NCBI RefSeq assembly: GCF_037038585.1
Contig: NC_092521.1
Coordinates: 111,316,605 to 111,380,604 of the forward strand
Direction of reading: 5' to 3'
Length of the DNA: 64,000 bases
DNA from: Patagioenas fasciata
Lineage: Eukaryota > Chordata > Aves > Columbiformes > Columbidae
The notes beneath the pieces are model-generated. The model saw only the letters and a program-made list of their open reading frames with translations. It was not told the origin of the DNA and did no database searches. This document shows, piece by piece, positions 1 through 64,000 of the stretch (positions within the stretch are counted from its first letter, which is position 1; every line of letters begins with the position of its first letter). The translations under genes were made by a program, and so were the position numbers.

Positions 1-350
1 GGTTATTTGAGGTTGTTTCTTTTCAGTAAGCAGTTTAGGTGGGTTGGTGGGTGTCTGTGTTTTTAGGTAGGTTGGTTTAGGCAGGTTTGGTTTACATTGT
101 TTAGGTCGCTTGAAGGGTTTCTGTTAAGGTTGGTTCAGGTTGTTTGGTTTAGGTTGGTTTAGTTATTTCCTGGTAGGTTGTTTAGGGCAGTGTTATGCAC
201 GGTGCATGTTTTGAAGATGGGTTCCTTCAGGCTGGGGTGGCTTAGATTGGTTGTTGAGGGTGCTTTAGGTGGTTTGGTTAGATGTACATTGTGTTTTGTT
301 GGTTTTAGGTTGTGTCTGGATGCTTTGGATGTAACTGCAATCTCGCTGGG
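1..350. repeat. G/T-rich degenerate repeat, start of unit
   Basis: Almost free of C on this strand and built from variants of GGTTTAGGTTGGTT and TTGTTTGG. It is the continuation of the block at the end of each unit, so it is cut only by the choice of register. No clean period is kept; the word TTTAGG recurs every 10 to 20 bases. It resembles a decayed minisatellite. The long Q/N/T/P-rich frames on the other strand come from this composition and are not genes. Confidence 0.85.
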
Positions 351-408
351 ACATGTGTCCCCCCACTAATCACCAGGCTCGATTGGGCTGTTTCTGCTGT
401 CTCGGCAG

Positions 409-611
409 ATGTCCCCTTCCTCCTTCCCTGCTCCACGTGTTTCCCTGCCTTGCTCAAAGAGGATGACGTTCCCCGCTAGAGGCGAACCATTGCTAGGTCA
501 AGGGTATACGGTAGCTGCGCTGTGCTTGAGAACCTCCCTCCAAACAAGCTCAGGGTCCGTTAGGAGGAGAACCTGGGGTAGTCAAGCTTCCAAGACTGCA
601 GGCACATCCAA
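409..611 (+). other. Exon-shaped island within G/T-rich sequence
   Basis: A 203-bp stretch of ordinary composition sits between two G/T-rich blocks. Directly upstream is a pyrimidine-rich run ending CTCGGCAG (acceptor-like, AG at 407-408). It ends with CCAA followed by GTGAGA (donor-like, GT at 612-613). It opens with ATG and stays open in that frame throughout. The same island starts at 10369, 20331, 30286, 40244, 50214 and 60174. The encoded residues (MSPSSFPAPRVSLPCSK...) match nothing I know. It could be a leftover exon or chance splice motifs. Confidence 0.3.
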
Positions 612-615
612 GTGA

Positions 616-1180
616 GACACTGCCTGGGGTAGGGTGGCTGGTGGTTGGGTTTTTGTTGTTGAGGTTTTTTAGGGTGTTTTAGCTTTGTTGTTGAAGTTGA
701 GTTGATCTAGATTGGTTTTTAGCTTGGTCATTGTAGGCTGGTTTCAGTGGTTCTATTTAGCTTTGGGTTGTTTGCTTTAGGTCATTTTGGTCAGGTTATG
801 TCATTGGGTTTTGTATTTTTGAGGCTGGTTTAGATCGGTCGCTTTAGGTAGTTTTATCCTTTATTAGATTGGTTTTAAGTTGTTTGAGATTGTTTAATGG
901 TTATTTTAGGTTAAGATTGGTTGGTTTCAGTTTGTTTAGCTTGTTTGGTTCTAGGTTGCTTAAGGTTGGTTGAGAAATGCCGGTTTATGTAGTTTTAGAT
1001 TGTTTTAGGTAGGATTTTTTTAGATCATTTGGTTTAGGTAGGTTTGTTTTAGGGTGTTAAGGTTGGTTTATTTTGTTTGGTTTAGGTAATTTGTTGTAGA
1101 TTGTTTAAGATTCTGTTTAGGTTGTTGGTGGCTGATTGAAGTTTTTTAAGGCAGACTGGTTTAGCTTCTTTAAGGTTGGT
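616..1180. repeat. G/T-rich degenerate repeat, second block
   Basis: Same kind of sequence as the unit start: TTTAGGTTGGTT and TTTAG words with very little C. It leads straight into segment A1. Equivalent blocks follow every exon-shaped island in the other copies. Confidence 0.8.
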
Positions 1181-1808
1181 TTAGGTGAGCTGTTCTATGC
1201 TGGTTTGGGTAGGCTGTTCTAGCTAAGTTTAGGGCCAGCTCGTGGAGCAGCAGGCACCCAGCCCAAATGGCGCAAAGAAGCCGTGGCAAGGGGCCGTGCT
1301 CAGCGCTGCAGAGGAAGGCAAAAAACCCCCGGAGACGCTTGCTGTCCCACCTGGGGGAAAAAAAAAGCCTTCCTCCCCCCAGCTGCAGGGCACGAGAGGC
1401 CATCTTCCTGGTGCTTGAGCAGCAGGCAGGATCCGAGCCAAAAGGGCCCAGAGGAGCTCTGCAAAGTGGTCATGCTCAATGCTGCAGAGGAAGGCAAAAA
1501 ACCCCCGGGGACCAGTGCCAATCTGCCCCGGGGGAAAAAATTCCTTCCTGACCCCAGTGCTGGCGATCGGCTGTTCCCTGAGCATGTGAGCCAGACCTGG
1601 CTCCTTGTCCCACAGGCTGCTCACGCCTCCCAGGACCTGCCCAAGCCCTATCCTATCCTATCCCATCCTATCCTATCCCATCCTATCCTATCCCATCCTA
1701 TCCTATCCCATCCCATCCTATCCTCCCTTGAGCTGGAGTCATCTCCTGGACTCCCGAGAGTGCTCAAATGCCCCTGACCTGATGGACCTTGGCGGGGACT
1801 AGAATGCT
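1180..1808. repeat. Segment A1 (internal duplication, partner at 5008-5603)
   Basis: Aligns with 5008-5603 from the words TTTAGGTGAG and TTCTATGCTGG through to GGACCTTGGCGGGG, with over 90% identity by eye. Within it, 1283-1346 and 1458-1525 form a second-level duplication (GCAGAGGAAGGCAAAAAACC in both). The partner lies 3.8 kb away in the same orientation. A pentamer array sits in the same place in both members but is longer here. Confidence 0.85.
1647..1723. repeat. TATCC/CATCC pentamer array, copy 1 (77 bp)
   Basis: Tandem pentamers with CATCC interruptions among TATCC. It lies at a fixed place inside segment A1, and its length is one of the main size differences between units. Confidence 0.95.
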
Positions 1809-1913
1809 TCCTGTGCCTGGTGGGACACCAGTGGTTGTCCCAAAGCACTGCAATCCCTTGCAACCCCTTTACATCCTAGTTCTTACGGCTCCTGAGCCTG
1901 GCTCCACAGGGGA

Positions 1914-2337
1914 TGAAGATGGTGAGCTCTGCAGTGCTCCTCCCGAAGGAATTCCCTTGGTCTTGCCACTGCTATCCAGCTGAAAAGGATTTCCAGCCAT
2001 CAGATAAGCTTGGCAGGTGGCCCTGGCAGTCCGTGTGCCATTCCTTCCCAATGCAGCAAGTGACTTGTGCTGCCCAACGCAGCAAGTGGCGTGCTGCTAC
2101 GCTGTCATTTATGGTGACGCTGTCTGCTCGGGAAGAAGTCCTGAATGGTTTTGTGCTGTTTACCGTCTCTTTCCCTGGACTTGATAGCTCTTTTCCTGCT
2201 TTGGCTTTCATCCTTGATATCGTCCTTGAAGAGCTCTGCAGTGCTCCTCAAGAAGAAATTCCCTTTGTCTTGCCACTGCTACCCAGCTGAAAAGGATTTC
2301 CATCCATGAGCTGAGGTTTGAAGGTGGCCCTGGCAGC
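1914..2337. repeat. Segment F, direct duplication about 310 bp apart
   Basis: 1914-2030 and 2224-2337 share GAGCTCTGCAGTGCTCCT, TCTTGCCACTGCTA and CAGCTGAAAAGGATTTCCA in the same order. The stretch between them is unrelated to either. All seven copies have both members. No coding function is evident; the open frame 1913-2290 simply spans the duplication and is identical in every copy because the array is homogenised. Confidence 0.75.
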
Positions 2338-2941
2338 AGATTGTCTTACAGTGGAGAACCTCCAGCAGCCTCACGCAAGCTCTTCCTCCCTCAGCCCCTG
2401 CCCTGTGATGCCACCAGCTCCTCAAGTGCTTCCTCCGGGATGTGTTGGGGCTGCCCCCGGGCCAGCTCTGGCAGTGGACACGGGACCCGGCTGCTCCTTT
2501 TGATCCTGCCCAGGGCATTGTGAGCTCTGCGTTGCCGGGTGCTGGCATTGTGACGTGGGGGTGACAGAGCCCCACGTGTGCAGCCCCGCCCGCCCCCAAT
2601 CCGCCCAGCACCCTATGGAGGAAGCCTTTGGGGTGCTGGCCCCAGATCAGTCCCTGAGCTGAAGAGGCCCAGGAGGCTGTCCCTGCCCTTGGTGTGCATT
2701 CGCTGGGCAGAGCTGCTGGGTGTCCCTGAGGCCTCCTCTGCCGCTCGGCTCCCCAGAACAAACCTCCTGCTGTTTCTCTTCTCTCAGGCAGAAACCAGCC
2801 CTGCAGCCTCGAGGCCACCCTAGTATAGCCATCTCCTCTCTGCCCCACATAAAATGCCCACTGGGTCCCACAGCAAGGAAGACCAGGGACTCAATCCAGC
2901 TGGACACAAACCCTTTCCTGAGGCATAAAGAGAGTGATTTT
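2338..2941. other. Unassigned sequence between segments F and B1
   Basis: GC-rich mixed sequence. It holds an acceptor-like TTCTCTTCTCTCAG (to about 2788), a TGACGTGG motif close to a CRE half-site (near 2562), and a 189-residue minus-strand open frame (2279-2848) with no recognisable domain. The frame is unchanged in all seven copies, which says little because neighbouring noncoding sequence is equally unchanged. I see no convincing gene. Confidence 0.4.
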
Positions 2942-3253
2942 GAGAGCTGCAGAGAGCAGCAGCAGGAATAGAGGCCAAGCTTTCCCTGGTTCGTAAGAGG
3001 GAGAACCTTGAGAATCAGGCGCAGGACTGACCATGCCCAAAAGAAGAAGAAGAAGTAGAAGATGATGATGACGGGTGTGGTACCGAGGGATGTTTTCCAG
3101 AGCTACGTGACACGTAGCGACAACGAGCGGACTTTTTGCCTTCCACAGCTTGTTTTGCTGCTGTGCTTCTTGGGCAGGGATGCACGAGAAGCGCTTTGGT
3201 CCCTGCCAGGCGCTTGTGTTGCCCGCAGGGAGAGGTGCCGAGTGGCAGCTGCG
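2942..3253. repeat. Segment B1 (partner at 8811-9100)
   Basis: Shares a long run with 8811-9100: GAGCTGCAGAGAGCAGCAGC, GAGGCCAAGCTTTCCCTGG, then TTGCCTTCCACAGCTTG and GGGATGCACGAGAAGCGCT. B1 has an extra AAGAAGAAGAAG/GATGATGATG stretch at 3041-3072. In both places a G/T-rich block follows, so B and the block probably moved together. Confidence 0.85.
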
Positions 3254-3299
3254 GATGTTGCAGCCGGGCTGGAGCCCTTCCAAGCAGGGGCTGTTTTGG

Positions 3300-3590
3300 T
3301 GGAGGGAGGTTTTTGGTTTTGGTAGCTTGGTTGAGGTTGTTGAGGTGGTTGGAGGTGGTTTGTTTGAGGCAGGTTCTTCTTTGAGGGTGGTTGTGGGAGG
3401 CTGGGTTGTTGAAGGCTGGTGGGTTTAGGTAGCTTGATGTAGGTGATACTTGGTTGAAGTTGTTTTCCCTTGGTTGTTTTAGGTGGGGTATGTGAAGTTG
3501 TTTTCATTGAGGTTGTTTCCAGTATTTTGTTTGAGGTTGGTGTAGGTGGTTTGGTTGAGGTTGTTGAGATGGTTTGAGGTTGGGTGGCTT
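3300..3590. repeat. G/T-rich block D1 (partner at 9705-9917)
   Basis: 3311-3535 aligns with 9705-9917 through GAGGCAGGTTCTT, GAGGGTGGTTGTG and TTGAAGGCTGGTGGGTT. The block borders the inner end of the retroviral remnant. Confidence 0.75.
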
Positions 3591-3620
3591 AGGTTGGTTC
3601 TGTTATAAAGCTTCAGTTGC

Positions 3621-3640
3621 CATGGGGACTCGAACCCATG
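3621..3640 (-). other. tRNA T-arm-like hairpin with a B-box match
   Basis: On the minus strand the core GGTTCGAGTCC fits the RNA polymerase III B-box consensus GGTTCGANNCC exactly, flanked by CATGGG and CCCATG, which can pair. A weak A-box-like AAGTGGG lies about 35 bases upstream. No full cloverleaf with acceptor stem is apparent, so this is at most a tRNA fragment. It lies at the inner edge of the retroviral leader. Confidence 0.35.
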
Positions 3641-4375
3641 ACTGGAGAGTCTGTTTACCCTTCTCCCACTTGCATGCAGTCATTAGCGGGTCCATCCTGG
3701 CTCCAGTGACCGGGACGCAACAGAAGGCTCACTCAGGGTTACTCGATCTACCCCCAAGATCGCTAGCGGCAGACCCCCTTCTGGTGGAGTCAAGTCAGTA
3801 GCCCCCTTAGGTAGGTGCCCATTTACAGCAATATGGGGAATCTGGCCATGCGGAGGCTTCCCTCGCCAGTTGCTGGCCCCCATGTTACAGGCCCACGTTA
3901 CAGTAAAACAAAAGCATACCTTATCCGCTTAATTCAAAAAGTCGTTGTCTGCCCCCGCGGTGACCAGCCGGAGTGGAACGGAGCCCCTGTGAAATAAAAG
4001 GTGCGGGACACGTCTGGGAGGTCCGTTTCTCTCAGGCGGTCCGCACAGCCGGGCAGAGCTTGTCCCTTCGTGGTCGCCAAAATTGATATGTGGAAACAAC
4101 TTTACAGCCTATAAAGTCATAAAACTTTACAACGTGCAAGCCTATAAAGCGGGTACGTTTATCTGATATCGGGCGCAAGGGGGATCGTTCCACCATTCAT
4201 GCGCACCTTCTAACACTATGAGGTGTGTTTAAATACAGCAAGGTGTTAGGTATTCATAATGACCCCAGGAACGCCTATACTTATTCATAACCTTTCCCCG
4301 CTTCTTATTAAAATGAGTCCCAGGTCATAATTTCCAAAGCCTCCTCCTAGACAGCTCCCTGTTGCGCCTGCGCGG

Positions 4376-4388
4376 TGCCATCTGGTGG
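4376..4388 (-). promoter_or_regulatory. CTCF core motif in LTR, copy 1
   Basis: The minus-strand sequence CCACCAGATGGCA satisfies every position of the CTCF core consensus CCASYAGRKGGCR. It lies in the U3 half of the LTR, next to a CpG-containing stretch (GCGCCTGCGCGG on the plus strand). CTCF is the vertebrate zinc-finger insulator protein that anchors chromatin loops. Binding is inferred from motif only. Confidence 0.6.
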
Positions 4389-4738
4389 TCTTGAGGAGGG
4401 GTCTTTGGATGAAGGCTCCTTCAGCTTCGTCACAGTGAACTTTTTACCTTTGGCTCATTATGTTGAATTGACTGGGACCCAAGCGGCCAAGTCAATTGAA
4501 ACCAGGCTGGCGCCCCCTTTTGCTCTAAGTCTTTGTTACCTCGTCTCCTCAAGTTTACAGCTGGGTGCAGTAAAACTTCTTATCTTGGCATTCGAGGGGG
4601 TTCTGTTTTTCTTAGCATGAGTCTACATAAAGCTCTAAACTAAGCACTTATTGTGTGCCTAAGCCTTAAAGTGGTAGTTCATTAGTAGGCACCCATTATA
4701 TGTTTAGTTAACCCTTAAAATGGTAGTTCCCTCTATCA

Positions 4739-4972
4739 TGTCCCCTCCCCCCCATCCCCTGTCTCTCACCCCTTCTCCCCCCCTCTTCCCCCCACCCCCT
4801 TCCCCTCTCCCCGCTCTGTCCCCCCTCCCCGTCCTATCCCTCTCTCTTCACTTCCCCTCCCTCCTTCTCCCTCTCTCCCCCCTCCCTCCTCTTTTCCCTA
4901 AAAAAGACTTTCAAGGACACAAAACACAATGGATACAAAGTGTTCCTTTTTATTTTATTATAGGTTCTTGAA
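4739..4972. repeat. Polypyrimidine tract and tail E1 (partner at 8445-8645)
   Basis: About 165 bases that are nearly all C and T directly abut the outer end of the LTR (4739-4906). A tail follows (CAAGGACACAAAACACAATG, then GGATACAAAG and a T/A-rich run) that also follows the CTTCC array at 8541-8645. On the minus strand the T/A run supplies two overlapping AATAAA signals at 4949-4959, a possible 3' end for the minus-strand gene. The tract starts at 14709, 24671, 34621, 44584 and 54559 in the other complete copies. Confidence 0.8.
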
Positions 4973-5648
4973 GGTTGGTTAGTTGCTTGCTGTTGTTGTA
5001 GGTTGCTTTAGGTGAGTTGTTCTATGCTGGTTTGGGTGTGCTGTTCTAGCTAAGTTTAGGACCACCTCGTGGAGCAGCAGGCACCCAGCCCAAATGGCCC
5101 AAAGAAGCCATGGCAAGGGGCCGTGCTCAGCGCTGCAGAGGAAGGCAAAAAACCCCCGGAGACCCTTGCTGTCCCACCTGGGGGAAAAAAAAGCCTTCCT
5201 CCCCCCAGCTGCAGGGCACGAGAGGCCATCTTCCTGGTGCTTGAGCAGCAGGCAGGATCCGAGCCAAAAGGGCCCAGAGGAGCTCTGCAAAGTGGTCATG
5301 CTCAATGCTGCAGAGGAAGGCAAAAAACCCCCGGGGACCAGTGCCAATCTGCCCCGGGGGAAAAAATTCCTTCCTGACCCCAGTGCTGGCGATCGGCTGT
5401 TCCCTGAGCATGTGAGCCAGACCTGGCTCCTTGTCCCACAGGCTGCTCACGCCTCCCAGGACCTGCCCAAGCCCTATCTTATCCTATCCTCTCCTACCCT
5501 ACCCTAGGCTATCCTACCTTGCGCTGGAGCCATCTCCTGGACTTGGGAGAGTGCCCAAAGGCCTCCGACCTAACGGACCTTGGCGGGGGGCAAGAACGCT
5601 TCGGAAAATCCTGCTTCCAGCTGTCCTGTCAAGAATTCATGACCAAAC
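4930..5648 (-). other. Candidate minus-strand terminal exon 3
   Basis: Begins after a strong acceptor (TTTTGTTTTCTCTGCCCAG, ending 5649). Joined to exon 2b it continues the frame (FGHEFLTGQLEAGF...) to a stop at 5570-5572. The AATAAA signals at 4949-4959 would end it. The product is not recognised. Copies 1 to 6 have the same frame and splice sites. Confidence 0.3.
5008..5603. repeat. Segment A2 (partner at 1180-1808)
   Basis: Second member of duplication A. Its pentamer array is short and degenerate (TATCTTATCCTATCC...); copies 3 to 6 have one extra TATCC compared with copies 1 and 2. If the minus-strand gene uses the AATAAA signals at 4949-4959, this segment would be its 3' untranslated region. 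Confidence 0.8.
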
Positions 5649-5849
5649 CTGGGCAGAGAAAACAAAATGCCAGAGATGAAACTTACTGCACGTAACAAGA
5701 GGACACAACAGAGATGACGGAGGAAAACAGCAAGAGGGGAAGGAGAGGAGGAGCAGAGAACACAGAAGGAAACGAGACCCTTGAATCTCACCCAATCAGA
5801 GGAGTAAGAGAAGGCTTCCAAAAGACCAGGCTCTGAATACAAAGCATAC

Positions 5850-5974
5850 CTCGTAAGGTTTTGTCTCCAAACTTTTCCTCTTTTGAAGGCAAGCTGCAGA
5901 TCCCACGCTGTCCTTTGGTCTCCGACGCGGCGTCCTTCGGTCCCCGGCGGTCTCTGGCGCTCTCCAGCGGGCTT
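5850..5974 (-). other. Candidate minus-strand exon 2b
   Basis: A 125-bp exon shape: acceptor after a TG-rich run ending GTGTGCACAG, and a good donor ACGAG|GTATGC. It is open in one frame throughout (KPAGERQRPPGTEGRR...). It ends in phase 2, which fits the next exon. Its 3' part duplicates exon 2a: both contain CAGCTTGCCTTCAA-like sequence. Confidence 0.35.
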
Positions 5975-6105
5975 CTGTGCACACACACACGCACATATCT
6001 GGTTTTTATTTTCTATATCTACACATTTCTATTAACTCTAGAGTCTGTATACACGTCTACAGGGAGAAGGAGAAAAAGTCTGAATTATTTGTGCCATGTG
6101 CAAAC

Positions 6106-6200
6106 CTTTTCCCTTGAAGGCAAGCTCCAGCTCCAGCGCTGCCCTTGGGTGTCCTGGCCGTCTGTGGGGGCTCCTGAGGACTCCTCCCGGTGCTCTGGGG
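6106..6200 (-). other. Candidate minus-strand exon 2a
   Basis: Preceded by an acceptor (CTTCTGGTCGGCAG, ending 6201) that leaves a 110-bp intron after the donor at 6310. A weak donor (AAAAG|GTTTGC) would end it at 6106. If the donor is not used, the exon can run on to an AATAAA at 6005-6010 and stop there. Part of it (about 6106-6160) is a duplicate of exon 2b. Confidence 0.3.
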
Positions 6201-6377
6201 CTGCCGACCAGAAGATGGCAGCGACTCTCCTCGCCTCTTCCCCAGGCCCCAGGGCAGAGGAGATGCCCCGGCATGAGGGCCGGGGCTGCGGGCTGGGAAG
6301 CCGGGCTCACCTGCGGCTCCAGAGCGGCTGCTGCTCCGGCCCGGCCCATCCCGTCCCGTCCCATGCCCCGGAGGCGG

Positions 6378-6860
6378 CTAGTGGCGGCTGCGGGGGCGGC
6401 GCCGCTTGTGCCCAGGCGCCTGCTTGGGGGCTCTGGGAGAGCCCCCGGCCGTCCTGCGGCGCTTCGGGCACCACGGCGCTGGGGGCAGCCCGCCCACGCT
6501 GCTCTTGTGCCCCAGCAGCCCTGCCTGAGGCGGGTCCACGTCCATCGGCTCCGCCTCCTCCCGAGGCGGGTCGATGTCCATGGGCTGCTCCTCCTCCTCC
6601 CGGGGTGGGTCAACCTCCATCGGCTCCTCCTCTCGCCTGGGGGCGGTGCTGCTGCTCCCGGCAGGCTGCCGCCGTTTCTTGGGCGGCGGAGCCATGGGCC
6701 GGGGGGTCCGTGAGCCTCCTCTTCTTTCTTCTGCTCGCTGCGGCCTCTTCTCTCCGAGCGCTGGCGCGGCTGGCACGGCTCTGCTCCAACTGCCACAACA
6801 GAGGCTCGCGGCGTCCCCAGCGAACGCTGCGGTGGCCGGCATGGCGGCCCACAGGGCCAC
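6378..6860 (-). CDS. Candidate small protein with three PM(E/D)(V/I)DPP repeats, copy 1
   Basis: Minus-strand open frame of 160 codons. An in-frame ATG at 6695 gives a more protein-like 105-residue version. From that start: PPPKKRRQ (residues 3-10, NLS-like), then PMEVDPP (25-31), PMDIDPP (38-44) and PMDVDPP (50-56) joined by Arg/Glu-rich linkers, then a basic tail with PKRRR and HKRRRPRSRH. The repeats are also DNA repeats of about 36-39 bp. This suggests a small disordered nuclear protein, but I do not recognise the family. A strong-context ATG at 6882 (AAAATGG) opens another frame (ends 6610) and would compete. A good donor (GCAG|GTGAGC, GT at 6309-6310) lies 67 bases after the stop, which would favour decay of the spliced mRNA. 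Coding status is uncertain. Confidence 0.35.
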   Translation of the reverse strand: MALWAAMPATAAFAGDAASLCCGSWSRAVPAAPALGEKRPQRAEERRGGSRTPRPMAPPPKKRRQPAGSSSTAPRREEEPMEVDPPREEEEQPMDIDPPREEAEPMDVDPPQAGLLGHKSSVGGLPPAPWCPKRRRTAGGSPRAPKQAPGHKRRRPRSRH

Positions 6861-7255
6861 GAGGGCCCCGTCGCGGGGCCATTTTGCTCTGCAGTGCTGT
6901 CAATGCTTATACTTGGTTTGCCTCGCCTCGCCTCGCCTCGCCTCAGGTGGAACCAACTCATTTGCCTTTTGTCTAAAGGAAAGACCGACAGCCGCACATC
7001 TTTTGACAGTATCTTTGACCAGCACGACAAACCTGGCACTTGTATTGCACAATTATCCTGTGCTAAGGGATTCTGCTGTTTCTTTAGTGCTGTACGATGA
7101 AGAATGCAAAAGGTGTTTGAAGAGACAGTGCTCGTTCCCGCGTTTACCGGCACACGGGGCGGGGCCGAGGAGCGACGGCTCTGCCATCCGCTCGTCAGGG
7201 CTGCTGGCTCGGTCTTTGCGGGAGGCGGTAGCGATTGGTCGGCTCTGTGTCCAGC

Positions 7256-7304
7256 ATGGCGGCCAAGGCGAGCAGCAGCCCCTCTCAGCTGCTGCTGCCG
7301 CTCG
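7256..7304 (+). other. Candidate plus-strand first exon 1a
   Basis: An ATG in good context (AGCATGG) opens MAAKASSSPSQLLLPLG and reaches a donor CTCG|GTAAGC (GT at 7305) after 49 bases, leaving one base over (phase 1). The GC box and inverted CCAAT box lie 90 and 18 bases upstream. Copies 3 and 6 have a silent GCC to GCG change in codon 3. Exon 1a could be joined to the exon at 8198. Confidence 0.4.
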
Positions 7305-7519
7305 GTAAGCGGCGCCGCGACGCTTCCGCGCTCTCCCGGTGCCCGGGCGGGGCTGCGCTGGGGCCCGGCCTGTGCCCGGCGGGCGGGCGGGCGGGGAGGG
7401 AGGCCGAGGCCGCTTGCGGGCACGCGTGGGTGGCGCGGTCGGCGCCGCCGCTTGGCGGGCAGCTGGAGCGGGGGGAGCGGGTGTGCCCGCCGGGTCCGGC
7501 GGTGTCGGCCGGTGCGGGA

Positions 7520-7546
7520 AGATCCCGTCGAAGATGTTACAGGCTT
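7520..7546 (+). other. Candidate plus-strand alternative first exon 1b
   Basis: ATG at 7534 (context AAGATGT) opens MLQA and ends at a near-perfect donor CTT|GTGAGT (GT at 7547-7548), also in phase 1. No acceptor precedes it, so it would be a separate first exon at the edge of the CpG island. Confidence 0.4.
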
Positions 7547-7559
7547 GTGAGTATTATTT

Positions 7560-8190
7560 CTGCTTGTTGTTGCTGTTTAAGTTTGTGTTTCCTGAGGGAA
7601 AACTTGCTGTAAGGTCTGTAAGCAAAACGTGCTTGTTTTTTTGGAATGAATGTTTGCCAGCTGAGTAGTTTCTGCCTTGGACTGAATCCTTGGGGGTGAT
7701 CTGTTCGGGGCAGCCCTGTCATAGAGTAGCAGTTGCGTGACTGATCCTTGTCATCGGGTTCCTAACTGGTAGCCTTTATTTGGCGTGGGTTGTTGTGTTG
7801 AACTTCTCCGTAGTTCGTTTGCTTTTCCATTTCCTGAAGGTCTAGGCAAAGATTAAACAAATGAGTGGACTTAAAGAGAAGTATTTGTTATTTGGCCATG
7901 CCATGTTGCTATTTGAAACCTGTTTTGATTCTTGGTGATATTCAAGAAGTTGTCGCGACTCAGAGGGCAAATCTTGATGTGCTGAGCAGAAGAGTGCAAT
8001 GGATCTTTTTGGTTGCCAGGTAGCTTTCCTGACCCATGTGGCCAGTTGATCGAGATTCCACTGCACGCCTGAGAGAGTGAGAAAGATCCCCTCCCTCCTT
8101 AAAGAATGACCGTGATGCTAATGGGATGAAATACGCTTGTTGATCAGCCTGGATGTCAGTCAAGCTCTGTCCCATCTCTGCCCCCCTTCC
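7560..8190. other. Unique intronic sequence
   Basis: About 630 bp of balanced composition between candidate exons 1b and 2. It is not related to any other part of the unit, and contains no repeat or open frame of note. Confidence 0.5.
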
Positions 8191-8197
8191 TCGACAG

Positions 8198-8283
8198 GTC
8201 CCATCTGTGGGCAGAGCGGTCAGAATGTCCCTGGCTCTCAGACCAGAGCAATTACAAACATTAGTTCTGTGCTGGGGTGTTAG
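8198..8283 (+). other. Candidate plus-strand exon 2 with CPIC motif
   Basis: Acceptor after CCCCCCTTCCTCGACAG (AG at 8196-8197). Joined to exon 1b the frame reads MLQACPICGQSGQNV, creating a Cys-x-x-Cys pair across the junction; joined to 1a it reads LLPLGPICGQ. The frame stops at 8281-8283, so the product would be only 32 or 44 residues unless splicing continues from an unseen donor. CAG|GTATGG near 8400 is a donor candidate. CPxC with a glycine after it resembles a zinc-ribbon or zinc-finger knuckle, but a single pair does not make a domain. Confidence 0.35.
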
Positions 8284-8444
8284 CTCTTGTTCTCAACCTA
8301 ATTCCAAAGAATGACTGTGCGAGCTGTGAAAAAGAAAGGTTTCTAACCGCGTGAAGAAAATCAGTTCGCTTTCGGCGAAAAGAGCACAATTTCTTTCAGG
8401 TATGGAGCCCTCAGGGCTCTGTCAGGGCTTTCTTTTCTCCTCTG

Positions 8445-8540
8445 CCTTCCCTTCCCTTCCCTTCCCTTCCCTTCCCTTCCCTTCCCTTCCCTTCCCTTCC
8501 CTTCCCTTCCCTTCCCTTCCCTTCCCTTCCCTTCCCTTCC
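8445..8540. repeat. CTTCC pentamer array, copy 1 (96 bp)
   Basis: Pure tandem CTTCC (GGAAG on the other strand), the longest in the window. It is followed by tail E2 (8541-8645), the partner of E1. Confidence 0.95.
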
Positions 8541-8700
8541 ACCTTCCCTCTCCCTTCCTTCACTCTTCCCTAAAAACCACTTCCCAGGACACAAAACGCA
8601 ATGGATACAAGTGTTTCTATTTGATTTTGTTTTATTTTCTTTTTTAATTTACTTCCTTTGATGTTATTTCATGTCATTTCTGTTTCTCACTCTGTTTCAG

Positions 8701-8771
8701 AGCCAGTGCTCACAATCCTTAACACAAGCCCACGTGTAGCCAGGAGCAGGCTGATGCGTTCTTCAGTTTAG
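8701..8771 (+). other. Candidate plus-strand exon 3
   Basis: A strong acceptor (TTTCTCACTCTGTTTCAG, ending 8700) is followed by a short open stretch (EPVLTILNTSPR...) that stops at 8769-8771. The exon lies just after tail E2. It could be the last exon of the plus-strand transcript, coding or not. Confidence 0.3.
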
Positions 8772-8810
8772 CTTGAACAAACAGCCCTTGCAGGCTGGCA
8801 AAGGCAAGTC

Positions 8811-9181
8811 CCAGAGCTGCAGAGAGCAGCAGCAGGAATAGAGGCCAAGCTTTCCCTGGTTGTTGAAGAGGGAGAACCTTGAGAATGAGGCGCGGGCCTG
8901 ACCATGCACAAAAGAAGAGGTATGTGGTACTGTGGGATCTTTTCCGAAGCATCACATGTAGCGATGACAAGCAGACGTTTTGCCTTCCACAGCTTGTTTT
9001 GCTGCTGTGCTTCTCGGGCAGGGATGCACGAGAAGCGCTCTGGTCCCTGCCAGGCGCTGGTGTTGCCCGCAGGGAGAGCTGCCGAGTGGCAGCTGCGAAT
9101 CCTTCCTGTTCCTGACAGGACACCAGTGGCTGCTCCAAAGCACTGGGTCCCCATGCAACATCTCTGCATCCTGTTGCCTAC
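8811..9181. repeat. Segments B2 and C (partners at 2942-3253 and 1807-1885)
   Basis: 8811-9100 is the partner of B1. The adjoining 9105-9181 matches 1807-1885, with GGACACCAGTGG, CCAAAGCACTG and CATCCT in order, so two modules that are 1 kb apart elsewhere in the unit are adjacent here. Confidence 0.75.
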
Positions 9182-10310
9182 ATCTGCCTTCTTTGTCTGT
9201 AACTTGTTTGGGTTTTGCCTGTTTCTTTCTACCTTGTTTGTTTTTTTGTTGTGGTGGTGGTGGTGGTGGTGTTTCTCTTGTTGCTGTTGTTCTGGTTTTG
9301 TTGGGGCTTTTGAAGTTTGTTTCGTTTGGTTGGTTTAGGTCAGTTTCTATGAGTTGGTTTTGGTAGGCTTTTTGAGAGTGGTTGTTCGAAGGTGGTTGTT
9401 TGACGCTGTATTACGTTGTTGGTAGGTTGTGTGTTCGTAGGTCACTGAAGGCGGGTTGTTTTAGGTTAAGGTTTGTTAAGTTTGGTTTAGGTTGGCGGTC
9501 TTAGCTGCTTGTTTCAGGTTTGATGGTTTAGCTTGGTTTGGGTTGGTTAGTTTAGGTGGGCGGGTTCAGGTTGTTTGATGTGATTTTCTTAGCGCTGCTC
9601 TGTGTGGTTTAGCTTAGGAGGTTTCTTTTTCTTGGTTTTGCTGGGTTCTTTGGTTGGTGCTGTTTTCTGAGGATTCTTTAGCACTGGTTGTGTTAGTTTG
9701 GTTTAGGTTTCTGGTTTTAGTAGCTTGGTTCAGTTTGTTGCGGTCGTTTGAGGTTGGTTTGAGGCAGGTTCTTTGAGGGTGGTTGTGAGAGGCTGGTTGT
9801 TGAAGGCTGGTGGGTTGAGGTTGCTTGATGCAGGTGATTTTTGGTTGAAGTTGTCTTCCGTCGGTTGTTGTAGGTGGCGTATCTGAAGCCGTTTTCATGG
9901 AGGCTGTTTTCTTTAGTTTGGTTGAGGTTTGTTTAGATGATTTTAAGTTGGGGGTGGGTTGGTTATTTGAGGTTGTTTCTTTTCAGTAAGCAGTTTAGGT
10001 GGGTTGGTGGGTGTCTGTGTTTTTAGGTAGGTTGGTTTAGGCAGGTTTGGTTTACATTGTTTAGGTCGCTTGAAGGGTTTCTGTTAAGGTTGGTTCAGGT
10101 TGTTTGGTTTAGGTTGGTTTAGTTATTTCCTGGTAGGTTGTTTAGGGCAGTGTTATGCACGGTGCATGTTTTGAAGATGGGTTCCTTCAGGCTGGGGTGG
10201 CTTAGATTGGTTGTTGAGGGTGCTTTAGGTGGTTTGGTTAGATGTACATTGTGTTTTGTTGGTTTTAGGTTGTGTCTGGATGCTTTGGATGTAACTGCAA
10301 TCTCGCTGGG
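9180..10310. repeat. G/T-rich block across the copy 1/2 junction
   Basis: The largest G/T-rich block, about 1.1 kb. It includes a TGG trinucleotide run (9249-9271) and D2 (9705-9917). TTTAGGTTGG words are densest here, and the strand bias is strong throughout. Confidence 0.85.
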
Positions 10311-11606
10311 ACATGTGTCCCCCCACTAATCACCAGGCTCGATTGGGCTGTTTCTGCTGTCTCGGCAGATGTCCCCTTCCTCCTTCCCTGCTCCACGTGT
10401 TTCCCTGCCTTGCTCAAAGAGGATGACGTTCCCCGCTAGAGGCGAACCATTGCTAGGTCAAGGGTATACGGTAGCTGCGCTGTGCTTGAGAACCTCCCTC
10501 CAAACAAGCTCAGGGTCCGTTAGGAGGAGAACCTGGGGTAGTCAAGCTTCCAAGACTGCAGGCACATCCAAGTGAGACACTGCCTGGGGTAGGGTGGCTG
10601 GTGGTTGGGTTTTTGTTGTTGAGGTTTTTTAGGGTGTTTTAGCTTTGTTGTTGAAGTTGAGTTGATCTAGATTGGTTTTTAGCTTGGTCATTGTAGGCTG
10701 GTTTCAGTGGTTCTATTTAGCTTTGGGTTGTTTGCTTTAGGTCATTTTGGTCAGGTTATGTCATTGGGTTTCGTATTTTTGAGGCTGGTTTAGATCGGTC
10801 GCTTTAGGTAGTTTTATCCTTTATTAGATTGGTTTTAAGTTGTTTGAGATTGTTTAATGGTTATTTTAGGTTAAGATTGGTTGGTTTCAGTTTGTTTAGC
10901 TTGTTTGGTTCTAGGTTGCTTAAGGTTGGTTGAGAAATGCCGGTTTATGTAGTTTTAGATTGTTTTAGGTAGGATTTTTTTAGATCATTTGGTTTAGGTA
11001 GGTTTGTTTTAGGGTGTTAAGGTTGGTTTATTTTGTTTGGTTTAGGTAATTTGTTGTAGATTGTTTAAGATTCTGTTTAGGTTGTTGGTGGCTGATTGAA
11101 GTTTTTTAAGGCAGACTGGTTTAGCTTCTTTAAGGTTGGTTTAGGTGAGCTGTTCTATGCTGGTTTGGGTAGGCTGTTCTAGCTAAGTTTAGGGCCAGCT
11201 CGTGGAGCAGCAGGCACCCAGCCCAAATGGCGCAAAGAAGCCGTGGCAAGGGGCCGTGCTCAGCGCTGCAGAGGAAGGCAAAAAACCCCCGGAGACGCTT
11301 GCTGTCCCACTTGGGGGAAAAAAAAAGCCTTCCTCCCCCCAGCTGCAGGGCACGAGAGGCCATCTCCCTGGTGCTTGAGCAGCAGGCAGGATCCGAGCCA
11401 AAAGGGCCCAGAGGAGCTCTGCAAAGTGGTCATGCTCAATGCTGCAGAGGAAGGCAAAAAACCCCCGGGGACCAGTGCCAATCTGCCCCGGGGGAAAAAA
11501 TTCCTTCCTGACCCCAGTGCTGGCGATCGGCTGTTCCCTGAGCATGTGAGCCAGACCTGGCTCCTTGTCCCACAGGCTGCTCACGCCTCCCAGGACCTGC
11601 CCAAGC

Positions 11607-11693
11607 CCTATCCCATCCTATCCTATCCCATCCTATCCTATCCCATCCTATCCTATCCCATCCTATCCTATCCCATCCCATCCCATCCTATCC
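11607..11693. repeat. TATCC/CATCC pentamer array, copy 2 (87 bp)
   Basis: Regular alternation of two TATCC-type pentamers with one CATCC, ending in three CATCC in a row. Confidence 0.95.
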
Positions 11694-13559
11694 TCCCTTG
11701 AGCTGGAGTCATCTCCCGGACTCCCGAGAGTGCTCAAATGCCCCTGACCTGATGGACCTTGGCGGGGACTAGAATGCTTCCTGTGCCTGGTGGGACACCA
11801 GTGGTTGTCCCAAAGCACTGCAATCCCTTGCAACCCCTTTACATCCTAGTTCTTACGGCTCCTGAGCCTGGCTCCACAGGGGATGAAGATGGTGAGCTCT
11901 GCAGTGCTCCTCCCGAAGGAATTCCCTTGGTCTTGCCACTGCTATCCAGCTGAAAAGGATTTCCAGCCATCAGATAAGCTTGGCAGGTGGCCCTGGCAGT
12001 CCGTGTGCCATTCCTTCCCAATGCAGCAAGTGACTTGTGCTGCCCAACGCAGCAAGTGGCGTGCTGCTACGCTGTCATTTATGGTGACGCTGTCTGCTCG
12101 GGAAGAAGTCCTGAATGGTTTTGTGCTGTTTACCGTCTCTTTCCCTGGACTTGATAGCTCTTTTCCTGCTTTGGCTTTCATCCTTGATATCGTCCTTGAA
12201 GAGCTCTGCAGTGCTCCTCAAGAAGAAATTCCCTTTGTCTTGCCACTGCTACCCAGCTGAAAAGGATTTCCATCCATGAGCTGAGGTTTGAAGGTGGCCC
12301 TGGCAGCAGATTGTCTTACAGTGGAGAACCTCCAGCAGCCTCACGCAAGCTCTTCCTCCCTCAGCCCCTGCCCTGTGATGCCACCAGCTCCTCAAGTGCT
12401 TCCTCCGGGATGTGTTGGGGCTGCCCCCGGGCCAGCTCTGGCAGTGGACACGGGACCCGGCTGCTCCTTTTGATCCTGCCCAGGGCATTGTGAGCTCTGC
12501 GTTGCCGGGTGCTGGCATTGTGACGTGGGGGTGACAGAGCCCCACGTGTGCAGCCCCGCCCGCCCCCAATCCGCCCAGCACCCTATGGAGGAAGCCTTTG
12601 GGGTGCTGGCCCCAGATCAGTCCCTGAGCTGAAGAGGCCCAGGAGGCTGTCCCTGCCCTTGGTGTGCATTCGCTGGGCAGAGCTGCTGGGTGTCCCTGAG
12701 GCCTCCTCTGCCGCTCGGCTCCCCAGAACAAACCTCCTGCTGTTTCTCTTCTCTCAGGCAGAAACCAGCCCTGCAGCCTCGAGGCCACCCTAGTATAGCC
12801 ATCTCCTCTCTGCCCCACATAAAATGCCCACTGGGTCCCACAGCAAGGAAGACCAGGGACTCAATCCAGCTGGACACAAACCCTTTCCTGAGGCATAAAG
12901 AGAGTGATTTTGAGAGCTGCAGAGAGCAGCAGCAGGAATAGAGGCCAAGCTTTCCCTGGTTCGTAAGAGGGAGAACCTTGAGAATCAGGCGCAGGACTGA
13001 CCATGCCCAAAAGAAGAAGAAGAAGTAGAAGATGATGATGACGGGTGTGGTACCGTGGGATGTTTTCCAGAGCTACGTGACACGTAGCGACAACGAGCGG
13101 ACTTTTTGCCTTCCACAGCTTGTTTTGCTGCTGTGCTTCTTGGGCAGGGATGCACGAGAAGCGCTTTGGTCCCTGCCAGGCGCTTGTGTTGCCCGCAGGG
13201 AGAGGTGCCGAGTGGCAGCTGCGGATGTTGCAGCCGGGCTGGAGCCCTTCCAAGCAGGGGCTGTTTTGGTGGAGGGAGGTTTTTGGTTTTGGTAGCTTGG
13301 TTGAGGTTGTTGAGGTGGTTGGAGGTGGTTTGTTTGAGGCAGGTTCTTCTTTGAGGGTGGTTGTGGGAGGCTGGGTTGTTGAAGGCTGGTGGGTTTAGGT
13401 AGCTTGATGTAGGTGATACTTGGTTGAAGTTGTTTTCCCTTGGTTGTTTTAGGTGGGGTATGTGAAGTTGTTTTCATTGAGGTTGTTTCCAGTATTTTGT
13501 TTGAGGTTGGTGTAGGTGGTTTGGTTGAGGTTGTTGAGATGGTTTGAGGTTGGGTGGCT

Positions 13560-14708
13560 TAGGTTGGTTCTGTTATAAAGCTTCAGTTGCCATGGGGACT
13601 CGAACCCATGACTGGAGAGTCTGTTTACCCTTCTCCCACTTGCATGCAGTCATTAGCGGGTCCATCCTGGCTCCAGTGACCGGGACGCAACAGAAGGCTC
13701 ACTCAGGGTTACTCGATCTACCCCCAAGATCGCTAGCGGCAGACCCCCTTCTGGTGGAGTCAAGTCAGTAGCCCCCTTAGGTAGGTGCCCATTTACAGCA
13801 ATATGGGGAATCTGGCCATGCGGAGGCTTCCCTCGCCAGTTGCTGGCCCCCATGTTACAGGCCCACGTTACAGTAAAACAAAAGCATACCTTATCCGCTT
13901 AATTCAAAAAGTCGTTGTCTGCCCCCGCGGTGACCAGCCGGAGTGGAACGGAGCCCCTGTGAAATAAAAGGTGCGGGACACGTCTGGGAGGTCCGTTTCT
14001 CTCAGGCGGTCCGCACAGCCGGGCAGAGCTTGTCCCTTCGTGGTCGCCAAAATTGATATGTGGAAACAACTTTACAGCCTATAAAGTCATAAAACTTTAC
14101 AACGTGCAAGCCTATAAAGCGGGTACGTTTATCTGATATCGGGCGCAAGGGGGATCGTTCCACCATTCATGCGCACCTTCTAACACTATGAGGTGTGTTT
14201 AAATACAGCAAGGTGTTAGGTATTCATAATGACCCCAGGAACGCCTATACTTATTCATAACCTTTCCCCGCTTCTTATTAAAATGAGTCCCAGGTCATAA
14301 TTTCCAAAGCCTCCTCCTAGACAGCTCCCTGTTGCGCCTGCGCGGTGCCATCTGGTGGTCTTGAGGAGGGGTCTTTGGATGAAGGCTCCTTCAGCTTCGT
14401 CACAGTGAACTTTTTACCTTTGGCTCATTATGTTGAATTGACTGGGACCCAAGCGGCCAAGTCAATTGAAACCAGGCTGGCGCCCCCGTTTGCTCTAAGT
14501 CTTTGTTACCTCGTCTCCTCAAGTTTACAGCTGGGTGCAGTAAAACTTCTTATCTTGGCATTCGAGGGGGTTCTGTTTTTCTTAGCATGAGTCTACATAA
14601 AGCTCTAAACTAAGCACTTATTGTGTGCCTAAGCCTTAAAGTGGTAGTTCATTAGTAGGCACCCATTATATGTTTAGTTAACCCTTAAAATGGTAGTTCC
14701 CTCTATCA
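13560..14708 (-). mobile_element. Endogenous retrovirus remnant, copy 2
   Basis: LTR 14054-14708; primer-binding site 14032-14049. Same extent and state as in copy 1. Confidence 0.75.
14346..14358 (-). promoter_or_regulatory. CTCF core motif in LTR, copy 2
   Basis: Identical 13-mer and orientation, 9970 bp from the copy-1 site. Confidence 0.6.
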
Positions 14709-16089
14709 TGTCCCCTCCCCCCCATCCCCTGTCTCTCACCCCTTCTCCCCCCCTCTTCCCCCCACCCCCTTCCCCTCTCCCCGCTCTGTCCCCCCTCCCC
14801 GTCCTATCCCTCTCTCTTCACTTCCCCTCCCTCCTTCTCCCTCTCTCCCCCCTCCCTCCTCTTTTCCCTAAAAAAGACTTTCAAGGACACAAAACACAAT
14901 GGATACAAAGTGTTCCTTTTTATTTTATTATAGGTTCTTGAAGGTTGGTTAGTTGCTTGCTGTTGTTGTAGGTTGCTTTAGGTGAGTTGTTCTATGCTGG
15001 TTTGGGTGTGCTGTTCTAGCTAAGTTTAGGACCACCTCGTGGAGCAGCAGGCACCCAGCCCAAATGGCCCAAAGAAGCCATGGCAAGGGGCCGTGCTCAG
15101 CGCTGCAGAGGAAGGCAAAAAACCCCCGGAGACCCTTGCTGTCCCACCTGGGGGAAAAAAAAGCCTTCCTCCCCCCAGCTGCAGGGCACGAGAGGCCATC
15201 TTCCTGGTGCTTGAGCAGCAGGCAGGATCCGAGCCAAAAGGGCCCAGAGGAGCTCTGCAAAGTGGTCATGCTCAATGCTGCAGAGGAAGGCAAAAAACCC
15301 CCGGGGACCAGTGCCAATCTGCCCCGGGGGAAAAAATTCCTTCCTGACCCCAGTGCTGGCGATCGGCTGTTCCCTGAGCATGTGAGCCAGACCTGGCTCC
15401 TTGTCCCACAGGCTGCTCACGCCTCCCAGGACCTGCCCAAGCCCTATCTTATCCTATCCTCTCCTACCCTACCCTAGGCTATCCTACCTTGCGCTGGAGC
15501 CATCTCCTGGACTTGGGAGAGTGCCCAAAGGCCTCCGACCTAACGGACCTTGGCGGGGGGCAAGAACGCTTCGGAAAATCCTGCTTCCAGCTGTCCTGTC
15601 AAGAATTCATGACCAAACCTGGGCAGAGAAAACAAAATGCCAGAGATGAAACTTACTGCACGTAACAAGAGGACACAACAGAGATGACGGAGGAAAACAG
15701 CAAGAGGGGAAGGAGAGGAGGAGCAGAGAACACAGAAGGAAACGAGACCCTTGAATCTCACCCAATCAGAGGAGTAAGAGAAGGCTTCCAAAAGACCAGG
15801 CTCTGAATACAAAGCATACCTCGTAAGGTTTTGTCTCCAAACTTTTCCTCTTTTGAAGGCAAGCTGCAGATCCCACGCTGTCCTTTGGTCTCCGACGCGG
15901 CGTCCTTCGGTCCCCGGCGGTCTCTGGCGCTCTCCAGCGGGCTTCTGTGCACACACACACGCACATATCTGGTTTTTATTTTCTATATCTACACATTTCT
16001 ATTAACTCTAGAGTCTGTATACACGTCTACAGGGAGAAGGAGAAAAAGTCTGAATTATTTGTGCCATGTGCAAACCTTTTCCCTTGAAG

Positions 16090-17518
16090 GCAAGCTCCAG
16101 CTCCAGCGCTGCCCTTGGGTGTCCTGGCCGTCTGTGGGGGCTCCTGAGGACTCCTCCCGGTGCTCTGGGGCTGCCGACCAGAAGATGGCAGCGACTCTCC
16201 TCGCCTCTTCCCCAGGCCCCAGGGCAGAGGAGATGCCCCGGCATGAGGGCCGGGGCTGCGGGCTGGGAAGCCGGGCTCACCTGCGGCTCCAGAGCGGCTG
16301 CTGCTCCGGCCCGGCCCATCCCGTCCCGTCCCGTCCCATGCCCCGGAGGCGGCTAGTGGCGGCTGCGGGGGCGGCGCCGCTTGTGCCCAGGCGCCTGCTT
16401 GGGGGCTCTGGGAGAGCCCCCGGCCGTCCTGCGGCGCTTCGGGCACCACGGCGCTGGGGGCAGCCCGCCCACGCTGCTCTTGTGCCCCAGCAGCCCTGCC
16501 TGAGGCGGGTCCACGTCCATCGGCTCCGCCTCCTCCCGAGGCGGGTCGATGTCCATGGGCTGCTCCTCCTCCTCCCGGGGTGGGTCAACCTCCATCGGCT
16601 CCTCCTCTCGCCTGGGGGCGGTGCTGCTGCTCCCGGCAGGCTGCCGCCGTTTCTTGGGCGGCGGAGCCATGGGCCGGGGGGTCCGTGAGCCTCCTCTTCT
16701 TTCTTCTGCTCGCTGCGGCCTCTTCTCTCCGAGCGCTGGCGCGGCTGGCACGGCTCTGCTCCAACTGCCACAACAGAGGCTCGCGGCGTCCCCAGCGAAC
16801 GCTGCGGTGGCCGGCATGGCGGCCCACAGGGCCACGAGGGCCCCGTCGCGGGGCCATTTTGCTCTGCAGTGCTGTCAATGCTTATACTTGGTTTGCCTCG
16901 CCTCGCCTCGCCTCGCCTCAGGTGGAACCAACTCATTTGCCTTTTGTCTAAAGGAAAGACCGACAGCCGCACATCTTTTGACAGTATCTTTGACCAGCAC
17001 GACAAACCTGGCACTTGTATTGCACAATTATCCTGTGCTAAGGGATTCTGCTGTTTCTTTAGTGCTGTACGATGAAGAATGCAAAAGGTGTTTGAAGAGA
17101 CAGTGCTCGTTCCCGCGTTTACCGGCACACGGGGCGGGGCCGAGGAGCGACGGCTCTGCCATCCGCTCGTCAGGGCTGCTGGCTCGGTCTTTGCGGGAGG
17201 CGGTAGCGATTGGTCGGCTCTGTGTCCAGCATGGCGGCCAAGGCGAGCAGCAGCCCCTCTCAGCTGCTGCTGCCGCTCGGTAAGCGGCGCCGCGACGCTT
17301 CCGCGCTCTCCCGGTGCCCGGGCGGGGCTGCGCTGGGGCCCGGCCTGTGCCCGGCGGGCGGGCGGGCGGGCGGGCGGGGAGGGAGGCCGAGGCCGCTTGC
17401 GGGCACGCGTGGGTGGCGCGGTCGGCGCCGCCGCTTGGCGGGCAGCTGGAGCGGGGGGAGCGGGTGTGCCCGCCGGGTCCGGCGGTGTCGGCCGGTGCGG
17501 GAAAATCCCGTCGAAGAT
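16090..17518. promoter_or_regulatory. CpG island / bidirectional promoter, copy 2
   Basis: CCAAT box intact (17209-17213). The CGGG run has two extra repeats and the GTCCC run near 16325 one extra repeat. Confidence 0.65.
16353..16835 (-). CDS. Candidate PM(E/D)(V/I)DPP-repeat protein, copy 2
   Basis: Same 160 codons as copy 1. The 5-bp insertion of this copy lies beyond the stop and leaves this frame intact, whereas it disrupts the two longer overlapping frames. Confidence 0.35.
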   Translation of the reverse strand: MALWAAMPATAAFAGDAASLCCGSWSRAVPAAPALGEKRPQRAEERRGGSRTPRPMAPPPKKRRQPAGSSSTAPRREEEPMEVDPPREEEEQPMDIDPPREEAEPMDVDPPQAGLLGHKSSVGGLPPAPWCPKRRRTAGGSPRAPKQAPGHKRRRPRSRH

Positions 17519-18265
17519 GTTACAGGCTTGTGAGTATTATTTCTGCTTGTTGTTGCTGTTTAAGTTTGTGTTTCCTGAGGGAAAACTTGCTGTAAGGTCT
17601 GTAAGCAAAACGTGCTTGTTTTTTTGGAATGAATGTTTGCCAGCTGAGTAGTTTCTGCCTTGGACTGAATCCTTGGGGTGATCTGTTCGGGGCAGCCCTG
17701 TCATAGAGTAGCAGTTGCGTGACTGATCCTTGTCATCGGGTTCCTAACTGGTAGCCTTTATTTGGCGTGGGTTGTTGTGTTGAACTTCTCCGTAGTTCGT
17801 TTGCTTTTCCATTTCCTGAAGGTCTAGGCAAAGATTAAACAAATGAGTGGACTTAAAGAGAAGTATTTGTTATTTGGCCATGCCATGTTGCTATTTGAAA
17901 CCTGTTTTGATTCTTGGTGATATTCAAGAAGTTGCCGCGACTCAGAGGGCAAATCTTGATGTGCTGAGCAGAAGAGTGCAATGGATCTTTTTGGTTGCCA
18001 GGTAGCTTTCCTGACCCATGTGGCCAGTTGATCGAGATTCCACTGCACGCCTGAGAGAGTGAGAAAGATCCCCTCCCTCCTTAAAGAATGACCGTGATGC
18101 TAATGGGATGAAATACGCTTGTTGATCAGCCTGGATGTCAGTCAAGCTCTGTCCCATCTCTGCCCCCCTTCCTCGACAGGTCCCATCTGTGGGCAGAGCG
18201 GTCAGAATGTCCCTGGCTCTCAGACCAGAGCAATTACAAACATTAGTTCTGTGCTGGGGTGTTAG
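17231..18265 (+). other. Plus-strand spliced unit, copy 2 (exon 1a to exon 2)
   Basis: Exon 1a ATG 17231, exon 1b ATG 17517, exon 2 from 18180. All donor and acceptor bases are kept. Confidence 0.35.
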
Positions 18266-18426
18266 CTCTTGTTCTCAACCTAATTCCAAAGAATGACTGT
18301 GCGAGCTGTGAAAAAGAAAGGTTTCTAACCGCGTGAAGAAAATCAGTTCGCTTTCGGCGAAAAGAGCACAATTTCTTTCAGGTATGGAGCCCTCAGGGCT
18401 CTGTCAGGGCTTTCTTTTCTCCTCTG

Positions 18427-18502
18427 CCTTCCCTTCCCTTCCCTTCCCTTCCCTTCCCTTCCCTTCCCTTCCCTTCCCTTCCCTTCCCTTCCCTTCCCTT
18501 CC
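18427..18502. repeat. CTTCC pentamer array, copy 2 (76 bp)
   Basis: Pure array. Confidence 0.95.
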
Positions 18503-19141
18503 ACCTTCCCTCTCCCTTCCTTCACTCTTCCCTAAAAACCACTTCCCAGGACACAAAACGCAATGGATACAAGTGTTTCTATTTGATTTTGTTTTATTTT
18601 CTTTTTTAATTTACTTCCTTTGATGTTATTTCATGTCATTTCTGTTTCTCACTCTGTTTCAGAGCCAGTGCTCACAATCCTTAACACAAGCCCACGTGTA
18701 GCCAGGAGCAGGCTGATGCGTTCTTCAGTTTAGCTTGAACAAACAGCCCTTGCAGGCTGGCAAAGGCAAGTCCCAGAGCTGCAGAGAGCAGCAGCAGGAA
18801 TAGAGGCCAAGCTTTCCCTGGTTGTTGAAGAGGGAGAACCTTGAGAATGAGGCGCGGGCCTGACCATGCACAAAAGAAGAGGTATGTGGTACTGTGGGAT
18901 CTTTTCCGAAGCATCACATGTAGCGATGACAAGCAGACGTTTTGCCTTCCACAGCTTGTTTTGCTGCTGTGCTTCTCGGGCAGGGATGCACGAGAAGCGC
19001 TCTGGTCCCTGCCAGGCGCTGGTGTTGCCCGCAGGGAGAGCTGCCGAGTGGCAGCTGCGAATCCTTCCTGTTCCTGACAGGACACCAGTGGCTGCTCCAA
19101 AGCACTGGGTCCCCATGCAACATCTCTGCATCCTGTTGCCT

Positions 19142-20272
19142 ACATCTGCCTTCTTTGTCTGTAACTTGTTTGGGTTTTGCCTGTTTCTTTCTACCTTGTT
19201 TGTTTTTTTGTTGTGGTGGTGGTGGTGGTGGTGTTTCTCTTGTTGCTGTTGTTCTGGTTTTGTTGGGGCTTTTGAAGTTTGTTTCGTTTGGTTGGTTTAG
19301 GTCAGTTTCTATGAGTTGGTTTTGGTAGGCTTTTTGAGAGTGGTTGTTCGAAGGTGGTTGTTTGACGCTGTATTACGTTGTTGGTAGGTTGTGTGTTCGT
19401 AGGTCACTGAAGGCGGGTTGTTTTAGGTTAAGGTTTGTTAAGTTTGGTTTAGGTTGGCGGTCTTAGCTGCTTGTTTCAGGTTTGATGGTTTAGCTTGGTT
19501 TGGGTTGGTTAGTTTAGGTGGGCGGGTTCAGGTTGTTTGATGTGATTTTCTTAGCGCTGCTCTGTGTGGTTTAGCTTAGGAGGTTTCTTTTTCTTGGTTT
19601 TGCTGGGTTCTTTGGTTGGTGCTGTTTTCTGAGGATTCTTTAGCACTGGTTGTGTTAGTTTGGTTTAGGTTTCTGGTTTTAGTAGCTTGGTTCAGTTTGT
19701 TGCGGTCGTTTGAGGTTGGTTTGAGGCAGGTTCTTTGAGGGTGGTTGTGAGAGGCTGGTTGTTGAAGGCTGGTGGGTTGAGGTTGCTTGATGCAGGTGAT
19801 TTTTGGTTGAAGTTGTCTTCCGTCGGTTGTTGTAGGTGGCGTATCTGAAGCCGTTTTCATGGAGGCTGTTTTCTTTAGTTTGGTTGAGGTTTGTTTAGAT
19901 GATTTTAAGTTGGGGGTGGGTTGGTTATTTGAGGTTGTTTCTTTTCAGTAAGCAGTTTAGGTGGGTTGGTGGGTGTCTGTGTTTTTAGGTAGGTTGGTTT
20001 AGGCAGGTTTGGTTTACATTGTTTAGGTCGCTTGAAGGGTTTCTGTTAAGGTTGGTTCAGGTTGTTTGGTTTAGGTTGGTTTAGTTATTTCCTGGTAGGT
20101 TGTTTAGGGCAGTGTTATGCACGGTGCATGTTTTGAAGATGGGTTCCTTCAGGCTGGGGTGGCTTAGATTGGTTGTTGAGGGTGCTTTAGGTGGTTTGGT
20201 TAGATGTACATTGTGTTTTGTTGGTTTTAGGTTGTGTCTGGATGCTTTGGATGTAACTGCAATCTCGCTGGG
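19142..20272. repeat. G/T-rich block across the copy 2/3 junction
   Basis: Same as the first junction block, with an identical TGG run. Confidence 0.85.
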
Positions 20273-21568
20273 ACATGTGTCCCCCCACTAATCACCAGGC
20301 TCGATTGGGCTGTTTCTGCTGTCTCGGCAGATGTCCCCTTCCTCCTTCCCTGCTCCACGTGTTTCCCTGCCTTGCTCAAAGAGGATGACGTTCCCCGCTA
20401 GAGGCGAACCATTGCTAGGTCAAGGGTATACGGTAGCTGCGCTGTGCTTGAGAACCTCCCTCCAAACAAGCTCAGGGTCCGTTAGGAGGAGAACCTGGGG
20501 TAGTCAAGCTTCCAAGACTGCAGGCACATCCAAGTGAGACACTGCCTGGGGTAGGGTGGCTGGTGGTTGGGTTTTTGTTGTTGAGGTTTTTTAGGGTGTT
20601 TTAGCTTTGTTGTTGAAGTTGAGTTGATCTAGATTGGTTTTTAGCTTGGTCATTGTAGGCTGGTTTCAGTGGTTCTATTTAGCTTTGGGTTGTTTGCTTT
20701 AGGTCATTTTGGTCAGGTTATGTCATTGGGTTTCGTATTTTTGAGGCTGGTTTAGATCGGTCGCTTTAGGTAGTTTTATCCTTTATTAGATTGGTTTTAA
20801 GTTGTTTGAGATTGTTTAATGGTTATTTTAGGTTAAGATTGGTTGGTTTCAGTTTGTTTAGCTTGTTTGGTTCTAGGTTGCTTAAGGTTGGTTGAGAAAT
20901 GCCGGTTTATGTAGTTTTAGATTGTTTTAGGTAGGATATTTTTAGATCATTTGGTTTAGGTAGGTTTGTTTTAGGGTGTTTAGGTTGGTTTATTTTGTTT
21001 GGTTTAGGTAATTTGTTGTAGATTGTTTAAGATTCTGTTTAGGTTGTTGGTGGCTGATTGAAGTTTTTTAAGGCAGACTGGTTTAGCTTCTTTAAGGTTG
21101 GTTTAGGTGAGCTGTTCTATGCTGGTTTGGGTAGGCTGTTCTAGCTAAGTTTAGGGCCAGCTCGTGGAGCAGCAGGCACCCAGCCCAAATGGCGCAAAGA
21201 AGCCGTGGCAAGGGGCCGTGCTCAGCGCTGCAGAGGAAGGCAAAAAACCCCCGGAGACGCTTGCTGTCCCACCTGGGGGAAAAAAAAAGCCTTCCTCCCC
21301 CCAGCTGCAGGGCACGAGAGGCCATCTCCCTGGTGCTTGAGCAGCAGGCAGGATCCGAGCCAAAAGGGCCCAGAGGAGCTCTGCAAAGTGGTCATGCTCA
21401 ATGCTGCAGAGGAAGGCAAAAAACCCCCGGGGACCAGTGCCAATCTGCCCCGGGGGAAAAAATTCCTTCCTGACCCCAGTGCTGGCGATCGGCTGTTCCC
21501 TGAGCATGTGAGCCAGACCTGGCTCCTTGTCCCACAGGCTGCTCACGCCTGCCAGGACCTGCCCAAGC

Positions 21569-21655
21569 CCTATCCTATCCTATCCTATCCCATCCTATCC
21601 TATCCCATCCTATCCTATCCCATCCTATCCTATCCCATCCCATCCCATCCTATCC
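21569..21655. repeat. TATCC/CATCC pentamer array, copy 3 (87 bp)
   Basis: Interrupted type as in copy 2, but starting with three pure TATCC pentamers. Confidence 0.95.
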
Positions 21656-23521
21656 TCCCTTGAGCTGGAGTCATCTCCCGGACTCCCGAGAGTGCTCAAA
21701 TGCCCCTGACCTGATGGACCTTGGCGGGGACTAGAATGCTTCCTGTGCCTGGTGGGACACCAGTGGTTGTCCCAAAGCACTGCAATCCCTTGCAACCCCT
21801 TTACATCCTAGTTCTTACGGCTCCTGAGCCTGGCTCCACAGGGGATGAAGATGGTGAGCTCTGCAGTGCTCCTCCCGAAGGAATTCCCTTGGTCTTGCCA
21901 CTGCTATCCAGCTGAAAAGGATTTCCAGCCATCAGATAAGCTTGGCAGGTGGCCCTGGCAGTCCGTGTGCCATTCCTTCCCAATGCAGCAAGTGACTTGT
22001 GCTGCCCAACGCAGCAAGTGGCGTGCTGCTACGCTGTCATTTATGGTGACGCTGTCTGCTCGGGAAGAAGTCCTGAATGGTTTTGTGCTGTTTACCGTCT
22101 CTTTCCCTGGACTTGATAGCTCTTTTCCTGCTTTGGCTTTCATCCTTGATATCGTCCTTGAAGAGCTCTGCAGTGCTCCTCAAGAAGAAATTCCCTTTGT
22201 CTTGCCACTGCTACCCAGCTGAAAAGGATTTCCATCCATGAGCTGAGGTTTGAAGGTGGCCCTGGCAGCAGATTGTCTTACAGTGGAGAACCTCCAGCAG
22301 CCTCACGCAAGCTCTTCCTCCCTCAGCCCCTGCCCTGTGATGCCACCAGCTCCTCAAGTGCTTCCTCCGGGATGTGTTGGGGCTGCCCCCGGGCCAGCTC
22401 TGGCAGTGGACACGGGACCCGGCTGCTCCTTTTGATCCTGCCCAGGGCATTGTGAGCTCTGCGTTGCCGGGTGCTGGCATTGTGACGTGGGGGTGACAGA
22501 GCCCCACGTGTGCAGCCCCGCCCGCCCCCAATCCGCCCAGCACCCTATGGAGGAAGCCTTTGGGGTGCTGGCCCCAGATCAGTCCCTGAGCTGAAGAGGC
22601 CCAGGAGGCTGTCCCTGCCCTTGGTGTGCATTCGCTGGGCAGAGCTGCTGGGTGTCCCTGAGGCCTCCTCTGCCGCTCGGCTCCCCAGAACAAACCTCCT
22701 GCTGTTTCTCTTCTCTCAGGCAGAAACCAGCCCTGCAGCCTCGAGGCCACCCTAGTATAGCCATCTCCTCTCTGCCCCACATAAAATGCCCACTGGGTCC
22801 CACAGCAAGGAAGACCAGGGACTCAATCCAGCTGGACACAAACCCTTTCCTGAGGCATAAAGAGAGTGATTTTGAGAGCTGCAGAGAGCAGCAGCAGGAA
22901 TAGAGGCCAAGCTTTCCCTGGTTCGTAAGAGGGAGAACCTTGAGAATCAGGCGCAGGACTGACCATGCCCAAAAGAAGAAGAAGAAGTAGAAGATGATGA
23001 TGACGGGTGTGGTACCGTGGGATGTTTTCCAGAGCTACGTGACACGTAGCGACAACGAGCGGACTTTTTGCCTTCCACAGCTTGTTTTGCTGCTGTGCTT
23101 CTTGGGCAGGGATGCACGAGAAGCGCTTTGGTCCCTGCCAGGCGCTTGTGTTGCCCGCAGGGAGAGGTGCCGAGTGGCAGCTGCGGATGTTGCAGCCGGG
23201 CTGGAGCCCTTCCAAGCAGGGGCTGTTTTGGTGGAGGGAGGTTTTTGGTTTTGGTAGCTTGGTTGAGGTTGTTGAGGTGGTTGGAGGTGGTTTGTTTGAG
23301 GCAGGTTCTTCTTTGAGGGTGGTTGTGGGAGGCTGGGTTGTTGAAGGCTGGTGGGTTTAGGTAGCTTGATGTAGGTGATACTTGGTTGAAGTTGTTTTCC
23401 CTTGGTTGTTTTAGGTGGGGTATGTGAAGTTGTTTTCATTGAGGTTGTTTCCAGTATTTTGTTTGAGGTTGGTGTAGGTGGTTTGGTTGAGGTTGTTGAG
23501 ATGGTTTGAGGTTGGGTGGCT

Positions 23522-24670
23522 TAGGTTGGTTCTGTTATAAAGCTTCAGTTGCCATGGGGACTCGAACCCATGACTGGAGAGTCTGTTTACCCTTCTCCCA
23601 CTTGCATGCAGTCATTAGCGGGTCCATCCTGGCTCCAGTGACCGGGACGCAACAGAAGGCTCACTCAGGGTTACTCGATCTACCCCCAAGATCGCTAGCG
23701 GCAGACCCCCTTCTGGTGGAGTCAAGTCAGTAGCCCCCTTAGGTAGGTGCCCATTTACAGCAATATGGGGAATCTGGCCATGCGGAGGCTTCCCTCGCCA
23801 GTTGCTGGCCCCCATGTTACAGGCCCACGTTACAGTAAAACAAAAGCATACCTTATCCGCTTAATTCAAAAAGTCGTTGTCTGCCCCCGCGGTGACCAGC
23901 CGGAGTGGAACGGAGCCCCTCTGAAATAAAAGGTGTGGGACACGTCTGGGAGGTCCGTTTCTCTCAGGCGGTCCGCACAGCCGGGCAGAGCTTGTCCCTT
24001 CGTGGTCGCCAAAATTGATATGTGGAAACAACTTTACAGCCTATAAAGTCATAAAACTTTACAACGTGCAAGCCTATAAAGCGGGTACGTTTATCTGATA
24101 TCGGGCGCAAGGGGGATCGTTCCACCATTCATGCGCACCTTCTAACACTATGAGGTGTGTTTAAATACAGCAAGGTGTTAGGTATTCATAATGACCCCAG
24201 GAACGCCTATACTTATTCATAACCTTTCCCCGCTTCTTATTAAAATGAGTCCCAGGTCATAATTTCCAAAGCCTCCTCCTAGACAGCTCCCTGTTGCGCC
24301 TGCGCGGTGCCATCTGGTGGTCTTGAGGAGGGGTCTTTGGATGAAGGCTCCTTCAGCTTCGTCACAGTGAACTTTTTACCTTTGGCTCATTATGTTGAAT
24401 TGACTGGGACCCAAGCGGCCAAGTCAATTGAAACCAGGCTGGCGCCCCCTTTTGCTCTAAGTCTTTGTTACCTCGTCTCCTCAAGTTTACAGCTGGGTGC
24501 AGTAAAACTTCTTATCTTGGCATTCGAGGGGGTTCTGTTTTTCTTAGCATGAGTCTACATAAAGCTCTAAACTAAGCACTTATTGTGTGCCTAAGCCTTA
24601 AAGTGGTAGTTCATTAGTAGGCACCCATTATATGTTTAGTTAACCCTTAAAATGGTAGTTCCCTCTATCA
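23522..24670 (-). mobile_element. Endogenous retrovirus remnant, copy 3
   Basis: LTR 24016-24670; primer-binding site 23994-24011. The leader has two bases shared only with copy 5. Confidence 0.75.
24308..24320 (-). promoter_or_regulatory. CTCF core motif in LTR, copy 3
   Basis: Identical 13-mer and orientation, 9962 bp from the copy-2 site. Confidence 0.6.
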
Positions 24671-26056
24671 TGTCCCCTCCCCCCCATCCCCTGTCTCTCA
24701 CCCCTTCTCCCCCCCTCTTCCCCCCACCCCCTTCCCCTCTCCCCGCTCTGTCCCCCCTCCCCGTCCTATCCCTCTCTCTTCACTTCCCCTCCCTCCTTCT
24801 CCCTCTCTCCCCCCTCCCTCCTCTTTTCCCTAAAAAAGACTTTCAAGGACACAAAACACAATGGATACAAAGTGTTCCTTTTTATTTTATTATAGGTTCT
24901 TGAAGGTTGGTTAGTTGCTTGCTGTTGTTGTAGGTTGCTTTAGGTGAGTTGTTCTATGCTGGTTTGGGTGTGCTGTTCTAGCTAAGTTTAGGACCACCTC
25001 GTGGAGCAGCAGGCACCCAGCCCAAATGGCCCAAAGAAGCCATGGCAAGGGGCCGTGCTCAGCGCTGCAGAGGAAGGCAAAAAACCCCCGGAGACCCTTG
25101 CTGTCCCACCTGGGGGAAAAAAAAGCCTTCCTCCCCCCAGCTGCAGGGCACGAGAGGCCATCTTCCTGGTGCTTGAGCAGCAGGCAGGATCCGAGCCAAA
25201 AGGGCCCAGAGGAGCTCTGCAAAGTGGTCATGCTCAATGCTGCAGAGGAAGGCAAAAAACCCCCGGGGACCAGTGCCAATCTGCCCCGGGGGAAAAAATT
25301 CCTTCCTGACCCCAGTGCTGGCGATCGGCTGTTCCCTGAGCATGTGAGCCAGACCTGGCTCCTTGTCCCACAGGCTGCTCACGCCTCCCAGGACCTGCCC
25401 AAGCCCTATCTTATCCTATCCTATCCTCTCCTACCCTACCCTAGGCTATCCTACCTTGCGCTGGAGCCATCTCCTGGACTTGGGAGAGTGCCCAAAGGCC
25501 TCCGACCTAACGGACCTTGGCGGGGGGCAAGAACGCTTCGGAAAATCCTGCTTCCAGCTGTCCTGTCAAGAATTCATGACCAAACCTGGGCAGAGAAAAC
25601 AAAATGCCAGAGATGAAACTTACTGCACGTAACAAGAGGACACAACAGAGATGACGGAGGAAAACAGCAAGAGGGGAAGGAGAGGAGGAGCAGAGAACAC
25701 AGAAGGAAACGAGACCCTTGAATCTCACCCAATCAGAGGAGTAAGAGAAGGCTTCCAAAAGACCAGGCTCTGAATACAAAGCATACCTCGTAAGGTTTTG
25801 TCTCCAAACTTTTCCTCTTTTGAAGGCAAGCTGCAGATCCCACGCTGTCCTTTGGTCTCCGACGCGGCGTCCTTCGGTCCCCGGCGGTCTCTGGCGCTCT
25901 CCAGCGGGCTTCTGTGCACACACACACGCACATATCTGGTTTTTATTTTCTATATCTACACATTTCTATTAACTCTAGAGTCTGTATACACGTCTACAGG
26001 GAGAAGGAGAAAAAGTCTGAATTATTTGTGCCATGTGCAAACCTTTTCCCTTGAAG

Positions 26057-27472
26057 GCAAGCTCCAGCTCCAGCGCTGCCCTTGGGTGTCCTGGCCGTCT
26101 GTGGGGGCTCCTGAGGACTCCTCCCGGTGCTCTGGGGCTGCCGACCAGAAGATGGCAGCGACTCTCCTCGCCTCTTCCCCAGGCCCCAGGGCAGAGGAGA
26201 TGCCCCGGCATGAGGGCCGGGGCTGCGGGCTGGGAAGCCGGGCTCACCTGCGGCTCCAGAGCGGCTGCTGCTCCGGCCCGGCCCATCCCGTCCCGTCCCA
26301 TGCCCCGGAGGCGGCTAGTGGCGGCTGCGGGGGCGGCGCCGCTTGTGCCCAGGCGCCTGCTTGGGGGCTCTGGGAGAGCCCCCGGCCGTCCTGCGGCGCT
26401 TCGGGCACCACGGCGCTGGGGGCAGCCCGCCCACGCTGCTCTTGTGCCCCAGCAGCCCTGCCTGAGGCGGGTCCACGTCCATCGGCTCCGCCTCCTCCCG
26501 AGGCGGGTCGATGTCCATGGGCTGCTCCTCCTCCTCCCGGGGTGGGTCAACCTCCATCGGCTCCTCCTCTCGCCTGGGGGCGGTGCTGCTGCTCCCGGCA
26601 GGCTGCCGCCGTTTCTTGGGCGGCGGAGCCATGGGCCGGGGGGTCCGTGAGCCTCCTCTTCTTTCTTCTGCTCGCTGCGGCCTCTTCTCTCCGAGCGCTG
26701 GCGCGGCTGGCACGGCTCTGCTCCAACTGCCACAACAGAGGCTCGCGGCGTCCCCAGCGAACGCTGCGGTGGCCGGCATGGCGGCCCACAGGGCCACGAG
26801 GGCCCCGTCGCGGGGCCATTTTGCTCTGCAGTGCTGTCAATGCTTATACTTGGTTTGCCTCGCCTCGCCTCGCCTCGCCTCAGGTGGAACCAACTCATTT
26901 GCCTTTTGTCTAAAGGAAAGACCGACAGCCGCACATCTTTTGACAGTATCTTTGACCAGCACGACAAACCTGGCACTTGTATTGCACAATTATCCTGTGC
27001 TAAGGGATTCTGCTGTTTCTTTAGTGCTGTACGATGAAGAATGCAAAAGGTGTTTGAAGAGACAGTGCTCGTTCCCGCGTTTACCGGCACACGGGGCGGG
27101 GCCGAGGAGCGACGGCTCTGCCATCCGCTCGTCAGGGCTGCTGGCTCGGTCTTTGCGGGAGGCGGTAGCGATTGCTCGGGTCTGTGTCCAGCATGGCGGC
27201 GAAGGCGAGCAGCAGCCCCTCTCAGCTGCTGCTGCCGCTCGGTAAGCGGCGCCGCGACGCTTCCGCGCTCTCCCGGTGCCCGGGCGGGGCTGCGCTGGGG
27301 CCCGGCCTGTGCCCGGCGGGCGGGCGGGCGGGGAGGGAGGCCGAGGCCGCTTGCGGGCACGCGTGGGTGGCGCGGTCGGCGCCGCCGCTTGGCGGGCAGC
27401 TGGAGCGGGGGGAGCGGGTGTGCCCGCCGGGTCCGGCGGTGTCGGCCGGTGCGGGAAGATCCCGTCGAAGAT
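26057..27472. promoter_or_regulatory. CpG island / bidirectional promoter, copy 3
   Basis: The inverted CCAAT box is changed from ATTGG to ATTGC (27171-27175), with two more linked changes within 25 bp. Confidence 0.65.
26315..26797 (-). CDS. Candidate PM(E/D)(V/I)DPP-repeat protein, copy 3
   Basis: Protein identical to copy 1. Confidence 0.35.
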   Translation of the reverse strand: MALWAAMPATAAFAGDAASLCCGSWSRAVPAAPALGEKRPQRAEERRGGSRTPRPMAPPPKKRRQPAGSSSTAPRREEEPMEVDPPREEEEQPMDIDPPREEAEPMDVDPPQAGLLGHKSSVGGLPPAPWCPKRRRTAGGSPRAPKQAPGHKRRRPRSRH

Positions 27473-28220
27473 GTTACAGGCTTGTGAGTATTATTTCTGC
27501 TTGTTGTTGCTGTTTAAGTTTGTGTTTCCTGAGGGAAAACTTGCTGTAAGGTCTGTAAGCAAAACGTGCTTGTTTTTTTGGAATGAATGTTTGCCAGCTG
27601 AGTAGTTTCTGCCTTGGACTGAATCCTTGGGGGTGATCTGTTCGGGGCAGCCCTGTCATAGAGTAGCAGTTGCGTGACTGATCCTTGTCATCGGGTTCCT
27701 AACTGGTAGCCTTTATTTGGCGTGGGTTGTTGTGTTGAACTTCTCCGTAGTTCGTTTGCTTTTCCATTTCCTGAAGGTCTAGGCAAAGATTAAACAAATG
27801 AGTGGACTTAAAGAGAAGTATTTGTTATTTGGCCATGCCATGTTGCTATTTGAAACCTGTTTTGATTCTTGGTGATATTCAAGAAGTTGCCGCGACTCAG
27901 AGGGCAAATCTTGATGTGCTGAGCAGAAGAGTGCAATGGATCTTTTTGGTTGCCAGGTAGCTTTCCTGACCCATGTGGCCAGTTGATCGAGATTCCACTG
28001 CACGCCTGAGAGAGTGAGAAAGATCCCCTCCCTCCTTAAAGAATGACCGTGATGCTAATGGGATGAAATACGCTTGTTGATCAGCCTGGATGTCAGTCAA
28101 GCTCTGTCCCATCTCTGCCCCCCTTCCTCGACAGGTCCCATCTGTGGGCAGAGCGGTCAGAATGTCCCTGGCTCTCAGACCAGAGCAATTACAAACATTA
28201 GTTCTGTGCTGGGGTGTTAG
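27193..28220 (+). other. Plus-strand spliced unit, copy 3 (exon 1a to exon 2)
   Basis: Exon 1a ATG 27193, exon 1b ATG 27471, exon 2 from 28135. Splice sites kept; upstream CCAAT box altered. Confidence 0.35.
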
Positions 28221-28381
28221 CTCTTGTTCTCAACCTAATTCCAAAGAATGACTGTGCGAGCTGTGAAAAAGAAAGGTTTCTAACCGCGTGAAGAAAATCA
28301 GTTCGCTTTCGGCGAAAAGAGCACAATTTCTTTCAGGTATGGAGCCCTCAGGGCTCTGTCAGGGCTTTCTTTTCTCCTCTG

Positions 28382-28457
28382 CCTTCCCTTCCCTTCCTTT
28401 CCCTTCCTTTCCCTTCCCTTCCCTTCCCTTCCCTTCCCTTCCCTTCCCTTCCCTTCC
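28382..28457. repeat. CTTCC pentamer array, copy 3 (76 bp)
   Basis: Two TTTCC interruptions near 28399 and 28409, shared with copy 6. Confidence 0.95.
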
Positions 28458-29096
28458 ACCTTCCCTCTCCCTTCCTTCACTCTTCCCTAAAAACCACTTC
28501 CCAGGACACAAAACGCAATGGATACAAGTGTTTCTATTTGATTTTGTTTTATTTTCTTTTTTAATTTACTTCCTTTGATGTTATTTCATGTCATTTCTGT
28601 TTCTCACTCTGTTTCAGAGCCAGTGCTCACAATCCTTAACACAAGCCCACGTGTAGCCAGGAGCAGGCTGATGCATTCTTCAGTTTAGCTTGAACAAACA
28701 GCCCTTGCAGGCTGGCAAAGGCAAGTCCCAGAGCTGCAGAGAGCAGCAGCAGGAATAGAGGCCAAGCTTTCCCTGGTTGTTGAAGAGGGAGAACCTTGAG
28801 AATGAGGCGCGGGCCTGACCATGCACAAAAGAAGAGGTATGTGGTACTGTGGGATCTTTTCCGAAGCATCACATGTAGCGATGACAAGCAGACGTTTTGC
28901 CTTCCACACCTTGTTTTGCTGCTGTGCTTCTCGGGCAGGGATGCACGAGAAGCGCTCTGGTCCCTGCCAGGCGCTGGTGTTGCCCGCAGGGAGAGCTGCC
29001 GAGTGGCAGCTGCGAATCCTTCCTGTTCCTGACAGGACACCAGTGGCTGCTCCAAAGCACTGGGTCCCCATGCAACATCTCTGCATCCTGTTGCCT

Positions 29097-30227
29097 ACAT
29101 CTGCCTTCTTTGTCTGTAACTTGTTTGGGTTTTGCCTGTTTCTTTCTACCTTGTTTGTTTTTTTGTTGTGGTGGTGGTGGTGGTGTTGTTTCTCTTGTTG
29201 CTGTTGTTCTGGTTTTGTTGGGGCTTTTGAAGTTTGTTTCGTTTGGTTGGTTTAGGTCAGTTTCTATGAGTTGGTTTTGGTAGGCTTTTTGAGAGTGGTT
29301 GTTCGAAGGTGGTTGTTTGACGCTGTATTACGTTGTTGGTAGGTTGTGTGTTCGTAGGTCACTGAAGGCGGGTTGTTTTAGGTTAAGGTTTGTTAAGTTT
29401 GGTTTAGGTTGGCGGTCTTAGCTGCTTGTTTCAGGTTTGATGGTTTAGCTTGGTTTGGGTTGGTTAGTTTAGGTGGGCGGGTTCAGGTTGTTTGATGTGA
29501 TTTTCTTAGCGCTGCTCTGTGTGGTTTAGCTTAGGAGGTTTCTTTTTCTTGGTTTTGCTGGGTTCTTTGGTTGGTGCTGTTTTCTGAGGATTCTTTAGCA
29601 CTGGTTGTGTTAGTTTGGTTTAGGTTTCTGGTTTTAGTAGCTTGGTTCAGTTTGTTGCGGTCGTTTGAGGTTGGTTTGAGGCAGGTTCTTTGAGGGTGGT
29701 TGTGAGAGGCTGGTTGTTGAAGGCTGGTGGGTTGAGGTTGCTTGATGCAGGTGATTTTTGGTTGAAGTTGTCTTCCGTCGGTTGTTGTAGGTGGCGTATC
29801 TGAAGCCGTTTTCATGGAGGCTGTTTTCTTTAGTTTGGTTGAGGTTTGTTTAGATGATTTTAAGTTGGGGGTGGGTTGGTTATTTGAGGTTGTTTCTTTT
29901 CAGTAAGCAGTTTAGGTGGGTTGGTGGGTGTCTGTGTTTTTAGGTAGGTTGGTTTAGGCAGGTTTGGTTTACATTGTTTAGGTCGCTTGAAGGGTTTCTG
30001 TTAAGGTTGGTTCAGGTTGTTTGGTTTAGGTTGGTTTAGTTATTTCCTGGTAGGTTGTTTAGGGCAGTGTTATGCACGGTGCATGTTTTGAAGATGGGTT
30101 CCTTCAGGCTGGGGTGGCTTAGATTGGTTGTTGAGGGTGCTTTAGGTGGTTTGGTTAGATGTACATTGTGTTTTGTTGGTTTTAGGTTGTGTCTGGATGC
30201 TTTGGATGTAACTGCAATCTCGCTGGG
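29097..30227. repeat. G/T-rich block across the copy 3/4 junction
   Basis: TGG run interrupted by a T near 29185. Confidence 0.85.
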
Positions 30228-31523
30228 ACATGTGTCCCCCCACTAATCACCAGGCTCGATTGGGCTGTTTCTGCTGTCTCGGCAGATGTCCCCTTCCTCC
30301 TTCCCTGCTCCACGTGTTTCCCTGCCTTGCTCAAAGAGGATGACGTTCCCCGCTAGAGGCGAACCATTGCTAGGTCAAGGGTATACGGTAGCTGCGCTGT
30401 GCTTGAGAACCTCCCTCCAAACAAGCTCAGGGTCCGTTAGGAGGAGAACCTGGGGTAGTCAAGCTTCCAAGACTGCAGGCACATCCAAGTGAGACACTGC
30501 CTGGGGTAGGGTGGCTGGTGGTTGGGTTTTTGTTGTTGAGGTTTTTTAGGGTGTTTTAGCTTTGTTGTTGAAGTTGAGTTGATCTAGATTGGTTTTTAGC
30601 TTGGTCATTGTAGGCTGGTTTCAGTGGTTCTATTTAGCTTTGGGTTGTTTGCTTTAGGTCATTTTGGTCAGGTTATGTCATTGGGTTTCGTATTTTTGAG
30701 GCTGGTTTAGATCGGTCGCTTTAGGTAGTTTTATCCTTTATTAGATTGGTTTTAAGTTGTTTGAGATTGTTTAATGGTTATTTTAGGTTAAGATTGGTTG
30801 GTTTCAGTTTGTTTAGCTTGTTTGGTTCTAGGTTGCTTAAGGTTGGTTGAGAAATGCCGGTTTATGTAGTTTTAGATTGTTTTAGGTAGGATTTTTTTAG
30901 ATCATTTGGTTTAGGTAGGTTTGTTTTAGGGTGTTAAGGTTGGTTTATTTTGTTTGGTTTAGGTAATTTGTTGTAGATTGTTTAAGATTCTGTTTAGGTT
31001 GTTGGTGGCTGATTGAAGTTTTTTAAGGCAGACTGGTTTAGCTTCTTTAAGGTTGGTTTAGGTGAGCTGTTCTATGCTGGTTTGGGTAGGCTGTTCTAGC
31101 TAAGTTTAGGGCCAGCTCGTGGAGCAGCAGGCACCCAGCCCAAATGGCGCAAAGAAGCCGTGGCAAGGGGCCGTGCTCAGCGCTGCAGAGGAAGGCAAAA
31201 AACCCCCGGAGACGCTTGCTGTCCCACTTGGGGGAAAAAAAAAGCCTTCCTCCCCCCAGCTGCAGGGCACGAGAGGCCATCTCCCTGGTGCTTGAGCAGC
31301 AGGCAGGATCCGAGCCAAAAGGGCCCAGAGGAGCTCTGCAAAGTGGTCATGCTCAATGCTGCAGAGGAAGGCAAAAAACCCCCGGGGACCAGTGCCAATC
31401 TGCCCCGGGGGAAAAAATTCCTTCCTGACCCCAGTGCTGGCGATCGGCTGTTCCCTGAGCATGTGAGCCAGACCTGGCTCCTTGTCCCACAGGCTGCTCA
31501 CGCCTCCCAGGACCTGCCCAAGC

Positions 31524-31605
31524 CCTATCCTATCCTATCCTATCCTATCCTATCCTATCCTATCCTATCCTATCCTATCCTATCCTATCCTATCCTATCC
31601 TATCC
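31524..31605. repeat. TATCC pentamer array, copy 4 (82 bp, pure)
   Basis: No CATCC interruption anywhere in the array. Only copy 6 shares this state, together with flanking variants. Confidence 0.95.
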
Positions 31606-33471
31606 TCCCTTGAGCTGGAGTCATCTCCCGGACTCCCGAGAGTGCTCAAATGCCCCTGACATGATGGACCTTGGCGGGGACTAGAATGCTTCCTGTGCCT
31701 GGTGGGACACCAGTGGTTGTCCCAAAGCACTGCAACCCCTTGCAACCCCTTTACATCCTAGTTCTTACGGCTCCTGAGCCTGGCTCCACAGGGGATGAAG
31801 ATGGTGAGCTCTGCAGTGCTCCTCCCGAAGGAATTCCCTTGGTCTTGCCACTGCTATCCAGCTGAAAAGGATTTCCAGCCATCAGATAAGCTTGGCAGGT
31901 GGCCCTGGCAGTCCGTGTGCCATTCCTTCCCAATGCAGCAAGTGACTTGTGCTGCCCAACGCAGCAAGTGGCGTGCTGCTACGCTGTCATTTATGGTGAC
32001 GCTGTCTGCTCGGGAAGAAGTCCTGAATGGTTTTGTGCTGTTTACCGTCTCTTTCCCTGGACTTGATAGCTCTTTTCCTGCTTTGGCTTTCATCCTTGAT
32101 ATCGTCCTTGAAGAGCTCTGCAGTGCTCCTCAAGAAGAAATTCCCTTTGTCTTGCCACTGCTACCCAGCTGAAAAGGATTTCCATCCATGAGCTGAGGTT
32201 TGAAGGTGGCCCTGGCAGCAGATTGTCTTACAGTGGAGAACCTCCAGCAGCCTCACGCAAGCTCTTCCTCCCTCAGCCCCTGCCCTGTGATGCCACCAGC
32301 TCCTCAAGTGCTTCCTCCGGGATGTGTTGGGGCTGCCCCCGGGCCAGCTCTGGCAGTGGACACGGGACCCGGCTGCTCCTTTTGATCCTGCCCAGGGCAT
32401 TGTGAGCTCTGCGTTGCCGGGTGCTGGCATTGTGACGTGGGGGTGACAGAGCCCCACGTGTGCAGCCCCGCCCGCCCCCAATCCGCCCAGCACCCTATGG
32501 AGGAAGCCTTTGGGGTGCTGGCCCCAGATCAGTCCCTGAGCTGAAGAGGCCCAGGAGGCTGTCCCTGCCCTTGGTGTGCATTCGCTGGGCAGAGCTGCTG
32601 GGTGTCCCTGAGGCCTCCTCTGCCGCTCGGCTCCCCAGAACAAACCTCCTGCTGTTTCTCTTCTCTCAGGCAGAAACCAGCCCTGCAGCCTCGAGGCCAC
32701 CCTAGTATAGCCATCTCCTCTCTGCCCCACATAAAATGCCCACTGGGTCCCACAGCAAGGAAGACCAGGGACTCAATCCAGCTGGACACAAACCCTTTCC
32801 TGAGGCATAAAGAGAGTGATTTTGAGAGCTGCAGAGAGCAGCAGCAGGAATAGAGGCCAAGCTTTCCCTGGTTCGTAAGAGGGAGAACCTTGAGAATCAG
32901 GCGCAGGACTGACCATGCCCAAAAGAAGAAGAAGAAGTAGAAGATGATGATGACGGGTGTGGTACCGTGGGATGTTTTCCAGAGCTACGCGACACGTAGC
33001 GACAACGAGCGGACTTTTTGCCTTCCACAGCTTGTTTTGCTGCTGTGCTTCTTGGGCAGGGATGCACGAGAAGCGCTTTGGTCCCTGCCAGGCGCTTGTG
33101 TTGCCCGCAGGGAGAGGTGCCGAGTGGCAGCTGCGGATGTTGCAGCCGGGCTGGAGCCCTTCCAAGCAGGGGCTGTTTTGGTGGAGGGAGGTTTTTGGTT
33201 TTGGTAGCTTGGTTGAGGTTGTTGAGGTGGTTGGAGGTGGTTTGTTTGAGGCAGGTTCTTCTTTGAGGGTGGTTGTGGGAGGCTGGGTTGTTGAAGGCTG
33301 GTGGGTTTAGGTAGCTTGATGTAGGTGATACTTGGTTGAAGTTGTTTTCCCTTGGTTGTTTTAGGTGGGGTATGTGAAGTTGTTTTCATTGAGGTTGTTT
33401 CCAGTATTTTGTTTGAGGTTGGTGTAGGTGGTTTGGTTGAGGTTGTTGAGATGGTTTGAGGTTGGGTGGCT

Positions 33472-34620
33472 TAGGTTGGTTCTGTTATAAAGCTTCAGTT
33501 GCCATGGGGACTCGAACCCATGACTGGAGAGTCTGTTTACCCTTCTCCCACTTGCATGCAGTCATTAGCGGGTCCATCCTGGCTCCAGTGACCGGGACGC
33601 AACAGAAGGCTCACTCAGGGTTACTCGATCTACCCCCAAGATCGCTAGCGGCAGACCCCCTTCTGGTGGAGTCAAGTCAGTAGCCCCCTTAGGTAGGTGC
33701 CCATTTACAGCAATATGGGGAATCTGGCCATGCGGAGGCTTCCCTCGCCAGTTGCTGGCCCCCATGTTACAGGCCCACGTTACAGTAAAACAAAAGCATA
33801 CCTTATCCGCTTAATTCAAAAAGTCGTTGTCTGCCCCCGCGGTGACCAGCCGGAGTGGAACGGAGCCCCTGTGAAATAAAAGGTGCGGGACACGTCTGGG
33901 AGGTCCGTTTCTCTCAGGCGGTCCGCACAGCCGGGCAGAGCTTGTCCCTTCGTGGTCGCCAAAATTGATATGTGGAAACAACTTTACAGCCTATAAAGTC
34001 ATAAAACTTTACAACGTGCAAGCCTATAAAGCGGGTACGTTTATCTGATATCGGGCGCAAGGGGGATCGTTCCACCATTCATGCGCACCTTCTAACACTA
34101 TGAGGTGTGTTTAAATACAGCAAGGTGTTAGGTATTCATAATGACCCCAGGAACGCCTATACTTATTCATAACCTTTCCCCGCTTCTTATTAAAATGAGT
34201 CCCAGGTCATAATTTCCAAAGCCTCCTCCTAGACAGCTCCCTGTTGCGCCTGCGCGGTGCCATCTGGTGGTCTTGAGGAGGGGTCTTTGGATGAAGGCTC
34301 CTTCAGCTTCGTCACAGTGAACTTTTTACCTTTGGCTCATTATGTTGAATTGACTGGGACCCAAGCGGCCAAGTCAATTGAAACCAGGCTGGCGCCCCCT
34401 TTTGCTCTAAGTCTTTGTTACCTCGTCTCCTCAAGTTTACAGCTGGGTGCAGTAAAACTTCTTATCTTGGCATTCGAGGGGGTTCTGTTTTTCTTAGCAT
34501 GAGTCTACATAAAGCTCTAAACTAAGCACTTATTGTGTGCCTAAGCCTTAAAGTGGTAGTTCATTAGTAGGCACCCATTATATGTTTAGTTAACCCTTAA
34601 AATGGTAGTTCCCTCTATCA
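33472..34620 (-). mobile_element. Endogenous retrovirus remnant, copy 4
   Basis: LTR 33966-34620; primer-binding site 33944-33961. Same extent as copy 1. Confidence 0.75.
34258..34270 (-). promoter_or_regulatory. CTCF core motif in LTR, copy 4
   Basis: Identical 13-mer and orientation, 9950 bp from the copy-3 site. Confidence 0.6.
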
Positions 34621-36006
34621 TGTCCCCTCCCCCCCATCCCCTGTCTCTCACCCCTTCTCCCCCCCTCTTCCCCCCACCCCCTTCCCCTCTCCCCGCTCTG
34701 TCCCCCCTCCCCGTCCTATCCCTCTCTCTTCACTTCCCCTCCCTCCTTCTCCCTCTCTCCCCCCTCCCTCCTCTTTTCCCTAAAAAAGACTTTCAAGGAC
34801 ACAAAACACAATGGATACAAAGTGTTCCTTTTTATTTTATTATAGGTTCTTGAAGGTTGGTTAGTTGCTTGCTGTTGTTGTAGGTTGCTTTAGGTGAGTT
34901 GTTCTATGCTGGTTTGGGTGTGCTGTTCTAGCTAAGTTTAGGACCACCTCGTGGAGCAGCAGGCACCCAGCCCAAATGGCCCAAAGAAGCCATGGCAAGG
35001 GGCCGTGCTCAGCGCTGCAGAGGAAGGCAAAAAACCCCCGGAGACCCTTGCTGTCCCACCTGGGGGAAAAAAAAGCCTTCCTCCCCCCAGCTGCAGGGCA
35101 CGAGAGGCCATCTTCCTGGTGCTTGAGCAGCAGGCAGGATCCGAGCCAAAAGGGCCCAGAGGAGCTCTGCAAAGTGGTCATGCTCAATGCTGCAGAGGAA
35201 GGCAAAAAACCCCCGGGGACCAGTGCCAATCTGCCCCGGGGGAAAAAATTCCTTCCTGACCCCAGTGCTGGCGATCGGCTGTTCCCTGAGCATGTGAGCC
35301 AGACCTGGCTCCTTGTCCCACAGGCTGCTCACGCCTCCCAGGACCTGCCCAAGCCCTATCTTATCCTATCCTATCCTCTCCTACCCTACCCTAGGCTATC
35401 CTACCTTGCGCTGGAGCCATCTCCTGGACTTGGGAGAGTGCCCAAAGGCCTCCGACCTAACGGACCTTGGCGGGGGGCAAGAACGCTTCGGAAAATCCTG
35501 CTTCCAGCTGTCCTGTCAAGAATTCATGACCAAACCTGGGCAGAGAAAACAAAATGCCAGAGATGAAACTTACTGCACGTAACAAGAGGACACAACAGAG
35601 ATGACGGAGGAAAACAGCAAGAGGGGAAGGAGAGGAGGAGCAGAGAACACAGAAGGAAACGAGACCCTTGAATCTCACCCAATCAGAGGAGTAAGAGAAG
35701 GCTTCCAAAAGACCAGGCTCTGAATACAAAGCATACCTCGTAAGGTTTTGTCTCCAAACTTTTCCTCTTTTGAAGGCAAGCTGCAGATCCCACGCTGTCC
35801 TTTGGTCTCCGACGCGGCGTCCTTCGGTCCCCGGCGGTCTCTGGCGCTCTCCAGCGGGCTTCTGTGCACACACACACGCACATATCTGGTTTTTATTTTC
35901 TATATCTACACATTTCTATTAACTCTAGAGTCTGTATACACGTCTACAGGGAGAAGGAGAAAAAGTCTGAATTATTTGTGCCATGTGCAAACCTTTTCCC
36001 TTGAAG

Positions 36007-37430
36007 GCAAGCTCCAGCTCCAGCGCTGCCCTTGGGTGTCCTGGCCGTCTGTGGGGGCTCCTGAGGACTCCTCCCGGTGCTCTGGGGCTGCCGACCAGAA
36101 GATGGCAGCGACTCTCCTCGCCTCTTCCCCAGGCCCCAGGGCAGAGGAGATGCCCCGGCATGAGGGCCGGGGCTGCGGGCTGGGAAGCCGGGCTCACCTG
36201 CGGCTCCAGAGCGGCTGCTGCTCCGGCCCGGCCCATCCCGTCCCGTCCCATGCCCCGGAGGCGGCTAGTGGCGGCTGCGGGGGCGGCGCCGCTTGTGCCC
36301 AGGCGCCTGCTTGGGGGCTCTGGGAGAGCCCCCGGCCGTCCTGCGGCGCTTCGGGCACCACGGCGCTGGGGGCAGCCCGCCCACGCTGCTCTTGTGCCCC
36401 AGCAGCCCTGCCTGAGGCGGGTCCACGTCCATCGGCTCCGCCTCCTCCCGAGGCGGGTCGATGTCCATGGGCTGCTCCTCCTCCTCCCGGGGTGGGTCAA
36501 CCTCCATCGGCTCCTCCTCTCGCCTGGGGGCGGTGCTGCTGCTCCCGGCAGGCTGCCGCCGTTTCTTGGGCGGCGGAGCCATGGGCCGGGGGGTCCGTGA
36601 GCCTCCTCTTCTTTCTTCTGCTCGCTGCGGCCTCTTCTCTCCGAGCGCTGGCGCGGCTGGCACGGCTCTGCTCCAACTGCCACAACAGAGGCTCGCGGCG
36701 TCCCCAGCGAACGCTGCGGTGGCCGGCATGGCGGCCCACAGGGCCACGAGGGCCCCGTCGCGGGGCCATTTTGCTCTGCAGTGCTGTCAATGCTTATACT
36801 TGGTTTGCCTCGCCTCGCCTCGCCTCGCCTCAGGTGGAACCAACTCATTTGCCTTTTGTCTAAAGGAAAGACCGACAGCCGCACATCTTTTGACAGTATC
36901 TTTGACCAGCACGACAAACCTGGCACTTGTATTGCACAATTATCCTGTGCTAAGGGATTCTGCTGTTTCTTTAGTGCTGTACGATGAAGAATGCAAAAGG
37001 TGTTTGAAGAGACAGTGCTCGTTCCCGCGTTTACCGGCACACGGGGCGGGGCCGAGGAGCGACGGCTCTGCCATCCGCTCGTCAGGGCTGCTGGCTCGGT
37101 CTTTGCGGGAGGCGGTAGCGATTGGTCGGCTCTGTGTCCAGCATGGCGGCCAAGGCGAGCAGCAGCCCCTCTCAGCTGCTGCTGCCGCTCGGTAAGCGGC
37201 GCCGCGACGCTTCCGCGCTCTCCCGGTGCCCGGGCGGGGCTGCGCTGGGGCCCGGCCTGTGCCCGGCGGGCGGGCGGGCGGGCGGGCGGGGAGGGAGGCC
37301 GAGGCCGCTTGCGGGCACGCGTGGGTGGCGCGGTCGGCGCCGCCGCTTGGCGGGCAGCTGGAGCGGGGGGAGCGGGTGTGCCCGCCGGGTCCGGCGGTGT
37401 CGGCCGGTGCGGGAAAATCCCGTCGAAGAT
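36007..37430. promoter_or_regulatory. CpG island / bidirectional promoter, copy 4
   Basis: CCAAT box intact (37121-37125). CGGG run long, as in copy 2. Confidence 0.65.
36265..36747 (-). CDS. Candidate PM(E/D)(V/I)DPP-repeat protein, copy 4
   Basis: Protein identical to copy 1. Confidence 0.35.
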   Translation of the reverse strand: MALWAAMPATAAFAGDAASLCCGSWSRAVPAAPALGEKRPQRAEERRGGSRTPRPMAPPPKKRRQPAGSSSTAPRREEEPMEVDPPREEEEQPMDIDPPREEAEPMDVDPPQAGLLGHKSSVGGLPPAPWCPKRRRTAGGSPRAPKQAPGHKRRRPRSRH

Positions 37431-38178
37431 GTTACAGGCTTGTGAGTATTATTTCTGCTTGTTGTTGCTGTTTAAGTTTGTGTTTCCTGAGGGAAAACTT
37501 GCTGTAAGGTCTGTAAGCAAAACGTGCTTGTTTTTTTGGAATGAATGTTTGCCAGCTGAGTAGTTTCTGCCTTGGACTGAATCCTTGGGGGTGATCTGTT
37601 CGGGGCAGCCCTGTCATAGAGTAGCAGTTGCGTGACTGATCCTTGTCATCGGGTTCCTAACTGGTAGCCTTTATTTGGCGTGGGTTGTTGTGTTGAACTT
37701 CTCCATAGTTCGTTTGCTTTTCCATTTCCTGAAGGTCTAGGCAAAGATTAAACAAATGAGTGGACTTAAAGAGAAGTATTTGTTATTTGGCCATGCCATG
37801 TTGCTATTTGAAACCTGTTTTGATTCTTGGTGATATTCAAGAAGTTGCCGCGACTCAGAGGGCAAATCTTGATGTGCTGAGCAGAAGAGTGCAATGGATC
37901 TTTTTGGTTGCCAGGTAGCTTTCCTGACCCATGTGGCCAGTTGATCGAGATTCCACTGCACGCCTGAGAGAGTGAGAAAGATCCCCTCCCTCCTTAAAGA
38001 ATGACCGTGATGCTAATGGGATGAAATACGCTTGTTGATCAGCCTGGATGTCAGTCAAGCTCTGTCCCATCTCTGCCCCCCTTCCTCGACAGGTCCCATC
38101 TGTGGGCAGAGCGGTCAGAATGTCCCTGGCTCTCAGACCAGAGCAATTACAAACATTAGTTCTGTGCTGGGGTGTTAG
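37143..38178 (+). other. Plus-strand spliced unit, copy 4 (exon 1a to exon 2)
   Basis: Exon 1a ATG 37143, exon 1b ATG 37429, exon 2 from 38093. Splice sites kept. Confidence 0.35.
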
Positions 38179-38339
38179 CTCTTGTTCTCAACCTAATTCC
38201 AAAGAATGACTGTGCGAGCTGTGAAAAAGAAAGGTTTCTAACCGCGTGAAGAAAATCAGTTCGCTTTCGGCGAAAAGAGCACAATTTCTTTCAGGTATGG
38301 AGCCCTCAGGGCTCTGTCAGGGCTTTCTTTTCTCCTCTG

Positions 38340-38415
38340 CCTTCCCTTCCCTTCCCTTCCCTTCCCTTCCCTTCCCTTCCCTTCCCTTCCCTTCCCTTCC
38401 CTTCCCTTCCCTTCC
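38340..38415. repeat. CTTCC pentamer array, copy 4 (76 bp)
   Basis: Pure array, same length as copy 2. Confidence 0.95.
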
Positions 38416-39053
38416 ACCTTCCCTCTCCCTTCCTTCACTCTTCCCTAAAAACCACTTCCCAGGACACAAAACGCAATGGATACAAGTGTTTCTATTTGAT
38501 TTTGTTTTATTTTCTTTTTTAATTTACTTCCTTTGATGTTATTTCATGTCATTTCTGTTTCTCACTCTGTTTCAGAGCCAGTGCTCACAATCCTTAACAC
38601 AAGCCCACGTGTAGCCAGGAGCAGGCTGATGCGTTCTTCAGTTTAGCTTGAACAAACAGCCCTTGCAGGCTGGCAAAGGCAAGTCCCAGAGCTGCAGAGA
38701 GCAGCAGCAGGAATAGAGGCCAAGCTTTCCCTGGTTGTTGAAGAGGGAGAACCTTGAGAATGAGGCGCGGGCCTGACCATGCACAAAAGAAGAGGTATGT
38801 GGTACTGTGGGATCTTTTCCGAAGCATCACATGTAGCGATGACAAGCAGACGTTTTGCCTTCCACAGCTTGTTTTGCTGCTGTGCTTCTCGGGCAGGGAT
38901 GCACGAGAAGCGCTCTGGTCCCTGCCAGGCGCTGGTGTTGCCCGCAGGGAGAGCTGCCGAGTGGCAGCTGCGAATCCTTCCTGTTCCTGACAGGACACCA
39001 GTGGCTGCTCCAAAGCACTGGGTCCCCATGCAACATCTCTGCATCCTGTTGCC

Positions 39054-40185
39054 TACATCTGCCTTCTTTGTCTGTAACTTGTTTGGGTTTTGCCTGTTTC
39101 TTTCTACCTTGTTTGTTTTTTTGTTGTGGTGGTGGTGGTGGTGGTGTTTCTCTTGTTGCTGTTGTTCTGGTTTTGTTGGGGCTTTTGAAGTTTGTTTCGT
39201 TTGGTTGGTTTAGGTCAGTTTCTATGAGTTGGTTTTGGTAGGCTTTTTGAGAGTGGTTGTTCGAAGGTGGTTGTTTGACGCTGTATTACGTTGTTGGTAG
39301 GTTGTGTGTTCGTAGGTCACTGAAGGCGGGTTGTTTTAGGTTAAGGTTTGTTAAGTTTGGTTTAGGTTGGCGGTCTTAGCTGCTTGTTTCAGGTTTGATG
39401 GTTTAGCTTGGTTTGGGTTGGTTAGTTTAGGTGGGCGGGTTCAGGTTGTTTGATGTGATTTTCTTAGCGCTGCTCTGTGTGGTTTAGCTTAGGAGGTTTC
39501 TTTTTCTTGGTTTTGCTGGGTTCTTTGGTTGGTGCTGTTTTCTGAGGATTCTTTAGCACTGGTTGTGTTAGTTTGGTTTAGGTTTCTGGTTTTAGTAGCT
39601 TGGTTCAGTTTGTTGCGGTCGTTTGAGGTTGGTTTGAGGCAGGTTCTTTGAGGGTGGTTGTGAGAGGCTGGTTGTTGAAGGCTGGTGGGTTGAGGTTGCT
39701 TGATGCAGGTGATTTTTGGTTGAAGTTGTCTTCCGTCGGTTGTTGTAGGTGGTGTATCTGAAGCCGTTTTCATGGAGGCTGTTTTCTTTAGTTTGGTTGA
39801 GGTTTGTTTAGATGATTTTAAGTTGGGGGTGGGTTGGTTATTTGAGGTTGTTTCTTTTCAGTAAGCAGTTTAGGTGGGTTGGTGGGTGTCTGTGTTTTTA
39901 GGTAGGTTGGTTTAGGCAGGTTTGGTTTACATTGTTTAGGTCGCTTGAAGGGTTTCTGTTAAGGTTGGTTCAGGTTGTTTGGTTTAGGTTGGTTTAGTTA
40001 TTTCCTGGTAGGTTGTTTAGGGCAGTGTTATGCACGGTGCATGTTTTGAAGATGGGTTCCTTCAGGCTGGGGTGGCTTAGATTGGTTGTTGAGGGTGCTT
40101 TAGGTGGTTTGGTTAGATGTACATTGTGTTTTGTTGGTTTTAGGTTGTGTCTGGATGCTTTGGATGTGACTGCAATCTCGCTGGG
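39054..40185. repeat. G/T-rich block across the copy 4/5 junction
   Basis: Uninterrupted TGG run; private T near 39753; G near 40168 shared with copy 7. Confidence 0.85.
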
Positions 40186-41481
40186 ACATGTGTCCCCCCA
40201 CTAATCACCAGGCTCGATTGGGCTGTTTCTGCTGTCTCGGCAGATGTCCCCTTCCTCCTTCCCTGCTCCACGTGTTTCCCTGCCTTGCTCAAAGAGGATG
40301 ACGTTCCCCGCTAGAGGCGAACCATTGCTAGGTCAAGGGTATACGGTAGCTGCGCTGTGCTTGAGAACCTCCCTCCAAACAAGCTCAGGGTCCGTTAGGA
40401 GGAGAACCTGGGGTAGCCAAGCTTCCAAGACTGCAGGCACATCCAAGTGAGACACTGCCTGGGGTAGGGTGGCTGGTGGTTGGGTTTTTGTTGTTGAGGT
40501 TTTTTAGGGTGTTTTAGCTTTGTTGTTGAAGTTGAGTTGATCTAGATTGGTTTTTAGCTTGGTCATTGTAGGCTGGTTTCAGTGGTTCTATTTAGCTTTG
40601 GGTTGTTTGCTTTAGGTCATTTTGGTCAGGTTATGTCATTGGGTTTCGTATTTTTGAGGCTGGTTTAGATCGGTCGCTTTAGGTAGTTTTATCCTTTATT
40701 AGATTGGTTTTAAGTTGTTTGAGATTGTTTAATGGTTATTTTAGGTTAAGATTGGTTGGTTTCAGTTTGTTTAGCTTGTTTGGTTCTAGGTTGCTTAAGG
40801 TTGGTTGAGAAATGCCGGTTTATGTAGTTTTAGATTGTTTTAGGTAGGATATTTTTAGATCATTTGGTTTAGGTAGGTTTGTTTTAGGGTGTTTAGGTTG
40901 GTTTATTTTGTTTGGTTTAGGTAATTTGTTGTAGATTGTTTAAGATTCTGTTTAGGTTGTTGGTGGCTGATTGAAGTTTTTTAAGGCAGACTGGTTTAGC
41001 TTCTTTAAGGTTGGTTTAGGTGAGCTGTTCTATGCTGGTTTGGGTAGGCTGTTCTAGCTAAGTTTAGGGCCAGCTCGTGGAGCAGCAGGCACCCAGCCCA
41101 AATGGCGCAAAGAAGCCGTGGCAAGGGGCCGTGCTCAGCGCTGCAGAGGAAGGCAAAAAACCCCCGGAGACGCTTGCTGTCCCACCTGGGGGAAAAAAAA
41201 AGCCTTCCTCCCCCCAGCTGCAGGGCACGAGAGGCCATCTCCCTGGTGCTTGAGCAGCAGGCAGGATCCGAGCCAAAAGGGCCCAGAGGAGCTCTGCAAA
41301 GTGGTCATGCTCAATGCTGCAGAGGAAGGCAAAAAACCCCCGGGGACCAGTGCCAATCTGCCCCGGGGGAAAAAATTCCTTCCTGACCCCAGTGCTGGCG
41401 ATCGGCTGTTCCCTGAGCATGTGAGCCAGACCTGGCTCCTTGTCCCACAGGCTGCTCACGCCTGCCAGGACCTGCCCAAGC

Positions 41482-41568
41482 CCTATCCCATCCTATCCTA
41501 TCCCATCCTATCCTATCCCATCCTATCCTATCCCATCCTATCCTATCCCATCCCATCCCATCCTTTCC
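41482..41568. repeat. TATCC/CATCC pentamer array, copy 5 (87 bp)
   Basis: Interrupted type. The last pentamers carry a private TTTCC. Confidence 0.95.
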
Positions 41569-43434
41569 TCCCTTGAGCTGGAGTCATCTCCCGGACTCCC
41601 GAGAGTGCTCAAATGCCCCTGACCTGATGGACCTTGGCGGGGACTAGAATGCTTCCTGTGCCTGGTGGGACACCAGTGGTTGTCCCAAAGCACTGCAATC
41701 CCTTGCAACCCCTTTACATCCTAGTTCTTACGGCTCCTGAGCCTGGCTCCACAGGGGATGAAGATGGTGAGCTCTGCAGTGCTCCTCCCGAAGGAATTCC
41801 CTTGGTCTTGCCACTGCTATCCAGCTGAAAAGGATTTCCAGCCATCAGATAAGCTTGGCAGGTGGCCCTGGCAGTCCGTGTGCCATTCCTTCCCAATGCA
41901 GCAAGTGACTTGTGCTGCCCAACGCAGCAAGTGGCGTGCTGCTACGCTGTCATTTATGGTGACGCTGTCTGCTCGGGAAGAAGTCCTGAATGGTTTTGTG
42001 CTGTTTACCGTCTCTTTCCCTGGACTTGATAGCTCTTTTCCTGCTTTGGCTTTCATCCTTGATATCGTCCTTGAAGAGCTCTGCAGTGCTCCTCAAGAAG
42101 AAATTCCCTTTGTCTTGCCACTGCTACCCAGCTGAAAAGGATTTCCATCCATGAGCTGAGGTTTGAAGGTGGCCCTGGCAGCAGATTGTCTTACAGTGGA
42201 GAACCTCCAGCAGCCTCACGCAAGCTCTTCCTCCCTCAGCCCCTGCCCTGTGATGCCACCAGCTCCTCAAGTGCTTCCTCCGGGATGTGTTGGGGCTGCC
42301 CCCGGGCCAGCTCTGGCAGTGGACACGGGACCCGGCTGCTCCTTTTGATCCTGCCCAGGGCATTGTGAGCTCTGCGTTGCCGGGTGCTGGCATTGTGACG
42401 TGGGGGTGACAGAGCCCCACGTGTGCAGCCCCGCCCGCCCCCAATCCGCCCAGCACCCTATGGAGGAAGCCTTTGGGGTGCTGGCCCCAGATCAGTCCCT
42501 GAGCTGAAGAGGCCCAGGAGGCTGTCCCTGCCCTTGGTGTGCATTCGCTGGGCAGAGCTGCTGGGTGTCCCTGAGGCCTCCTCTGCCGCTCGGCTCCCCA
42601 GAACAAACCTCCTGCTGTTTCTCTTCTCTCAGGCAGAAACCAGCCCTGCAGCCTCGAGGCCACCCTAGTATAGCCATCTCCTCTCTGCCCCACATAAAAT
42701 GCCCACTGGGTCCCACAGCAAGGAAGACCAGGGACTCAATCCAGCTGGACACAAACCCTTTCCTGAGGCATAAAGAGAGTGATTTTGAGAGCTGCAGAGA
42801 GCAGCAGCAGGAATAGAGGCCAAGCTTTCCCTGGTTCGTAAGAGGGAGAACCTTGAGAATCAGGCGCAGGACTGACCATGCCCAAAAGAAGAAGAAGAAG
42901 TAGAAGATGATGATGACGGGTGTGGTACCGTGGGATGTTTTCCAGAGCTACGTGACACGTAGCGACAACGAGCGGACTTTTTGCCTTCCACAGCTTGTTT
43001 TGCTGCTGTGCTTCTTGGGCAGGGATGCACGAGAAGCGCTTTGGTCCCTGCCAGGCGCTTGTGTTGCCCGCAGGGAGAGGTGCCGAGTGGCAGCTGCGGA
43101 TGTTGCAGCCGGGCTGGAGCCCTTCCAAGCAGGGGCTGTTTTGGTGGAGGGAGGTTTTTGGTTTTGGTAGCTTGGTTGAGGTTGTTGAGGTGGTTGGAGG
43201 TGGTTTGTTTGAGGCAGGTTCTTCTTTGAGGGTGGTTGTGGGAGGCTGGGTTGTTGAAGGCTGGTGGGTTTAGGTAGCTTGATGTAGGTGATACTTGGTT
43301 GAAGTTGTTTTCCCTTGGTTGTTTTAGGTGGGGTATGTGAAGTTGTTTTCATTGAGGTTGTTTCCAGTATTTTGTTTGAGGTTGGTGTAGGTGGTTTGGT
43401 TGAGGTTGTTGAGATGGTTTGAGGTTGGGTGGCT

Positions 43435-44583
43435 TAGGTTGGTTCTGTTATAAAGCTTCAGTTGCCATGGGGACTCGAACCCATGACTGGAGAGTCTGTT
43501 TACCCTTCTCCCACTTGCATGCAGTCATTAGCGGGTCCATCCTGGCTCCAGTGACCGGGACGCAACAGAAGGCTCACTCAGGGTTACTCGATCTACCCCC
43601 AAGATCGCTAGCGGCAGACCCCCTTCTGGTGGAGTCAAGTCAGTAGCCCCCTTAGGTAGGTGCCCATTTACAGCAATATGGGGAATCTGGCCATGCGGAG
43701 GCTTCCCTCGCCAGTTGCTGGCCCCCATGTTACAGGCCCACGTTACAGTAAAACAAAAGCATACCTTATCCGCTTAATTCAAAAAGTCGTTGTCTGCCCC
43801 CGCGGTGACCAGCCGGAGTGGAACGGAGCCCCTCTGAAATAAAAGGTGTGGGACACGTCTGGGAGGTCCGTTTCTCTCAGGCGGTCCGCACAGCCGGGCA
43901 GAGCTTGTCCCTTCGTGGTCGCCAAAATTGATATGTGGAAACAACTTTACAGCCTATAAAGTCATAAAACTTTACAACGTGCAAGCCTATAAAGCGGGTA
44001 CGTTTATCTGATATCGGGCGCAAGGGGGATCGTTCCACCATTCATGCGCACCTTCTAACACTATGAGGTGTGTTTAAATACAGCAAGGTGTTAGGTATTC
44101 ATAATGACCCCAGGAACGCCTATACTTATTCATAACCTTTCCCCGCTTCTTATTAAAATGAGTCCCAGGTCATAATTTCCAAAGCCTCCTCCTAGACAGC
44201 TCCCTGTTGCGCCTGCGCGGTGCCATCTGGTGGTCTTGAGGAGGGGTCTTTGGATGAAGGCTCCTTCAGCTTCGTCACAGTGAACTTTTTACCTTTGGCT
44301 CATTATGTTGAATTGACTGGGACCCAAGCGGCCAAGTCAATTGAAACCAGGCTGGCGCCCCCTTTTGCTCTAAGTCTTTGTTACCTCGTCTCCTCAAGTT
44401 TACAGCTGGGTGCAGTAAAACTTCTTATCTTGGCATTCGAGGGGGTTCTGTTTTTCTTAGCATGAGTCTACATAAAGCTCTAAACTAAGCACTTATTGTG
44501 TGCCTAAGCCTTAAAGTGGTAGTTCATTAGTAGGCACCCATTATATGTTTAGTTAACCCTTAAAATGGTAGTTCCCTCTATCA
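43435..44583 (-). mobile_element. Endogenous retrovirus remnant, copy 5
   Basis: LTR 43929-44583; primer-binding site 43907-43924. Leader variant of the copy-3 type. Confidence 0.75.
44221..44233 (-). promoter_or_regulatory. CTCF core motif in LTR, copy 5
   Basis: Identical 13-mer and orientation, 9963 bp from the copy-4 site. Confidence 0.6.
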
Positions 44584-45969
44584 TGTCCCCTCCCCCCCAT
44601 CCCCTGTCTCTCACCCCTTCTCCCCCCCTCTTCCCCCCACCCCCTTCCCCTCTCCCCGCTCTGTCCCCCCTCCCCGTCCTATCCCTCTCTCTTCACTTCC
44701 CCTCCCTCCTTCTCCCTCTCTCCCCCCTCCCTCCTCTTTTCCCTAAAAAAGACTTTCAAGGACACAAAACACAATGGATACAAAGTGTTCCTTTTTATTT
44801 TATTATAGGTTCTTGAAGGTTGGTTAGTTGCTTGCTGTTGTTGTAGGTTGCTTTAGGTGAGTTGTTCTATGCTGGTTTGGGTGTGCTGTTCTAGCTAAGT
44901 TTAGGACCACCTCGTGGAGCAGCAGGCACCCAGCCCAAATGGCCCAAAGAAGCCATGGCAAGGGGCCGTGCTCAGCGCTGCAGAGGAAGGCAAAAAACCC
45001 CCGGAGACCCTTGCTGTCCCACCTGGGGGAAAAAAAAGCCTTCCTCCCCCCAGCTGCAGGGCACGAGAGGCCATCTTCCTGGTGCTTGAGCAGCAGGCAG
45101 GATCCGAGCCAAAAGGGCCCAGAGGAGCTCTGCAAAGTGGTCATGCTCAATGCTGCAGAGGAAGGCAAAAAACCCCCGGGGACCAGTGCCAATCTGCCCC
45201 GGGGGAAAAAATTCCTTCCTGACCCCAGTGCTGGCGATCGGCTGTTCCCTGAGCATGTGAGCCAGACCTGGCTCCTTGTCCCACAGGCTGCTCACGCCTC
45301 CCAGGACCTGCCCAAGCCCTATCTTATCCTATCCTATCCTCTCCTACCCTACCCTAGGCTATCCTACCTTGCGCTGGAGCCATCTCCTGGACTTGGGAGA
45401 GTGCCCAAAGGCCTCCGACCTAACGGACCTTGGCGGGGGGCAAGAACGCTTCGGAAAATCCTGCTTCCAGCTGTCCTGTCAAGAATTCATGACCAAACCT
45501 GGGCAGAGAAAACAAAATGCCAGAGATGAAACTTACTGCACGTAACAAGAGGACACAACAGAGATGACGGAGGAAAACAGCAAGAGGGGAAGGAGAGGAG
45601 GAGCAGAGAACACAGAAGGAAACGAGACCCTTGAATCTCACCCAATCAGAGGAGTAAGAGAAGGCTTCCAAAAGACCAGGCTCTGAATACAAAGCATACC
45701 TCGTAAGGTTTTGTCTCCAAACTTTTCCTCTTTTGAAGGCAAGCTGCAGATCCCACGCTGTCCTTTGGTCTCCGACGCGGCGTCCTTCGGTCCCCGGCGG
45801 TCTCTGGCGCTCTCCAGCGGGCTTCTGTGCACACACACACGCACATATCTGGTTTTTATTTTCTATATCTACACATTTCTATTAACTCTAGAGTCTGTAT
45901 ACACGTCTACAGGGAGAAGGAGAAAAAGTCTGAATTATTTGTGCCATGTGCAAACCTTTTCCCTTGAAG

Positions 45970-47385
45970 GCAAGCTCCAGCTCCAGCGCTGCCCTTGGGT
46001 GTCCTGGCCGTCTGTGGGGGCTCCTGAGGACTCCTCCCGGTGCTCTGGGGCTGCCGACCAGAAGATGGCAGCGACTCTCCTCGCCTCTTCCCCAGGCCCC
46101 AGGGCAGAGGAGATGCCCCGGCATGAGGGCCGGGGCTGCGGGCTGGGAAGCCGGGCTCACCTGCGGCTCCAGAGCGGCTGCTGCTCCGGCCCGGCCCATC
46201 CCGTCCCGTCCCATGCCCCGGAGGCGGCTAGTGGCGGCTGCGGGGGCGGCGCCGCTTGTGCCCAGGCGCCTGCTTGGGGGCTCTGGGAGAGCCCCCGGCC
46301 GTCCTGCGGTGCTTCGGGCACCACGGCGCTGGGGGCAGCCCGCCCACGCTGCTCTTGTGCCCCAGCAGCCCTGCCTGAGGCGGGTCCACGTCCATCGGCT
46401 CCGCCTCCTCCCGAGGCGGGTCGATGTCCATGGGCTGCTCCTCCTCCTCCCGGGGTGGGTCAACCTCCATCGGCTCCTCCTCTCGCCTGGGGGCGGTGCT
46501 GCTGCTCCCGGCAGGCTGCCGCCGTTTCTTGGGCGGCGGAGCCATGGGCCGGGGGGTCCGTGAGCCTCCTCTTCTTTCTTCTGCTCGCTGCGGCCTCTTC
46601 TCTCCGAGCGCTGGCGCGGCTGCCACGGCTCTGCTCCAACTGCCACAACAGAGGCTCGCGGCGTCCCCAGCGAACGCTGCGGTGGCCGGCATGGCGGCCC
46701 ACAGGGCCACGAGGGCCCCGTCGCGGGGCCATTTTGCTCTGCAGTGCTGTCAATGCTTATACTTGGTTTGCCTCGCCTCGCCTCGCCTCGCCTCAGGTGG
46801 AACCAACTCATTTGCCTTTTGTCTAAAGGAAAGACCGACAGCCGCACATCTTTTGACAGTATCTTTGACCAGCACGACAAACCTGGCACTTGTATTGCAC
46901 AATTATCCTGTGCTAAGGGATTCTGCTGTTTCTTTAGTGCTGTACGATGAAGAATGCAAAAGGTGTTTGAAGAGACAGTGCTCGTTCCCGCGTTTACCGG
47001 CACACGGGGCGGGGCCGAGGAGCGACGGCTCTGCCATCCGCTCGTCAGGGCTGCTGGCTCGGTCTTTGCGGGAGGCGGTAGCGATTGGTCGGCTCTGTGT
47101 CCAGCATGGCGGCCAAGGCGAGCAGCAGCCCCTCTCAGCTGCTGCTGCCGCTCGGTAAGCGGCGCCGCGACGCTTCCGCGCTCTCCCGGTGCCCGGGCGG
47201 GGCTGCGCTGGGGCCCGGCCTGTGCCCGGCGGGCGGGCGGGCGGGGAGGGAGGCCGAGGCCGCTTGCGGGCACGCGTGGGTGGCGCGGTCGGCGCCGCCG
47301 CTTGGCGGGCAGCTGGAGCGGGGGGAGCGGGTGTGCCCGCCGGGTCCGGCGGTGTCGGCCGGTGCGGGAAAATCCCGTCGAAGAT
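45970..47385. promoter_or_regulatory. CpG island / bidirectional promoter, copy 5
   Basis: CCAAT box intact (47084-47088). CGGG run short. Confidence 0.65.
46228..46710 (-). CDS. Candidate PM(E/D)(V/I)DPP-repeat protein, copy 5
   Basis: Two residue changes: Pro to Ala in the N-terminal extension (shared with copy 6) and Arg to His in the PKRRR patch. Confidence 0.35.
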   Translation of the reverse strand: MALWAAMPATAAFAGDAASLCCGSWSRAVAAAPALGEKRPQRAEERRGGSRTPRPMAPPPKKRRQPAGSSSTAPRREEEPMEVDPPREEEEQPMDIDPPREEAEPMDVDPPQAGLLGHKSSVGGLPPAPWCPKHRRTAGGSPRAPKQAPGHKRRRPRSRH

Positions 47386-48133
47386 GTTACAGGCTTGTGA
47401 GTATTATTTCTGCTTGTTGTTGCTGTTTAAGTTTGTATTTCCTGAGGGAAAACTTGCTGTAAGGTCTGTAAGCAAAACGTGCTTGTTTTTTTGGAATGAA
47501 TGTTTGCCAGCTGAGTAGTTTCTGCCTTGGACTGAATCCTTGGGGGTGATCTGTTCGGGGCAGCCCTGTCATAGAGTAGCAGTTGCGTGACTGATCCTTG
47601 TCATCGGGTTCCTAACTGGTAGCCTTTATTTGGCGTGGGTTGTTGTGTTGAACTTCTCCGTAGTTCGTTTGCTTTTCCATTTCCTGAAGGTCTAGGCAAA
47701 GATTAAACAAATGAGTGGACTTAAAGAGAAGTATTTGTTATTTGGCCATGCCATGTTGCTATTTGAAACCTGTTTTGATTCTTGGTGATATTCAAGAAGT
47801 TGCCGCGACTCAGAGGGCAAATCTTGATGTGCTGAGCAGAAGAGTGCAATGGATCTTTTTGGTTGCCAGGTAGCTTTCCTGACCCATGTGGCCAGTTGAT
47901 CGAGATTCCACTGCACGCCTGAGAGAGTGAGAAAGATCCCCTCCCTCCTTAAAGAATGACCGTGATGCTAATGGGATGAAATACGCTTGTTGATCAGCCT
48001 GGATGTCGGTCAAGCTCTGTCCCATCTCTGCCCCCCTTCCTCGACAGGTCCCATCTGTGGGCAGAGCGGTCAGAATGTCCCTGGCTCTCAGACCAGAGCA
48101 ATTACAAACATTAGTTCTGTGCTGGGGTGTTAG
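47106..48133 (+). other. Plus-strand spliced unit, copy 5 (exon 1a to exon 2)
   Basis: Exon 1a ATG 47106, exon 1b ATG 47384, exon 2 from 48048. Splice sites kept. Confidence 0.35.
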
Positions 48134-48294
48134 CTCTTGTTCTCAACCTAATTCCAAAGAATGACTGTGCGAGCTGTGAAAAAGAAAGGTTTCTAACCGC
48201 GTGAAGAAAATCAGTTCGCTTTCGGCGAAAAGAGCACAATTTCTTTCAGGTATGGAGCCCTCAGGGCTCTGTCAGGGCTTTCTTTTCTCCTCTG

Positions 48295-48385
48295 CCTTCC
48301 CTTCCCTTCCCTTCCCTTCCCTTCCCTTCCCTTCCCTTCCCTTCCCTTCCCTTCCCTTCCCTTCCCTTCCCTTCCCTTCCCTTCC
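48295..48385. repeat. CTTCC pentamer array, copy 5 (91 bp)
   Basis: Pure array, three pentamers longer than in copies 2 and 4. Confidence 0.95.
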
Positions 48386-49023
48386 ACCTTCCCTCTCCCT
48401 TCCTTCACTCTTCCCTAAAAACCACTTCCCAGGACACAAAACGCAATGGATACAAGTGTTTCTATTTGATTTTGTTTTATTTTCTTTTTTAATTTACTTC
48501 CTTTGATGTTATTTCATGTCATTTCTGTTTCTCACTCTGTTTCAGAGCCAGTGCTCACAATCCTTAACACAAGCCCACGTGTAGCCAGGAGCAGGCTGAT
48601 GCGTTCTTCAGTTTAGCTTGAACAAACAGCCCTTGCAGGCTGGCAAAGGCAAGTCCCAGAGCTGCAGAGAGCAGCAGCAGGAATAGAGGCCAAGCTTTCC
48701 CTGGTTGCTGAAGAGGGAGAACCTTGAGAATGAGGCGCGGGCCTGACCATGCACAAAAGAAGAGGTCTGTGGTACTGTGGGATCTTTTCCGAAGCATCAC
48801 ATGTATCAATGACAAGCAGACGTTTTGCCTTCCACAGCTTGTTTTGCTGCTGTGCTTCTCGGGCAGGGATGCACGAGAAGCGCTCTGGTCCCTGCCAGGC
48901 GCTGGTGTTGCCCGCAGGGAGAGCTGCCGAGTGGCAGCTGCGAATCCTTCCTGTTCCTGACAGGACACCAGTGGCTGCTCCAAAGCACTGGGTCCCCATG
49001 CAACATCTCTGCATCCTGTTGCC

Positions 49024-50155
49024 TACATCTGCCTTCTTTGTCTGTAACTTGTTTGGGTTTTGCCTGTTTCTTTCTACCTTGTTTGTTTTTTTGTTGTGGT
49101 GGTGGTGGTGGTGGTGTTTCTCTTGTTGCTGTTGTTCTGGTTTTGTTGGGGCTTTTGAAGTTTGTTTCGTTTGGTTGGTTTAGGTCAGTTTCTATGAGTT
49201 GGTTTTGGTAGGCTTTTTGAGAGTGGTTGTTCGAAGGTGGTTGTTTGACGCTGTATTACGTTGTTGGTAGGTTGTGTGTTCGTAGGTCACTGAAGGCGGG
49301 TTGTTTTAGGTTAAGGTTTGTTAAGTTTGGTTTAGGTTGGCGGTCTTAGCTGCTTGTTTCAGGTTTGATGGTTTAGCTTGGTTTGGGTTGGTTAGTTTAG
49401 GTGGGCGGGTTCAGGTTGTTTGATGTGATTTTCTTAGCGCTGCTCTGTGTGGTTTAGCTTAGGAGGTTTCTTTTTCTTGGTTTTGCTGGGTTCTTTGGTT
49501 GGTGCTGTTTTCTGAGGATTCTTTAGCACTGGTTGTGTTAGTTTGGTTTAGGTTTCTGGTTTTAGTAGCTTGGTTCAGTTTGTTGCGGTCGTTTGAGGTT
49601 GGTTTGAGGCAGGTTCTTTGAGGGTGGTTGTGAGAGGCTGGTTGTTGAAGGCTGGTGGGTTGAGGTTGCTTGATGCAGGTGATTTTTGGTTGAAGTTGTC
49701 TTCCGTCGGTTGTTGTAGGTGGCGTATCTGAAGCCGTTTTCATGGAGGCTGTTTTCTTTAGTTTGGTTGAGGTTTGTTTAGATGATTTTAAGTTGGGGGT
49801 GGGTTGGTTATTTGAGGTTGTTTCTTTTCAGTAAGCAGTTTAGGTGGGTTGGTGGGTGTCTGTGTTTTTAGGTAGGTTGGTTTAGGCAGGTTTGGTTTAC
49901 ATTGTTTAGGTCGCTTGAAGGGTTTCTGTTAAGGTTGGTTCAGGTTGTTTGGTTTAGGTTGGTTTAGTTATTTCCTGGTAGGTTGTTTAGGGCAGTGTTA
50001 TGCACGGTGCATGTTTTGAAGATGGGTTCCTTCAGGCTGGGGTGGCTTAGATTGGTTGTTGAGGGTGCTTTAGGTGGTTTGGTTAGATGTACATTGTGTT
50101 TTGTTGGTTTTAGGTTGTGTCTGGATGCTTTGGATGTAACTGCAATCTCGCTGGG
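49024..50155. repeat. G/T-rich block across the copy 5/6 junction
   Basis: Uninterrupted TGG run. Confidence 0.85.
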
Positions 50156-51451
50156 ACATGTGTCCCCCCACTAATCACCAGGCTCGATTGGGCTGTTTCT
50201 GCTGTCTCGGCAGATGTCCCCTTCCTCCTTCCCTGCTCCACGTGTTTCCCTGCCTTGCTCAAAGAGGATGACGTTCCCCGCTAGAGGCGAACCATTGCTA
50301 GGTCAAGGGTATACGGTAGCTGCGCTGTGCTTGAGAACCTCCCTCCAAACAAGCTCAGGGTCCGTTAGGAGGAGAACCTGGGGTAGTCAAGCTTCCAAGA
50401 CTGCAGGCACATCCAAGTGAGACACTGCCTGGGGTAGGGTGGCTGGTGGTTGGGTTTTTGTTGTTGAGGTTTTTTAGGGTGTTTTAGCTTTGTTGTTGAA
50501 GTTGAGTTGATCTAGATTGGTTTTTAGCTTGGTCATTGTAGGCTGGTTTCAGTGGTTCTATTTAGCTTTGGGTTGTTTGCTTTAGGTCATTTTGGTCAGG
50601 TTATGTCATTGGGTTTCGTATTTTTGAGGCTGGTTTAGATCGGTCGCTTTAGGTAGTTTTATCCTTTATTAGATTGGTTTTAAGTTGTTTGAGATTGTTT
50701 AATGGTTATTTTAGGTTAAGATTGGTTGGTTTCAGTTTGTTTAGCTTGTTTGGTTCTAGGTTGCTTAAGGTTGGTTGAGAAATGCCGGTTTATGTAGTTT
50801 TAGATTGTTTTAGGTAGGATTTTTTTAGATCATTTGGTTTAGGTAGGTTTGTTTTAGGGTGTTTAGGTTGGTTTATTTTGTTTGGTTTAGGTAATTTGTT
50901 GTAGATTGTTTAAGGTTCTGTTTAGGTTGTTGGTGGCTGATTGAAGTTTTTTAAGGCAGACTGGTTTAGCTTCTTTAAGGTTGGTTTAGGTGAGCTGTTC
51001 TATGCTGGTTTGGGTAGGCTGTTCTAGCTAAGTTTAGGGCCAGCTCGTGGAGCAGCAGGCACCCAGCCCAAATGGCGCAAAGAAGCCGTGGCAAGGGGCC
51101 GTGCTCAGCGCTGCAGAGGAAGGCAAAAAACCCCCGGAGACGCTTGCTGTCCCACCTGGGGGAAAAAAAAAGCCTTCCTCCCCCCAGCTGCAGGGCACAA
51201 GAGGCCATCTTCCTGGTGCTTGAGCAGCAGGCAGGATCCGAGCCAAAAGGGCCCAGAGGAGCTCTGCAAAGTGGTCATGCTCAATGCTGCAGAGGAAGGC
51301 AAAAAACCCCCGGGGACCAGTGCCAATCTGCCCCGGGGGAAAAAATTCCTTCCTGACCCCAGTGCTGGCGATCGGCTGTTCCCTGAGCATGTGAGCCAGA
51401 CCTGGCTCCTTGTCCCACAGGCTGCTCACGCCTCCCAGGACCTGCCCAAGC

Positions 51452-51543
51452 CCTATCCTATCCTATCCTATCCTATCCTATCCTATCCTATCCTATCCTA
51501 TCCTATCCTATCCTATCCTATCCTATCCTATCCTATCCTATCC
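51452..51543. repeat. TATCC pentamer array, copy 6 (92 bp, pure)
   Basis: Uninterrupted like copy 4 but two pentamers longer, so it has changed length since the two copies shared this allele. Confidence 0.95.
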
Positions 51544-53409
51544 TCCCTTGAGCTGGAGTCATCTCCCGGACTCCCGAGAGTGCTCAAATGCCCCTGACAT
51601 GATGGACCTTGGCGGGGACTAGAATGCTTCCTGTGCCTGGTGGGACACCAGTGGTTGTCCCAAAGCACTGCAACCCCTTGCAACCCCTTTACATCCTAGT
51701 TCTTACGGCTCCTGAGCCTGGCTCCACAGGGGATGAAGATGGTGAGCTCTGCAGTGCTCCTCCCGAAGGAATTCCCTTGGTCTTGCCACTGCTATCCAGC
51801 TGAAAAGGATTTCCAGCCATCAGATAAGCTTGGCAGGTGGCCCTGGCAGTCCGTGTGCCATTCCTTCCCAATGCAGCAAGTGACTTGTGCTGCCCAACGC
51901 AGCAAGTGGCGTGCTGCTACGCTGTCATTTATGGTGACGCTGTCTGCTCGGGAAGAAGTCCTGAATGGTTTTGTGCTGTTTACCGTCTCTTTCCCTGGAC
52001 TTGATAGCTCTTTTCCTGCTTTGGCTTTCATCCTTGATATCGTCCTTGAAGAGCTCTGCAGTGCTCCTCAAGAAGAAATTCCCTTTGTCTTGCCACTGCT
52101 ACCCAGCTGAAAAGGATTTCCATCCATGAGCTGAGGTTTGAAGGTGGCCCTGGCAGCAGATTGTCTTACAGTGGAGAACCTCCAGCAGCCTCACGCAAGC
52201 TCTTCCTCCCTCAGCCCCTGCCCTGTGATGCCACCAGCTCCTCAAGTGCTTCCTCCGGGATGTGTTGGGGCTGCCCCCGGGCCAGCTCTGGCAGTGGACA
52301 CGGGACCCGGCTGCTCCTTTTGATCCTGCCCAGGGCATTGTGAGCTCTGCGTTGCCGGGTGCTGGCATTGTGACGTGGGGGTGACAGAGCCCCACGTGTG
52401 CAGCCCCGCCCGCCCCCAATCCGCCCAGCACCCTATGGAGGAAGCCTTTGGGGTGCTGGCCCCAGATCAGTCCCTGAGCTGAAGAGGCCCAGGAGGCTGT
52501 CCCTGCCCTTGGTGTGCATTCGCTGGGCAGAGCTGCTGGGTGTCCCTGAGGCCTCCTCTGCCGCTCGGCTCCCCAGAACAAACCTCCTGCTGTTTCTCTT
52601 CTCTCAGGCAGAAACCAGCCCTGCAGCCTCGAGGCCACCCTAGTATAGCCATCTCCTCTCTGCCCCACATAAAATGCCCACTGGGTCCCACAGCAAGGAA
52701 GACCAGGGACTCAATCCAGCTGGACACAAACCCTTTCCTGAGGCATAAAGAGAGTGATTTTGAGAGCTGCAGAGAGCAGCAGCAGGAATAGAGGCCAAGC
52801 TTTCCCTGGTTCGTAAGAGGGAGAACCTTGAGAATCAGGCGCAGGACTGACCATGCCCAAAAGAAGAAGAAGAAGTAGAAGATGATGATGACGGGTGTGG
52901 TACCGTGGGATGTTTTCCAGAGCTACGCGACACGTAGCGACAACGAGCGGACTTTTTGCCTTCCACAGCTTGTTTTGCTGCTGTGCTTCTTGGGCAGGGA
53001 TGCACGAGAAGCGCTTTGGTCCCTGCCAGGCGCTTGTGTTGCCCGCAGGGAGAGGTGCCGAGTGGCAGCTGCGGATGTTGCAGCCGGGCTGGAGCCCTTC
53101 CAAGCAGGGGCTGTTTTGGTGGAGGGAGGTTTTTGGTTTTGGTAGCTTGGTTGAGGTTGTTGAGGTGGTTGGAGGTGGTTTGTTTGAGGCAGGTTCTTCT
53201 TTGAGGGTGGTTGTGGGAGGCTGGGTTGTTGAAGGCTGGTGGGTTTAGGTAGCTTGATGTAGGTGATACTTGGTTGAAGTTGTTTTCCCTTGGTTGTTTT
53301 AGGTGGGGTATGTGAAGTTGTTTTCATTGAGGTTGTTTCCAGTATTTTGTTTGAGGTTGGTGTAGGTGGTTTGGTTGAGGTTGTTGAGATGGTTTGAGGT
53401 TGGGTGGCT

Positions 53410-54558
53410 TAGGTTGGTTCTGTTATAAAGCTTCAGTTGCCATGGGGACTCGAACCCATGACTGGAGAGTCTGTTTACCCTTCTCCCACTTGCATGCAGT
53501 CATTAGCGGGTCCATCCTGGCTCCAGTGACCGGGACGCAACAGAAGGCTCACTCAGGGTTACTCGATCTACCCCCAAGATCGCTAGCGGCAGACCCCCTT
53601 CTGGTGGAGTCAAGTCAGTAGCCCCCTTAGGTAGGTGCCCATTTACAGCAATATGGGGAATCTGGCCATGCGGAGGCTTCCCTCGCCAGTTGCTGGCCCC
53701 CATGTTACAGGCCCACGTTACAGTAAAACAAAAGCATACCTTATCCGCTTAATTCAAAAAGTCGTTGTCTGCCCCCGCGGTGACCAGCCGGAGTGGAACG
53801 GAGCCCCTGTGAAATAAAAGGTGCGGGACACGTCTGGGAGGTCCGTTTCTCTCAGGCGGTCCGCACAGCCGGGCAGAGCTTGTCCCTTCGTGGTCGCCAA
53901 AATTGATATGTGGAAACAACTTTACAGCCTATAAAGTCATAAAACTTTACAACGTGCAAGCCTATAAAGCGGGTACGTTTATCTGATATCGGGCGCAAGG
54001 GGGATCGTTCCACCATTCATGCGCACCTTCTAACACTATGAGGTGTGTTTAAATACAGCAAGGTGTTAGGTATTCATAATGACCCCAGGAACGCCTATAC
54101 TTATTCATAACCTTTCCCCGCTTCTTATTAAAATGAGTCCCAGGTCATAATTTCCAAAGCCTCCTCCTAGACAGCTCCCTGTTGCGCCTGCGCGGTGCCA
54201 TCTGGTGGTCTTGAGGAGGGGTCTTTGGATGAAGGCTCCTTCAGCTTCGTCACAGTGAACTTTTTACCTTTGGCTCATTATGTTGAATTGACTGGGACCC
54301 AAGCGGCCAAGTCAATTGAAACCAGGCTGGCGCCCCCTTTTGCTCTAAGTCTTTGTTACCTCGTCTCCTCAAGTTTACAGCTGGGTGCAGTAAAACTTCT
54401 TATCTTGGCATTCGAGGGGGTTCTGTTTTTCTTAGCATGAGTCTACATAAAGCTCTAAACTAAGCACTTATTGTGTGCCTAAGCCTTAAAGTGGTAGTTC
54501 ATTAGTAGGCACCCATTATATGTTTAGTTAACCCTTAAAATGGTAGTTCCCTCTATCA
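53410..54558 (-). mobile_element. Endogenous retrovirus remnant, copy 6
   Basis: LTR 53904-54558; primer-binding site 53882-53899. Same extent as copy 1. Confidence 0.75.
54196..54208 (-). promoter_or_regulatory. CTCF core motif in LTR, copy 6
   Basis: Identical 13-mer and orientation, 9975 bp from the copy-5 site. The copy-7 site would fall just beyond the window end. Confidence 0.6.
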
Positions 54559-55944
54559 TGTCCCCTCCCCCCCATCCCCTGTCTCTCACCCCTTCTCCCC
54601 CCCTCTTCCCCCCACCCCCTTCCCCTCTCCCCGCTCTGTCCCCCCTCCCCGTCCTATCCCTCTCTCTTCACTTCCCCTCCCTCCTTCTCCCTCTCTCCCC
54701 CCTCCCTCCTCTTTTCCCTAAAAAAGACTTTCAAGGACACAAAACACAATGGATACAAAGTGTTCCTTTTTATTTTATTATAGGTTCTTGAAGGTTGGTT
54801 AGTTGCTTGCTGTTGTTGTAGGTTGCTTTAGGTGAGTTGTTCTATGCTGGTTTGGGTGTGCTGTTCTAGCTAAGTTTAGGACCACCTCGTGGAGCAGCAG
54901 GCACCCAGCCCAAATGGCCCAAAGAAGCCATGGCAAGGGGCCGTGCTCAGCGCTGCAGAGGAAGGCAAAAAACCCCCGGAGACCCTTGCTGTCCCACCTG
55001 GGGGAAAAAAAAGCCTTCCTCCCCCCAGCTGCAGGGCACGAGAGGCCATCTTCCTGGTGCTTGAGCAGCAGGCAGGATCCGAGCCAAAAGGGCCCAGAGG
55101 AGCTCTGCAAAGTGGTCATGCTCAATGCTGCAGAGGAAGGCAAAAAACCCCCGGGGACCAGTGCCAATCTGCCCCGGGGGAAAAAATTCCTTCCTGACCC
55201 CAGTGCTGGCGATCGGCTGTTCCCTGAGCATGTGAGCCAGACCTGGCTCCTTGTCCCACAGGCTGCTCACGCCTCCCAGGACCTGCCCAAGCCCTATCTT
55301 ATCCTATCCTATCCTCTCCTACCCTACCCTAGGCTATCCTACCTTGCGCTGGAGCCATCTCCTGGACTTGGGAGAGTGCCCAAAGGCCTCCGACCTAACG
55401 GACCTTGGCGGGGGGCAAGAACGCTTCGGAAAATCCTGCTTCCAGCTGTCCTGTCAAGAATTCATGACCAAACCTGGGCAGAGAAAACAAAATGCCAGAG
55501 ATGAAACTTACTGCACGTAACAAGAGGACACAACAGAGATGACGGAGGAAAACAGCAAGAGGGGAAGGAGAGGAGGAGCAGAGAACACAGAAGGAAACGA
55601 GACCCTTGAATCTCACCCAATCAGAGGAGTAAGAGAAGGCTTCCAAAAGACCAGGCTCTGAATACAAAGCATACCTCGTAAGGTTTTGTCTCCAAACTTT
55701 TCCTCTTTTGAAGGCAAGCTGCAGATCCCACGCTGTCCTTTGGTCTCCGACGCGGCGTCCTTCGGTCCCCGGCGGTCTCTGGCGCTCTCCAGCGGGCTTC
55801 TGTGCACACACACACGCACATATCTGGTTTTTATTTTCTATATCTACACATTTCTATTAACTCTAGAGTCTGTATACACGTCTACAGGGAGAAGGAGAAA
55901 AAGTCTGAATTATTTGTGCCATGTGCAAACCTTTTCCCTTGAAG

Positions 55945-57360
55945 GCAAGCTCCAGCTCCAGCGCTGCCCTTGGGTGTCCTGGCCGTCTGTGGGGGCTCCT
56001 GAGGACTCCTCCCGGTGCTCTGGGGCTGCCGACCAGAAGATGGCAGCGACTCTCCTCGCCTCTTACCCAGGCCCCAGGGCAGAGGAGATGCCCCGGCATG
56101 AGGGCCGGGGCTGCGGGCTGGGAAGCCGGGCTCACCTGCGGCTCCAGAGCGGCTGCTGCTCCGGCCCGGCCCATCCCGTCCCGTCCCATGCCCCGGAGGC
56201 GGCTAGTGGCGGCTGCGGGGGCGGCGCCGCTTGTGCCCAGGCGCCTGCTTGGGGGCTCTGGGAGAGCCCCCGGCCGTCCTGCGGCGCTTCGGGCACCACG
56301 GCGCTGGGGGCAGCCCGCCCACGCTGCTCTTCTGCCCCAGCAGCCCTGCCTGAGGCGGGTCCACGTCCATCGGCTCCGCCTCCTCCCGAGGCGGGTCGAT
56401 GTCCATGGGCTGCTCCTCCTCCTCCCGGGGTGGGTCAACCTCCATCGGCTCCTCCTCTCGCCTGGGGGCGGTGCTGCTGCTCCCGGCAGGCTGCCGCCGT
56501 TTCTTGGGCGGCGGAGCCATGGGCCGGGGGGTCCGTGAGCCTCCTCTTCTTTCTTCTGCTCGCTGCGGCCTCTTCTCTCCGAGCGCTGGCGCGGCTGCCA
56601 CGGCTCTGCTCCAACTGCCACAACAGAGGCTCGCGGCGTCCCCAGCGAACGCTGCGGTGGCCGGCATGGCGGCCCACAGGGCCACGAGGGCCCCGTCGCG
56701 GGGCCATTTTGCTCTGCAGTGCTGTCAATGCTTATACTTGGTTTGCCTCGCCTCGCCTCGCCTCGCCTCAGGTGGAACCAACTCATTTGCCTTTTGTCTA
56801 AAGGAAAGACCGACAGCCGCACATCTTTTGACAGTATCTTTGACCAGCACGACAAACCTGGCACTTGTATTGCACAATTATCCTGTGCTAAGGGATTCTG
56901 CTGTTTCTTTAGTGCTGTACGATGAAGAATGCAAAAGGTGTTTGAAGAGACAGTGCTCGTTCCCGCGTTTACCGGCACACGGGGCGGGGCCGAGGAGCGA
57001 CGGCTCTGCCATCCGCTCGTCAGGGCTGCTGGCTCGGTCTTTGCGGGAGGCGGTAGCGATTGCTCGGGTCTGTGTCCAGCATGGCGGCGAAGGCGAGCAG
57101 CAGCCCCTCTCAGCTGCTGCTGCCGCTCGGTAAGCGGCGCCGCGACGCTTCCGCGCTCTCCCGGTGCCCGGGCGGGGCTGCGCTGGGGCCCGGCCTGTGC
57201 CCGGCGGGCGGGCGGGCGGGGAGGGAGGCCGAGGCCGCTTGCGGGCACGCGTGGGTGGCGCGGTCGGCGCCGCCGCTTGGCGGGCAGCTGGAGCGGGGGG
57301 AGCGGGTGTGCCCGCCGGGTCCGGCGGTGTCGGCCGGTGCGGGAAGATCCCGTCGAAGAT
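55945..57360. promoter_or_regulatory. CpG island / bidirectional promoter, copy 6
   Basis: CCAAT box changed to ATTGC (57059-57063), with the same linked changes as copy 3. Confidence 0.65.
56203..56685 (-). CDS. Candidate PM(E/D)(V/I)DPP-repeat protein, copy 6
   Basis: The shared Pro to Ala change and a private His to Gln after the third repeat (LLGHK to LLGQK). Confidence 0.35.
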   Translation of the reverse strand: MALWAAMPATAAFAGDAASLCCGSWSRAVAAAPALGEKRPQRAEERRGGSRTPRPMAPPPKKRRQPAGSSSTAPRREEEPMEVDPPREEEEQPMDIDPPREEAEPMDVDPPQAGLLGQKSSVGGLPPAPWCPKRRRTAGGSPRAPKQAPGHKRRRPRSRH

Positions 57361-58108
57361 GTTACAGGCTTGTGAGTATTATTTCTGCTTGTTGTTGCTG
57401 TTTAAGTTTGTGTTTCCTGAGGGAAAACTTGCTGTAAGGTCTGTAAGCAAAACGTGCTTGTTTTTTTGGAATGAATGTTTGCCAGCTGAGTAGTTTCTGC
57501 CTTGGACTGAATCCTTGGGGGTGATCTGTTCGGGGCAGCCCTGTCATAGAGTAGCAGTTGCGTGACTGATCCTTGTCATCGGGTTCCTAACTGGTAGCCT
57601 TTATTTGGCGTGGGTTGTTGTGTTGAACTTCTCCGTAGTTCGTTTGCTTTTCCATTTCCTGAAGGTCTAGGCAAAGATTAAACAAATGAGTGGACTTAAA
57701 GAGAAGTATTTGTTATTTGGCCATGCCATGTTGCTATTTGAAACCTGTTTTGATTCTTGGTGATATTCAAGAAGTTGCCGCGACTCAGAGGGCAAATCTT
57801 GATGTGCTGAGCAGAAGAGTGCAATGGATCTTTTTGGTTGCCAGGTAGCTTTCCTGACCCATGTGGCCAGTTGATCGAGATTCCACTGCACGCCTGAGAG
57901 AGTGAGAAAGATCCCCTCCCTCCTTAAAGAATGACCGTGATGCTAATGGGATGAAATACGCTTGTTGATCAGCCTGGATGTCAGTCAAGCTCTGTCCCAT
58001 CTCTGCCCCCCTTCCTCGACAGGTCCCATCTGTGGGCAGAGCGGTCAGAATGTCCCTGGCTCTCAGACCAGAGCAATTACAAACATTAGTTCTGTGCTGG
58101 GGTGTTAG
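57081..58108 (+). other. Plus-strand spliced unit, copy 6 (exon 1a to exon 2)
   Basis: Exon 1a ATG 57081, exon 1b ATG 57359, exon 2 from 58023. Splice sites kept; upstream CCAAT box altered as in copy 3. Confidence 0.35.
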
Positions 58109-58269
58109 CTCTTGTTCTCAACCTAATTCCAAAGAATGACTGTGCGAGCTGTGAAAAAGAAAGGTTTCTAACCGCGTGAAGAAAATCAGTTCGCTTTCGG
58201 CGAAAAGAGCACAATTTCTTTCAGGTATGGAGCCCTCAGGGCTCTGTCAGGGCTTTCTTTTCTCCTCTG

Positions 58270-58345
58270 CCTTCCCTTCCCTTCCTTTCCCTTCCTTTCC
58301 CTTCCCTTCCCTTCCCTTCCCTTCCCTTCCCTTCCCTTCCCTTCC
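58270..58345. repeat. CTTCC pentamer array, copy 6 (76 bp)
   Basis: The same two interruptions at the same places as copy 3. Confidence 0.95.
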
Positions 58346-58983
58346 ACCTTCCCTCTCCCTTCCTTCACTCTTCCCTAAAAACCACTTCCCAGGACACAAA
58401 ACGCAATGGATACAAGTGTTTCTATTTGATTTTGTTTTATTTTCTTTTTTAATTTACTTCCTTTGATGTTATTTCATGTCATTTCTGTTTCTCACTCTGT
58501 TTCAGAGCCAGTGCTCACAATCCTTAACACAAGCCCACGTGTAGCCAGGAGCAGGCTGATGCATTCTTCAGTTTAGCTTGAACAAACAGCCCTTGCAGGC
58601 TGGCAAAGGCAAGTCCCAGAGCTGCAGAGAGCAGCAGCAGGAATAGAGGCCAAGCTTTCCCTGGTTGTTGAAGAGGGAGAACCTTGAGAATGAGGCGCGG
58701 GCCTGACCATGCACAAAAGAAGAGGTATGTGGTACTGTGGGATCTTTTCCGAAGCATCACATGTAGCGATGACAAGCAGACGTTTTGCCTTCCACACCTT
58801 GTTTTGCTGCTGTGCTTCTCGGGCAGGGATGCACGAGAAGCGCTCTGGTCCCTGCCAGGCGCTGGTGTTGCCCGCAGGGAGAGCTGCCGAGTGGCAGCTG
58901 CGAATCCTTCCTGTTCCTGACAGGACACCAGTGGCTGCTCCAAAGCACTGGGTCCCCATGCAACATCTCTGCATCCTGTTGCC

Positions 58984-60115
58984 TACATCTGCCTTCTTTG
59001 TCTGTAACTTGTTTGGGTTTTGCCTGTTTCTTTCTACCTTGTTTGTTTTTTTGTTGTGGTGGTGGTGGTGGTGTTGTTTCTCTTGTTGCTGTTGTTCTGG
59101 TTTTGTTGGGGCTTTTGAAGTTTGTTTCGTTTGGTTGGTTTAGGTCAGTTTCTATGAGTTGGTTTTGGTAGGCTTTTTGAGAGTGGTTGTTCGAAGGTGG
59201 TTGTTTGACGCTGTATTACGTTGTTGGTAGGTTGTGTGTTCGTAGGTCACTGAAGGCGGGTTGTTTTAGGTTAAGGTTTGTTAAGTTTGGTTTAGGTTGG
59301 CGGTCTTAGCTGCTTGTTTCAGGTTTGATGGTTTAGCTTGGTTTGGGTTGGTTAGTTTAGGTGGGCAGGTTCAGGTTGTTTGATGTGATTTTCTTAGCGC
59401 TGCTCTGTGTGGTTTAGCTTAGGAGCTTTCTTTTTCTTGGTTTTGCTGGGTTCTTTGGTTGGTGCTGTTTTCTGAGGATTCTTTAGCACTGGTTGTGTTA
59501 GTTTGGTTTAGGTTTCTGGTTTTAGTAGCTTGGTTCAGTTTGTTGCGGTCGTTTGAGGTTGGTTTGAGGCAGGTTCTTTGAGGGTGGTTGTGAGAGGCTG
59601 GTTGTTGAAGGCTGGTGGGTTGAGGTTGCTTGATGCAGGTGATTTTTGGTTGAAGTTGTCTTCCGTCGGTTGTTGTAGGTGGCGTATCTGAAGCCGTTTT
59701 CATGGAGGCTGTTTTCTTTAGTTTGGTTGAGGTTTGTTTAGATGATTTTAAGTTGGGGGTGGGTTGGTTATTTGAGGTTGTTTCTTTTCAGTAAGCAGTT
59801 TAGGTGGGTTGGTGGGTGTCTGTGTTTTTAGGTAGGTTGGTTTAGGCAGGTTTGGTTTACATTGTTTAGGTCGCTTGAAGGGTTTCTGTTAAGGTTGGTT
59901 CAGGTTGTTTGGTTTAGGTTGGTTTAGTTATTTCCTGGTAGGTTGTTTAGGGCAGTGTTATGCACGGTGCATGTTTTGAAGATGGGTTCCTTCAGGCTGG
60001 GGTGGCTTAGATTGGTTGTTGAGGGTGCTTTAGGTGGTTTGGTTAGATGTACATTGTGTTTTGTTGGTTTTAGGTTGTGTCTGGATGCTTTGGATGTGAC
60101 TGCAATCTCGCTGGG
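58984..60115. repeat. G/T-rich block across the copy 6/7 junction
   Basis: TGG run interrupted as in copy 3; private bases near 59367 and 59426. Confidence 0.85.
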
Positions 60116-61411
60116 ACATGTGTCCCCCCACTAATCACCAGGCTCGATTGGGCTGTTTCTGCTGTCTCGGCAGATGTCCCCTTCCTCCTTCCCTGCTCCA
60201 CGTGTTTCCCTGCCTTGCTCAAAGAGGATGACGTTCCCCGCTAGAGGCGAACCATTGCTAGGTCAAGGGTATACGGTAGCTGCGCTGTGCTTGAGAACCT
60301 CCCTCCAAACAAGCTCAGGGTCCGTTAGGAGGAGAACCTGGGGTAGTCAAGCTTCCAAGACTGCAGGCACATCCAAGTGAGACACTGCCTGGGGTAGGGT
60401 GGCTGGTGGTTGGGTTTTTGTTGTTGAGGTTTTTTAGGGTGTTTTAGCTTTGTTGTTGAAGTTGAGTTGATCTAGATTGGTTTTTAGCTTGGTCATTGTA
60501 GGCTGGTTTCAGTGGTTCTATTTAGCTTTGGGTTGTTTGCTTTAGGTCATTTTGGTCAGGTTATGTCATTGGGTTTCGTATTTTTGAGGCTGGTTTAGAT
60601 CGGTCGCTTTAGGTAGTTTTATCCTTTATTAGATTGGTTTTAAGTTGTTTGAGATTGTTTAATGGTTATTTTAGGTTAAGATTGGTTGGTTTCAGTTTGT
60701 TTAGCTTGTTTGGTTCTAGGTTGCTTAAGGTTGGTTGAGAAATGCCGGTTTATGTAGTTTTAGATTGTTTTAGGTAGGATTTTTTTAGATCATTTGGTTT
60801 AGGTAGGTTTGTTTTAGGGTGTTTAGGTTGGTTTATTTTGTTTGGTTTAGGTAATTTGTTGTAGATTGTTTAAGGTTCTGTTTAGGTTGTTGGTGGCTGA
60901 TTGAAGTTTTTTAAGGCAGACTGGTTTAGCTTCTTTAAGGTTGGTTTAGGTGAGCTGTTCTATGCTGGTTTGGGTAGGCTGTTCTAGCTAAGTTTAGGGC
61001 CAGCTCGTGGAGCAGCAGGCACCCAGCCCAAATGGCGCAAAGAAGCCGTGGCAAGGGGCCGTGCTCAGCGCTGCAGAGGAAGGCAAAAAACCCCCGGAGA
61101 CGCTTGCTGTCCCACCTGGGGGAAAAAAAAAGCCTTCCTCCCCCCAGCTGCAGGGCACAAGAGGCCATCTCCCTGGTGCTTGAGCAGCAGGCAGGATCCG
61201 AGCCAAAAGGGCCCAGAGGAGCTCTGCAAAGTGGTCATGCTCAATGCTGCAGAGGAAGGCAAAAAACCCCCGGGGACCAGTGCCAATCTGCCCCGGGGGA
61301 AAAAATTCCTTCCTGACCCCAGTGCTGGCGATCGGCTGTTCCCTGAGCATGTGAGCCAGACCTGGCTCCTTGTCCCACAGGCTGCTCACGCCTGCCAGGA
61401 CCTGCCCAAGC

Positions 61412-61499
61412 CCTATCCTATCCTATCCTATCCCATCCTATCCTATCCCATCCTATCCTATCCCATCCTATCCTATCCCATCCCATCCCATCCTATCCT
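61412..61499. repeat. TATCC/CATCC pentamer array, copy 7 (88 bp)
   Basis: Interrupted type with the same pattern as copy 3. Confidence 0.95.
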
Positions 61500-63364
61500 C
61501 CCTTGAGCTGGAGTCATCTCCCGGACTCCCGAGAGTGCTCAAATGCCCCTGACCTGATGGACCTTGGCGGGGACTAGAATGCTTCCTGTGCCTGGTGGGA
61601 CACCAGTGGTTGTCCCAAAGCACTGCAATCCCTTGCAACCCCTTTACATCCTAGTTCTTACGGCTCCTGAGCCTGGCTCCACAGGGGATGAAGATGGTGA
61701 GCTCTGCAGTGCTCCTCCCGAAGGAATTCCCTTGGTCTTGCCACTGCTATCCAGCTGAAAAGGATTTCCAGCCATCAGATAAGCTTGGCAGGTGGCCCTG
61801 GCAGTCCGTGTGCCATTCCTTCCCAATGCAGCAAGTGACTTGTGCTGCCCAACGCAGCAAGTGGCGTGCTGCTACGCTGTCATTTATGGTGACGCTGTCT
61901 GCTCGGGAAGAAGTCCTGAATGGTTTTGTGCTGTTTACCGTCTCTTTCCCTGGACTTGATAGCTCTTTTCCTGCTTTGGCTTTCATCCTTGATATCGTCC
62001 TTGAAGAGCTCTGCAGTGCTCCTCAAGAAGAAATTCCCTTTGTCTTGCCACTGCTACCCAGCTGAAAAGGATTTCCATCCATGAGCTGAGGTTTGAAGGT
62101 GGCCCTGGCAGCAGATTGTCTTACAGTGGAGAACCTCCAGCAGCCTCACGCAAGCTCTTCCTCCCTCAGCCCCTGCCCTGTGATGCCACCAGCTCCTCAA
62201 GTGCTTCCTCCGGGATGTGTTGGGGCTGCCCCCGGGCCAGCTCTGGCAGTGGACACGGGACCCGGCTGCTCCTTTTGATCCTGCCCAGGGCATTGTGAGC
62301 TCTGCGTTGCCGGGTGCTGGCATTGTGACGTGGGGGTGACAGAGCCCCACGTGTGCAGCCCCGCCCGCCCCCAATCCGCCCAGCACCCTATGGAGGAAGC
62401 CTTTGGGGTGCTGGCCCCAGATCAGTCCCTGAGCTGAAGAGGCCCAGGAGGCTGTCCCTGCCCTTGGTGTGCATTCGCTGGGCAGAGCTGCTGGGTGTCC
62501 CTGAGGCCTCCTCTGCCGCTCGGCTCCCCAGAACAAACCTCCTGCTGTTTCTCTTCTCTCAGGCAGAAACCAGCCCTGCAGCCTCGAGGCCACCCTAGTA
62601 TAGCCATCTCCTCTCTGCCCCACATAAAATGCCCACTGGGTCCCACAGCAAGGAAGACCAGGGACTCAATCCAGCTGGACACAAACCCTTTCCTGAGGCA
62701 TAAAGAGAGTGATTTTGAGAGCTGCAGAGAGCAGCAGCAGGAATAGAGGCCAAGCTTTCCCTGGTTCGTAAGAGGGAGAACCTTGAGAATCAGGCGCAGG
62801 ACTGACCATGCCCAAAAGAAGAAGAAGAAGTAGAAGATGATGATGACGGGTGTGGTACCGTGGGATGTTTTCCAGAGCTACGTGACACGTAGCGACAACG
62901 AGCGGACTTTTTGCCTTCCACAGCTTGTTTTGCTGCTGTGCTTCTTGGGCAGGGATGCACGAGAAGCGCTTTGGTCCCTGCCAGGCGCTTGTGTTGCCCG
63001 CAGGGAGAGGTGCCGAGTGGCAGCTGCGGATGTTGCAGCCGGGCTGGAGCCCTTCCAAGCAGGGGCTGTTTTGGTGGAGGGAGGTTTTTGGTTTTGGTAG
63101 CTTGGTTGAGGTTGTTGAGGTGGTTGGAGGTGGTTTGTTTGAGGCAGGTTCTTCTTTGAGGGTGGTTGTGGGAGGCTGGGTTGTTGAAGGCTGGTGGGTT
63201 TAGGTAGCTTGATGTAGGTGATACTTGGTTGAAGTTGTTTTCCCTTGGTTGTTTTAGGTGGGGTATGTGAAGTTGTTTTCATTGAGGTTGTTTCCAGTAT
63301 TTTGTTTGAGGTTGGTGTAGGTGGTTTGGTTGAGGTTGTTGAGATGGTTTGAGGTTGGGTGGCT

Positions 63365-64000
63365 TAGGTTGGTTCTGTTATAAAGCTTCAGTTGCCATGG
63401 GGACTCGAACCCATGACTGGAGAGTCTGTTTACCCTTCTCCCACTTGCATGCAGTCATTAGCGGGTCCATCCTGGCTCCAGTGACCGGGACGCAACAGAA
63501 GGCTCACTCAGGGTTACTCGATCTACCCCCAAGATCGCTAGCGGCAGACCCCCTTCTGGTGGAGTCAAGTCAGTAGCCCCCTTAGGTAGGTGCCCATTTA
63601 CAGCAATATGGGGAATCTGGCCATGCGGAGGCTTCCCTCGCCAGTTGCTGGCCCCCATGTTACAGGCCCACGTTACAGTAAAACAAAAGCATACCTTATC
63701 CGCTTAATTCAAAAAGTCGTTGTCTGCCCCCGCGGTGACCAGCCGGAGTGGAACGGAGCCCCTGTGAAATAAAAGGTGCGGGACACGTCTGGGAGGTCCG
63801 TTTCTCTCAGGCGGTCCGCACAGCCGGGCAGAGCTTGTCCCTTCGTGGTCGCCAAAATTGATATGTGGAAACAACTTTACAGCCTATAAAGTCATAAAAC
63901 TTTACAACGTGCAAGCCTATAAAGCGGGTACGTTTATCTGATATCAGGCGCAAGGGGGATCGTTCCACCATTCATGCGCACCTTCTAACACTATGAGGTG
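63365..64000 (-). mobile_element. Endogenous retrovirus remnant, copy 7 (cut by window end)
   Basis: Leader, primer-binding site (63837-63854) and the first 142 bp of the LTR, counted from its 3' end at 63859, are inside the window. Confidence 0.75.

Follow-up and report, generated by a model that had tools for sequence, protein, structure and literature searches.

The D4Z4 macrosatellite carries CTCF sites in each of its units. The copies of mammalian elements that have spread CTCF motifs are dispersed insertions. According to excerpts of the published reports, repeat families among mammalian transposable elements take CTCF motifs to new places (PMC6979391, PMC9902604, PMC7156512). DXZ4, which is X-linked, consists of 3-kb units with a GC-rich and CpG-rich internal promoter element, and D4Z4 holds a conserved open reading frame (PMC3218863). 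Paired CTCF and YY1 sites, hypomethylated when bound, are described in DXZ4, FIRRE and ICCE (PMC6985041). The motifs of mouse Dxz4 are unidirectional, human DXZ4 reportedly has two oppositely oriented sets of them, and FIRRE/Firre has CTCF sites in similar number each way round (PMC5899087); one report devotes a section to the binding of CTCF and RAD21 at Firre repeat R0 (PMC4820808). The human 1q23.3 tRNA tandem repeat has a CTCF-bound, GC-rich 7.3-kb unit, the copies of which are 98% identical and each contain a small ERVK fragment, with LTRs flanking the array (PMC4041453). The CTCF macrosatellites compared here are mammalian and mostly X-linked.

Here we describe a homogenised macrosatellite of ~10-kb units on a 170-Mb contig (C2; 170,063,604 bases) of the pigeon Patagioenas fasciata; the array itself is named in no title or abstract opening of the open-licence papers searched. 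The window, that is, the whole stretch of 64,000 nucleotides analysed, is a homogenised tandem array with a unit of ~9.96 kb, in which six complete units, together covering 4084 to 63858, are flanked by a partial unit on each side. One complete unit of ~9.97 kb, with LTR ends as its boundaries, spans 4084..14053, and the next LTR copy at the window edge starts at 63859. The five units compared (U1-U5) are 9950-9975 bases long, and any two of them differ at 0.07-0.30% of the aligned positions; with this identity of 99.7-99.9% and at least 11 LTR-anchored copies in the window's block, the array is large and homogeneous, as expected of a DXZ4-like macrosatellite.

Compared by description, the pigeon array resembles D4Z4 as a macrosatellite with CTCF sites (predicted ones in the pigeon) in each unit, and DXZ4/Dxz4 as a large tandem array with a CTCF-type motif per unit. 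A CpG-rich element inside the unit is also common to DXZ4, as excerpted, and the pigeon array (PMC3218863). The array differs from DXZ4 in its ~10-kb units, in its location on a 170-Mb contig, and in that every regular unit has a pair of oppositely oriented sites, of which one is LTR-derived. It shares with the 1q23.3 repeat a GC-rich unit, near-identical copies and retroviral sequence in each unit. However, the 1q23.3 unit has tRNA genes, whereas none were found in the window, and an LTR origin of the 1q23.3 CTCF site is not stated in the excerpt of that report (PMC4041453), whereas one of the two pigeon sites is LTR-borne. FIRRE/Firre is similar in having sites in both orientations, but its repeats lie within an X-linked long noncoding RNA gene.

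Sequence reading and blastn delineated a 655-bp LTR with the ends TGATAG...ATATCA at 4084..4738 on the minus strand, with further complete minus-strand copies at 14054-14708, 24016-24670, 33966-34620, 43929-44583 and 53904-54558 and a partial copy at 63859-64000. In blastn comparisons, the six complete copies are 99.8-100% identical to one another and 84-85% identical to two copies outside the arrays (L001 and L008). The TG...CA ends, an adjoining primer-site-like stretch (4062-4079) and copies elsewhere in the genome (contig C1, 84-85% identity) identify the element as a retroviral LTR. The primer-site-like stretch belongs to a truncated retroviral remnant located 3' of the LTR and read from the sequence at 3608..4083 (minus strand, left edge approximate), which also contains a short open frame starting from the ATG at 3881-3883; the single primer tRNA pattern searched gave 0 matches. 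Unlike the dispersed mammalian elements, the pigeon LTR was multiplied via tandem amplification of its host unit.

Approximately in its middle, this LTR carries a CTCF-like motif. Six exact copies of CCACCAGATGGCA are present in the window, one per unit, all on the minus strand (4376, 14346, 24308, 34258, 44221 and 54196; spacing of 9970, 9962, 9950, 9963 and 9975 bases), within a 73-base context that is identical in 6/6 copies. The same six sites are the only matches to the consensus CCASYAGRKGGCR in the window, compared with a mean of 0.16 in window shuffles. Scored with a hand-entered version of the human CTCF matrix MA0139.1, applied here to pigeon DNA, the 19-bp site 1 (AGACCACCAGATGGCACCG; 4373..4391, minus strand; also 14343, 24305, 34255, 44218 and 54193) reaches 21.84 bits of 28.67 (p 2.8e-8). 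These results bear out the sequence-only reading of this DNA, which had claimed a consensus-fitting motif in every unit, ~9.96 kb apart (observed spacing, 9950-9975), supplied by an LTR: the motif lies in the 655-bp element, and among the matches listed, 11 of the 17 related LTRs outside the arrays fit the consensus. The outcome set beforehand to count against that reading, a low matrix score once flanking positions are included, did not materialize (21.8 of 28.7 bits).

The six hits are all copies of one sequence and were accordingly rejected as six independent events, so that a single unit is the fair test of site 1: among resampled units, 1 of 400 reached a 19-bp score at this level, as did 17 of 1500 (1.1%) when local composition was kept. 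A reversed 13-mer control (4 matches versus 399) was rejected as a measure of enrichment because the reversed word holds a CpG, a dinucleotide rare in vertebrates, which makes the control too low. Furthermore, 18 of the 20 sampled stretches had been picked for holding the 13-mer and are uninformative on site 1 conservation. The core of site 1 contains no CpG; therefore, methylation alone need not block predicted CTCF binding there.

Along C2, the array forms three blocks, at 96.8-98.0 (A), 100.8-101.4 (B) and 111.3-111.4 Mb (C, the window's block), in which the LTRs lie on the minus, plus and minus strand, respectively. Among the matches listed, the anchored LTR copies are co-oriented within each block; they number at least 83 on C2 (at least 45 in block A, 27 in block B and 11 in the window's block). 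The earlier expectation of dozens of sites thus holds for the three blocks together, but not for the window's block. The search left the 13 motif bases free and required exact flanks, so that the counts are lower bounds (100 of 106 matches listed), and diverged LTR copies, such as L023 and the short-unit copies in L020, fall outside it. Among the matches listed, 79 of the 83 array LTR sites are intact, and site 1 is weakened to 17.5 bits in four adjacent units of block B (4/83); loss of the site is therefore tolerated.

Plus-strand 13-mer hits in block A were considered as inverted LTRs, and this was rejected for the four that were read (L012, L014, L017 and L019), which are non-LTR sequence scoring 16.5 bits. 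The diverged LTR copy L023 (88.9%) is located at 100.680 Mb on the minus strand, directly left of the plus-strand block B. Inverted units at 111.41-111.43 Mb retain an LTR edge of about 45 bp in two of the three, the two that were read; they were rejected as an empty insertion site because the LTR was lost there and the edge remnant kept. In a stray unit at 115.43 Mb, the 3.0 kb that were read contain nothing that matches the LTR.

The LTR family, the truncation and the blocks are directly observed, and from them we infer the order of events. An ancestral unit would have been hit by a retrovirus of an LTR family with a CTCF-like site near mid-LTR; the provirus would then have been truncated, and the unit multiplied and rearranged to give three or more blocks, with the LTR motif copied passively along with the unit. 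The co-orientation of site 1 results from tandem duplication and hence is not separate evidence.

A second motif in the unit faces the opposite way. Site 2 (CGACCAGAAGATGGCAGCG; 6205..6223, plus strand; also 16175, 26142, 36092, 46055 and 56030) scores 20.26 bits (p 9.8e-8) and has a single copy per unit in all six units of the window; one of its core positions deviates from the strict consensus, and the consensus search missed it. A high-scoring CTCF motif is thus found in every window unit both in the LTR (6/6 copies, 21.8 bits) and at a CpG island (6/6 copies, 20.3 bits), whereas none of 1500 resampled units contained two sites of at least 20.2 bits. In each regular unit, the two sites lie 1.83 kb from one another and point outward. 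A flank-anchored search with the site left free recovered 83 copies of site 2, all on C2, 82 of them identical. Site 2 copies are fewer than LTR sites in blocks A (42 versus at least 45) and B (26 versus at least 27), so that some LTR-bearing units lack site 2; it is also missing from the 3.84-kb short units in L020.

The claim that the motif always has the same orientation therefore holds for the CCACCAGATGGCA copies (6/6 minus) but not for the array, where, unlike in mouse Dxz4, site 1 is on the minus strand and site 2 on the plus strand in 6/6 window units. The suggested one-way, Dxz4-like bank of sites is not supported in view of the opposite-facing 20.3-bit site in each window unit, with 83 copies on C2. 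That the LTR site is functional, turning the array into a one-way folding platform that resembles Dxz4 but arose independently, appears very unlikely. Such a platform would fit a strong LTR site with a CpG-free core, co-oriented in the block's 11 anchored copies and within each other block (among the matches listed), and the facing orientation of the LTR sites in blocks B (+) and C (-), 9.9 Mb apart. However, a site of near-equal score faces the opposite way in every window unit and in most units elsewhere, blocks A and B are oppositely oriented, L023 lies on the minus strand beside block B, and the LTR looks methylated in the germline (see below).

Site 2 lies at the left edge of the CpG island of the unit (6185..7684; CpG observed/expected 0.66-1.07 in 300-base bins), where it overlaps the YY1-like AAGATGGC, which we take to be a YY1 core. 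Judging from the sequence, site 2 may be a site for YY1 instead of CTCF. If so, this YY1 or other promoter site would score on the CTCF matrix by chance, leaving the LTR site as the sole CTCF site; the presumed YY1 core, the location at a CpG island and the single mismatch to the CTCF core consensus all point this way. We nevertheless consider this rather unlikely, given that the full 19-bp site scores 20.26 bits (p 9.8e-8). The YY1 interpretation is compatible with an array that is inert toward CTCF. Invariance of site 2 was rejected as proof of selection because 689 of the 1361 island 19-bp windows (51%) are equally invariant across the 11 sampled loci.

CpG decay between array copies amounts to 66/1355 in the island, 60/217 in the LTR and 393/2025 in the remainder of the unit, in a sample of 11 of 20 loci that are related to each other, so that the counts are not independent; non-CpG differences are 2.6-3.3% in all three compartments alike. 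The loci left out were L012, L014, L017 and L019 (no full unit), L020 (short units), L023, L024 and L028 (rearranged) and L027 (the window's own block), and L013 contributed no island cells. The difference between the island and the rest is significant in 3/3 loci tested singly. Low CpG decay in the island and high decay in the LTR suggest that germline methylation affects the LTR but spares the island, although GC-biased gene conversion could be a partial cause of CpG retention in the island. Because the island, unlike the LTR, looks unmethylated in the germline, site 2 may be the likelier of the two sites to be occupied.

Under a different interpretation, to which we assign a substantial but less than even chance, the array is inert toward CTCF: the motifs would be passengers under H3K9me3 and DNA methylation, with neither site effectively bound. 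The fast decay of CpGs in the LTR and in the unit outside the island is consistent with an inert array, as is the weakened site 1 (17.5 bits) common to four adjacent block B units. However, retention of CpGs in the island while the remainder of the unit loses them is unexpected under germline silencing of the whole array, and an open frame of the unit is annotated as a protein isoform. This 104-aa frame with repeated ME/MDVDPP motifs (6378..6692, minus strand) corresponds along its entire length, at 99% identity, to the C-terminal portion of an uncharacterized Patagioenas fasciata protein of 154 aa annotated as isoform X6. No Pfam family was detected for it at E up to 1 and no match in a PDB search; among five frames of the unit, the only Pfam match was below the threshold (E 0.68).

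Overall, with a probability of about 0.5, we favor an LTR-hit macrosatellite with paired predicted sites, of which the island site would be bound more often than the LTR site, the island appearing unmethylated in the germline; if the array folds chromatin, it would do so as a two-way cluster of boundary elements, not as a one-way Dxz4-like platform. On this sequence evidence, the pigeon array may be an avian equivalent of DXZ4 and similar human folding arrays. We regard as improbable the more specific scenario in which an avian array converged on the DXZ4/FIRRE design, combining a hypomethylated island CTCF/YY1 site with an opposite site of retroviral origin and megabase contacts between blocks. 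Given the size of the avian Z chromosome, the 170-Mb contig is probably autosomal; a folding array in a bird, beyond the sex chromosomes, would, if real, separate this architecture from X inactivation.

Because of the orientations of the blocks, each kind of site predicts its own Hi-C contact: a loop between blocks B and C (9.9 Mb) if folding is driven by the LTR sites, and one between blocks A and B (2.8 Mb) if it is driven by the island sites. Three oriented blocks with two rival sites thus amount to a natural experiment, in which one Hi-C map could tell the working site, if any.

The unit also contains a 7SK-RNA-like sequence (Rfam RF00100), with seven copies in the window (327..645, plus strand; also 10287, 20249, 30204, 40162, 50132 and 60092). 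The one copy aligned, a full-length match of 137 bits, contains numerous non-standard pairs and lacks a U-run where the model ends, and so does not qualify as a 7SK gene with a functional 3' end; the copies score 137-142 bits, the gathering score of RF00100 being 35.

Each complete unit of the window contains two strong CTCF-like motifs in opposite orientations, one of which is LTR-derived. Pattern search of the window located the core 13-mer of the LTR motif, CCACCAGATGGCA, at 4376, 14346, 24308, 34258, 44221 and 54196, on the minus strand in every copy; these six copies are the sole matches to the consensus CCASYAGRKGGCR in the window, confirming the perfect CTCF core in every unit that the sequence-only reading had claimed. 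The 73-base context of the 13-mer is the same in all six copies. The complete 19-bp LTR site (4373-4391) reaches 21.84 bits out of a possible 28.67 on the CTCF matrix JASPAR MA0139.1 (p 2.8e-8 per position), so that the match is not low when the flanking matrix positions are included. Because the units are copies, the chance expectation was counted per single unit: a site this strong appeared in 1 of 400 resampled units and, with local composition kept, in 17 of 1500. Apart from the second site, matches to the matrix in the rest of the unit reach at most 13.3 bits. An NRF1-like word, GCGCAGGCGC, adjoins the LTR site at 4364-4373, on the minus strand.

The LTR, as read from the sequence, spans 655 bp (4738 to 4084, minus strand, TGATAG...ATATCA). 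Beyond it come a primer-site-like stretch and a remnant traceable to about 3608. The stretch may be complementary to a tRNA-Arg, but the corresponding tRNA end had no matches in the genome search (1.454 Gb, 359 contigs), so that a tRNA-Arg primer is not supported. The 13-mer was listed at 22 places on contig C1, eight of which were inspected: three fall within relatives of the LTR and the other five do not. Of the three, L001 and L008 match the LTR at 84-85%, and L006 is a relative in part. A flank-anchored LTR search with the 13 bases left free identified 106 copies, of which 100 were listed. Among the matches listed, 17 copies lie outside the arrays (three on C1, one each on C2, the contig of the window, and C4, and 12 on C47), and 11 of these fit the CTCF consensus and six do not, which bears out the earlier proposal that the LTR supplied the motif and shows the motif to be a property of the LTR family, brought in with it. 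The 12 copies on C47 with matching flanks, among the matches listed, fall within 43.8-58.3 Mb; this contig may be rich in retroviral insertions.

The second site, CGACCAGAAGATGGCAGCG, is present as a single copy in every one of the six window units (6205-6223 and equivalents, plus strand) and scores 20.26 bits with the same matrix; it is missed by the consensus search because one of its core positions deviates from the strict consensus. Thus, the uniform orientation previously asserted holds for the LTR sites, all six on the minus strand, and fails for the unit as a whole. The second site is 1.83 kb away from the LTR site, where a CpG island (6185-7684) has its left edge, and overlaps AAGATGGC, a YY1-like core. 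Two sites of at least 20.2 bits were found in none of 1500 resampled units, and at least one in 3.5%. Within one window unit the two sites face apart; the island site of one unit and the LTR site of the adjacent unit face each other, approximately 8.1 kb apart.

The arrays form three blocks on C2: block A (96.816-97.961 Mb, all minus, at least 45 LTR-anchored copies), block B (100.784-101.387 Mb, all plus, at least 27) and block C, that of the window (111.291-111.391 Mb, all minus, at least 11), these orientations holding for LTR copies with exact flanks. The 13-mer is intact in 79 of the 83 C2 array LTR copies among the matches listed; four adjacent block B copies have the same single change, which reduces the score to 17.5 bits. 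When the 19 bases of the island site were left free, the search yielded 83 copies, every one of them listed and located on C2. Block A has 42 (plus), block B 26 (minus) and block C 11 (plus); three more are inverted beside block C and one lies at 115.43 Mb. The site is identical in 82 and has a single change in one. LTR identity to the window copy is 95.7-97.2% in the sampled loci of blocks A and B, with the exception of L023 (88.9%), a diverged minus-strand copy at 100.680 Mb, just left of block B; 13-mers on the minus strand were also found at 100.697 and 100.751 Mb. The opposite orientations of blocks A (96.8-98.0 Mb) and B (100.8-101.4 Mb), about 3 Mb apart, suggest a large inversion or an inverted duplication.

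Around block C, of eight short stretches sampled between 111.00 and 111.28 Mb, seven had no unit match and one had a 147-base match at 76%; five samples from 111.45 to 111.70 Mb had no match to the unit. Just right of the block, three inverted units at 8.3 kb spacing keep the island site, and the two examined (L049 and L050, 111.41-111.43 Mb) retain approximately 45 bp of the LTR edge, joined to sequence also present in L021 and L023. Conversely, 3.84-kb short units in block A (L020, C2:97637000-97646999) keep the LTR site without the island site; their junction lies between two internal repeats of the unit, at unit coordinates 917-1436 and 7050-7557, which are about 96% similar. Non-LTR sequence in the block A region (L012, L014, L017, L019) carries CCACCAGATGGCA on the opposite strand at 16.5 bits, giving larger amplicons of this region a third CTCF-like site.

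Comparison of the window unit with 11 of 20 fetched loci gave CpG-type transitions at 66 of the island's 1355 CpG cells, against 60 of 217 for the LTR and 393 of 2025 for the remainder of the unit, pooled counts that are not independent because the loci are related; other substitutions outside CpGs amounted to 2.7%, 3.3% and 2.6%, respectively. The island-versus-rest contrast also appears in single loci: L009 (7/139 vs 53/212, p 4e-7), L015 (p 4e-5) and L025 (p 1e-5). At the sequence level, two opposite strong motifs per window unit, one of them LTR-derived, three blocks and contrasting CpG decay are thus established. The contrast suggests a methylated LTR and an unmethylated island in the germline; part of it could stem from GC-biased gene conversion or from selection on the island. 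The island site would then be the more accessible of the two predicted CTCF sites. Alternatively, the motifs could be passengers, with no effective CTCF binding at either site; H3K9me3, which prevents aberrant CTCF binding according to PMC10762014, would be the mechanism keeping CTCF off.

If active at all, the array would be a two-way boundary cluster. Under the convergent rule described in PMC5899087 and PMC6985041, the LTR sites of blocks B and C would converge over 9.9 Mb, and the island sites of blocks A and B over 2.8 Mb; since the two kinds of site converge between different blocks, one Hi-C map can tell them apart. The rule is reasonable for birds given that duck TAD boundaries, according to PMC7787181, are enriched in predicted CTCF sites, with convergent pairs in excess. 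In layout, the pigeon array resembles DXZ4, FIRRE and ICCE, described as tandem repeats with paired CTCF-YY1 sites that are hypomethylated when bound (PMC6985041). Dxz4 motifs are described as unidirectional, and human DXZ4 is reported to have two sets in opposite orientation (PMC5899087). A similar likeness of layout links the array to the human 1q23.3 tRNA array, described in PMC4041453 as CTCF-bound with an ERVK fragment in each unit.

The unit also includes a 7SK-RNA-like sequence (327-645, 10287, 20249, 30204, 40162, 50132 and 60092; Rfam 137-142 bits, gathering threshold 35), full-length yet degraded and amplified with the unit, which was also detected in L023, L024 and L028 among seven loci scanned. 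It looks like a pseudogene, because the copy aligned ends without a U-run. A 104-aa frame rich in ME/MDVDPP repeats (6378-6692 and equivalents, minus strand) is 99% identical to a portion of an uncharacterized protein of Patagioenas fasciata (isoform X6) and has four unnamed relatives (P0002-P0005) that are shorter or similar.
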